Assembly: GCA_034620365.1 (NCBI GenBank)
Contig: JAQGEQ010000170.1
Span: forward strand, 558,001 to 622,000
Reading direction: 5' to 3'
Origin: Pegea sp. RAD2-039
Lineage: Eukaryota; Chordata; Thaliacea; Salpida; Salpidae
Length of the DNA stretch: 64,000 bases
The notes beneath the pieces were generated by a model. The model ran no database searches. It was not told where the DNA came from and was given only the letters and a program-made list of their open reading frames with translations. Below are positions 1 to 64,000 of the stretch, in pieces; the stretch's first letter is position 1, and each line of letters opens with the position of its first letter. The position numbers and the translations under genes were made by a program.

Positions 1-826
1 CAGGGTTGCATAGACTTTTCTTTATCTCAACTTTTAAAAGTTTAATTTCAACAATTTTTTGACTGAATTCAATAAAATGTCAAACAAGTTTTGAAATTAT
101 CTGAAAATGTAGTTTGAATGACATCTTATGCTCAAACAAAAAAGAATTTATATCAACAAATTGAAAACAATACGACTGTATACACGTTTGCTTAATTATA
201 ACTTAAAAATTCGTTTCTTTTTTGAAAATGAAGAAAAGGAAAAACTTGAAAATATTTCCAGCGTTTTCAATTAGTTGAAGTAAAGAGTAACTTTCTATAA
301 AATGTTGAAATTATTTTTGATGCATCCTTCTTAGCTTTAAAACTTTTATTCGATTCCAACCTTTATTATGATTTTCCTTTATCAGAGCTTCCTGGTTTGA
401 GTCAAAGTAACTAAAGTATTTGAAATAACAAACTTAAGTGTAGATAAATTTATGTAGACTTAAATAAACATTCATTGTTTTAAAGTTAACTTTGTATAAG
501 GATTTGATTTAGTTAGTTAATAACCAGAACTTTATTGCGCAATTTTTCACAGCAATCTCATACAATAACATAGCGTCAGTAGTACGTTATCTTGTACTTA
601 ATAAACAACTAAGGATATGACAACTGAGACCATGAAAAACAAATGAATGTTACCAAAAGTGTTTACTTTATGTTCAAACAATTTTTGTTTAGTATTTATT
701 TACACTCTTCTCAAACAGATAAAAACGTATTTACAAATGAAAATGTACAAAGTTTCTGAACAATTGTTAAACATTTTATAGAACTTGGAATTCATTTGAA
801 GTGGTGTATCTTCTTTCTGAAAACCT
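1..826. other. Spacer downstream of receptor A
   Basis: AT-rich sequence 3' of receptor A. I see no exon with supported splice sites and no recognisable repeat. It probably includes the 3' UTR of receptor A. Confidence 0.4.
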
Positions 827-3800
827 TCATTGCTGAAGACTTTTCATTTCTGAGACCTCTTCAGGTCTTACTTTTCTGTTCCTGATTAACATTAAAACAT
901 AAGAGCTATCAAAAAATGTGACAAAAACTTACATTGTGGGTTTCGTCACAAATGTTATATTTCCTGAATCAGATTTTCTTTCTTTTGCGTAAATAGCTTT
1001 TGCTTGAACAGAACTATTACTTCTTACAGACTTCTTGATAGTTGTTTTTGCTGTTCTGGAGACACAAACACGAATATCAATTAAGCAAATGTTAAATTGC
1101 TTAATGAAACATTACCTTAAGCGTCTGAAAAAACCAGTTCCAATAAAGTTGTAGAAATATGGATTAAGGGCTGAATTGAGAAAGCCTAACAAACGAACTG
1201 CTTGCACAAGCTGAATACATATGTAATTCTGCATAAAGTTAAAGTTGGTAGTTGAAACACACTTTCAAAAGTCACTTGCTTTTCCCTGAGGAGTCTTAAT
1301 CCCAGTAATTTTTTTTAGATGTACAATATGAAATGGTAACCACAATACAACAAAACTGGTAACCAATAACACACACATAGAAGTGACACGTTTATTCCTC
1401 GAGATACTTTTCGATTGGGACTTAGAATTTTTTGTGCTATTATAATGAGAAGAAGTTGCACTAGAAGTTCTACGAGTCTTTGTTCGAATGTTTGCTTCTC
1501 TCAATCTTCGAATAATGAATCCATAAGTAACCATCATTACCTGAACAATATGATACCTCATACTTCATATTGGAAAGTTTGTTTACAAGTACTTACTAAG
1601 ACTGGAAAAATAAACAACAGTGTGAAGTTGACGTATAGGAAATTGTACCATAAGCTTGTGTAACCGATATAATGGCAATCACTCGAAATGGTTTCTCCGC
1701 TACTACTAGCTAATTTGTATACTTCATCAGTTATAGTTATATTTTCCGTCATAAATGATCCCTCGTAATAGGCATCGTAATTATAGGGATCACTGCGTAG
1801 ATGTTGTAGATTTGTATGTATACAAGAGATTGCTGCTTCGTTAAGCGAGACTTACATACAATCTTCAAGGTTAGAATATTCATCATAAGCTTCAAACTGA
1901 TCTTTCTTCAGGGGGAAACTGGGACTAGTTGATTTAATTGTTAGGATTTATAGTATTGATGATGAGGTAGATTGTTGACAATTGATTAAATGATAAATAT
2001 TTTAATATGACATATTTACAAATGAAACAATTGAAAAAAACGAAATTACATTTATTTTTGATTATACAAACTAAACATAGCAGACTTACTTGCATTTACA
2101 GTAAGGCTTAATGCCTGATACAGTCGAATAAGTAATTATTGGAATGCAAATCAGAAAAGATATGATCCAAACAAGAATAATCATTATTGTTGAAGCCAAT
2201 GGTTCCCGAAATTTCTTGAAATAAGCTGAATAAGTATGACAAACTGCAATATATCGATCAAAGCTCATGACCTGAAAGATACAAATATGTTATTTGGTCA
2301 TCAAGGTAGAAGCTTTGTTTGAAGTAGGTGAAATGTTCATTCCATCAACTATTTATTAAACTGATTTTTGATTACAGATTATAAATAATTTCAAAGGTTG
2401 TTTTGCGTTGTTTAAGAGGCTTCACGGGCTCAATTTGAATGGTATAACAGAAGATTATTCTACTACATACATAAATTTAAGTTGATGTCAGGCCTATGTG
2501 AGTCTATTTTAATGTAGCATTTTGTACCATCTAGTTGCTGCTTGTGCTTCTTGTAAGTTATAACACAATAAAGCTTTTTTAAAGAGTTTTTTTTACCATT
2601 TTAAAGACTGAAATATTTTATAGTATCAAACTTAGTTACTCAGATTTTAATTGAAAGTCAGTATCTAATGAGGAACAAGAGAAGCTGATGTGCATGATTA
2701 GTTTATACATTTCTACAACAGCTGGAACCCATTGGTTAAATATACAAAAAACGTCATAGCTTTGATAATCAGAATCCTCCAAATTAAACTAACTAACTCA
2801 AAGTAAATTGAAAGAAAAATTCATAAATATTGCCATGCCGAAGTCGCTCGCGTTGTTCAAAAAGAAGTTGAACCGTTATAATATTGCCAACATTGTCATT
2901 TCTAAATTGTGATTTTTTACTCTTTTTTATATTATTAACATTTTATGTAATTGTTCACTCTTATATTCTTTGAGTGCTATATAAATGCCATGTACTACAT
3001 CTTTTACTTTCTATATTTTTGACTGAATAGATATTATTCGTGAGAATGTGTGTTAGCGAGAGGTACTCTCTTCAGGTACTCTCCTTCGCATTTATTGTAA
3101 TAAATAAATAGCATTATTTCTTATTTAAGGTTAAGTTTCATTAAATGCTATGAAGGTTAAGAAAACAACTAGTTAAGTTTATAAGTTTTACTAAAAGTTA
3201 AATGTTTATTTTATATATAAGGAATTTAGATAAACATTTTATTTAAGCAATATCTGTTTAACCGAATAGAATGTAAATTTTTTTTAATTTCTTAAAGCAA
3301 TGCTTAGAGTATTTTGTTTATAAAAAGGACTTACCATAAGAAAAAGAACTGAAGCGCTGTAGTTTAGATAAATGATTAGTTGTTCAATAACACATAACCA
3401 TGCAGAGTGGATCCATTGCTTTTTAATAGTCTCCTCAACTTTAAACGGAATTGTACAAAGAAATAGAGTATCAGCAATAACTAGCTGGAGAACATACCTT
3501 GAAAAACAAAAGACTTGGTATACGCTTTTTAATATCATAAGATCTCTAAAAATGTTTGCTTAAAGAATACTTTAAAATGCATAACAACAAATATTAAACT
3601 ATAAAACTAATAGTTCCAAACACAATGTGGTAAATTATTTTCATAAGTATCTAAAATATTTTTGACTCACAGATGTAGAGTTGATTTTTTATATTCTTTC
3701 AAAACCAAAATAACAAATCCACTTATGCCGTTGCCTACTAAGCCTACCACAAATATAATCATCATAAGAGCTATAAAGACATTTTGAGAGTCTGTATAAA

Positions 3801-3893
3801 GATTTCTATTAAATTCCTGAGAAACTGTTTAATTAAATACTTGCCATCATTATCTTCACTTAGTAACAAATCATCTGTAGTTGTTTTATTCAT
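827..3893 (-). CDS. Class A GPCR paralog A (chemoattractant/peptide-receptor-like)
   Basis: Seven-transmembrane receptor of about 441 aa in ten exons: 3893-3845, 3791-3671, 3497-3335, 2271-2090, 1918-1856, 1792-1597, 1540-1280, 1228-1116, 1055-933 and 881-827. All junctions keep phase. Seen: TM1 with a GN pair, TM2 with LVIAD, Trp and Cys before TM3, DRY at about residues 116-118, TM4 Trp, a KPYCKC motif opening extracellular loop 2, TM5 ending FPVL, TM6 with WLPF, and NPYFY in TM7. Loop 2 is long (about 75 aa), acidic and Tyr-rich (DPYNYDAYYEG), with an N-glycosylation site. Intracellular loop 3 is basic and Ser-rich. Exon 7 ends at a GC donor (GCAAGT) and exon 1 may do so too. The last small exon and the exact N-terminus are least sure. 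A LINE 3' end lies in the intron before the DRY exon. The ligand is unknown; the fold suggests a peptide or chemoattractant receptor. Confidence 0.8.
2828..3111 (+). mobile_element. 5'-truncated LINE, 3' end (copy 1)
   Basis: This matches the 57.8-58.2 kb copy closely. It starts inside the reverse-transcriptase C-terminus (AMPKSLALFKKKLNRYNIAN), runs through the stop and a 3' UTR carrying GTGAGAATGTGTGTTAGCGA, and ends in ATTTATTGTAATAAATAAAT. It sits antisense in an intron of receptor A. Shortness with an intact 3' end is typical of target-primed insertion. Confidence 0.75.
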
Positions 3894-6686
3894 GATAAAA
3901 ATGTATAAATGAAATTACAAACTAACAAACCTAAACACATAAATCAAAACAGTTTAAAAGACTAACAGTTGAGTGAAACTTGAATTGAGTAAAAACTCTA
4001 GATTCAAACAACCATTTTTCTAGTTTAAAAACACCTTATAACATTTAAAGTTCTGTTATAGCAACTTTTTAAAGTTAGAAAAGTTCAAAGTCTAGACTAA
4101 TTAATAGCAAGCCATTTTGTATATAAATTTATGTTAAAGAATAAACTAATTTTTTGAAAATTTCTTTAAAAAATCTTTTAATAATCATTTCTGATTCTCG
4201 TTTAAAAAGCTGCTATTTCCTTCAACTAGTTTAAATTTTTTTCAAAAAAGTTAGCTCAACAAAATTTCCTGAAACTTTTTCTTACTTTTAAGAAACCAAA
4301 AGTAAAATGTTCTTTCTGTAAATCTTTCTCTTAATAAGATCATTGTTATAAATTTTAATTTAATCTTCTTCTTTTTTATTCACAAAATATAGTTTCTATT
4401 TTAAATGAAGTTATTTAAAAACATATATAGTCAATGTATATATGAGCAAGAAAAGTTCAACTAAAAACTGTATTTTCAGAACGCATGAAAGAGTTATCAA
4501 CCTCTCACAACCTTGCTGAAACAATTCATTTTGTAAGCACTTTGTATCAAACCCCTATTTGCTTACGTAACAAACTGCCAAAATGAGATAATTTTTTTAA
4601 CAAAGTTTAGTTTTATCACTGACTAATAACAAACTTAAGGAAGTTTTAATTCTCTCCTTATAGTGACTTGCTTCCTTCTCATGTGAAAGCTTTTCTTGTT
4701 TCTTTGAAACATAAACAGTTTTATTTTTACTGGGGCTTCTAAGACAGATGCTTCTTGAGCATCTTCGATCAATAGAACTGGCCTGTATGAAAATTTCTAT
4801 ACCTTAGTCTGTTGACCGTGGAGTTTCTACAGGCCAAGGTGCTAAAAAGACCTTAATCAAGTTTCTAATTTTATGTTCTACATTTATTTAGAAGCCAGTG
4901 GCCCTGACTCAAGTTCTAAGTTTTTGTGATGCTTACACAAAAGTCAAATTTTGTTTTAACCTAATGTATTTACGCTACCAACTTATTTATAAGATAATGA
5001 TTATCACTTTTATTAAGTTAAAATGTTATTGCTCAAATCAATCAATTATTCTAGCCATCATATTTTTGAAAACCTACCCAAAGTTCTGTATTTTAGTTTT
5101 TCTGTCTGTAAATTGTAGCATAAGAGATTTATGCATTTCTAATTTGCTGAAAAAACTTTTCATATTTTTTTCTAACTTTTTTAATTGATAGTCTTCTGTA
5201 CAAATTTCAACCCTTTCATGATTTTGTTTAAATGCCGCAAGGTGGCGCTTTCATTTAAAAAGTGAAGCAAACTGTTAACGAGAAATAAAGTTTTAATAGT
5301 TTTCTAAGATTCGTGATAAGAAATTAATTGTTCTAACGATCTTTAGAAATGAATATAATTATTTTTAAACGAAACTTTTGATCATAAAAGGTTGTAATTA
5401 GTTGTAAGAAATCTGCAGAAAGAAACTACTCTTTTATATATTTGAAACTAATTAATAAAAAAAAGTGAAAAAATAGTTTAAGAAAATAAATTCTATAATT
5501 TCAAATGGTCACAATGTTTCATAAATATTTCTTCAGACTTAAGAAAAAAAAATGATATGAAAAGATTGAACGAAAACAAATTTGACAATTTATTAAACAA
5601 AAATATGCTCAAATTAAGTTCTTCTTATTGAAAGCGATTCTCATGAAAATAAAAATATATAATTTCATCTTCTGCTAATCAGTCTGCATATGTTATTCAC
5701 CTGTGCTTCATGGAATTTATCAGAGCTTTTAGAAGTTGCCAAAATCAATTTCCTGTCATTTCTCATAAGCAAGCCCTGAAATTAGTACATGATGATATGA
5801 CAGTTCATAAACAGGAAGTGAGTTTAAGAAATAAAAAAATTTGGTAAATAGTTTATAAACAATAGCTTCAACAATTTTTACTATCACAAATTACTAAAAT
5901 AAACAAACTAAATAATAAAGAATTTATTAAATGGTTTAAACTATTTAAATCATCTTGACGTATTGCTGAAGTTACAGAGCTATATGTTGAAGAAATGTTC
6001 AGCTTATCTTTTTTCGCTTTGTAATCATATGATATAAAGAACTGTAAAGGAGTCGACTTTCACCAAGGGTATCTTCTAACGTAATATTTATCAATTTGAG
6101 AAAAAATATTTTCTTTCTCATAGCTAAAAAATATTGAAAAAATATAGGAAGGAAACTTTAATAGTAACTTTGACCACAATATTACTCTTAATAAAGAGTC
6201 AAATAATGTATTGATGTCATCCAAATTATTTGCAGAGAGTCATTTAAAGTAAAAATATGAAGGAAAAGGATGGGATGAGTGAGCTTGATTTGTTTATAAA
6301 AACGTTTACTTAAGGTAGGTTTATTTTACAGGCAGTTTTCTGTACCCAGTTTTAAGAGGAATTAAATTATATCAAATACGATGAAAGAAAGAGGGTTTTT
6401 AAACATTAAATAATTTATTTTTATAAAAGTAAAAATAATCAGGGCTTCAAGTTCAAACAAAATTCAATCAAAATGTTTGAAGTTATCAATTTTTTGTTCT
6501 GTAACCATAGCTTAAACTGTAATATGTTAAAAGATTTAAAAATTGTACTATTTTTTTAGTAAATAAAGGTCTAAATAAATTAATTAAATTTGCAAATGCT
6601 TGCTTTTTTTCTTTTGCAGATTAAACATTTTTACAAAAGAAATCGAGCAAGTTTATTATCTAGACTTTATCAAAACAACAATTAAA
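3894..6686. other. Intergenic region between divergent receptors A and B
   Basis: 2.8 kb of AT-rich spacer separating the starts of receptors A (leftward) and B (rightward), so it should hold both promoters. An open frame at 4898-5188 has no family resemblance and no splice context. No clear TATA or other regulatory motif could be picked out by eye. A strong polypyrimidine-AG at 6605-6619 could be the acceptor of a 5' UTR exon of receptor B. Confidence 0.4.
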
Positions 6687-8991
6687 ATGTCACTTACAAA
6701 TTTGACAAAGAAAGCTTTTGAAAGCTTCGATGCAGGTTGTAAAGTATTTGTAGATGAAAGAAACTTTAAAAATAACTTTGCATTTAACTATTTTTATCAA
6801 AAGTGTTCTCTTAAAAATTTTTACTTTTTCGACAATCTTTTGATAGATGAACTGACAAATGGAGGTCACTTTGTTGAAGTTAGCATCTTGATTTTTATAT
6901 TTTCTGTTGGAATAGTTACAAATGGACTAAGTATTTTTATGATTTTAGTTTTAAAAGATTATAAGAAAACTGCATTTCAAATGTAAGAGTTGTTTACCAC
7001 ACAATAAAAGCTACACTTTTCACAATTTAAAATGTATATCAAAGGTACGTCCTACAACTGGCATTAGCAGACACAATCTTTCTTGTTTATATCCCTTTTC
7101 AAGTTACTGAGATCATTGAAAAACGCTGGACTTATTCAGAAGGCATCTGCAAAATGAGCCAGTTCTCAATGTTTTTAAATTATTATGCTTCAATTTCGTT
7201 TTTAATGGTAAGTTTCATTTTAATGTTTTTAAAAATGAATTAATTTGTCACTGTAAAAATATCTTTTTTAAAAGTTTTTGACCTTTAGGTGATGAGTACT
7301 GATAGATATCTTGCTGTTTGTCAGTACAAGTCAAAAACTTTAAGCAAACTCAGAAAAGGCTTTGCTGCTAATATAATAACAATACTTGTTTGGGTATGTT
7401 GCTTGGGTGGTAGTGTGCCCATCGCTAAATATTCTTTAATATCTGGCTTTCAACCTTGGTGTAAATGCATGTAAGTTAACATCATTCGTAAAATATTTCA
7501 AACTATTTCTTAAAAATAAAATTTATTGAACTTTGTCATAAGCACTTAAGTTGCTTGAGCATCTGACACAGCTTTTAAAACACCAAATTATAAAATTTTG
7601 AAGGTAATTTTGTATTTATTTTGGTTTTTGCTTTAGAATACAATTTCCAACAGAAGATGATCACCTTATTGCCACAGAAGACAAATGTTTTTCAGCTTTA
7701 AGGTTTTTATCTTTTCAAAAACTCAAAAAGTTTTTTTAGCTATTAATTATTCATTCTTAGAAGGTTTTCTTTTCATTAAATCCTTTTTAAAAAACTATAC
7801 TTATTTATAGTTTGTGAGAATGTGTTTTAGCGAGAAGTGCTCTCTTTAGACACCCTCCTTTGCATTTATTCTAATAAATAAAAAATAAATTCAAATCCAA
7901 ATTCCTTGAGAAGCCGCTAACATACTTCAGTTTTGAAACTTATCTGTAATCTCAAAGATTTTATATTTTTGCAGCAATTATGATTCGAAAGAAAATTATA
8001 CGGATTTTGGGGAGCTTGATGTTGATTACGCTTATACAGCAGATATTTTTACAGATCTTATCAGTAACTTTAGTGAATATACAACAATATCAGATGAAGA
8101 CCTTATTGGAAAAGATTGTCATTTTGAAAATCATTCACAAAACTGGAAACTGTTTCTGATTCTTAATTTCATTTTGATGTTTGCAATTCCAGTTTTGGTA
8201 CGATGACAGAAATGTAGGCATGACATGAAAATAATCATTTTTGTTTCCGGTAGATTATGAGCTTCACTTATGGTGCAGTAATCAGAAAACTTTTTAAAGT
8301 TTCTTTGAATGTAAATGAATCCATAAGTCGAAATGTGAGCCAACTAAGTAAAAAGAAACAGAGTAATCAATTAAACCGCAAAAAACAAATCACGAAGATT
8401 TGTATCATCTTACTCCTCTCTTTCTTTATATGTTGGTCTCCTTTTCATATCCTTAATCTGGCCATGATCATTGGAGTACAAGTTTCTAAGGATCGAGTGA
8501 GACTAATTAAAAGTTTCTTAGTTTTTAATAATCTCTTTTCAGAATCATATTTGTTTAAGACTTCGTTTTTGTGTGAAAGCGATGGCTTTTTTTTATTCGG
8601 CTCTGAATCCTTTTCTCTACAACTTCATGGGAACTGACTTTATGCATCGTTTCAGGTAACCTTACTCAACATTTTGTTTTAGAGCTTTTGCTAAAAATGA
8701 TTCAGAGGATGATGACTTGTTGTAAACTTCCTTCCTTAGAGCCCTTCGCAGCAGCTTAAGTGGCAACAACAGCCAACAATCGCTTAAAATTCTTCAACCT
8801 AAAATTAATAAATCTAAAGTGAGAAGCAAGAACTTGACTGGATTGCACAAAGTAAGTTTCTCCTTTCTTTTTTTGTATTCAGGAAATCACATTTTTCTCA
8901 CATTCAAACTAACATCTAATCTTAAACAAGATTACAACCAGCCACACTAACATTGTCGTTTTATTTACAACAGAAAAATAGCACTAGTTAA
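6687..8991 (+). CDS. Class A GPCR paralog B (chemoattractant/peptide-receptor-like)
   Basis: The only plus-strand copy; about 434 aa. Exons: 6687-6735, 6847-6982, 7045-7207, 7289-7470, 7637-7702, 7975-8197, 8254-8496, 8543-8655, 8740-8851 and 8974-8991. Seen: TM2 LALAD, Trp and Cys before TM3, DRY at about 121-123, QPWCKC at the start of extracellular loop 2, TM5 ending IPVL, ICWSPF in TM6 and NPFLY in TM7. Loop 2 contains ELDVDYAYTAD and NYT, NFS and NHS sequons. The first intron (6736-6846) is 111 nt, a multiple of three, and has no stop, so unspliced RNA would add 37 residues. I chose the spliced form because exon 1 then has the same 49-nt length and phase 1 as in receptor A. The C-tail ends KKNSTS. 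A polyadenylation signal AATAAA follows at 9167. Confidence 0.8.
7805..7887 (+). mobile_element. LINE 3' tail fragment (copy 2)
   Basis: About 80 bp matching the extreme 3' end of the same LINE family (TGTGAGAATGTG ... TTGCATTTATTCTAATAAAT). It lies in the sense orientation within the intron between the two extracellular-loop-2 exons of receptor B. Confidence 0.65.
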
Positions 8992-11383
8992 ACAGTTGTG
9001 CACGAAGATGTTTTCATTCTTTTTGATATTGAATAATTTTTGGAGTATCAATTTTATCTTACTTCTATTTTTTTCGATGACTTCTTATAATTACATATTT
9101 TACTATTTTATATGAAAAATGTTTTTATCAAATATTGATCAGCAGTTAAGCTTGGCATAGTATCAAAATAAAAAAGCTTTTCTTTCTTTTTCTAGTATTT
9201 CTCGTAGTTTGTCAATTTTTGTAGTAGATATTGAAAATTCCAACAATAATTTTTATGTATCTTTTGCATTAGTAAAATAAAAGCTCATAAATATATGAAT
9301 TAAGGTTTATGTGTTTGTTATAAATCATCATTCAGTTAAAAATAAAGTCAACAAAAAAATAAAATAAATATAAAAGTTGAAACTTTATCATTCATATTGA
9401 AAATTTGTGAAAATAAATATTTTTCAATTGAAGTTGTATTTCAGCATTCATCCAAATCGGTGGTTTTATCAACTGATTTATGTATGAAAGCTGTTTAAAA
9501 GGACGGTGAAATTCAATAACATTCAAAAGCTGTTTTAATGGCCTTTAAAATGTGTTTGTTTTCAAATCAAAGTTGAAAACATACATTAATCTTTCAATGT
9601 GCCTTCTATAGCTAAAAACATTTAACGTTTTTCCGAGTTTTCAAAAATTAGTCAAGCTCAATTTTAAATTACAAAACTTATAATAAAATAATATTTTAGC
9701 GAAATTAAACACTTAAAATAAAAACTACATTTGGAGTAAATTTGTTTGAGTCTTTTTGAAGAATAAGTAAACAGCTAAAATTAAAGTAAAACTTGTTTAT
9801 GTATTTATTATAAAGTCATGCTAATTGAACTTAATTTGTTCAAAGGAAAAATGCTACAATACTTCAATAAAAATTAAAATAGTTAATAGTATGAGTTTGA
9901 TTCAAGTATAAATGATCAAACAACAAAATACAATCAGCAGTAAATATTTCCAGAGATAAGTTAGATAATATAGCCACTGAAATGTACAGTCTACAATTGG
10001 GTGACATTAATTCATATCAAGTATGTGCGTGGGTTTTGATAGTTTAAACACTACTTTAATAGTTTATCTTTTATAATTTTTTTATAAGCAAGATATTATT
10101 ATATATATAATATTATTACTATACATAAAGTTCTATTTTACATGAAAATAGTTAATTCTAAACAACTAAAAATCATTTGACTCAAATAAGAATATATTTG
10201 CTTTTATAAATCATAAAACAATTTTACCAATTCTGATCAGCCTATGTAAACTAAGAACAAAGTAAAAATTGTTACAAATTTAATCAATACAGTCTTCTCA
10301 GATCTAATAGAATTCGAAAAATAACTAGTCAAAGAAGAATAATAATAAAAATTATGTTTAAAACTATAAATAATTGATCAACGAAAAGCATTAGGTTTAA
10401 AAATTGTGACTAACTGTACAAAAATAGTTCAAGTTATTATTTCTTAGAAAACTGTTTTAAAAATAGTCTCTTTTCAGCTTTTGAAAATAATTGGTAAATG
10501 AAGTTTGACGTGAAAATTTCAATTTTTGGTTTATCAGAGGAAAGCGGTTTGAGCAGTAATTATTTACTACCTAAATGTGAAGGACATTTTTTCACGTGTA
10601 ATATAAACAAATTATAATTTATACTCGTCAAATAAAAATAATAACTTTTTGCTAGTTTTCATTAATTAAATTGTTAAATCGATTTTCAAACTTTTTTTTC
10701 TAACTTTTAGGTTTTTTAGTAAAAGTCAGCTGATGTTTTATACACCATAGCTTAAAAAACAGTTTGAACTATTTGATGTTTTAAATTCATTTTTTTGTCA
10801 TTTATTGGACAAAGTATAAAAAGAGAAATAAAAGATTTTATTTATATTAAGTTGAAAAAAATATTCAGCAAAAGATAAAAAGAAATAATGATTTTTACAT
10901 TTACTAAATATACTAATGCACACCAAATGATTTGTTGTACAATGATACTTATAACCAAGTTTAATTACATAAAAGAAATGAAAAAGTTTTATTATTTACA
11001 TAAAAATTTTAATTAAAACAGTTTTATCCAAATTATAGACTTATTTGAATACAAGTCTTTCTTGGTGCGTTCAGTCTTGTGCTTTGTAGTCTTTTACTGA
11101 TATTATAAAAACATGAAAAAAAATGAAAATAAAATACGTTTTTATACGCGCTTATCGAATGTGCAAAGTTAGATAAGTATTACATGCAATATAAGTAAGT
11201 CTTTATATATCCTGCTTATTTGTAAAATCAAATAAAGCATCATAATTATTAGATATCAATAAAGACCAAAACAAAGTTTATAAAAGCTAAGATTGAAAAG
11301 TTTCAAATTAAAGATATCTTTTTAAAGAAAGTATCTTTAATGAAATGTCTCATTTGTAATTTCAGTTTTAGCTCACATTATCG
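8992..11383. other. Spacer between receptors B and C
   Basis: Convergent 3' flanks of B and C. It holds an AATAAA at 9167-9172 (3' end of B) and short TA-rich runs near 10,095-10,115. A possible alternative last exon of receptor C lies at 11,033-11,096. Nothing else is recognisable. Confidence 0.4.
9167..9172 (+). terminator. Polyadenylation signal of receptor B
   Basis: AATAAA about 175 nt after the stop codon of receptor B. It is the first canonical hexamer I noted in the 3' flank. Confidence 0.4.
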
Positions 11384-13634
11384 CTATATAGACATGGCTT
11401 CTTTTTCATTACGTTTGCTGAGGAAATATTTAAGAGCTTATTTAGAGGTTGATTTTATTAATAATTAAATTAGTTAATGCAAGCAATTGAATTTAACTAT
11501 TTTATGAAAAAAGTAATTTACCTGGTAGGTTTAGTAATAGCTGTTGCTTTGATGTAACTTTGAGTTTCGTTTTTATTTACTTTAACTTTGCAAATTGAAG
11601 GAATATTCTTTTGCTTTGCATTATTTCCTAAAGTTGACCTTGCATTTCTAAACAAAACTCGAATTATGTTAAGGTTAAAATGTCTTAGGCTACTACCTCC
11701 ATCTTTTTCCAAATTCTGTTCCAATAAAATTATAGAAATAAGGATTCAGGGCTGAATTGATGTAAGCAATTATAGAGCCAGCAAGTGACAGATTGCTACA
11801 AATATATCCCTAAAATAACAAAATTCAAATCTTAATTCAAACTTTTTTACAAGATTATATTAAAAATTTAGATAGTTTTTTGATATTCTAAAATTTTGAA
11901 TCTGCTAGATAACCTAGATTTATAACATCAGAAAACAGCTGGTTACCTTGCTTATGGGTAGAGGTATTACACTCAATTTAGCTAATTGTATAGCATGGTA
12001 TGGCAACCAACAAACTGTAAAACACAACACAAGAGAGGCGCACATTCCTGTCACTTTTCTTCTCATGTTTGGTGAGCGACTAATCTTTTTTCGTGGACTT
12101 CGATCTTTGAAGCTTGATCTAGATTTTCTAACAGATTCGCTTCTTTGCATTCCATTTGATTTTTTCGGAGATTGCATTTTAGTCTTGTAAACGCGTCTTA
12201 TTATTAATCCATATGCGATAGTCATCACCTATAAGTTTCAATAGATAATACTTTTTTCTTTTATATTCTTTTTTATCTATCGTGCTTTCAAAGTTTTAAA
12301 AACTGTTTACAGTAATGTGATCTTAAGATTATAACATCACATTAATAGCAAAAAATAAATAAAAGCTTCCTACTAATATTGGTAATAGGTACAGAAGTAC
12401 AAAGTTGATGTAAAGAAAAGCACTCCACACGGAAGGACTACCAAAAAATGCGCATTCATAAGCAATTCCATCGTCTATAAGCAGGCTTGAATATGTTTCA
12501 TTATCAAAATCAGCTTCAGTTTCAGGTAGTTGATAATAAAATGATATATTTTCAAATATTTCTCCATCATTAGTTTGATCTCTGATAAATCAAAAAATTT
12601 TTTATTTTGATTAGATATTTTGTAATTTCCTTTGAAAATGACATATCAGAGTTGTTTTGATAAAAATAAAAAAAAATTTCAAAGCTTCAGTGTTAATGTA
12701 TAGAATCTGTTTAAGTAAAAAACCTGCAATGTTGTTCATTTGGAAGATTGGTTGAGTTGTTAAACTTAAAGAGGACACAGAGCTGATGAGCAAGGTCCTG
12801 AAGATCTTCACAGTCTTCATTTTCAACAGAAGGGAGAAATGAAAATCTGTACAAAGTATATTTTCAAATTGAATTATTATATTTAAATCAAAGAAACAAT
12901 CAATTATTGCAGATAATAAACTTACTGGCAGAAGCAATTTGGTTTATTGCCAGCAATTTCAGCATATCGCATTGCTGGGATACTACAAATCAAAGCCATA
13001 ACCCAGACTATAAGTATGATAATCGTCGAGGAGAGAGGCCTTCGAAGCCTCATCAATTTAGTGGAAAAAGAATGACAAACAGCAATATAACGGTCAATAG
13101 ACATCACCTAAACCAAATATGTCAGTAAATATGTAAGAGATTCTCCCTTTTTAAACTTGATTTTTACCATTAGAAAAAAAACGGACGCGTTATAATTGAT
13201 AAAAAGCGCGATTTCTTTTGCTTTGCACATCCAAGTCGGAAAACTCCAGTAACCAACCATCTCTTCATGAACTCGAAAAGGGATCGTAAGAAGGAAAATT
13301 GTATCAGCGATTGCTAATTGGAGCACATATCTATAAAAGTTTACTCAGTTTTCACCTAATTTGAAATGAGAGAGGACCCACCTGTGCAGAGCTGAGTTTT
13401 TAAACTCCTTTAAAACCACAATTACAAGTATGCTGATAATATTCCCAGCTATACCAAATAAGCAAACCGTGAGAGAAGTAATTAGAGCCACCCAGTTGAT
13501 GTCTAAAATGGGTTTTTCTTTAGTTTGTCTTTTATTAAAATGATATAATTTTGATTTAAATTGTTGAGAAATGTCATGAAAACTGATTAATGCTTACTAA
13601 TTTCGTTAGGTAAATCCAAAAGTGTATTGTTCAT
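11384..13634 (-). CDS. Class A GPCR paralog C (chemoattractant/peptide-receptor-like)
   Basis: About 462 aa in ten exons: 13634-13598, 13502-13382, 13330-13168, 13107-12926, 12846-12724, 12581-12374, 12228-11947, 11809-11697, 11647-11522 and 11417-11384. Seen: TM1 GN, TM2 LAIADTIFLLTIPF, Trp and Cys before TM3, DRY at about 112-114, NKPNCFC opening extracellular loop 2, TM5 ending LPIL, VCWLPY in TM6 and NPYFY in TM7. Loop 2 is the longest in Cys-rich acidic sequence (about 100 aa, exons of 123 and 208 nt), with several N-x-S/T sites. Loop 3 is very basic, with RS/SPRKK-like phosphorylatable stretches. The intron before the C-tail exon is only 49 bp. The last exon is uncertain: 11096-11033 is also in phase. 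Confidence 0.8.
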
Positions 13635-16600
13635 GGTTTTAGAATCGCTTGCTGAAACCACAAGTAAAAGTAGAAATCAGTTATACACTGCTACAAAATG
13701 CAAAGTGTGTTAGATCAAGCAGTTAGTACACAGCACATTAGACAACACAACAAAAGCTGACTTGTTATGTAAACAAAAATTCACTAAAAATGTAAGGGGG
13801 GGTTTGATTATTAGATTTATATCTGATTTTTCCTTTTATAAATTTTTAATTATAGTTTAAAGTACTTCTTTTGTATAAAAGTTAGACTCTAAGCTATAAT
13901 TACTTCAAATTGAATTTAGTACAACTTAAAATCTGAACAAATCTTACAAAAAAAAGTTAATTTAAATCTAATTGACGTTAAAAAGTTAATATTTTGTTAG
14001 AATAATTAAACCAACCTTAGTTAGTTCAATCTTCTATCATAATGAGAAAACAGTAATTCATATTTTATGAGCTTTCTATATTTTTGTAAAGATGCAAAAA
14101 AATTTTTTAATTCTCTCTGAGACTGCATTTAGACAAAATACTTATAATAATTAGGCTAATATTGCTCTGTAAAAAGTACTTGCAACACTTCATTGACATT
14201 AATATAACCAACCTGTCATATAAGCCCCTAGAACAGTTATTCTACAAAGTTAGCAAATAATGATGAAAAAGGCAACTAAGTGATTTGAGAAGATTGTCAT
14301 TATATATTTACAAGCAGTATTTCCTCTGCATTAGTATATACAAATTGAACCAATTTTTTATTCATTTATAAGCTTTATCCTTAATCAGATATTCAGAGGA
14401 TTCTTGTTTTTTCTAAAAGTATTCTTAAGTAGAATAGCAAACTTCTTTTGTAACCTATTTGGTACATAATATTTTCATCAACATATCCAAACACTTTTGA
14501 AGTTCTTACATAAATAACTCAATTAATTATTATAGTTTGCTACAAAGCTGCAATTTTGAGTTTTAACTTAAAACTAAAGATACTAAGTCACTGAGTTATT
14601 TATCTTATCTGTCAGAAGTCTTCTAACAAGCATAGTTCATTATAAGTGCCATTAATCAGTTATCTATAAGCAGCTTGTCAACACCTTGAAAAGGTAAAGC
14701 TACGTATTTTATGAAATTGAAATCATGATATGAAATTAAATGAATGAACGTCTATACACAAGTTTCAAATACTTGCAACTATAAAAAACTTCCTCAAAAC
14801 AAATAAGCATCATCAAAAAAAATTAAAAACTAATTTTAAAAGACTTTCTTTGTCATGAGACTGCTGCAAAGTTGTTCTGTACCAATTGCGTTACATTTAT
14901 ACTAAATAGTTTAAAATAATAATGAGGAAATGTTTACACTATTAAGCTACTTTAGGAAAAAATAACAAGTAACTGCAATGTGCTATGAAACAAGTAAATT
15001 TTTTTTTAATTTTTTATCTCTCTGAAAGAAAAAAGTTTTAGCTTTCCAAAGAGACCTTCAGACACTAAATTTCTTGATCAATAAACCTTAGAAACAATTT
15101 TGTTCTTAGTATAATTGAACAGTAACTTATTATCAAATCTAATTTTGTCGATAATGAAGATCAAAAAATCATGAACCAAAACTGTTGTGTTTTTGAACAT
15201 ATTTACTTATTTCTCTGTGGGCTTATCTTTATATAGATTTTTTTGTCGAGAGGATTGTTTCTCTTGCAAAAGTCGTTTTTCTTGCAAAAACTGGATGAAT
15301 TTAAAAAAAAACCTGTTTTACGTCCTTTAAATAATATTTGTTTATTGGTCAAAAAATTTTTGATGCAGTAAAGTAAATTTTAAATGATTGGAATTACGTT
15401 TTGATTATTTCTTAAGTCTGTCAACATCAATTTAATACATTTTCTAAGTAATACAACAGTAGCAGTTTTCAAAATGTTATTTTGATAAACTAACCCATAC
15501 CAATTTAAATTACTTAGTACAACAGTGGCAATGTTTTCTTATTAGTTTCATCAACAGCATTGATTCTATTAAAGATTTTCTTGTTTGTATTGCATACAAA
15601 AGTTATACTGAAATATACATTTTGTGCCGTTGTTCTTTATTTAAAAGTTTGATAAAATATAAAATAAAATAATGAAGCTAAGAAAGAGAACAAAAGATTA
15701 AAAACAAAATTGCTTTCAGAAAAATTAGAAAATATTCGACCAGTATCGAATTTATGTCTTTAGTAAACTCTGGTAATGTATTTAGTCAACCTAGATAAAA
15801 ACGCTGTAAATCGCTAAAGAATAAAAGATATTGATTTTTTTCAAATAGTTTTATTTATATTTTAAAATGTACTTTTAAGTACTTAAAAGGCAAAACACTT
15901 TCATCAGCCACAAGGTTTGGTCTTGTCGTTTACTTAATCCTCTGCAATCATTCAATATGGATTATCAGAATAATCGATAGTCAATGAACTCTACAAAGTT
16001 TGTCTGTCAATAACCTCTACTTCTGCTGCATCATTTAAATATTTTCGTCTGAAATGCTTTAACGAATAACATATAAATAATTCATCTATTTATTTTTATT
16101 CTACTTTAACCTTGTTTTACTACATTTGTTAATGAAATTATTTTAACTCAAAGCTTCTTTAACTGATTAATTTATTTCTTTAAGATGTATTTGTTTTCTA
16201 AATCTCCTATTTTCTTTAGTCTTCCTACTTTTTTTAACTAAACTTCAAGTCAGTCTTACTAATTATCAAAATCATTAAATCTAAGAAGCGTTTTCATTTG
16301 AAAAAATGAACAAAAGTCTTAATAAACTATATTAAAAAAATCAATAAACTTTACCTGCGATAAAAGACTCAAGCTGAAATAAACGTTTAATTGAATTGAT
16401 GTAACATTTAACTCGTATATGAAATTTCTAACTTAGATTAAAGGCAAGGTCAAGTTTCACAAGAGGTAAAATTTCAGTAGATATCAAATAACGTCTCGAT
16501 TAACGATTTCCTTTGATTTCATTCAAATACACTCCCAAATTTCAACATCTTCTGATAGTAGTATTTAAGAAAGTTTGTGCGGTGTAGCTTTAATACCACT

Positions 16601-19600
16601 TCGAATTTAAACATTTTCTTTTTATGTATTGATTTTTTAAATCATATGTTGAATGATTACTTAAATATTGTTTTCAAATTCTAAGTTTAAGAAGATTTTT
16701 TGTAAGATGGTCAAAAACATTCAACTTAAGTTGAAATATTTTCAGTTTGTTTGCTTGAAATATCTATAAAAAAAAGACTTTAATGGTAAACATTTGGATA
16801 AAAATAACGTTATAATGTAATTAAAACAAACTTAAATAAATTGACTTTAAGAAATTAACTTAAATAGGCAGAAGCAAATTTTACTGTTTTAAATAAGAAA
16901 ATGAAAAAAATTTATTGCATTGATTAATATCAAGGGATGAATTTGATTAAGCTGTTTTCTTAAAGTATAATATTCAAAATTGTCAGTTGGATAACAAGTG
17001 TCACATGGTTTCATTTTTCCACAACTCATTCATAATTATTTACAGTAAATTACTTAAAAGTACTAATGTAATTGATACTATGTGTGCTTTGTAATTGTAT
17101 TTATTTGCTATTTGCTTGAAGAGTATTATTTTCAACTTGTAACGTTTTCCCGCTCTTTTAAAGCAAGCTAAAGATTTTAAAACTTAACATTTTCCTGTCA
17201 AATTATCTCTATAAAAGTTTCACAAATTAAAGTTTAAAAAATTATTTTTCAAGAGTTTTATTGAACGGTCTTAAGAGATTTCATTATTTAAAAAGCAATC
17301 TAATGATGATTTATTTTGGATGTTGTCAGTTTGCCTTATTAACTTTTAATTAGTTTTTACTCTTAGAAGTGAAATATATTGAATGAATTTTGGTTTACAA
17401 ATACCCTGCCAGTCATCCTCTGATCATTTAGCAAGTAAATATTATCTGTATAAACAATTAGATTGAATTTTTGTATAAATTTTGAGGTAAACATAGAAAC
17501 ATGAAGTTAAAGTCTTGCTTTTCGTTTTATAATCGTATTATATCCTTTCTAGATAAAAAAAAACATTAATATTTCATGAGATATATGACCAACATTTACG
17601 ATAAGCCATGAAGCTTAAGAATAAACAGACATATCTTCACATACAAATGGCTATATGCTTTTTATCGAATTATTTTTGTTGACAATTTGAAACTAAAGAG
17701 CTAAAATCCTAATGTCATTGATAGCTTGTTTTATAATCAGTTTATCTGAGAATAGTATTAATATACCATCATGAAAAAACAGATGCAAAGTAAACCTTAA
17801 AAATTATTACTTTGTTACTTCCATGAAAAACATAAAAAGTAACTACAATATCATGACATAATAAAAAATGTTAAAGGCTCTGGATTTAAAATAAACATAT
17901 TCTAATCCGAACCTACTTACAAATGTTCTCCTTTTTAATATTAAATTGAAAAAGATTACATTAAAAATTGTTTTATATCATTTGTCACCTGCAAGTACAA
18001 TAAAGTTTATTTGCAAAACTAGTTCTATTAAGAGATCTACTTGAAAAATATTCTCTTGACCTCTTTATAAATTTTTTTAAGAAGTAAGTGCTCATCATTA
18101 AAATAAAACAGTTCATGAAGAAAAGGTGTAATGACATACAAAATATCAAAAACGTTTCACTGAAATTCATGATATATGATTATTATCATATTTCTAGATA
18201 TCTTGTTGTTAATAAATATGATGTACTTTTCTGTTGCATAACGCTAGAAATAATCTTTGTAATATTGTTTTATTGACATAAACAAAATATAAATCCTTAA
18301 GTTTATGTTTAAACAATGTTTTTCTGTAAAGTAAAGTAAGTTTGGTATATTCTTTTTCATTTGTTAAATAAAACAGAAAAGAATTAAAACTTAGAATAAA
18401 ATCCTAATAACAATCTTAGAATATCTTTAGCAAGAGATAAGTGATATAGAAGGTAATTATAATCACATTTAATTAGTTACAGTGTTTCAGATCGATAAAC
18501 AAGTCATTTTATTTTTAGGTAACTTAAAGTCCAGAAAAATTTAACTTTGCAACACTCTATAACATATGCTATACCGAATTTTAAACTCCTTAGTAACCTT
18601 CTTGCAATTATTCCTTTTTTAATTGCAACTAAATTATTTTCTGCTATAGATCTAATAGTTTTCTATATTTATGCCTTCACTAAGGAGTTATAAAAATAGA
18701 TAGTAAAAGTCATTCTAATAATTATGGCTCATAGGATTTGTCGATAATAAAAATCAGTTTAATTATCAAAATACTAATCAGCTTTTAATTATAAAACATT
18801 TTCAAAAATATATAATCTTTCAAAACCCTTTTTCATAGTTTACTGTTAATCATTTTGTTATTTACACAAACTTGTCTTTTCTCATTTTATACTTAACTTG
18901 ACAGTCGGTAACTAAAGGTTTTTGTTATTAAAAAGCTTCATTGAAATTCGCTTCTAAAAACAGACTTTAAAAGACTTACAAATGAGATTTTATTTGAGTT
19001 TGATGCCAGCTGATGTCAAAGTTTCATTTGACATATCGAATTTGAGATGGCTTTTGCACAAGAAACAAAGAAAACAAAAATTTTATGCATTATGCAAGAG
19101 AAGTCTGTATGAAAACAAAATTTAATTTAATTGTCAAATAATTCTGAAGCAGTAGACATTTTCATAAAAAAAGTTTATTGTAAAGTGAATATTTGTCAAT
19201 TTTTTTCTGTCTGGCATCACCTTAACTTGCTCTGGAAGACTACACAGAATTCACCTTTTTATTTATCGATTATATTTTATTTACATTTTCTATATTAGTA
19301 GATTCTGAATTGTATTTTACTAGTAATAAAGTTCCAACCTACAGTGTTTTCAATCAGATCTTGCCAATGGTCAATTTTTATTCTATAACTCATAATTATT
19401 CTTTACCATCTAATCTTGTGTCTTTTGTACGTCAAAAATTCCTTTATTATTTAACATAAATGACTCTTTAATTTAAAACGGATTTTTGACTATTTCCACA
19501 AATCAAACTTGAAGCTGTTCTGCAAAAAATAATACTACAGTAATCAAAACAACAATTATTTAAAATGGAAAACATCTTTTTAAAGTATTAACTATTTGAA

Positions 19601-21115
19601 GTAAACAAATTTGACTGTAAAATTTAATGATCAATCGTATAAAGTTTATAAACTGTTGTATAAAATTTGTTTAAATTTATTTTATTTTATATTTAGTAGA
19701 CGGTTTCTTGCTAAACAAACTTTTTTAGCAAAACTTAAATTTTATGTTACTATAAATGTCTATGAGATCTAGTTCAGATCATATCAACGTTTATGATAAT
19801 TAAGAGGTTTACTAGCACTTTAACTTCTGCTAAAACCAAATTACTAGAAAAGAACCTTACAAAAAATGAAATTAAACGTTCGAAGCTTATCTTAAGTAGC
19901 TTAGTTTTTAAATAAAAATGATTTGATAGAAGTAGTTAGAAATATTTTTAGATGTTTCATTGGCTTAGCAATAACTTTTTGTACAGCTTTTTATCAACAG
20001 TTTAAATCACGATAACTCTTTTTAGTTACTAAGTTACTTCAAAAGCAAGAGTAGAAAAATACTTCAATATTTTGCTTTCTTATTTATTCAACACTATGTC
20101 ACATAGTTTAATCTTACTACGTTTATGGAGATTATCGATTTACAAACGAAATTTTAAACATGACTTCTCCGAATTGAATCTTTATTTTAATAAAATTCAA
20201 GGTGTATATCTGAATTTTTCTTGCAAGTTATGATGTATTCTACGATTTGTTTTTTAGATAGAGAACTTGTTAGATTTTTGAATCCTTATTTTCTTCTTTG
20301 ATAATCCTTATCATTTTTAGTGAAATCATTTGTACTCAAATAATTATTTATTATACGTAAATATTCAATATATTTCCAAATTTATTCACATTTCTAATGC
20401 TGATTGAAGATATTTCAACTGATTTTGTCTTAATTAGTTATATATTTTTTTAGTTAAGTAAGCACGTGTAAGAAGCTTTCATTATTTAATGAGTAATTAA
20501 AACAAGCAGATTTACTTACTAGAATTTCAATAACTGGAAAATTAGATTCTAGTTGGGAATTTTACAAGCAAGATGAGGTTGAAATCAAAAATTTCAGTTG
20601 ATTCCGTAAAAGTCTTGCAATTAAAAAAAAACTTAGGAGCTTTTCGGGTTACTTTATTTATTTTGCAAATTTATTTTACTATATACTGTCATAAGAATTA
20701 AATAATAAACCAAACCAACTTTTCACATTAACAAGCAAAGAAATTTCCAAGTAAATTATCGATTTCTTCAACTATTTCTTTCACTCTGATCTATGCTGAG
20801 TTATATAAGTTTAAAAGTCAGTATAATTAAAAGCTAGACTATAAAGTCATACAGACAGCATAAAAAGCTTTAAATATCAAATATTTTATATGTTGCTTTT
20901 AATTTTACAAAATTTTGCTAAATAACATAAAAATATGCAAATTAAAACGGAAGTGAAAATACAATACGAGGAAATTTTGAAGTATTTTTCAGCTTATATC
21001 TTAAGTTTGAATATTTGCATTTTTGATTTGGATATTAACAAAATGTTTCCAAACTTATCTTCATCGTAACAGATAAGCCAGACTTAAAATAAGAAGTTGC
21101 CAGAAACCAATATGT
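13635..21115. other. 7.5-kb gene-poor spacer between receptors C and D
   Basis: Uniformly AT-rich. I searched both strands for receptor hallmarks (DRY, WLPF, NPxxY exons) and for the LINE tail and found none. Open frames at 17,985-18,276 are short, AT-driven and lack splice context. It presumably contains the promoter of C and the 3' flank of D. Confidence 0.45.
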
Positions 21116-24100
21116 TCACTTAAGTTCAATGTCTAACTGCAAAATAGATGTTTAAAAAGAGATTTTCGAATATGAAAACCTTTTATATAATATTTAAAAC
21201 ATCAACTATTTAATTTTTTGTATAGTTTATACAGCTTTAAACTTAAGTGATTTTTTTCGTAAACCTATTGGCTTTAGACCATTAAAATTAAAAAGGCCAA
21301 TTCAGAAATGATTGGAAAGCTATCAAAGTTAACATTAGGTTTCAAAAAACTCGCTTTAAGTTAATTTTTTTAAATACAGCTTTTACAGTTTATATTAGTT
21401 AGAAGATAAATGTTCACTTATTAACTTGATGTATGCACAAATGTTTCAAAACTTGTAGAGATGAGTTAACATCTTATAAACTTACCGATATGTGTTTCTT
21501 GGGCATACTAGCTTTTGTGTTAGTAGCGACAAAAGATTGTTTCTTTTCTGCTTTTAATCCAAATTTTTGTTTTACAGTTGATTTAAACATTCTAAAAGTG
21601 TAATGGTTATGTTAGGAAAATTTAAAGATTTTAAAGAGAAATTTTAAGAAATAAATCTGTTGAAACGGTTTTTCAAACCTGAAACGTTTTTTGAAGTCTG
21701 TTCCTGTTATGTTGTACAAGTATGGATTAATTGCAGCATTTAGATGTCCAAACAAACCTCCAGCAATAGTCAAATTCACACAAATGTAAGACTAAAAATA
21801 TGTTGAATTAAATCATTATTACTTTCAGCTTACTGATATTATTGCAACATTATTCATTTGTTTTAATTTCATTCTTTTTCATTACATTTTTAGCAAATCA
21901 AACTTTTAAAGAAACCTTTGATAAGGGAACATGAATACCAACAATCTTAGCAAGGTGTATTGCAAAGAAAGGTAACCAGGAAATGATGAAACAAATAACC
22001 AACATAATGCACATAAAAGTAACTTTTTGTTTAATTTCATTATTTTTGCTGCAAGCTGTATTTGACTTTACGTTGTCAAAAGGCTTAGCTTGTAGTTTCT
22101 TACGAAAAGTTTCCGTCTTACGAAGACGTCTAATAAGTAGTCCATATGATATCATCATCACCTTCAAATCATTAAAAATAGTTTACATCAGTCGAAAATG
22201 TCGTTAGCATAGCTTTGATAGTCTTACAAGAACTGGAAGAAGGAACAAGACAAAAAAATTGACGTAGATGAAATTAAACCAGTTCTCAGAATATTCATCA
22301 TAATTGCATTCTGTTGGGCTTAGACCTTTCATATGAAGATTTGAATTGTTGTCGCTGACGTTAAAAATTAGTTCTGTAGTATTGACTGCAGCTCTATAAA
22401 AGCGCTTGTTGTTAGAAACTATCTACTTAGCTACGATTTCAGAAAGTTATTGATTATATAAAAGAGACGAATATTAAAGTAGCCTCTTATTGCAAATTAA
22501 TTCGTCAAATTTAGTATGAAGCATTTTTGCGTCCCACGAGAGTTTGTTATCTTATTTTGTTCAACCAATTAGCTAATTTACTTCTTTTTATTGATATTAT
22601 TTAATTTATTTTTTTTTTATTTGAAAATATTCCTCTTACAAAAACAATTTTGAGTTTAGAAGTTTGATAAAAACAATCGTATCATTTGAGTTTTAGTTAC
22701 TTTATAAAAAGAAGAAAGCTAAAATTGTTTTAAGATTATCTTCTTGTGTAGAAAATAATGGAATAAAAACTGTAATAAGTTTAACTCAGTCTTATCAAAT
22801 TTATAAAAAAATACTTTTGCTGTAAAACTACTTCATCTTAGGTAATACCACAAAGCTTTAAAAATAGTAAATATATAAAAAAGAAATATTTTTAAAACTA
22901 ATTAGACTTGGGCTTCAAAATATTTCATCATTAAACCTTTTAGCTTTAAGCAATCGATTGAATTCAATTTTTTTACAAAAAAATAATGTTACAGTCAGCT
23001 AGGTTTTACGCAATTAAACCATGAGATTTTTACATATTTTTGAAGAACAAATTTAGGATAAAATTTGTAAATATTTAAGAAATCTCTTTAGATTTACAAA
23101 GATTTTGATGTAAAACACTCACCGACACTGCCTGGTATTGTACTTAGTCGTGTTTTGAAGGAATAAAACACAAGAATTAAGTTTTGCGTCATTCAAGTCT
23201 TTCATTCCAATTGTCTTCAAACAAATGTCAGTTGTAGATATATTATGTGAAAACTCATACCTTAAATAGATACAGTAAATAATTTGAAGCAAAAATCTAG
23301 ATGATGTAGACATACGCGCATTTACAAGTAGGCTTAACACCCATCACAGAGGCATTACTAATTACAGGAAGGCAGGAAAGAATTGAAATTATCCAAATTA
23401 TTCCTATCATCAAGTAACCAATCGTTGGTTGACGTAGTTTACTGAGTCGAGCGCTGAATGGGTGGCATACTGCAATGTATCTATCCATCGTCATAATCTG
23501 TTTTATCAAAATTCCCATTAAGCAACTGACAGATTAAAAAGTTTCAATTATTTTTAAAAGTTTTTTTAATAAAACTCACCATAAGAAATAGAATCGAAGC
23601 GTTATAGTTGAGAAACCTTAAGGCAATCTTTAATGTGCATACCCAATCAGGAAACTTCCAGGTGTTGAAATAATCTTGATTCATTTGAAGAGGAATTGTA
23701 GCTAGGAACATGAAATCAGCAATAGCCAGTTGTAGAACATATCTAAGTGAGAAAATAATCACAATCGTAAATAGGTTTGTAACTAAACTGAACAAACGAT
23801 GATTTGTTCATAAGCTCTACTTCTCACCCATGAAAAACTGAGTCCTTATATTCCTTAAGAACAATTATGACCACGAAACTAATTACGTTTCCAACTAATC
23901 CGACTGAACCAATAATTGCAATTAGAACCAACTCCAACAGTAATCCAGCTAGAAATGATTTACAAAGATCAAAATTTAACAATATTTCAGATGTAAAGAA
24001 TTTGAAATAAAAACGTTATAGATTAGAAAGGTTTGGGGCGCCAAGATGGGGATGAAAGCTAGATTTCTATGTCTACGAATGTCTAAAACAGAAAGAGCTG

Positions 24101-26209
24101 CGATATTCCCTTGTGAGTTTCTTAAGTACCAGGGAAGTATTAATAACAAGGTCACTTTTAAAGACACGTGGGTACTCCACAAACAAAAAGGGCGGATGAA
24201 ACCCAAACTGGGCTCCAAGGGTTATTTCAGGGTATTCTGAGATCACTGGATGCAATAAATTTTTAGGGAAAAGTAATATACTCATTTGAGTATTGAAATT
24301 TATGATGATAATTAAATACAAACATCCGGTATATATCAACGTAATACACTTTAACATTTCAAGTATTTAATTAATTACTTCAACACATATAGTTTTAATT
24401 ATTTAATATTCTAATCACTTTTATACAGATCATCTTAAAAACAAAGTAAATTGACATTTTACAAAAGTTTACAAAATTTAAAAACTTGAAATCTGCTTAC
24501 AGCATTTATAAATAAATTTACTAAAATAAGATTGTACCACAAAGACTAATATTACCACCATGTTTTACTGATCAAGATAATATAAAAAAACATTTTTTTA
24601 AAGTAAGGTACAAAAGTTTCAAAAATTCTTATTAAGTTTACAGTATCAAAATGTTACACTAATAGTAATTTTTCAAATTAGTAATCAGTTTTAATAGTTG
24701 AACATTTATTTTTATTTTGAAACTAGAATATTGCTTAAAATCTATGAAATTATATAACCATTTATCATGCTAGCAAAACTATATTTTTGACGAAATGAAA
24801 CTGATGCAAACTAAGATACTTACACTTTATCAAAATAATTAATTCTATTTTGTTATGACCAGTAGTGATACTTACAGTGATTAAACATTTTTTTTATTCA
24901 AAGTTCTTCGTTAATTGTAGAAACCTATAATTGTAAACTCATCCCAGTTTAATCTATGTCTACAAATAAACAAGTGAAAATAACTCATCTAATTCACAAA
25001 TATGTTTCTTTAGTTTGTTATAAATGAAAAAAATAAAGAGCTGAGTTAATGAGTTTACTTTATTAGCTTTAGAGGTAATAAATTGAATAAAATAAATCTT
25101 ATTGAAAAAAGCAATTTAAATGATCAATTCGGTTAGACGAGTCAGAAAAAGTTTACTAAAAGTAAAGTGCTTGCATAAAACACACTTTAGTAAGTGGATT
25201 ATTCTAAGCATAAGATTTCAACACATTCAAAGGTAATCTAATTCAAACCCTCAAACTTGTAATAAGTTTAAATTTAAAACTGTATATGCAAAAATGTTTG
25301 TTTTTATCACATTTCAATTACTAAAGAGGGATTTTAGTTGGTGCAATTAGTATTTGCATAGTTGCTGGCTTCATAAAACACATTATTTTTATCAATAGTT
25401 TGACAAATAGACCTTAATGACCTTCAAGATGGCTAAAAGGTGTTTTTTTTTACGAAAATTTCACACCGCTAACGTAATTGCACCGTAAGAAAATGACTTC
25501 AATGACTGGCTAATATATTATTCAGTCAATTCAGTTCAAACTAAAAACTGCGCTTATTATTTACAACAAACTATATTATTAATTTTTAATAAGTTGAAAC
25601 TTAATTTAAATACAAACTAATTGTCATCTGATGCAATTTAGCTATTTAGTACAAAGAGGCTTAAAAAACTTAAGGGAATTGAAATTTCGTTTGAAAACAA
25701 CCGGCTACTAGCTTGAAGCAAATGGTGAGTTTAGATCATTAAGTAATTCTCATTCGACCATGAGGAACCCACACACTTCTCTTGAACAATTTCCAACTAA
25801 ATAGGAAGTTATCTTCACTTCATGTTAATATTTACAATTATTTAAAATTATATTTTTACAGCTTGTAAAAAATATATAATCAAACAAATTAATGTTTACT
25901 ATATTAGGCATACACAATAGAATGATTTGTCAAATTACTTTGTCACTATACGCTTAATGAAAAAACTTTATGGTTATGCAAATGATTATGTTTGTTATAT
26001 AAAGAAAAATTCAGATGACGATTATGACAAATACATCATACAAAACACATCTTAAAATTGATAAATTTAAGCAAAGAGACTTTTTGGTAATCTAAAGCAA
26101 TCTATCGTGACAAACTCATATGAGACTGCAACCAAATTTGCATAAACTGAATTGTGAAATCCATACACTTACTGTTATGCAGTGAGTAGAGATCTTGGAA
26201 TGAAGTCAT
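21116..26209 (-). CDS. Class A GPCR paralog D (chemoattractant/peptide-receptor-like)
   Basis: About 430 aa. Exons: 26209-26173 (tentative), 23948-23828, 23742-23580, 23497-23316, 23260-23123, 22393-22228, 22161-21916, 21791-21679, 21591-21486 and 21136-21116. The core 23948-21486 is secure: TM1 GN, TM2 LAIAD, DRY at about 112-114, VKPTCKC, TM5 LPVL, ISWLPF and NPYLY. The first coding exon was found 2.2 kb upstream. It reads Met-Thr-Ser-Phe-Gln-Asp and ends at GTAAGTG in phase 1, with the same 37-nt length as exon 1 of receptor C, which is why I accept it. Loop 2 exons (138 and 166 nt) carry HNIS, QNTT, VNTT and NVS glycosylation sites. The 7-codon last exon after TTTTGCAG is plausible, not proven. 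Confidence 0.75.
24030..24250. repeat. GC-richer insert, probable interspersed repeat of unknown family
   Basis: About 220 bp with higher GC than the flanks, beginning near GGGCGCCAAGATGGGGATGA and ending near CTCCAAGGGTTATTTCAGGG. It lies in the long first intron of receptor D. Frames are open on both strands but match nothing I know. No second copy was noticed in this window, so calling it a repeat rests on composition alone. Confidence 0.3.
24251..26172. other. Long first intron of receptor D
   Basis: AT-rich intron sequence between the tentative first exon and the TM1 exon of receptor D. No other exon or repeat is recognised. If the distant first exon is wrong, this is simply upstream flank. 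Confidence 0.35.
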
Positions 26210-28013
26210 TTTTGAAGTTTGCGACTTTTTGTAAAGTGAAGGATTTTAGACTGAAATCTTATTTTGGTAATAATTGCAACGATACTGTAGAAAATATTAT
26301 ATACTAAACAAAAACACCAAAAATTCATCAGTTATCACTGATCTCTAGTTGTGTTTCTTTAATCATAAAATGTTAAACATATTTTGATGTTTAATTTATA
26401 GTAAGAAGTTATTATTTCATTCAAACACCATTATTATAGAATTTTGAAGGTTAAGAAAGGAGCTGTTTTAACTTAAAATCAAAAAAGAAGATATTTACTA
26501 ACTAGTTATATTTGTTCAAAACTATGTACTTTTCACAGAATAAAAAGTTTAAATCATATTTTATAAAAAGTAGTTTGCTCACCTTCAAATGCATCAATTT
26601 GTTCAAACTTTTGCGAGGTCCTATTATAAACATACTAATTGATTATAATTAAATAAATAATCAGAAATAATGATATCTCTTTACCAATACTTAAACATTT
26701 ATATCGAAAAATACAATCTAAGTAATCTAATTTGCACAATCTAAACTTCTATTATATTCAGTAAAACTCAATTATTTCTAAATTAGAATTAGTTGAAGAA
26801 ACTGATGGAGAGGATATCTTTAAGATTGAATCCATTACTAACTCATGGTAACTATATCTCTTTGAATTTTATGATTCCTTACAAACTTATCTTGCAGCAA
26901 ATATAAGTTATTCTAAGCAGTGAGGATGTAATTCTTAATTTCATTCTATTCAAATAGTGTTTCAGAAGAGAAATCTAATAGTTTTCATCTAATTGCATTA
27001 GATCTTAAATTTTTGTAACATGATTTTTATAATATGTACTATGAATTAAATTGAAAAGAGTGGGTAACTTAGTAAACAATTTTAGAAAGTATTGAGCTTT
27101 GTAAGTTGAAGCAATATATACTTGTTGGTTGGAAAAAGTTATTCACGCCACATTTTCCGGCTGAAAATTCTAAAATTGTAAGTTGATATCTAGATATCAT
27201 TTAGAACATACTGCTAATTACCAGTAGTTACTGATTAAGAAACTTGGTGCTGAAGATTGTTTTTTCAAAAAGAAAATTACTAAATTGTGAATGCTTTTTC
27301 ACAAAAGCATTTTTAAAGAGTTTTAATAATTAGTTCTACAAAGCTAAATAAACTATTCATGATAATAAACAATTTATATGAATAAAGCAACAAAAACCTG
27401 ATAAAATGTAATTTAAGCATTAAGTTTATTACTTAGATTAAAAAAATTTCATTCATAAATTTGTTTTGGAGACCAAGTCGTTTTTCTCTGTTCTTTTTTG
27501 ATTTATTTTCAAAAATATTTACAACTTTTGGCTTTTGACCAAACACTTATTAAACTTGACTGGAGAATTTATACTAAAATTTTGAAAGTAGTTAATCCAA
27601 TTAATTGATGCCTGTTCTTCAATACTTCTCATATGGTCAGCAAGCTTGTTTTTTTATATTTTAAAAACGATTCAGGTTTACACGTAAATATTGATTCAGG
27701 CAGTTTAGTTAAGACTCGCATTCTTAAAAATATCCGATTTTATTTGTTCAGTAAGACTGAAATCTTGATATAAGTATATACAGAACTTGGTTATATCGAA
27801 TAAACGAGAAAAAAAACAGGAACATTTAGAGATAATTGCTGCTATTCGACAAATGTTGCTTGATCTTACAGTTTGTTTCAAGATTACATCAGTGGAAAAA
27901 CAGTTTAGAAGATGACAGATTTTGAAATTCACAAGTATCACTGTAAGATTTACATATCATAAATAAATTCAATTAATATTTCTATAAAATCGAAATCTTA
28001 TTACTTTTTACCT
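26210..28013. other. Spacer between receptors D and E
   Basis: AT-rich, with no exon supported by splice sites. The open frame at 27,705-27,941 (minus) is unspliced and unlike any family I know. The region probably holds the promoter of D and the 3' UTR of E. Confidence 0.4.
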
Positions 28014-30514
28014 TTATTTTTTTTCAGATTTTCCATTTTCTGTTACCTTGTTAGAGTGAGAGCTCGCTTTGGATCTTTTAGAGCGAATGACATTTGAAGT
28101 ATAAATTACTGATCTGAATTTTCTGTTGAACAAAAATCTTTCAAATCAGTTTTGGAAACTCAATAATGATGTTTGATGGCATTTAGCAATCGGGATTTAA
28201 AATAATTATAAAAAAGATCAAATATTCATTCGATTTGTTAAAATCATCATTTGATTTTAACTAAATATTGAAACTTTTGTTTACTTGAATCTAGCACAAA
28301 ATCCAACACCAATAAAGTTGTATAATATTGGGTTAAGAGCTGAATTAAGACGGGCAAATGTTCCTCCAACTAAAGCATACTTCACGCAAGCAGCACCCTG
28401 CTTGTAAACAAATCATTATCGGAGATATTTGTCGTTGTAAGAGGCTTTTACATTTGCATTTCGAATCCCGATCAACTTTGCAAGGTGGACAACAAAGAAT
28501 GGAAGCCAGCACACAATGAACGTAATCAACAGCACCAAGCATAAGATTGTCACGTGCTTCTCTTTTTTAATCTTTGCATTTTTCATCTTACTCTTTTTCA
28601 CTAAAGCTTTACCGGACATTTTCCTGCCGTGATCTCCATGTCTTCTTCTGGTTCTATTTAAACGAAAGATGATAAGTCCGTAGGCCACACTCATAATCTA
28701 AAACAAACAAATCCTCATATAATTGAAATAGTAGAAAATAACAAATCTAAAATTTTCAAAATAACGTTTAGAGTTCCGTTTTATTTTTGGAAACAAATCT
28801 AGACTACTTCTGTAAACATTTTACGGTTTCTATATTGAATTAATCAATTAAGTATTTTGTGAGTTGAAGTATGCTAAATTGTTCATCAATTTCTTTACTC
28901 ACCGAAACCGGTAGTAGAAACATAACAATAAAGTTGACATAAATAAGTAAATGCCAACTGTACGGTGCATGGTTGTAATTGCAAGCGTCTGGACTACTTT
29001 CAGTTTCAAGAACATCTTCATTAAGGTAAGTGAAGTTTGCTGGATCATCGTAATCGGTTTCTCCGTATTCCACATCGGCTCCACTGTAATCCTCTACTTC
29101 TCTAAATTGATACGAAATGAAAACAAATTTATCAAAGTGTTTGTATTGCTTTCATATATAAAGTGGATTAATGGTTAATTAGAATTAGATATTTGGTGTT
29201 TGAAAGTTAGTAAAGCTCATAGCTTTAAATTAAAACTTTTAATTTTTACTTCTTTGCATAGTTCGAAAAAATAAAGAACAAAAAACACCAGTTAGTTTGA
29301 ATATTCGATTAGTATTCAACAAACCCTGTATAAAAAGATAAAAAATTTGTTTCTTCATAATCCCTAAAAGTGATAATATTTGGTTAAACTCCGTAAAATA
29401 TTTCAATGAAATCACAAATACTCTGATCATTAATTCACCTGCATTTATGCTTCTCGTTCTCATTCACATTTTCTTCGCATAGGATAAAAAAATCTTTTTT
29501 AGGAAACAGCAGGTTGGTTGCGTTGATACTTTCATAATAATACAAACATCTTTCCGTCGCATTTATTGTCTTTGGGAAAAGTAATCTGTTAGATTAGAAA
29601 AAAATTAACGAAATGAAAAAATGAATAAAATGATTTTTACTGGCATCGACAATGAGGTTTTACTCCATACACATGACTGTGCATTATGATTGGAATTGAA
29701 CCCAATACTGAAAAAATCCATATTAGAAGAGATATTGTATGTGAAGCTGCAGGTTTTCGTACTTTCATCAAAGTCTTAGAGAATGGTTTACACACAGCAA
29801 TATATCGGTCAATACTGATGATCTGTTGAAGATTTGTGGTAATCACAAGCAAGTATGTTTCAATTTTGTATTTCAGCTATGCTTATGAGTGATTACTTTT
29901 CTTTAAAAATGAAGATATCAAGTTTTCATATAACTATCACACTAATCTTGAAAATACCATTTCTGGCATAAGCATTTAGAAAGATAAGAAATTCTTACCA
30001 CTAAAAATGATATTGAAGCATAATAATTGATAAACAGCATGGCTTCTGATATTTGACATAAGGCGTTCGGAAAGTTCCAAGAATCTTTTATGGATTCATT
30101 GATTGCAAGTGGAACAGTAAGCAAGAAGCAGATATCAGCGATTGACAAATGAATAAGATATCTTAAACGAAAAAGTTGTTTGATTCAACTTTAAAACTAA
30201 AGTTTAGCTACTTGATTGTCTTTTCGAGTTTATATCTGATCATTTAATGTTTTAAGATTAAGTAAAAAACATGGAAAGATTCTAACCGATTTAATGAAGC
30301 CTTTTTATACTCTTGTAGAATAAGCATCATGAACAAGCTGATGATATTGAAAAATATTCCAACAACACAGATCAGTATGCTTACTATGATAGATATCCAA
30401 TCTAAAAATGGTGCTTGCGGCTTATCTAAATAATAAAACAATAAATATGAAGGTACAGAAGTTATTCTAACTCTGTTGTATCTTACCACTGAAATCACTC
30501 AATATATCTTCCAT
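28014..30514 (-). CDS. Class A GPCR paralog E (chemoattractant/peptide-receptor-like)
   Basis: About 441 aa in nine exons: 30514-30487, 30425-30287, 30161-29999, 29822-29641, 29585-29439, 29101-28903, 28697-28452, 28397-28285 and 28122-28014. Seen: TM1 with FN in place of the usual GN, TM2 LSIAD, Trp and Cys before TM3, DRY at about 115-117, VKPHCRC at the start of extracellular loop 2, TM5 LPVS, VCWLPF and NPILY. Loop 2 has the largest pair of exons in the family (147 and 199 nt), with INAT sites and the acidic tyrosine stretch DYSGADVEYGETDYDDP, a good candidate for tyrosine sulfation. The C-tail stops in its first exon (SEKK end), so E lacks the extra terminal exon of its paralogs. TM2 starts YLIHLS, unlike YVLQLA in the others, so E is probably the most diverged copy. 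Confidence 0.82.
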
Positions 30515-31835
30515 TATTTGTAAACTCTCAACACGTAGTTTAAAAAAAAACTTTTATTGATACAACCAGAGATTTTGAGAAACAATGGTGCTGACTAAAG
30601 CTAGAAATCTAACACAGATGAGGCAGAGAAACCTTTTATAAAATATTAATTATTTTTAGTTTTAAAGATATTCACAGGAAATAGATCATTAAATAAACAG
30701 TTGTTACGAAAGAATGAATAAAGTGTTACATTTGTTTTTTCAATCAATAAAATAATAATACAAAAGTGAGCAAAAGTGATGCAAACTTGAAAATATTACA
30801 GCTAACTAGTATTTGAAAAGATAAATAAAGCTCTATAAGTTTAAAAATTAAATTATATAGATAATCTAAAATTGAATCAAATCTATAATCTTAAAGTTGA
30901 AAGAAATCTATCCCCAAAAAATCATTAATAACTCTTCTATTACATGACTTTACATGAAAATTATTTGAGGAAATGATCAAATGCGAAAATATTTTTTTAG
31001 TGACAGAATATCTCTGATAGATAATAACATCATCATCTACACCTAAGCCACAAAAAACATGATTTAAAAATACTTGTTGAAAGCAAGATAACTAATGAAT
31101 GCAGAAAACTGCTTAAACAGTTTTTAGTTTCAATTCAAACCAATTTCTATCATCTGCATTTTTCACTTGGATGTCACGTGATATATTGATCAACAATTCT
31201 AAAATCAACTTTAGCAGTGATGAAAGGAAATCTTTCTTTCTTCTTCCTGGTTGCAACTTTTGAAATTTCATTGAAACAATTGTTTAAAGAGTTTCTTTTA
31301 ATCTGATTTTTAGCTATTTTCGAATTTCTAATAAGACTATTCATTTAAACTTTAAAAGTTGCTTTGATGGTTTTTAACAGAAATTATTTTGAGAAAAACC
31401 ATTTTTAATGGCAACACTCATTACTTTCTCATTTATGTAACAACTTAAAAATATTTTTTTATTAAAATCATTCAAAACTTTGGGTCGATAAAATATTTAA
31501 TTGTTTGAAGTTTAAAAAATTTGTCATTAACTTACAAGCCGAAAAAAAAACAACAAAAAAAACTTGAAAAAAGTGAAAATGATCAAATAAATGATGACAA
31601 ATTAAAAGATGAAAATTGACAAGAGGATTGTAAAGATCACTTTTGACGTCATCATCACGTCAACACATCGATTCCAACTCTTTGTAGAGCTCTTCGAACA
31701 TGGGGCTTTCCTTCGTCACTAAACCACTGGCGTGAATACATAATTTTCATGACGTCACGTAGTAAGTTTCGTTCACGGTTGCTAGGACAACAATCGATTT
31801 ATTCACTAAAACATGATATCTCGTTGACAACTTGC
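30515..31835. other. Spacer between kinesin 3' end and receptor E
   Basis: AT-rich promoter side of receptor E. It contains two TGACGTCA palindromes (31,644 and 31,750) and the 3' UTR of the kinesin gene near its right end. No gene is recognised. Confidence 0.4.
31798..31803 (-). terminator. Polyadenylation signal of the kinesin-like gene
   Basis: AATAAA on the minus strand about 35 nt after the stop codon at 31,836, supporting that stop as the true end of the gene. Confidence 0.55.
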
Positions 31836-34800
31836 TCACAGTTGATAAAGAGTCTCTTGATTTTTCATATCTTGCATCAAGAGAAGACGCATCTTTGCAG
31901 CGGTGACGTCAGAGCTTCCGGAATCTTCATTTGTTTCGTAATTTGCAGCGCATCTCAAACAATACACGTAGTAGGCCAATCCTGCAAAAAGTCATTTTTG
32001 TAACTTAGTTAAGCTTATTGATAGAATGAGTGAAAATCATTCAAGTGAAACAGAAACCTTTCAGCTTATATCTAAAGTCTTCTGTATTTGTTCCACAATC
32101 AACCAGCTTTCTGTCGGACGATTTCACTTCCATCAGACACTCTCCGTTCTCCATCATCTCAATCTGCTTTTGAGCAGCTATTAAAGCTTTTGAGATGCAA
32201 ACTTTCTCCTCCAAAATTTGATCCTAATATCAAATACACAAACTTTTACAGATATCTCAGAAAACTTTTTGAACCTTCTCATTTTCTTTCTCTTCATTCA
32301 CTTTCTTCAACTCTTCAATTTGTTTCTTCATCTTCTCCATTTCTTCATCTTTTGACCTTTTACTGATTTCTGAGGATTTTGTTGATCGTTGCATCTTTTC
32401 TACTTCAACTGGTTTCATCTCCTATTAACATCTTTTTCAACCAATCAGCATTGAGCATTTTAATTGCATCACCTTCAGCTCTTGCTTTAACCGAATCAAC
32501 TCCTTCTTCAGCTCCTCATTCTGCTCCACTTTCTTCTCTAACATCTTTGCTGCTCCTTTTGTTTGATCCTCCAAATTTTTTTGTAAAGATTTAATCTCAA
32601 TTTTTTGCTCTTCCTAAAAAACTTAATGAAAGTCACAAAGATCAAATCTGCATCCACCAACCAAATTAAATGAATCTTTTCTACGAAGATCTTGAAGATT
32701 ATAAAGTTCAATCGAAGGAACCATCTTTGCCAGCCTGCTGTTCACGATCTCCAACTGTGACGTCATATTCATCTTATCAGTTTGTAGGATGTCCTTCAAA
32801 ACTAAAGGTCAAAAAGAGATCAAAAATGAGAAAAAGTCTTACAAGATCTTTCTTCAATGAAGTTACTTCTTCGTGGAGTCTCTCGTTCTCTGCCAACATC
32901 CGAGACTCGTTTTGAGCGCGCTCCAATTCTTTCTTCAATTCACAAATTTTTTGCTCCTTTTCATCCTGCAAAGATCTTGATTAAGAGTGTCCTGGAAGCA
33001 GAGATGCTCCTCACCCGGTCTCGCTTTGATAACATGATCATCCGATCGTAGTTTGACCGAATCTTATCTTCTCGCATTCGACACTGCTCGCAGCAGTTTG
33101 CAGATGACGTCATAACTTCCGGAGTCGGCGCTCGACTCGCTTCTTTTATTTCCGGATCAGTTTTACTTTTAGAAGACTCCATGGAAGTTTTGATACTTGA
33201 TCTTCTCGAGCTCTTTCGTGTCACTGTCTTCACGCTGTTGCTAAGAGACGTATCTACAGAGCTCCGGAGCCGGAAGTTGCTGCTTACATCCAGGATCGTT
33301 TTTCCCGGAGGTGGAGTTCGCGTTCTTAAGGCTGCTAATGACGTCAGGTCTTCGCGACGCGTCTTCTCAGGAGTGTCGATCCGAGGCAGAGTAAGAATCT
33401 TAGTGGATGTTGAAGAAGATGCAGAGAGCTCGCGTCCGTCGAGGCTCATTTCCAGAAACGGTTGAATTTTGTTGGTTTGTTGTTTCATTTGATCTTGATT
33501 GCTCGCAAGAGAGGATCTTTTTTTTCGTTTTATCTTCCGAAGATCATCTTCTGCTGATCCCTGTATCTTTGTTTTGATCTTCTTTTCTCTACTTTCTGTT
33601 GTTTCTGCTTTTGTTTCTAAATTCACATTTCGCGCTTTATCGTTGTTGCTTGTCACGCTTCTAGCTGTCTTCGAGATTGTGTAAGGTTTCATTTCTATTG
33701 GAGGCAGTAATTCTTCTTCTAGTTCATCTCCTTTTACATCCAAAGATGTCTCAGATGTGCAAAGATTCAGATCACCACAGTTCTTTTAGAAAATTAAACT
33801 TTAATTAGTTCAAAGCTAAAAATCCTTTTAATGAAAGATCTCAAATTTTCCAAAAAAAAAACTTCAAAAAACTCTCTAGAAGTTTTTCCTTTTGGGTGAT
33901 TAACAGCTGAAAAAACTTTAAAAAATAATCGTTATCTCAAAAAGCTCTCTAGACTAAACTTCAAAATCTTTTTTCAATTTAAACCAACAACAGATATAAA
34001 AAGAGTTGTTAAAGTTAGATTAGCGGCGTAATCGAGAAATCAAAAAGCTTTGATTTATTTGGTAGAGGCATTTTAACAAAAGGTTATGTATCTAAATCTT
34101 TTTAACTTTATATAAATGTTTTGATACTAACATCGTTAAACTGAATACTAGCAAACATTTGAAAATTGAAGTGCACTTGTTACATATATTCCCATCAAAT
34201 CGACTACTTTAGCATTCTACGAGTTTTGTGGCTTTAAATTTATCTTTTGTTTTCAATGTGAATGTTATTTTAGTGTTTGTTATTCTTGATTTTAATTGAT
34301 TAGCAAAATTTAACAATTGATTTAAATTCTGTTTTAAAAGTTAGCTTAGAGCTTTTAAACGTAGATCGACTTTGTCGTTGATGAAGATTGTTTGGATAGC
34401 CCCGAAAACTGATGACGTCTAGTAGAAATCACTTCATCTACTCACCAAATCTTCAGGTCTTTCTTCCACGCTCATTTGTTGTGAAGGATAATTTCTGATT
34501 GATGATATTTTACTTGCAAATTGCAGACAACTTAAAGTTTCGTGAGCGCAATTAGGACATGGTGAGGCTGTGATTAGAATGCTGGAGTAACAATTACCTC
34601 CTAAAGTCTCTTGAAGCATTCGAGTCAGCTTTGAATCTCTGTTCAGAAGATTAGAGTTAACTTGTTTAAGATAGTAAAGTCTCAAAACTATTTGGTGTTG
34701 AACCAATAACGAATTTTGTTGTCAAAATATTAATGATAAACTGTCGGTAATTATATCAAAGCTTAATTAAATAAAAAGAACAAACTTGTATGTTGTATTT

Positions 34801-37292
34801 TGTAAATCTTTTTCAATCAAACTATTGATGACACTGTGAAAGGTTTGAAGAGATTTATTCGTTTTTGCTGCAGCTTGATTTCCACTTGAATCATTAGTCG
34901 AATGTTTAGTGGTCTACAAGAACCAGAGTTATTATATAGTGGTTAACGATAATAAATGAAAATAGTAAATCATAAAAGACTTAAACACCAAAAGTGATAT
35001 TTCTAAAGCCCTTTAAAAATTGAATAGTTTGGGTGAGGTCAGTATTGCTGTCAACCATCCTAATATTCTATCATTGTTATTGAACCACGATCTAATCTTT
35101 GTCAATATTTGTACTTGACAAAGCATAGTGTTTGAGCTACTTACTTGTGAGCTTAAAATCATTTCTATTATTTGTCATTTACAAAACTACTTCTTTATCA
35201 CGAGTTGAATTGAAGTAATTCAATTTTAAACAGAATTGGAGTAAAATTTAAGTCTTCAAAATTCAAGTTTAAAAATCAATTTTTATATAATCATTTTATT
35301 AATCTTCTTGATCTTCATCAGATCATTTCTCAATCTCCATATAACAATAAGCGAATAAAGCCTAAATCTTTACATCAAGATAATATCTGATTGACGATTC
35401 ATAACTTACTCTTCCCACACCAACAAGATCCACAAAATCAATTTTTCCTTTCAAGAGTCTGTAGTAAGATGACGTCACAGACACTTCGCGCTCTTCTGGG
35501 TTAGGAATCTTTTCTTCTTGATAATACCGCAAACTGAAGACGGTGTGGCTTCTTCCAGATTCACGAACTGCAAAGTTGAGATGAAATTTGTAAAGATGAC
35601 GTTATCATGGTGATGACGTCACCTCTATTTGGATTACGACGAAGTTGCTTAGTGACGTCATCAACTTTTTCCACTGCCCACTCAGAGACGCCATCAAGAG
35701 TGGCTCTAGATGAGTCTGCTTGCTCTTGGAAGCGGATGTTCCCGTTTGCTGAAGGATCCTGTAAAAGATCGATCAGCAAGAAGATCAGTTGCTGAAGAAC
35801 ATTTGGAAATTATTAATAATTTTATCAAGTTTTTATTTCATTCAATTTTCGGTGATTCTAAATAATCAATTTATTTGAAGCAAACCAAAATATCATAAAG
35901 CTTTTCATTAAAGATCTGAACAAAAGACATCGTCACTCTGGTTTTCAAGTGCTCCTTTCTAGCTTTTTCCACTTCTGTACAAAATGAGATTTGACAAGAT
36001 CAAACCAGAGCCTAACTACTCAATCACCTGACAAAATTACTTCCGCTGCTCTTGTGATAAGCGCTCGGTGTCTTCCACTACTAACTTTTCCGAATAACGA
36101 ATGAGTTTTACCTGTTCCTTGTGATCCATACGCAATTAGACTCGTGTTGTATCCCTGAAAATGTCTTACAATCATCAACAACTTGATTTCTTGCTGAAAA
36201 CTTTGCAGTAAAAATAGCTAAAGAAGTTTTACTTGAAGCATCTTCTGTAGCAGAGGCTGCGTGGTGACCTCAAAAACTTCACGCTGAGATGTAAACTCAT
36301 TCATCACGTGATCAAAGCGGAAAACGTGTTTATTTCCAGTCTTTGAAGCAACGAATCAATCATTAGAAGACTATAAATACTTCTCGATGTAATCTTTTTA
36401 CATTCTCTTTCTTTGTGCTTGGTCGAGTTGACAAAACAATCTCATCTTTACTTTTTAGTGTTAGAGTCCGTGGTCGGTTGTTGACTACTCCAACTGTTAC
36501 AAGATTACAAGGAAACAAAAACGATGATTTGAAGTGAAACTTACCAATATCCTGCTCATCAAGTGGTCTTACACGTATATAGACTTTCAAAGAAGTACTC
36601 TCAATAGTTATTTGATCTTCATTTTTCTTTACTTCTTCTCTTACCTCTTCTTTTATAGGTTTTTCGATAGAAGCTGAAGAAGTTGGGAGACTCTTATAAG
36701 ATGGAGGAGAAGGTGATGACTTTTGAGGTTCTGGGACCTGTTCCTTGTGATCTTCAGTTAGATGAGCAACACTTGTACTGTAAGAATAAAAGTCGTTTTC
36801 AAACATCTCACTTCTTTCTATTTTCTTATTTTGAATTTGATGTTCTGAAAAACTTCTTAGAGAAGATTCAAAGATACTTTTAACTCCTGAAATCTGATCA
36901 TGGATCAAATCTTCCTCCTCCGGATAATCATAAAACCTGACTCGATGAATCGCTCTGTCGTTGCCCTCACTTCCGACTTCACATCGCGTATTGTTCCGGC
37001 GAAATGAAGAGTAAGGAGTCCCATCCACAGATCGGATGATGGGAGTTAACCTCTGATCAGAGATCGTTTCTGATCTGATACCTCCAGCAGCAGTTGCTGG
37101 TAGCCCATTCCATTTATCATTAGAAGACCTTCTGGAGATAGAAGATCTTGTTCTTGCACTACCCTTCCATCTGTAGCGAGGCTGAGCAGTAAGCGGAGGT
37201 TGCCACAAATGCAAAGGAGCAGAAGATCTTGGACTCAACTCACAAAGTCTTCCAGGAGGTAGAGAAATAAGACACTCTTTACTTTTCTGCAT
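31836..37292 (-). CDS. Divergent kinesin-like protein with altered switch II
   Basis: About 1144 aa in 16 exons: 37292-36545, 36493-36402, 36340-36233, 36154-36028, 35974-35886, 35791-35623, 35567-35410, 34913-34786, 34638-34446, 33782-33015, 32965-32843, 32793-32662, 32613-32473, 32421-32275, 32223-32058 and 31981-31836. Residues 1-234 form a basic, Ser-rich extension. The motor (about 235-590) starts at VYIRVRPL and has P-loop GSQGTGKT (about 326-333), FNEKLYDIL, switch I SGRSH (448-452, usually SSRSH), switch II DLVGVG (491-496, usually DLAGSE), NKSLQTFHSVINSL and DSKLTRMLQETLGGN. Then come a Ser/Lys/Arg-rich linker (605-860) and a predicted coiled-coil tail (about 861-1040). The switch II Glu needed for ATPase in typical kinesins is Gly, so motor activity is doubtful. 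I cannot assign a subfamily. Exon 2 may instead end at 36381. Confidence 0.85.
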
Positions 37293-37496
37293 TTTTTTAA
37301 AATCAAATCAAATTTCTAACTCTAAACAATTTCTAAACTTTGATCTAAATCTTTCTGTGAAGTAACCAGAATATTTGAAGCAAAACTGCTGTTAATCAGT
37401 AGCTAGTTAGCCACTTGATGCTAAGTATGTGGTTCCAACTCTTGTTTTCACATCTTCAAGTTCTTCTCGTGTTCAAAAATCCACTCACTTATATTA

Positions 37497-37504
37497 TGAC
37501 GTCA
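37497..37504. promoter_or_regulatory. CRE-type palindrome upstream of the kinesin gene
   Basis: TGACGTCA, the consensus cAMP-response element bound by bZIP factors of the CREB/ATF class, lies about 200 bp upstream of the kinesin start codon. Nine more copies lie within or just 3' of the gene, so whether this one acts as a promoter element is inference. Confidence 0.4.
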
Positions 37505-40500
37505 TGCTCGAAGAAGTAAGCAACTAGCTACAAATACTGTTTTCAAGATTTTGTTTTCAGTTTTTTGATCATCTGTTTTGAAAGTTATGAGCTTTTCAGT
37601 TTGATAATTTGTTTTAGTTTTTCATATTAAAAATTTATATTTGGAATTTCATCATTTTTATCTATAATTAGTTTTAAATGAGCAAATTGTAAAAAACTGT
37701 TTTTACTTGAAAAATAGTCGTTTAACGATAAAGAGTTTAATCAATTGAGTTTTAGGAACAACTTATAACTAATTCTTTTTGAAAATATAAATAGCTGCGA
37801 TTAACGGGGAAAATTGGGGCGTACTTATTTTTATTTAACTTAAATTAAATCTTTAATGATTAGTATAAATATAGTTTATAATCAACAGCAATCAAAATAT
37901 TTATCTTTACAGAAAAATGAGTTTAGCATACTACAAGTTAAATATTTGTTATCCAAATTTATTGATCTTGTAATAATACAATAGATTAACTTTTATAATA
38001 AAAGGTTTACTAAATACTTGATAAATAGTTGCTTTTCACATATTTGAATAGTTTTTATTAACCCTTCCCTAAAAACTTTATTAAGTTTTATAATTCAAAC
38101 TCAAAATGTTTTTATAATCTATTTGATAAAAACAAACTTAGTAAATAAAAAAACCTTTTATCTATAAAAATTCGGCTGCATTTTACAAAATCTAAATTAT
38201 TTTCATTTTTATCTTAACTTAATTTCATCAAATTAGAACAATTTAGTAATTTAAATTCAAATTAATTTAAATTTTCCTACCTTTTTTTTATTTTCCTTTT
38301 GATTTTTTTCGTCAGCGATTTTGTTTTAGTAAATCGAATCATCAAAATTTCAGCAGTTCATGAAAAATTCTTGGAAATAAAATTGACAGATTGTCTTATT
38401 CTTGAATGATGCCTGCAACAAATGAAAAGCAAACTGATCGTCAAGCTGAACATAAAGTTTGAACTAGTTGATGAAAACCACAGTCACCAATAAAGTAAGA
38501 CGAGTAAGCCGATGAATAAGTTGGCGATTGTGTCAATATTTCAATGTTTCTTTTGTTTCTTCCTATTTGATACAGAAATAACAAAGTTCTTTTATCCTTC
38601 TTTCTCTATAGTTGGGCCGCATGTACAAACACAAGGTTCTACAATTTTTAACAATGATTGAACACAACCTATCCCTAATAAGAAGGAAGGCATTTCAATA
38701 TTTATTTCTTAATGTTGTCAAGTCTGAAGTTTTGGGCATTTAAAGTCTGGTATTTATTTGTACAAACGAGTTAGGATGTTTAATGTGTAAGTCTATATAG
38801 TACAAGCGTGATAAATAACAACTTTTTTTTCTTAAATTGTTTCAAGTAGCTGTTACTTATTCGAATAAATTAATTTATAAATTAAATTTTAGATAATGAT
38901 TCTATTGTTTTCAAAAAATAAAAATTATAATTATTTTAAATATTGTGTATAGACATCACTTAAAGAATCAATATTTCAGTTTAAAAGCATTTCTATCAAG
39001 TTTAAATTTGGTGAACGGAATCACTTTTACCACAGTGTTAGTACGTTTGCCTTAAATAGCAAAATTCTAAAGATTCATTTAGTAAATAAATACAGATATT
39101 TGATTGTTTTTCTAAACAACATACTTACTCTTTCTTGTTGTGAAAGTTTTTACCACTATCATTAAAGAAATTAAATACTATTAAAGCTGTTATATTATGA
39201 ATTTGCCTTTAAATAACTTCAGCATCTTTGATAAAAACAGAAACTTTGTTCAAAAAGCTATCAGTCTAATTTTATACTGAACTATCTGATAACTGTAACT
39301 GATTTGATAATAATATCATTAATTCAAATCTAAAGGTCCGATACTTGTAAACAGTATCTATGAATTAAAATTACAACAACTAGTTTTGTTTTTCTTTACT
39401 TTAACGAGTCTAATTAGCTTGTTTTAATTGTTATATAAGAATGTTGATGGTTAATTTTAGTTTTATAAACTTATTATCAAACAACCGTTATCATTATCAA
39501 CTTATTAGGATATATTTTTATTTGATGATTTAAATTATCAGAATAAGGTATCTTCCTCGGCCGTTGTAAAATAAGGAAATTTTTTCTACTTTAGATTTTA
39601 TTTGATGAATACGATAAAAATTTTACTTTGTACTAAACTGAAGATTTATTTTTATAAAAAGAAGTTTCTTGGTTTAATTATACAGCTAAAGTTTTTATTT
39701 TTGTTAAAAACTCGTTAAAATTGAATTATTTTTATTGTGAAACTTAAATACGATCAAAATAAAATGAAAATATACAAATCCTTTTGGCATCATTTAGCTG
39801 AGAGCAAACTAAGAAAATATTTCTTACATTAAATATTAAATTTGAATTTAACTTGTTTGAGATATTTTTAATTTCAGTAGTTTAACTAGATGGTTGCATT
39901 TTATTAATATTAACTTATAAAGCCAAGTTTATCAAAATTATTTTAAAGCAAATGCTACTCATCTTAAATATGTTTAGCAAAAGAATCTGTTTGACTATAT
40001 TATATTTGGCCAATTGTTTTGCAAATATATTCAAAATATAATTAGCATAAATGTGATTACAACTATTCTTCATATTAACTCAACAGCCAATTTAAGTAAT
40101 TGCTCAAATTTGTATTAATATGAATCATGACTAATATCTATCGTTATGTCTTTTCTTGTAATAAATATTTTTACATAGCAGATAACAAAATACGACAAAT
40201 AAAAAATAATTGCCTAATATATAACTTTCAAACTTTGATCTCCTGTTTTCTAATAAAACTTGTTTCCAATAAAACTAAGCGACAAGTTTACTTTTATAAT
40301 ATAATTAGAAATGGAACTTTTAAAAAATGGAATATAAACTACTACTGGTAGCAACTGGAGCTTGCATAATTGTGAAATTACATCTGTTACAACATTTAAG
40401 CAGTTTCCATCATGAGTTTTGTATTTGAGACTATTTAATGAATCTGATAATCAAATCGCTGGGATTTTGTAACTTTTTAGATCTAATTCTGCTATTTTTT

Positions 40501-42077
40501 ACCTATTGGCTTGTTTTCTTATATTTAATTGCTTTCAAAACGATTCATCAAAAACGAAAACAGTGCTGTTACAAATATAAACGATTATTAAGTAAATGGT
40601 ATAGAAAATATTCATAATTTATTAAAAAGCTGAAAAGTATAACTTGAATATAAGGCTTAAGGAGAAGTATCTGAAAAAGTTTACTATAAACATTCTGATT
40701 TTCGATAGTAAATCTTTAAAGTGATTAATCAAACTATTAGTTTAATGTTTCGAAGTAAAAACTCCACAGCAATAGAAGATGTATAAATGTATTTTATCAG
40801 CCGTGGCAGGCAACTCTTCTAAAATAAGGAAAATATGAAACCTACAGTCCGTTGACCTTGAGGTCACACTTCTAATTTACTGGACCGTGTCATCAAACAT
40901 CGGATCTAAAGAGCGATGGTCTTCAACACACACTCTTCTCCACTATAGTAAAACCACTTGTACAAGCAAGAAGGAAGTTTGGTTGCCAACGAAGATTAGC
41001 TAAAAACTTACTTTTTATGTATCGCTAAATGCATAAAATTCTTTTTAAATTTTGACTGCTAGTTATTCAGATATTTCTCAACTTTTTACAGCTTGAAAGT
41101 TATCAAAAAATTAGAAAACGATAACACTACTGGTAACCAAGTGCTAATAAGAATAATTTCCTACAAGTTCACGCAAAATCGTTTTAATGAGGTAGTTAAT
41201 GCTGAATTTTACTGCTGACAATTAGGTTAAAACAGAACAGAGTTGCTTGCAAGAACTGCCTGAGATGTTTCTCACTTAATCGGTAGTGATATTGATTTTT
41301 ATACAAATGACCTAAAAATTTATTTACATGTGTATGTCACACCAAATTCGTAAGAACTTTTCTGGGCATTCTATATTAAATTATGATATTTCCATAAAAC
41401 GACTTTAAAAGCTCGACAGGTCTTCACTTTTCAAAACTTGTTTTGACCTTATATCTTCTTGCAAATTTTGCAATATCAAGAAAAAATCTTACAGAAAAAG
41501 TTTGAGACGATTTATTTCTATTAACACATATTGGAATGTTTCACATCTTTAGCATTTCTAAATTTGTAGCAATAAGACATTTTTGGTGCAAAGCGCAATG
41601 ATGCTATCTTTCTAAAGCAAGATTGTGTTCTTAAAAATGTTTCTTAGTTAGTCTTTAGAGTCTATAATTAGTTTTGCTTGTTTAAGAAGGTTCTGAAATT
41701 CACAGAATATCTGTTCCGTTTGTTGAATCATAAAAAGAACACGTCAATAAATTTATGCACCCTTAAAAAAAGCATAAGCTCCATTAAAATATTCAACAAA
41801 TTTGTAGTCTTTCATTAAGTCTGAATTCTAAAATTTGTCGAAGTATTTTGAGTTTTTACCTTTAAAGTTGAATTGATTTTTGTAAAAATGTTGATCGATC
41901 TTAAAAGTTTAGATATAAAAATCTATAGGATCTATTGATAAAAGATATAATCCAAAGTTAAATCATAAAGTTAATATGTAAAATGACAGAACATCGTATT
42001 TACTAAATATATTTTAGTCTAAATGTTATTTCTTTTTCAGACACCATTATCACAACTTATTTTCAGCAGACTTAAAA

Positions 42078-42240
42078 AATGTTAAGACTGAAATACTTCC
42101 AGTTGTGATTGGTGCATTATGAATACATCAAAGGAATTGGAAAAGTATAGTTTATTGCAGAAATACCAGAAAAAAATCAAAGAGCTGAAATTCAAAAGAT
42201 AGCTTTATTGGGAACAGCGCATATAATAGACAGTTTTGAT
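42078..42240 (+). mobile_element. Decayed non-LTR retrotransposon coding fragment
   Basis: Broken open stretches read EILPVVIGAL and, in another frame, ALLGTAHII. This pair of motifs is familiar from the C-terminal end of LINE-type polymerase proteins in many invertebrates. Frame is lost more than once, so it is an old remnant. The family cannot be named. It is different from the LINE whose tails lie at 2.8, 7.8, 57.1 and 58.2 kb. Confidence 0.5.
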
Positions 42241-43438
42241 GCTTAACTGAATTTGAAACTTTTCTTAACCCTTCTTATGATGATATTACCTACTTCTACT
42301 CTGTAATGTTACCCACGACTTATGCATCGTATCTCAGCCAAACCCTTGCTGCTATGAAATATTTTTCATCTTTCACCTTTTTCCGCTGAAGGTGACTGCT
42401 TGTGATACACCCTTAACTTTCATAACTGTGCTTATGTAAGCCTTAATTACCTAGCTTGTGACTGGCAAACGGCTTCTTTAAATTCTGAGAAATAAATAAC
42501 CTACCACCTGCCTACAGTAAGCGCAATTATTTAACTATCCATGATGCTTGGTTGCCAGCAGAAATTGGTTGATAAAAATTTATGGGAAATTTACAAAAAT
42601 AGACAAATTGCTTTGATAAAGCTGGTTGGAACCCGTGCATTAAGTTATAATTCTTTTAATAATCCTGATTTACCCAGCTTTTTTGCTTTCAATTTTTCAG
42701 ATATTGATTAAATTAAGTTTTAATTTTGTTGAAAACTTGTATAGATAAATAACCATTTCAATTATCACACAATAAACATGTTTTTTTGGAGTAAGATCAT
42801 CAAAAATGTTTTATTCCAAACGATTTTAAACCAACTGCAAACTAACTTGACGCTCATACGAACTCTTCTCTACAAATGCTGACCTTTTTCTCGCTGTTTT
42901 CTTTTGCACATTAATCAATGTTTAAAGATCAGTCAATCTTGGAACTGTTGATGAAAAATAGAATCAAGCAGATGAAAGTTGGAAGACCATTAACCAACAT
43001 ACCACTAAATATCAACTCACAAATCAGTCAGCATATGATTGAGTTCGAACAAACACTCATTTCATTTAACTCAACTTTGCTGTAAACTTGTGGTAGAAAA
43101 AACTCAAATTTTTCACAAATTATTTTTGAACTGTTTTGGCAAATCTAAACTTCAATAGAAACTCTAGATAAAAATACTGTTGTTGTAGATCTTCTATCAA
43201 ATTTCGAATGGGTTACAGAAGAAAACAAGCATCTTATCTATCTTATAGGAATACATAAAAAAGCCAAATAGATCATCACATAAGTTAGATGATAAAAATG
43301 CTTTTGTAGAAGAATCAGATGCAACAAACTGTTTCCAAGTACAAGAATCTGATGAAGTAACAGAATAAATCAAGCTGATGAATTACTTAAATTTTATTAA
43401 GCATTTATAAAGCAGTATCAGAAAAGATCTTGAAAGAT

Positions 43439-45414
43439 TTAAGACTCTTCATCATCCTCAATGGTATTTCTTGAGTAGATGACTTGTGAGCTGTGCTTGA
43501 CAACTTGCTTGATAACACCTGAAAGAAAATGTCAAAATTAAATATATTTGATGGTATTTGTGGTATAACCAACAAATATTTCTTAAAAAAGAAAATTTTG
43601 AATTTAATTCATAATGAAGAATGACAAGGTGAAGAGACTAAGTTTTGTACCAAATATTGAGGAGTAGAAATCTTACTTATGAGGTATCAGTGACATAAAA
43701 GTAAATTTAATGTGAGCTACAAGCAAAAATCAAGTCAGTTTTAGTCTAAAAAGAATTTATGAAAAATAATAAAGTCCTCAAAAACATTTCTAAAAACTTT
43801 CTTCATTTGGCATCAGACTTAAATGAACTTGATATAAAAGTGAAAAAATATTGAAATTAAAAAGATAAATTTGAGTGTGAATTGATAAACATGAAGAAAT
43901 AATAATTAAAAACTATTTTATAGATTTGATATAAAAAAATCACCAATAAAAAAGCTACAAACTAAAATATTTACAAAAAAATAACTTAAGTTAAAACCTT
44001 TTTTGTGTAAATCAATCAAAGCTTTGCGGGCAAGTGATCCTCTGATCTTCAATCTCTCCGAGACGACAGCTGGAGTGATCAGTCTGTATGAGGGAACCTA
44101 TCAAAAGATGTTTCAGTTGAAATAATTGATCATCAAAGTAGAATAAAAGTCAAAATATTAATTACAAAACCCTCAGTATCTTACATACCTCTTTCAAGAA
44201 CTTATCCTGAGTTGCTGCATCGAAAAGAACCAAATTGTTCAACTTGTCACGGACTTTACCCTTGGACCACTTCTTCTTTTTAGCCTTGCCAGAGCCAGAT
44301 GGCTTGGTTGACTTCTGGGTCTTACCAGATGTTTTAGCTTGCTGCTTTGGGGGCTGCCAAAAGATAAGTAGTTAGAAAAATTGTAGAGAATTAAAAATCA
44401 AATTATATATATATGTGAGTGAATATAAATTCATTTTGATATCATAAATATACATAAAAGAATATAATCATGAAAATAAACTATAATGAATTAAACTTAA
44501 TAATATTGTTATTAAATAAGATAAACTAAATTTAGTAGATTAGTTTTTGATCAAATATATAATATTACTTATAAACAAAGTTTAAGTTAAAAAATCAAAT
44601 TAAATATTTTTGAAGAAAAAGTAATTTATTAACGTAGTAAAAAATTGCAAAAAATATTTTATATATATTAATATAAATTTTATAAATAAAACCAACTTAA
44701 GTTAATATTAAATATCAACTATTGAACAATCAAGAAAAAAAATATCAATAAAAAATTATATTTTACAAATGTATCAAATCAGAACTGATTTAACATAATA
44801 ATTATCCAATAAATAATTTAAAAATATATAAGCTTATAAAAAATCAGAAAACATTGAATTATTTATGTCCAATAAATTTTTTATTATCAATTAGGAGTTG
44901 TTAAACTTTATAAAAGATAAATTAAAGATTTAAAATATATTCAAGTGAATCAAGAATTAAAGTAAAGATAATATTGTAAAGTAATAGGCAATAAATAAAC
45001 AATAATGGGACATGTAATAAATTATCATATTTAATAAATATGACATTTATATGATTTAATATTCAATAATTATAGTAATTAAAATCCTTCTGAGTAATAA
45101 AAAGCATTCAAAATTATCAAATTTTATAATAATTAATATTTTAACTTTTAATAAATAAATACAAACTACTGCTTGTAGAGAATATTAAAAATGAAAACTA
45201 ATTTATCAACTTATTTTTAAATAAGGCAAAATATTTAAAGAAGTTATCAAACTATTTCAAAAATAACAATTCTAGATTCTCAAAAACTTACCATCAAAAT
45301 TAAAATATTATTTCACATAATAAAAAATATCTAATTCTGTTTTAAAAACACTAATTCGAGTTTTCAGAGAAAACTTGCAAACAATTTAATGAAGTAGAAA
45401 AAATAGCTTACCAT
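43439..45414 (-). CDS. RPS25: 40S ribosomal protein eS25
   Basis: A 115-aa ribosomal protein of the small subunit, close in length to the human protein (125 aa). Exons: 45414-45412 (the ATG alone), 44353-44189, 44097-43998 and 43518-43439, all in phase. The N-terminus is MPPK followed by a Lys/Ser/Gly-rich segment. Diagnostic blocks are [39 protein letters not shown] and QVIYSRNT. Human RPS25 has nearly the same core. The first intron falls directly after the initiator ATG, is about 1.06 kb long and is strikingly AT-rich. The untranslated leader has a terminal oligopyrimidine-like start. AATAAA on the minus strand lies at 43,393-43,398, about 40 nt after the stop. Confidence 0.95.
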
Positions 45415-45455
45415 AATCTAGTTTTCAATAGGAAGAGAACACCGTTCGTAAAAAG
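45412..45455 (-). promoter_or_regulatory. TOP-like 5' leader of RPS25
   Basis: On the minus strand the leader begins with C followed by five T (45,455 downward), about 40 nt before the ATG. This fits the 5' terminal oligopyrimidine motif of ribosomal-protein mRNAs that links translation to growth signalling. The start site is inferred from sequence only. Confidence 0.4.
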
Positions 45456-47451
45456 AACTGCTAGAATGAAAACTGCTATCTTACGAAATATCCAAAGCAG
45501 TCCAGTAAACTTCTTTTACTAAATTTGAATAAGTTTTTTTCTTACTATGTAATATAAATCACCGAATACTCACCTAAAAAAATTGTTCATTTATTTTGAC
45601 AATGCTTATAATAAAATTTTATTTAATAACTTCCGTATTAGTAAAGTGATTGAAATTTTCAGTTTATTTTTGTTATAATTGGTAATAGCATTTAGTAGTA
45701 TGAAAATACTTCATAATTAAAAAGCTTAAAGTAAACAAAAAAGTTTAATAACAATCTTATCTATTTTATCCTAATTAATGCCATCAAATAAGACTCAGAA
45801 CTTGAAGAAATCTAATAATATTGAAGTATAGCAATATAACTCATGTAACAACACAATGAGAATTCCATACTTAAGAACAGTCAAACCAGTTCACATTACT
45901 GTTAAATCAAAAATTTAGATTGATATCAGATGTAAAACTTGTTGAATATTAAAATGGAATCTAGAAAATATGTTGCAAAAACTCTAGTATATGAGTAAAC
46001 TGTTTGATGTACATTTGTGTTGCTAACATATAAGCATTGTGATTGACGGTACTTCAAAATGCTTCTAGTTGCAAAACTTCTCCTATGGCCAGTGTATCCA
46101 CTCTAAATCAGTAACCTATGCAATGAACATGTATTGATTTTTCGTATAGTAAACACTTTTTTGGGGGTTTTTAGACTTTAATCTGGAATTTTTAGGGACT
46201 AAAAATAGAAGTGTTACAAAATTTAAATTCTAGGTTGATAAAGACGATTTCTTTATACAAACAGTTTCAAAATCTTTTTATATGTTTCTCTTTTAAGAGG
46301 CCTAGAAAGGACTTCAGGAAAACCAGATCTGTAAGGAATCCTCATAAAAAGCATGTTCTTTTGTAAAATATGAAAATTATTAAGCTTAAAGTGTAATTAC
46401 TGTTAATAAGCTTTAATAAAAAGAACTTATTTTTAATACACGTATGTCTTCCCTAAACTTTTTATTTTTGTTCATACGATTCGAATTTACAGACTACTAA
46501 AATTCAGTAGAACAAAATTTAGTTTAGTAGCACTAGCATCCAGCAGTTTTCAAAAATCGATTTTAACCTAAAAACAGCTGAGACGATTTTAAAGCTTTAC
46601 ATAACTGAAAACTCAATGGAAGAGGAACTTTTTATTCAAATAAAGGTCACCATGAGCCATTTATTGTCAAATATGCCTTTAACTATTTCAAAACCATGTA
46701 AAATTATCTTTAGGGTTAAATAATAAATAAATTTAGTTACCATTATAAGTTAGTTTAACTTTTGACAGAAATCTTATCTTCATTATATTTTTGCAGCATT
46801 TTTTAAGAGTATATTTTTATTATTTAAAATATATGGTATAAATCGTTAATGCTATCTTTAGTAACAAATCTACTTTCTAAAATTGCTACTGGAAGAACAG
46901 ATTTTTTATTTAATATTATAATTTAGAAAAAATTTTTAATGTTTTTAAGTATTGTAAATTTTGTATTCAGATCTTTTCCTGTTTCTACTTCATTATTATC
47001 AAGCACAAAATGAAACCAAAATTGTTTTTTAATTATATGACACTTAATGAGCTGATTATAAATTAAGATGCTTGTTAAAGCCTTTTAATTGTGCTTATTT
47101 CAATTTAAAAAATTTATTAATTACAACATTTGTAGAAATATGTAGAAAGTATTATAAAAATCAAGCTTCTTTCTAATCAAACTCATAGTATGATCAATTC
47201 TAATCATATTTATTTTAACTAAATGAAATTTTTCCTTTAAAACTCTTTACTTGGCTTTTTTTAAGTCATTTTATAAACTATTAAAACTCAACCCAATAAA
47301 TAAATAGCCATTATGTACGTTGTTATGAAGCAAATTTAAGAAATGTATGAAAATCATTATTTAGAGCCGAATTTGTTTAATAGTATCATTTATATTTTAA
47401 TTACTTGAATAAAAAAAATTAGGAAAATTCTTAGCTTGATCACCTAGTGAT
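45456..47451. other. Shared upstream region of RPS25 and SPRTN
   Basis: 2 kb between divergently transcribed RPS25 and SPRTN. It is AT-rich with no exon or repeat recognised, and should hold both promoters. Confidence 0.4.
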
Positions 47452-49488
47452 ATGGAAAATAAAATGAGTGATTTAAGTTTTGATGAACAATTGAGTTATG
47501 CAATAGCTTTATCTTTACAAGATGAAGCTGTTGCTCAAAATTATAATGACAAAAATGTTGGAGCAGGCAGTTCTAAACATGGCTTCCTTAAGATTGGAAT
47601 AACCGATCCTTCTTGGGATGTCATTGATCCTAATCCAGATATACATCAACTTTTTTTACAATTTAATAAAGAATATTTTTATGGAAAATTAGATATGGTA
47701 GAAGTTAGATGGAGCCCCCAGATGACCCTGTAAGTCTTTTTACATCAATTTGTTCTTTAATAAAGCTGTTAAATTTTTTAAAGATGTGCTGGTGTTTGTT
47801 CTTATGATGGGAGAGGTGGTTTGTGTTCTGTTAGATTAAGTAAACCTTTACTACAATATCGGCCACGTTCAGATCTTGTAGAAACTCTACTAGTAAGCTC
47901 CAGTTTTATTCTATAAATGTTTTAATTAAAGATAAGAATATATTTTTTATAGAATAATTATTTTGAATATACCATAAACTTTATATAATAGTTAAAGTTT
48001 TTAATTTGAAGTTATATTAAGTAAACTTTTAAAGTTTTATACTTAGCTTAGTTTTATACCTCACAACTACACTTCATCTATATATTTTAAAATACAATTA
48101 ATATTTTGTTAATAACATATATATTATTAACTTAATATTTGTTTAATATCATTTTAATAGTGAATGAATAATTTTGCAAAAACCTTTTGCTAATATTAAA
48201 AATTAATTATATTTTCATAGCATTTATATCTTCATTTAAGCAAAAGAAGTAACTCTAAAAGGGTTTATCCTCTTAATGATTTTTATTCTTACAAATCATT
48301 TAGCTCTAGAAATGTTGGCAATCCTTATATTTTGAGTTTTATATTAGACTTAAAAAATATATAATTATTGATTACTGTTGATTATAAAATTGATAAAATA
48401 TTTGTTTATAATTCATCAGTAAAACAATTTTGATTGATAAAACATTTTATGATTTTAGCATGAGATGATTCATGCTTATTTGTTTGTGACACATAATAAT
48501 AGAGATAGAGAAGGACATGGTCCTCAATTCCAGTCCCATATGAGACGAATCAATGCGTTAACTGGTGCTAATATTACTGTAAGTTGAAATCTTTGTGTGT
48601 TTGCAACAAACTTATATATTTGTTTTAAATTTGTATCTAGATTTATCATACTTTTCATGATGAGGTTGAAATTCATCGTAAACATTGGTGGAGATGTAAT
48701 GGGTCTTGTAGATTTAAGAAACCTTTTTATGGTTTTGTAAAAAGAGCTAAAAATCGCGCTCCATCTAAAAAGTGATTATTTTCATTCAGTTTTTATTTCC
48801 AAACTTCTGTTTGTTTTTTTGCTTGATCTGATTTAAATTTGAACTGCATTTATTTTTACTGCTATAAAATTTGCAGTGATTTTTGGTGGTCAAAACATGA
48901 AATAACTTGCGGCGGGAAATTTGAAAAAGTAAAAGAACCTGAAGGGTATAAGCCGAAGTCAACAGGTTGTTGGTCAGATTTCTTTTCGGTTAATTTAACC
49001 AAAATAACTTTTCAGGAAAATCGAAATACAAAACAACTTTGAAAAATATCAAAAGTGAACAGGAAGCACTAAGTGGCTCATTACAAAAGAGTTCAACAAA
49101 AAATCGATTATTTTTCAAAAGCACAAACAATAAAATTTCTCAATATTTTGCAAGTAAATACTCACCAAGAAAACAAGAAACTCAAATAAAATCATCAGTA
49201 AAATCAAAAACAGTTTCAAATCAAAGGATCAATTTTCCTTCCTTGATCTTCTCTAGCAGTGAGGAAGAGGACTTCTTAGATGATGAGTCAATAGTTGCTG
49301 CTGTAGAAGAGCTAGAGTCTTCACTCGCTGAATCTCAAACAACGAGTAAAATTAAAATGAAAGAAAACATCAAACCTGTGTGTATGGATATTTCTAAGGA
49401 GTTCCCATCTTTATGTAAAACTACTTTTAAAGAAGATGACGAAGATGAGGATGATTTTGATCAGCTATTTCTTCATAGTTTACTGTGA
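47452..49488 (+). CDS. SPRTN: SPRTN-type DNA-protein crosslink metalloprotease
   Basis: A 399-aa nuclear protease that degrades proteins crosslinked to DNA during replication. Exons: 47452-47729, 47784-47892, 48459-48578, 48641-48771, 48877-48965 and 49016-49488; the last intron is only 50 bp. The SprT domain is clear: IDPNPDIHQLFLQFNKEYF, RWSPQMTLCAG, zinc-binding HEMIH with the third His in GHGPQF, then HWWRCNGSC and WWSKHEITCGG for the zinc-binding domain. The N-terminus DEQLSYAIALSLQDE fits a ubiquitin-interacting motif. KISQYF fits a weak PCNA-binding box with Asn at the usual Gln position. The C-terminus is acidic (SSSEEEDFLDDES) and ends DQLFLHSLL. I see neither the UBZ zinc finger nor the p97-binding SHP box of human SPRTN. 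Confidence 0.93.
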
Positions 49489-51905
49489 TTGTCATTCTTT
49501 GATTTTTCAACCTATTAAAATCACATTTTAATCGTTCTTACTTGAGTTTAAGTTAACTTGTTGCCAAACCTTTCTTGTGGCTCAATCATAATCAATTTAT
49601 TAAAACTTTTTTCTACTAAATATTTCTTTTACTACCTCTATAAATTTTTAGTTTATTATTTTTGAAAAGAGACTTACATCTAGAAGTTGGACAAACTGTT
49701 TGATGCGAAAGCAACAGATTAGCCCGGGTTAGCCTAAGTTTAATTGACTTTATTTTAAGAAGTTTCTTGAAAGTTTTGATACAACTCTACTATATTTCTT
49801 AATGTGAGCTATCGTTAGCAAATAGTTAGATTTATCATTTATGTTTCGTAATTCAAGCTTGGCAAATATAGTAGCAAAAAGTAATAATTAAAGTAATAAA
49901 TTAATTAAAGTAATAACTTTACAATATTGTTTAAAGTTTGTGAGTTTTATAATTTGTTTAAACTAAAAACTTTTAGAGAGACAATACTCAATATCATGGA
50001 ACAATGTTTTAGTTGAGTTTAAGAGTGTTGTTTAAAACATAAAATACAAAAAATTGTTTTAAAATCTATATTTAGCCTAAAAATTTGTTTTAATTAATTC
50101 CTTCGAATCTCCCGCGCTGTTTGCAAAAAAGATTCCAATTATTTTTATAAAATTAATGAAGATATTCATTTATTAAATACAATGATTTAAAATATTTAAT
50201 ACGATGAAATTTAAAGAAAGTTACTAATATAAATGCCTAGATAGCATCTGATAGAAAAAGTAAAAATGAGATCAATAGATGTCTTGCAACTGAAGCAAGG
50301 TTTAAACTAAGCGACCACGTTTAGTCCTCAAAATATTTCTAATCAAAAGATAAAGTATTCATAAAGGTTTTATTAAACTAAATTACAAAGCGTGCCTCCA
50401 TGGTAAATTCAATGTAGACTTTTTTTAAAAATAAGCTTGAAAAAAATCCTTAAAAAGACGTAAAAGATTTGACTCAACCTTTGATTTGAAACTAAAAGCT
50501 ACTTGAAAATTTTCTAGGAGGTTAGCTTATACAAGAAAGCCAGCTATCAACGTTAAGAAAATGTCATGCTTATGAAAATAATAATATATAGAAGCAAGTA
50601 AGAGATAGTCCACGTGATTTGACAGCGACAACAAGAAAATTATTTTATTGGTTCAGAACTAAACCTGAAACCAACTAACAAATCTATAAATGAGATTGAT
50701 GATGCTAATGAATACTGATGTAAAAGTAAGATTGATGAATTCAATAAAATCTCTAGAATTAAAGTGAAAAATTAATAATATTTTATAAATAGTCCTATCA
50801 GCGGGCGAAAGTGTGTAAATTCAAAGAGACTTTCTTTAAATTTATAAATTTTGTCATTGCGCACTGAAGTAGTGTGTTTGACTTAAAGTAGCTTCTGCGC
50901 TGTTTACACGTAATTCGTCTTTTTATCCTCCTTTCTCTCAATTTATGCCCACGTGTTATACTACAATTGTTTAAATATTATTGTATTAGCAATTTATAAT
51001 CAAGTTTGTTAAATAATCTCAAAAAGTGAAATTTACAAATGTAATATTTATTTATTATCGTTGAATCAATATTTTACATGAATTAAGATAAGATTTTGAA
51101 GAATTGTGTTTCGCCTTAAACTTGAAGGTTTTCTGTGAATTTTAGCAATTGTAAATATATAAATCGTTTAAATTACTTTAATTACTGGCATTAGTCCTAA
51201 AATATATTTTTTTAACAATAGAATTGTTAGTTTGTTTTAATAACTTTTATGATGTACTTTTATATATTATTGTAAAGTTAAAAATGAAATATTTTTTAAT
51301 TATATATTGTTTACTTGGTAATGCAAAAAGGCTGATATTTTAGTAGAAAAATTAAAGTTAAAAAATGTTTAAGACAATGTTTTCTAATTTTGGTGAACTG
51401 TTTGTAACTTTTTCACCTTTTATTTCCAGATACTTATGAGGAAATATTAATTAATCATATAATTCACAATATAATTTCTTAAAATTCATTATTTCTTTAA
51501 ATCTTTTTAATACTGTTTTTTTATGGACTAATTATGTAATATTTTAAAACTAAATAAGATTTTTGATTTATCTGAGATATAGTTAAACTTTTGTACATGT
51601 ATATACATTGTTTATTTTGAGTTTATTTATCATTAGCAAATACCTATTATGTTTACTTATGAATAATCAAACTTTTATGAAATTTTTTAGTCAACCTATT
51701 TCACTCTATTCTAAAAGACTTTAAAATAATATTTAATTTCAGAAATTATTTTTTGGGTTATTATTTTGTTGATTACAATAAAAAATTAAATAGACTCAGC
51801 AAACTTTTAAGTAAGTTGAATCAGTGTATAACCTATAAAATTAGATTAAAAAAAAAACTAATTTGTTTAAGGATTTTATTAGTTTGAAAATAGTGAAGCT
51901 TTAAT
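49489..51905. other. Spacer between SPRTN and the SLC25 carrier
   Basis: AT-rich. It contains the 3' UTR of SPRTN and the upstream region of the carrier. A slightly GC-richer patch near 50,870-50,950 has no recognisable gene or repeat. Confidence 0.4.
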
Positions 51906-54244
51906 ATGTCTCACCCTATACAAGAATATATTGGTGGTTTATTTGGAGGTAATTTGATATGATTAAGTTTCTTGTCTTATTAATATTCTACTAATGAACT
52001 TATTGTTACCAGGTGTAGCAGGTATTGTTGTTGGTCAACCTTTTGATACAGTCAAGGTATTTCTTTAAGTCTCAACACTTTGTTTTGATCACCTTTTTAG
52101 TATTAAATTTATAGATATGAATTTTCATTTAATTTTAATAGATATTGAGCTAAAGTTTTTTTAAAGGCTATTGAATTTTCAGATTAGGTTACAAACACAG
52201 CCTGGCTTGTACAGTGGAATGCTTGATTGTTGTTCAGAAATCATTAAAAAAGAAAAAGTCAGCCCATTGATTTGTTTTTCTACTTTCTAAATTGATCTTT
52301 TTAGTTTGGAGGATTCTTTAAAGGAATGTCTTCTCCTTTAATTGGAATTGGATTAATCAATGCTCTTGTGTTTGGTGTTGAGAGTCAAGCTCTTACAGCA
52401 ATTGGTAATGAAACCATGTATAAGCATTTTTTGTCTGGATGCTTTGCTGGTGCTGTGCAAGCATTTGTTACTTCTCCTGTAGAGTTGGCAAAGACACAAA
52501 TGCAAGTTCAAGGGATGGGCACTCAACTTAGCAGTGAAAAAGTAGTTAAAAAGTTATATAATAAGCACAAAAGTTGATTGTTCCAATTATAGCAATATAA
52601 ATTGTATAGTTTGCGGGAATTTAATCCAATATATAATGATTTAATTAAACTTTTCTGCCTAAATATTTGGCAATTAAATGTAATTTATACAAACAAACTT
52701 TTGAATTCGATTAATTAATTATGTATTTGTAGAAAAAGTATAAAAGTTCTACTGATGCTATAAGGAAGTTATATAAACATGAAGGTCTTACTCGGGGAGT
52801 TTATAGAGGTTTTGGCATCACACTATTGAGGGACGCCCCTGCTTTTGGAATCTATTTTGCATCTTATGAGTTTCTAATAACATATGTGTTTCCTGTAAGT
52901 AGAAATTCCAAACATCTTTTCCCTTTCAATATTTTATGTTTTTAAAATATTGGAATTTTTTTTCTAACTAAAATTATAGCATCATCAATTTCAAAATCAA
53001 ATTTTAGAGTTTAATTTTTTTTGTTTTTTAATATATCTGATACTTATGATTTTTAAAGCTCTATAAATTTTTCAAATTAATAATAATTTACTGAAAACAA
53101 GACAAAGCTGTTTATTTTTTGAAGTTATTTTTATCACCAATCTCTTTAAATATATCAACATAAAATGAAAATTTACGATAATTGTTTATTTTTGTTTAAA
53201 ATTATTTCCAAATTTAATTTCTTAGAAAACTAATACTTGAAGTTCTTGATGATAGAGTGAAAGCACAAATTCTTGTAATAATTGTTGAACTAAAAATCCT
53301 TTAAATTTCTTCTGACTTGCTTTCAATCAAACAACTCCGATTTTAAAGGCTCCATTTTCACTTTGACATCCTCTTGCTTTGATCTTCAACAATATTTTTG
53401 GTTTTTGCCTTTCGTAATATTTATTAAACTTTAAAAATTTTAACAAATTTGCATTCGGATTTATGTGTGGTAATTATGAGAAAACTTTTCTCCATTCCTA
53501 TTGGCTATCTGTTGTAGGCGTATACTACATTTCATCTTTTTATTCTTTCCTTATTTTATGACAATTATTGAAACGAATTTGTTTATTTTTAAATATGATT
53601 ACAAAAATGAATTCAAACTCAAATTTGTGTTATTTTGGTTCCAAAGTAAAAATAAATCAAACCATTTTGTCAATTATCATCATTTGACATTTTATTGGTT
53701 ATAATCCAATTTAACAAACTTTTGAAAATCTTTATCGACACGTGCCCAAGTATTTCTAATCAGTCCCATGATAGTTCCACATATTCAAGGTCACATTAAA
53801 CTATCAACAAATCAGCTACTTGTTATCACCAGATATTAACCAATGAATTTACAGGTAAGCCAGAGAGGCTTAACGACACTTTCTGATACCGCCAACACTA
53901 TGATGTCTGGTGGACTAGCTGGTGTCTTTTCTTGGACATTTACTTATCCTATTGACGTGGTCAAATCTTGTTTACAAGCTGATGGTATGCAAGGGCCGAG
54001 CAAGTACAAAGGAGCTACTGACTGTTGTATCAAGCTCTACCGTTCTGGTGCTGTCAAAGTTTTTTATCGGTGAGTTTTAAAATATTTGCGAATTTCCAAA
54101 CTAATTGATGTTTTTAGTGGAATGGCAACAGCAGTGTTTCGAGCTTTTCCTGTTAATGCAGCTACTTTTGCTGGAGTTGAACTATTTAATAGGTTTTGTA
54201 CTGATTTTATATATGGAAACACAGCAACGATAGAAAAGAATTAA
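51906..54244 (+). CDS. Mitochondrial carrier, SLC25A29-like (basic amino acids/acylcarnitine)
   Basis: A 300-aa inner-membrane carrier in seven exons: 51906-51948, 52013-52056, 52183-52257, 52305-52541, 52733-52894, 53855-54069 and 54118-54244, all in phase. Three repeats carry the carrier signature: QPFDTVKIRLQ, SPVELAKTQMQ and YPIDVVKSCLQ. Distinctive stretches SPLIGIGLINALVFGVE and RAFPVNAATFAGVE resemble SLC25A29, the basic amino acid transporter related to the carnitine/acylcarnitine carrier. SLC25A45, A47 and A48 are close relatives, so the substrate is inferred. The second repeat follows the usual pattern of a charged gate (RGFGITLLRDAPAFGIYF). Length equals the family norm. Exons 1 and 2 are very short (43 and 44 nt). 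Confidence 0.9.
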
Positions 54245-56690
54245 ATGTCTTTCTTAAATTGGATTACAATGACTTAATAACATTACTTTGAAATTGTTCA
54301 TCAAGTTTTGTGTGCAGAAACTTGTAAATGAAAACTCCAAGTAATCAGGTAAGGATCCACGATCTTTAAAACTGATCTCTCCACTCTAAAGCACTTATAA
54401 TCAACTTCTTTACTTTAAATGTTCAATTAACGACTTCAAATCATTGTTTGTCTGTTCACTTTCAAATAATTCTAAAGCTATAAAGTGTCTGAAATTTTTT
54501 TTATTTAGTTCACTGTTTAAACCTTAGTTTTTTATTGTTTATCATTTTGAAATAACTTTTTAAATATTCGGTACTTGTATATTTCATCCTATTTATTTAA
54601 TCTTCATCTTTATTTGCATCAAGCCGAAGTGAGTATAAGTCTTGCCTAATATCTTCCAGCACAAAATCTTCACATCAACTAATTATAACATTTTATTTTT
54701 AGTACAATTATTTACAATTGTGCAAATAGTTTTTGATTTATAATTTATTATAATGAGAATTTTTTGCATTTGTTCTAAAGAATAAAATCATCTTATGAAG
54801 ATTATCTATTGAAATTTAATGTTTTCAAACCGTTTGTTAACTCTATTTTCTACAGATAAAATCAAGAAATCACTTTAGAACATTTGTAAGTCTTTAGTTG
54901 ACAATGTTGATTAGATCTTACAATTTGCTTTTCATTATCTTATAATTATTTTCACATAATGAATTTTGCAATAATTATCAATTATACTAAACAAGTGGAA
55001 AAATGTTTACATAAAAAATTTCACTTATATGTAAATTATTAAACAGAGAAATTAGAAAACAAAGAGAAAAAATCTGTTCAACAACAATTTCAAAAAGTTT
55101 GCCTATATTTTTAGATAAAACGGAAACAAAACTACAATTTAATAAAGCTTCGTCCAACCAATACCAATTAAATAGTGTCATTTGTAACTTTATTAGTTGT
55201 TTATTGATGAACTTTCACAATTTACTCATTTAGATTATATCTTGAGCAAGATACGGACTAAATGTTTTGATTATACATATAATTGAAAATGAAGCCAGAT
55301 AAATGTTTAAGTTGCTAATTATCTTCTAAATTTTCATAATTGATCAAAATTTTGATATGATTAAATTTAAAAGCTTTGAAAAACAGCAATTATCTAACTA
55401 GTGATAATCCAATTTATAAATTTCTTATTTTAGACATTTTTTGAGGTTATTTAAGATTGTTAGATTTTTCGGCAAATTTTGCAAAAAATGTTGAGAAGTG
55501 TTAAGTTTTAAAATCGAAATAAAAGTATTATTTTGAAGTTAAACAAAAACTCCAGGAATGTTTTTGAGGAGCAATTTTTCGATTGAAGTATTTGATCAAT
55601 TACTCTAACATCTTTTCAGTCATATTTTCTCCATTTAATAAGTCAACAATTTGTCGTTATAAGGAGTATAGAGAAAGTATGATCATGGATAAAACCAATT
55701 AATCAAATATTAATTGCTCCAAAAATCTATTTCTTAAAACACAAATTCGAGTGTTAAAACTGAAATATCACAAAATGTCATATGCTAAATTTATTAGGAG
55801 TTTTGTAAAGTAATTTTGGCATAAATGAAATATCATTTAAATAGCCCATTATATTTGAGTATAGAGAACTGCTTACAGTTTTATGTATAAAATTATATTA
55901 ATTTTGGTTTGATGGTTCAGATTTCTTGCATAAAAAAGTCATTTTACAAAAAAAGAAGATAGATATTGACAAAAACAAATTTAGTAATAATGATAGTCAT
56001 CAAATTTTATGTATTGGTGAGAAGTCCTATTATTTGATAGTCTAAAAAACAATTAATAACAAAAACACAAAATTTTTACGTAACTTCAAAATTTTGCTTA
56101 TCCATCAATATATCACTTTAAGCTGCAACTATGATATCTACCTAAATAGTTTTTTTCCAAGAAATTGGTGTTATGCTTTTTCTTTGAAAAATATTATGTT
56201 CAAATAATCTTGTTAACGAATTTAAATCAACAAAATACCGATTATATTCTTAAACCTTAGTTTTATATTCGTTTCTCAAGGTTCAAAGATACAAAAAGAA
56301 AGCAAATGTAAACTTTATATTTAGAGGAAACGACAGAAAGAAGGTTATAGAAATAGAATCGCAGTCTACCATTCTTCCACCAGGCACAATCCTGATTTGG
56401 CATTCTAATGTAAAAGGTTTATCCGACTGAGTTTTTCACAGAAGCGTGATAAGTGCAATTGCTGGGTGAAAGTGGAGACTATATCTTCTTTGTGCTTTCC
56501 TTTTTTATAGTTTTGGCTTTGACTTGTCTCACCAAAGATGCTTGTCCACTATTGATGATTTTTCTCTAGTTGCACAATCTATACCAAATATAAATATAAA
56601 AATAATAATTAACTCATAATGTCATAATTTGAAATCCAGATTGCAGCTTATATCATAGTTTACACATATTGGCGACAAAGAAAAGTCCAT
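54245..56690. other. Spacer downstream of the carrier gene
   Basis: AT-rich 3' flank of the carrier. A patch at about 56,330-56,570 is less AT-rich but matches nothing I recognise. No exons seen. Confidence 0.4.
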
Positions 56691-56970
56691 AAAATATCCG
56701 AGTAGAAGGGCATGTTAGTCTGTTTTATGACAACACTTCTAGAAGACGCAAAACTCCGAGTTTGGAAGCAGGCAGTTTGTCACTTAGTGTGATCGAGCAG
56801 TTCCTGCGACGCCAGTCGGGCGTAACTGCATCAGTTCGTCTGTTATGTTGTATTACCTGGCTGGTGTGGAGAGTGGAATCCTGCTACATGGGTAACAACT
56901 GGATCTCCATAACTTCTGCCCTGGCATATATATACATGGCCGTTCTCGGCCGACGCAGGCCAAAAAATCA
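56690..56970. repeat. GC-rich islet, possible transposable-element head
   Basis: About 280 bp much richer in GC than its surroundings, with CTGCGACGCCAGTCGGGCG, a TATA-like CATATATATACATGG and the short inverted repeat GGCCGTTCTCGGCC. A LINE 3' tail follows about 110 bp downstream, so the whole could be one composite element (head plus borrowed LINE tail). No clear RNA polymerase III A and B boxes were found. The 130-codon open frame across it resembles no known protein. Confidence 0.3.
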
Positions 56971-57079
56971 CATAACAATTCTTTATAAGAGTATTCAACA
57001 AAAAACTAATAACTTCATTATCATTTTCTTTTTAAGTAAAACAACAATTTTTAAAAATGGTTTCACTGCGTGGATAAAT

Positions 57080-57208
57080 ATTAAACCATGTGTTAAATCT
57101 TTTGCTTTCTATATTTTCAATTCAATAGATAATATTTGTGAGAATGTGTGTTAGAGGGAAATGCATTCTTCGGGCACCATCCTTCGCATTTATTGAAATA
57201 AATAAGTA
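57080..57208 (+). mobile_element. LINE 3' tail fragment (copy 3)
   Basis: It matches the 3' UTR end of the same LINE family (ACCATGTGTTAAATCTTTTG ... CTTCGCATTTATTGAAATAA). It shares the terminal poly-ATAAAT end with the other copies, but its body is more diverged. Confidence 0.65.
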
Positions 57209-57829
57209 AACAGAATTTATTTGAGCTTGATCACACCAAGTCATTTGTACTGAGAGTTTTACAATGAAAGCTTACAAAGTTTAAATCTTACATTATTAAG
57301 CTTTGAACCAAGCGATTAAATTACTTTTCTCAAAAGTGTGAAAATCAAGTTTGTCGCTTTGGTTGTGTTTATTTGTTATAGATTGTTTCAAACTTTAAAC
57401 TTTATAGCATTTATTTTTTATAAACATATAAACCAAAATTAAAGTACTTTGCTGCTAAAAGCAAACAAGTTGTTAAGGCTTGAGTAAAATATTTTTTGTT
57501 AAAAACTTTTTTGAGTCACTTTTATTAGCCAAAGACTTCTGCAGTTGAGGTGCCAAGTCGACTCAACCGGCAGTTTTAAATACATAATTATAGAAAACCA
57601 TAAAGCCATTTTGTTGCTGTGTGATTTTTATTAATTTATTAAAAAAGTTTATAACGATGTTTAAACTTCTATCTAGTTTTAAGTTTTAAGGATGATCGTT
57701 ATTCATACGACTTTTAAAACAAACCCAAAAGTGTATGGAGTCAAAAATGTATCCAAAAGGTTAATATTCTTATTTTAAAAATTATCCACAATTTAATTGA
57801 CATTCAGTTTGATGATTTCTTTTCTATTA

Positions 57830-58245
57830 GTCCTTCCTTCAAGTTATATCAGCTCAGACGACACACATTATATCTTAATAAGCCTATATCACCTAGTACA
57901 TCGGTCAGAGCAAATTTTTTCTCATACCGCACAATTAGTACATGGAACCAGCTGCCACCAGACATTGCCATGTCGAAGTCACTCGCATTGTTCAATCAGA
58001 AGTTGAACCGTTATAATATTGCCAACATTGTCATTTCTAAACTGTGATTTTTTTTCTCTTTCTTATGTTATTAACATTCCATGTAATTGTTCACTGTTAT
58101 ATACTTTGAGTGATATCGAAATACCATGTGCTACATCTTTTACTTTCTATATTTTTGACTAAATAGATATTATTTGTGAGAATGTGTGTTAGCGAGAGGT
58201 GTTCTTTTCAGATACCCTCCTTCGCATTTATTGAAATAAATAAAT
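57830..58245 (+). mobile_element. 5'-truncated LINE with polymerase C-terminus (copy 4)
   Basis: The longest copy in the window. In one frame it encodes the end of a non-LTR reverse-transcriptase protein: VRANFFSYRTISTWNQLP followed by PDIAMSKSLALFNQKLNRYN, then a stop and about 200 bp of 3' UTR ending CATTTATTGAAATAAATAAA. The R-x-x-FF ... WN-x-LP pattern is characteristic of the C-terminus of CR1/L2/Jockey-like LINE proteins. It is the reference for copies 1 to 3 and lacks everything upstream. Confidence 0.8.
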
Positions 58246-59392
58246 TCTGTAACTTTTACATCCGTACTAAATTTCTAACTCAATTTATATAAGTTATAAT
58301 CAAAATTTAACGATCACTGTGATGAATATATATATAAAGAATTGCCAGGTATATGAAAGAGTGTGATATGATATCAAATGATATGTGAAAAGATTAGGTA
58401 TAAAATAATTTATTCCTTACCAGTGTGATAGAAACATTTGAAACTAGCAACGTTGATTTATCTATATCAGCTCAACTAAGCACCTACCTAAATGGTAACT
58501 GATGCGTGCCCCAAAGTTAACCTGTTTGTGATAAACTTATTTTTATTTTGTGTCTTGGTAACACTTTAAATATAAGAGATGTTTTCATCTCTATCAAGTT
58601 GGTCATGTGACTGGCTGTTTACTTAGCTTTTCGTCAATAATGAATAATAGGAGTGACCAATGGTGAATTCTTAACTTCGGGTTTTTTATTTAATATTTTG
58701 ATGACTTTTAAATGATATAATATGTTTTTAAAAACTTGTAAAAAAGATGTTTAGTGATTTATAGTGTTTTCTTTTTGGTATTAAAAATTCTTGTATTTAA
58801 GTTGCATTTGTTATAATGTAACTGAGATATATGAAGAAATCAACACAAAAAGTGAAAGTTACTTAAGTAAAAACTTTTTTTAATATTATTAATTGCTTTA
58901 ACGTTTGTAGCTGAAATGTATTTTTCATCTTAAGTTTATTTATTTTATTTATCATATTATTTCAAGTTTTTATAAAAACTAAGCAATTTTATTTTGGCCT
59001 ATTTGAATTTATCATTTGTATATTAATCATTGATATACTTTTTTAACATTATAATTTTATTATGTAAGCATATAACATTATCATTGATATTTAAATAAGG
59101 AAATATAGTGGATTAACTTTTTAAGTTAAGTAAGCTAAATTTGTATTAACTTTTACTAATATGAAGCTTATATAGATAGTTGTTTCAGCCAAATTTGAAA
59201 TCATTTAATTGTTTTGAAGTTTAGAAAATACTAATTCAATATTTCACTATCTTATTTCACTTTTCTCAAAATTAATTGAATATTGTGAAAATGCTATATA
59301 CTTTTAAAATATTTCTTCCCTATTTTTATGATTTGGCAAATAAGATTATTTTGTTTTTAGCTTTTTAAAAGTTTATAAAATACATTTTAATA
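58246..59392. other. Upstream region of PTTG1IP
   Basis: AT-rich spacer between the LINE copy and the PTTG1IP start codon. Nothing else is recognised; it should contain the promoter. Confidence 0.4.
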
Positions 59393-61741
59393 ATGAAAGG
59401 AAGATTTAATACAACAAGCTGCTTAACCTTAATTTGGTTTCTCTTTACTTTTTCTGCTTGCCTTACCACCAGCACTTCAACTCAGGAAGAACCAACACCA
59501 AACCTGAACTTTAGTAAGATAAATGTTTATACTATATAATTTTGGATTTTGTTATCTAATTTTTTACTCTTTTTATTGTAGGTTACATAAATACTAATTT
59601 TAAGTCAACTTTGAATGCATTTTATCTAAAAAACTTTGCTATTTACATGCTTTTTTACTTTAAATTTATTAAAAGTAATTTTATTTGGGATGTTTATTGC
59701 CAAATGTTAAAAATGATAACTCTTAGGTTTTTGATAAATTTTAATAGTTTAGGTTCTTGTAAAAAGCTCTATGGTAGATTTTATGACAATTTTTGCTTAT
59801 TGTTTCAAACAAACTGAACTATAAACAATTTATTCTAAACTTTTTCACCTTCAGAAATTCAATTTATTTCTTAGTTTGAAGTCTTGGAAGACGGAGTCTC
59901 AATGACTTTCAATATTTTCTGAGCTTCATCATTTTCTGTATCTTAGTAAAAATAGATATTCTATCATCTGTAAAAATACTTTAATACTCTTTAAAATATT
60001 TTAAACAATGTTGTTTGATATCAAAGTTAGCTTTTTAGATGAAGTATCATATGCAAATAAATAACCACTAAAATATCTAGAAAAAATTTAAAATAAACTT
60101 GAAAATATTTGTTAGTTTAATCAGTTAAAGTCAATGATTTGTTATGTTTTCAGCTTGTGAAAAATTAAATGCATCGTGCAACGAATGTATGAAAAATGTA
60201 TCTTGTATGTGGTGTAATAACCCCCAAAAATGCATACTATATCCTATAAAGAATATCTTGCCTTCAACCAAAGACTGTGCTTTAAGTAATGCAAGATGGG
60301 CTGTATGTTGGTGTAAGTACTTTATCTTTTGATTTTCTAATTTAAAAGTTTATATTTTTAGAAATGCTTTTCTTTCAATATAATGTTTTCTATTTTTCAG
60401 TGAATTTTGAGGCTCTTATCATCAGTATGTCTGTTATTGGAGGATTATTATTGATTGCTATTACTCTGTGTTGCTGTAAATGTTGTGGGTGTTGTTGCTT
60501 CAACAAAAGTTCTGCCAAGTTGGTGTTTTTGATGTTTTATATACTTTTAGTTTATTAGTTCTTTTATCGATTTATTTATTTACTAACATGGATGCAAATA
60601 ACAAATCATACAGATCTTAAAGTGAACAGTAAACAATATGACTGCTGAAAAATAAGAGAAAAAGTCCTAAGTACCTCAGTTGAACATAATTAATCTAAAA
60701 TAATCACAACACAGTAAAGATATAACATAGTTAAGAATACAAAGCAAATAAATAAAAAAAGATTGATTTTGAAAACTGAAATAAATGTTGCTGATGTTAA
60801 TTTTGTTCTTTTAGATTTGCCCGTGAACAAGAGAGATATGAAAGAGACAGACAAGAAAGGAGTATGAGACAAGATGAAAGGTACTTCAATCCATCAATTG
60901 ATAAATATTTATTTTTTAATGCATTTTTTGGTAACTTTTGTTTTTGAATAACATTTACATGTCAGACATAATGAATAAATGAAAACAAAAACTTCAAAAG
61001 TTCACCAAAATCTATTAATTGACACAAACACAAAGTTTTGAAGGAAAAAATAGTTGTAGAAACATCTCAAATCTAATTTGTTACTTGATTTTTCTTTTGG
61101 CAAATCACGATATTTGATATGGTAAAAATATCCTAACAATTACTACAAAAAAGAACAATTAATTTTGTTTGGTTGATGAAATTCTATAAATACAATCACA
61201 TATACAATAAAGTTTTTTGATAAAGTTATCTTGATTGTTTGAAAGCAATTTTCATTCAACAGTTCTAATTTTCTTGTTTCAAATTTTTGAACTTCTTTTT
61301 CATTCAAAAGGACGATTTGATAAAATATTGAGAAGTTTGAATTATGTGGTCAACTTTGAATACTAGTTTTTATTTGATGTTTGACAAATATGACGATTGT
61401 AAATGACATCAAATTTCAACAGTTTTTAAAGATTATTTAAAACTTTATTATGATGATAGTTGACCAATTCAATGTTGAATCATTTCATAATCACAAAAAT
61501 AATTTGTTTTTAACAGGAAGAAAGATCGTCAAAGAAAGAACGATGACATCAGAAGAAAATATGGTTTGTTCTGATCTTCTTTATCAGCATGATGTTTTTT
61601 AAAACTTTTATTTTAACACCAACTCTCTACAATCTTTTTCTTTGTAGCCTTTCATCTTATAAAGTGATCAACTTTTAATTAATTTTAGGTTTAATTGGAG
61701 ATTCTAACAATTACCAAAAGTTTGAGAATGAAACGGCCTAG
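59393..61741 (+). CDS. PTTG1IP: PTTG1-interacting protein (PBF), PSI-domain membrane protein
   Basis: 187 aa (human 180). Exons: 59393-59513, 60154-60312, 60401-60518, 60815-60880, 61517-61563 and 61689-61741. Features in order: signal peptide (residues 1 to about 30, hydrophobic LIWFLFTFSACL), a PSI-type cysteine module (CEKLNASCNECMKNVSCMWC through ALSNARWAVCW), a transmembrane segment starting FEALIISMSVIGG, a juxtamembrane Cys cluster (CCCKCCGCCCF, likely palmitoylated), and a cytosolic Arg/Glu-rich coiled helix ending RKYGLIGDSNNYQKFENETA. In the human protein this tail binds the securin PTTG1 and helps move it to the nucleus. The match to human runs over the whole length, so the call is firm. 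Confidence 0.95.
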
Positions 61742-62411
61742 ATTTAGTCCAAGGTTTTTCTTTTCTGTTTTATTTTTCAAATTGCAATTTATTTTCAACA
61801 TTTTTATGTTTATTTGTTTTTGCATCCTAATAGATATTCACTTCAGAAGCTAATATTTGACTTTTTGTAATAATTTTGTAAGTTTGAAAATACAATCAAC
61901 AGTTAAACAGTTTTATTTTTGTTTAGGTCTGATGAAGAGAGATTACGAATTACTGGAAGATTGAAGTCTTTTTGTTTCAATCATTCAAATTTTTCACTTT
62001 TGATTTGTTGCATATAATCCCATCTCTACACCAAATACATCTTCACTTTAGTAGTTTTTTGTACATTTGATGAATGAAGCAATCAGTTGTGTTTGTTAAA
62101 TTTTATGATAAAGCAATAAAAGATTCATTTGTAAATTATATTTGCATTTGTAGCAAGTTCACAGCTAAAGCTCTTTTATAGTTGTTTAAATAATTATTAA
62201 CTGACAACAAAACCCAACTTGTTTCATTATTATTTAACTTGAAACATAAACTGTTTATTAAATTCAATTCAAACAATGTTAGTTTCCAATTTATTCCAAT
62301 TTTATCATTTCAAATCGAATGTTACAATACAAATTAAAAGTTGTGATAAAATTTGCAAATATATATTTAAATGTTAAGCTTCAATTTAATCCCATTCATT
62401 TCTGTCAAAAT
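61742..62411. other. Convergent 3' flanks of PTTG1IP and CFAP210
   Basis: 670 bp between two convergent genes. AATAAA on the plus strand at 62,115-62,120 would end PTTG1IP. A minus-strand AATAAA near 62,254-62,259 could end CFAP210, in which case the two transcripts would not overlap. Confidence 0.45.
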
Positions 62412-64000
62412 CTACTTCCAAACAAAGCCCAATCTCTTCTTAGCATCACAAGCCACTCCACCATCTGTCAAGGTCTTCATCTGCACAGTCGAGGCTCGAT
62501 TGTAGCAGGGCAGCTCTTCCGCATACTTATCACAGGTCATATAACTCGGCCTGACCCCACCCTTGCCCTGGAACACAGGCCCATGTCCATTACCAAAACC
62601 TGCACGCGCTGCTTTCACCAGTGGGTAGATGTTTCTACCATTAGCTTTAGCGTGTTCTATCACCTGAGCAAGTCAAATACGAATTAGTTACTGATGACGT
62701 CACTCATGTATCAACCTCATTTGTATATTCGTTAAATCGCTGTTCTTCAAATTTCGAAGCTTCAACAAGACGTTGATCAGCAACGACATCAAATTCGACG
62801 TTTTGTCTCTCATCTTCGGCGCGTTCATTGATTTGCGCAACTTGGAACTCTGAAAAGAATTCTCTCGGTTTAAATGTCATCTTCTAGAGACTACTTTTTA
62901 GCTACTTTGAACATTTTGAGCTCTTCGCATATTTTCTTTTTGTTTTTCTCTATCTTCAAATCTTGATTTTTCATCAGCAGCAATCCTTAATCTCAAAGAC
63001 TCTCTATCTTCCATTTTCTGAGTCTTTTCTTGCTCTTTATGAAGCTTAATCTACAAATATCAAACCAATAAAGTACTAAAATGGACTTTTGTACAAATGG
63101 CGTGAGTTTACAACTTACTGTAGCTTGACGAAAATCTTTTATCGACTTCAATGCTTCTTGCTTATTTGCTTCTGCTCTTTCAGCATCCAACCTATCTTGT
63201 TTTTCTTTGTTATAAACAGCGGTGAGCAAAACTTCATTCTCATTATGAAGTCGAGACTTATAAAATTCTTCCAAACGCAATTTCATATCTTCCCGTCGGC
63301 TTTCAGCTTCTCTAAAGACACATAAAGCTTAGAAGATCAATATAAGCTTTCTTTTTGGGACTTCTTACTTGAGCTTTTGATATTGTTTTTCCTTTTTGAT
63401 TTTTTGTAGATGCTTCTTACCCTCACTGAATATCCGAATTTCTTCATTTTCTTCTTCGTCTCTTTCTTGAACTAATTTTTCGATTGTCTTTCTGTGATTA
63501 CTCAGAAACTTTAACTTTTTTCATTTTATCAGCAACCACTTACTTTAATTCAAATTGTTTCTTAAAGCTATTCATTTTTTCCTTTTGTTGATTTTTCTTC
63601 AGCTTTTTAAGTTGTTCTTCTTCCATTTTATGTAATTTTACGAGAGATCGAATCCGTTCACCCTCTATTCGTTCTTCTTTCTCAAGTTTTTTATTTTTTT
63701 CTTCTTTCTCTTTGATTCTATTTTGAAATAGTCAATTTTCAGTAACCATGATACAGAAAGCTATTTGGTTATTGAAGCCTGCTTATTTTCATCTTCATTC
63801 AGTTACTAGTTATCATAAAACTTCATCAAACAACTATTAAAAAACGAAAACTAACTGATCGATTTGGTATTGTGAAAGCAAACATCTCTCATTTCGTTTC
63901 AATATTTCTTTCTCCTTCTCTTCCATCACAGACTTCTCAAATGCCTCCCTGTAAAAGTCAACATACTTATTTTCAACTCACATCAAATTCCATATCCAAA
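62412..64000 (-). CDS. CFAP210: Ciliary microtubule inner protein CFAP210 (CCDC173), 3' part
   Basis: The C-terminal roughly 371 codons of a coiled-coil protein that lies inside the doublet microtubules of motile cilia. Exons, all in phase: 63948-63856, 63717-63544, 63491-63369, 63311-63119, 63050-62906, 62849-62716 and 62663-62412. The 5' part lies beyond the right edge. Most of it is a highly charged Glu/Lys/Arg helix of the trichohyalin-plectin homology type. The non-helical end is diagnostic: NIYPLVKAARAG, GPVFQGKGGVRPSY, LPCYN and KKRLGFVWK align with the human CFAP210 ending IYPLVKA, GPVF, GGLRPSY, LPFYN and KRRLGFTW. A TGACGTCA palindrome lies in the last intron (62,695). Presence of this gene implies motile cilia in the organism. 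Confidence 0.9.

Follow-up and report, generated by a model that had tools for sequence, protein, structure and literature searches.

An old, partly dispersed family of class A receptors with a common exon layout in Pegea sp. RAD2-039

Between positions 827 and 30514 of the window, the 64,000-nucleotide stretch of DNA analysed here, are five intact GPCR genes of the rhodopsin type (class A); all but one of the five are on the minus strand. They are part of an old, partly dispersed and fairly ordinary receptor family and are not the product of a purely local burst. We put the probability at about 0.75 that they represent one old class A family with a common ancestral intron layout, with copies both in the array and elsewhere in the genome, and with peptide-type signalling. 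The gene models of the array, in which splicing is predicted from the DNA alone as in all models of this study, are as follows.

827..3893, minus strand: receptor gene A, splice model of nine exons (49, 121, 163, 182, 196, 261, 113, 123 and 55 nt), complete open reading frame of 420 aa
3335..3497, minus strand: gene A, TM2-TM3 exon, 163 nt
2090..2271, minus strand: gene A, DRY-TM4 exon, 182 nt
1116..1228, minus strand: gene A, TM7 exon, 113 nt
6687..8851, plus strand: receptor gene B, the sole plus-strand copy, splice model (49, 118, 163, 182, 223, 243 and 113 nt, followed by a last exon that is doubtful)
7045..7207, plus strand: gene B, TM2-TM3 exon, 163 nt
7289..7470, plus strand: gene B, DRY-TM4 exon, 182 nt
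8543..8655, plus strand: gene B, TM7 exon, 113 nt
11697..13634, minus strand: receptor gene C, splice model (37, 121, 163, 182, 208, 282 and 113 nt) without the cytoplasmic tail exon(s) below 11697
13168..13330, minus strand: gene C, TM2-TM3 exon, 163 nt
12926..13107, minus strand: gene C, DRY-TM4 exon, 182 nt
11697..11809, minus strand: gene C, TM7 exon, 113 nt
21486..26209, minus strand: receptor gene D, splice model (37, 121, 163, 182, 166, 246, 113 and 106 nt)
26209-26173, minus strand: gene D, weak first exon, followed by a 2.2-kb first intron
23580..23742, minus strand: gene D, TM2-TM3 exon, 163 nt
23316..23497, minus strand: gene D, DRY-TM4 exon, 182 nt
21679..21791, minus strand: gene D, TM7 exon, 113 nt
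28285..30514, minus strand: receptor gene E, splice model (28, 115, 163, 182, 199, 246 and 113 nt) without the tail exon(s) below 28285
29999..30161, minus strand: gene E, TM2-TM3 exon, 163 nt
29641..29822, minus strand: gene E, DRY-TM4 exon, 182 nt
28285..28397, minus strand: gene E, TM7 exon, 113 nt

The exons encoding TM2-TM3, DRY-TM4 and TM7 are exactly 163, 182 and 113 nt long in all five array genes, and the phases derived from the exon lengths run from 2 to 0, from 0 to 2 and from 0 to 2, respectively. All acceptors are AG and all donors GT, except for two GC donors placed after exons 1 and 6 of gene A, which give two GC-AG introns. The exons of variable length hold loops or ends: the first TM exon measures 115-121 nt, the exon of the second extracellular loop (ECL2) 166-223 nt and the ICL3 exon 243-282 nt. 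First exons are 49 nt in genes A and B, 37 nt in C and D and 28 nt in E, the one in gene D having been picked among 21 candidate stretches by donor and phase. The last intron of gene B is only 27 nt long in the model and is doubtful for that reason. These gene models bear out most of what a sequence-only reading of the array had described, namely the exact lengths of the three exons, the two first exons of 37 nt and two of 49 nt (to which gene E adds a fifth), the four genes on one strand and one on the other, and the paralogy and common gene structure of the five.

Two paralogs on other contigs, C21 and C245, agree with the array genes in the lengths and phases of the three constant exons. 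An additional exon is present in ECL2 of the C21 gene, and the C245 model is without its first exon. The exon scaffold is thus not peculiar to the array but the mark of a family of at least seven full-scaffold members. The equal exon lengths are not due to chance; they are as expected of inherited introns in stretches without indels, and the exons concerned hold no indel-bearing loop. A single intron layout would have been passed down from the common ancestor of an old class A family, and because the introns were kept, the copies would have been made by duplication at the DNA level and not through mRNA. Most of the known copies are in the array, with the sister of gene C on C21 and another early branch on C245.

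The genome is small and AT-rich, with a GC content of 24-32% across the window and a further 12 measured loci. Xenoturbella bocki, at 43% GC (PMC11521371), does not fit this range; the 24.95-31.14% of monogonont rotifers (PMC11954553) is compatible with it, which proves nothing. A COX1 family search across the genome gave no match. An Rfam scan of the window gave no family at its cut-off. Pattern searches for let-7 and miR-1 found no let-7 within one mismatch and one miR-1 site, which folds into a hairpin and speaks for a bilaterian.

All seven members (the five array genes, C21 and C245) match the Pfam model 7tm_1 (PF00001) with E-values of 0.001 or better, the best being 1e-48; genes C and D score 156.1 and 137.5 bits against a curated cut-off of 30.5 bits. 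In the alignment, on which helix positions follow our own counting, DRY, W6.48 and NPxxY are present in all seven members and P6.50 in six, C245 being the one without it. The sodium-site residues D2.50, S3.39 and N7.49 are invariant. Because DRY, NPxxY, W6.48 and the three sodium-site residues are kept throughout, the seven receptors most likely signal through G proteins. Peptide-receptor-like class A features had been proposed for the array from the motifs LAIAD, DRYIAVCH, CWLPF and NPxxYxFxG. The features stand, while the exact strings proved to be consensus forms, found in two, three, one and four of the five array models, respectively.

The ECL2 insert is acidic, with D/E exceeding K/R in 7/7 members when the segment ends are chosen by hand. 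The D/E:K/R counts are 18:0 in C245, 14:0 in gene E, 12:0 in gene C, 17:7 in C21 and 3:1 in gene D. The family most likely consists of orphan receptors of peptide type whose second extracellular loop is mostly acidic. The long, mostly acidic ECL2 and the peptide-receptor-like sequence point to basic peptides as putative ligands, an idea that fits gene D poorly because its ECL2 is short and barely acidic. Five extracellular cysteines are invariant in all seven members. The extra conserved cysteines, in a CxC that opens ECL2 and at a single position where TM7 begins, may form an added disulfide from ECL2 to ECL3. In chemokine receptors the TM7-start cysteine pairs with an N-terminal cysteine, and an acidic extracellular surface is a family trait of chemokine and chemoattractant receptors. 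The present family has both the TM7-start cysteine and the acidic surface but, unlike chemokine receptors, no N-terminal cysteine in the alignment of the six members with a modelled N-terminus, which are all but C245. A more specific proposal, tentative and in our judgement rather unlikely, is that of a subfamily in which a disulfide between the ECL2 CxC and the TM7 start would replace the chemokine-type bridge between N-terminus and ECL3, and the acidic ECL2 would capture lineage-specific basic peptides.

PROF1 is a flatworm-specific orphan rhodopsin family whose genes are intronless and whose DRY and NPxxY motifs are degenerate, according to the description in PMC3261222 on which we draw. 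It resembles the present receptors in being, by that description, an orphan class A family classified as peptide-type and with many paralogs. Membership is ruled out on the definition of PROF1 taken from the same source, the genes here being multi-exon and their DRY and NPxxY motifs canonical.

Do the array genes encode chemosensory receptors that sense environmental cues? The clustering and divergence of the paralogs and their variable extracellular loop would suit such a role, and Srw, a model of nematode chemoreceptors, is a further match for two of the seven members (best E-value 8.9e-12). Against this, the family is small (the seven or more members counted above), its genes have several exons, it is old and conserved, its class A motifs are canonical, and neither recent nor fragmentary copies were seen in the stretches examined, that is the window and positions 520-558 kb of contig C25. 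We consider a chemosensory function unlikely.

Somewhat less probable still is membership in the somatostatin/allatostatin-C/opioid receptor family, even though the best 60 of 754 PDB matches are all opioid or somatostatin receptors. The likeness to these receptors (class A, gamma group) extends to LAxAD, DRY, W6.48, the NPxxY frame and P2.58, and TxP in TM2 is found in 6/7 aligned members. Asp3.32, which contacts the basic ligand in somatostatin and opioid receptors, is nevertheless absent from all seven, the residue being I, M, L, R and L in genes A to E and L in both C21 and C245. The extra CxC and long, mostly acidic insert in ECL2 and the introns inside the TM region are further differences from those receptors. 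A phmmer comparison of a 135-aa somatostatin receptor 1 fragment with 17 receptor proteins of this genome ranks C21 second (80.4 bits) and C245 third (79.9 bits), but the array genes C, A, E, D and B only 6, 7, 8, 9 and 12 (73.5 to 55.9 bits). First place is taken by an intronless C103 receptor with Pro3.32 (81.5 bits) and fifth by an Asp3.32-bearing receptor on C262 (76.3 bits), so that the fragment does not single out the family among the 17.

The trees, which rest on 222-301 columns, place C21 as the sister of array gene C with support of 97/96, 93/93 and 88/95 in the three trees, in the two further of which the branch uniting C and C21 is below star level. The early-branch position of C245 has moderate tree support. 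A single clade for all five array genes, the outcome that the sequence-only reading had itself named as support for local expansion, does not emerge: C21 joins gene C, and trees constrained to hold the five together are rejected by the AU test (p 0.018 and 0.0176), as is a clade of the four array genes without B (p 0.049). The best tree pairs (A,D), (B,E) and (C,C21), so array neighbours are not sisters in it, though trees that pair the neighbours D and E or A and B cannot be rejected (p 0.31 each) and the branches among A, B, D and E lack resolution. The pairs (A,D) and (B,E) would point to a block duplication, but because their support drops from 85/88 and 91/92 in one tree to 53/72 and 62/84 in another, we claim neither this nor a simple order of tandem duplication. 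The dS values are at least 1.44 or beyond correction in 21/21 pairs of the seven genes, with dN of 0.28-0.60. Synonymous divergence is thus at or near saturation, which implies that the duplications are old and leaves recent duplication unsupported.

A purely local expansion, in which one array founder gave rise to all five genes and every other gene is excluded, would account for their physical clustering. It would also agree with the finding of no further copies in the rest of the window or in the 38 kb of contig C25 that precede it. Given the grouping of C21 with gene C, the rejected five-gene clade and the lack of sister relations between neighbours in the best tree, we regard it as very improbable. 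Kinship with vertebrate chemoattractant receptors (C3a/C5a, formyl peptide, chemokine), to which an acidic, tyrosine-containing ECL2 in several members might point, is the least credible of the alternatives, since no such receptor is among the best 60 of the 754 PDB matches, which leaves an affinity to C3a/C5a and formyl-peptide receptors unsupported, a different gene of the genome (C103) has chemokine receptors as its first match (CXCR4, 1e-33), and the six N-termini offer no cysteine to partner that at the start of TM7.

The old family with a common intron layout and copies both inside and outside the array carries a simple lesson, that equal exon lengths in neighbouring GPCR genes do not by themselves demonstrate local expansion. 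Biologically the finding is ordinary; its contribution is an orphan receptor family of peptide type in this animal.

The window (contig C25:558001–622000 of an assembly of 105.7 Mb in 387 contigs; GC 27.8%) contains, at 827–30514, five predicted genes for rhodopsin-type receptors (A to E), which were delineated by three-frame reading and explicit splice models. B lies on the plus strand, and A, C, D and E on the minus strand. As the sequence-only reading described, the TM2–TM3, DRY–TM4 and TM7 exons are exactly 163, 182 and 113 nt in all five genes, with identical phases, and two first exons have 49 nt (A and B) and two have 37 nt (C and D); the fifth, in E, has 28 nt. The first exon of D is weak, having been selected among 21 candidate stretches. 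All acceptors are AG and the donors GT apart from two GC donors, both in A (modeled introns 3844–3792 and 1279–1229). The proteins are 34.7–43.5% identical to each other, and the reading of the five genes as paralogs is correct. The motifs reported for them hold as consensus but not as exact strings (LAIAD in 2/5 models, DRYIAVCH in 3/5, CWLPF in 1/5, NPxxYxFxG in 4/5). A tblastn search of the window and the preceding 38 kb (four loci) revealed no extra copy; 19 of its 204 hits fell outside the five gene bodies, all with E-values of 0.05 or worse. Two other domain fragments were identified in the window:

34434–34721, minus strand, fragment of a kinesin motor domain, located downstream of the array (Pfam, 4.7e-13)
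52305–52577, plus strand, fragment of a mitochondrial carrier domain (Mito_carr, 8e-13)

A longer minus-strand frame near the kinesin fragment, 36363–37307, has no Pfam match. Similar translated stretches (GNNWISI...) at 56693–57154 and in locus L040 on contig C3 (2–193) suggest a dispersed repeat.

The family extends beyond the array. When each of the five proteins was used to search the genome, three close relatives were identified elsewhere, named here after their contigs: C21 (846–848 kb), C245 (287–290 kb) and C106 (140–141 kb). The models of C21 and C245 have the 163-, 182- and 113-nt exons in the same phases as the array, with one additional exon in the ECL2 of C21 and the C245 model starting after the first exon. 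In C106 the exons are 163 and 188 nt, and there is no intron between TM6 and TM7 or after TM5. Two genes on C1 and another on C57 are more distantly related, and their intron positions, where these could be seen, are different. Seven full-scaffold genes (A–E, C21 and C245) is a lower bound, as genome searches score the best candidates only; all seven match Pfam 7tm_1. Since the dispersed genes keep their introns, they were moved or copied as DNA. The 163-, 182- and 113-nt exons align across copies without gaps, and length varies in the exons that encode loops or ends (115–121 nt in the first TM exon, 166–223 nt in ECL2, 243–282 nt in ICL3). The exon lengths are thus fixed because inherited introns flank stretches without insertions, and nothing requires a mechanism at the level of the array.

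The sequence-only reading had proposed that the array arose by local expansion, but the one-clade test that it put forward goes against an exclusively local origin. In a tree of 13 proteins and 301 columns, the seven genes form a clade (support 95/95) that C106 is the next to join (97/99), and array gene C is the sister of C21 (97/96). When the five array genes are forced into a single clade, the log-likelihood falls by 14.2 units (AU p 0.018). In a tree of 222 gap-free columns restricted to near outgroups, C and C21 group at 93/93, under the star level, and the five-gene clade has an AU p of 0.0176. Removal of the long-branched B leaves the pair at 88/95, and a clade of the remaining four array genes is rejected at a borderline p of 0.0487. 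The grouping of C21 with C and the AU rejection of a five-gene clade are therefore evidence against a purely local origin. C245 is the first branch within the seven, but support for the fork uniting the other six is only 83/95 (93/92 in a further tree, 92/94 without B). No firm branching order emerges for A, B, D and E, and neither a D+E nor an A+B pairing is rejected (p 0.31 each). The seven genes are old and constrained: over 151 ungapped codons, dS is at least 1.44 or beyond correction in all 21 pairs, including C and C21 (dS 1.96, dN 0.28), and dN ranges from 0.28 to 0.60.

Opioid and somatostatin receptors carry Asp at residue 3.32. A profile of the seven members matched 754 PDB sequences at 1e-10, of which the best 60 are all opioid or somatostatin receptors. 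Gene D alone (phmmer, PDB) gave mainly the same classes, with one neuromedin-U receptor entry among the best 60 of 724. Asp3.32 of somatostatin receptor 1 is seen in the gene D alignment; the corresponding residues in A, B, C, D, E, C21 and C245 are I, M, L, R, L, L and L, i.e. no Asp in seven. In a comparison fair to introns, 17 receptors from the same genome were scored with a fragment of somatostatin receptor 1. An intronless receptor on C103 came first (81.5 bits), C21 second (80.4), C245 third (79.9) and a C262 receptor with Asp3.32 fifth (76.3); the array genes C, A, E, D and B took ranks 6, 7, 8, 9 and 12 (73.5–55.9 bits). These mixed ranks mean that the score neither sets the family apart nor rules it out. 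The array genes were lower in a six-frame search with the same fragment, but introns split the query there. The absent Asp3.32 is a stronger argument than the score against somatostatin/opioid membership.

Most members have an acidic insert in ECL2 (D/E:K/R of 8:1 in A, 13:2 in B, 12:0 in C, 3:1 in D, 14:0 in E, 17:7 in C21 and 18:0 in C245). Five extracellular cysteines are invariant in all seven: 3.25, the two of a CxC that follows TM4, and single ones ahead of TM5 and at the start of TM7. No cysteine precedes TM1 in any of the six modeled N-termini, so that a putative bridge may link the CxC to the cysteine with which TM7 begins.

Loci L001 and L003 (C103), L004 (C75) and L006 (C37) hold related class A receptors that look intronless and carry Pro at 3.32; the best solved-structure matches of the C103 receptor in L001 are chemokine receptors (CXCR4, 1e-33). 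L043 (contig C381, 159–3251) is an intronless open frame of 1030 aa in which LDL-receptor class A repeats precede a 7tm_1 domain. In a Pfam search, at least 11 further places matched 7tm_1 within open frames of about 910–1020 aa, suggesting an expanded family, of which the L043 frame was read. A hairpin-forming match to miR-1 was located at about 1501–1519 of L044 (contig C140), and let-7 was not found in the assembly at up to one mismatch.

Many peptide-type receptors of other animals, for example cnidarians, are still orphans (PMC11087051). The family is unlike PROF1, a flatworm orphan family whose genes are reported to lack introns and to have degenerate motifs (PMC3261222). The array is part of an ordinary, old receptor family whose layout is partly clustered.
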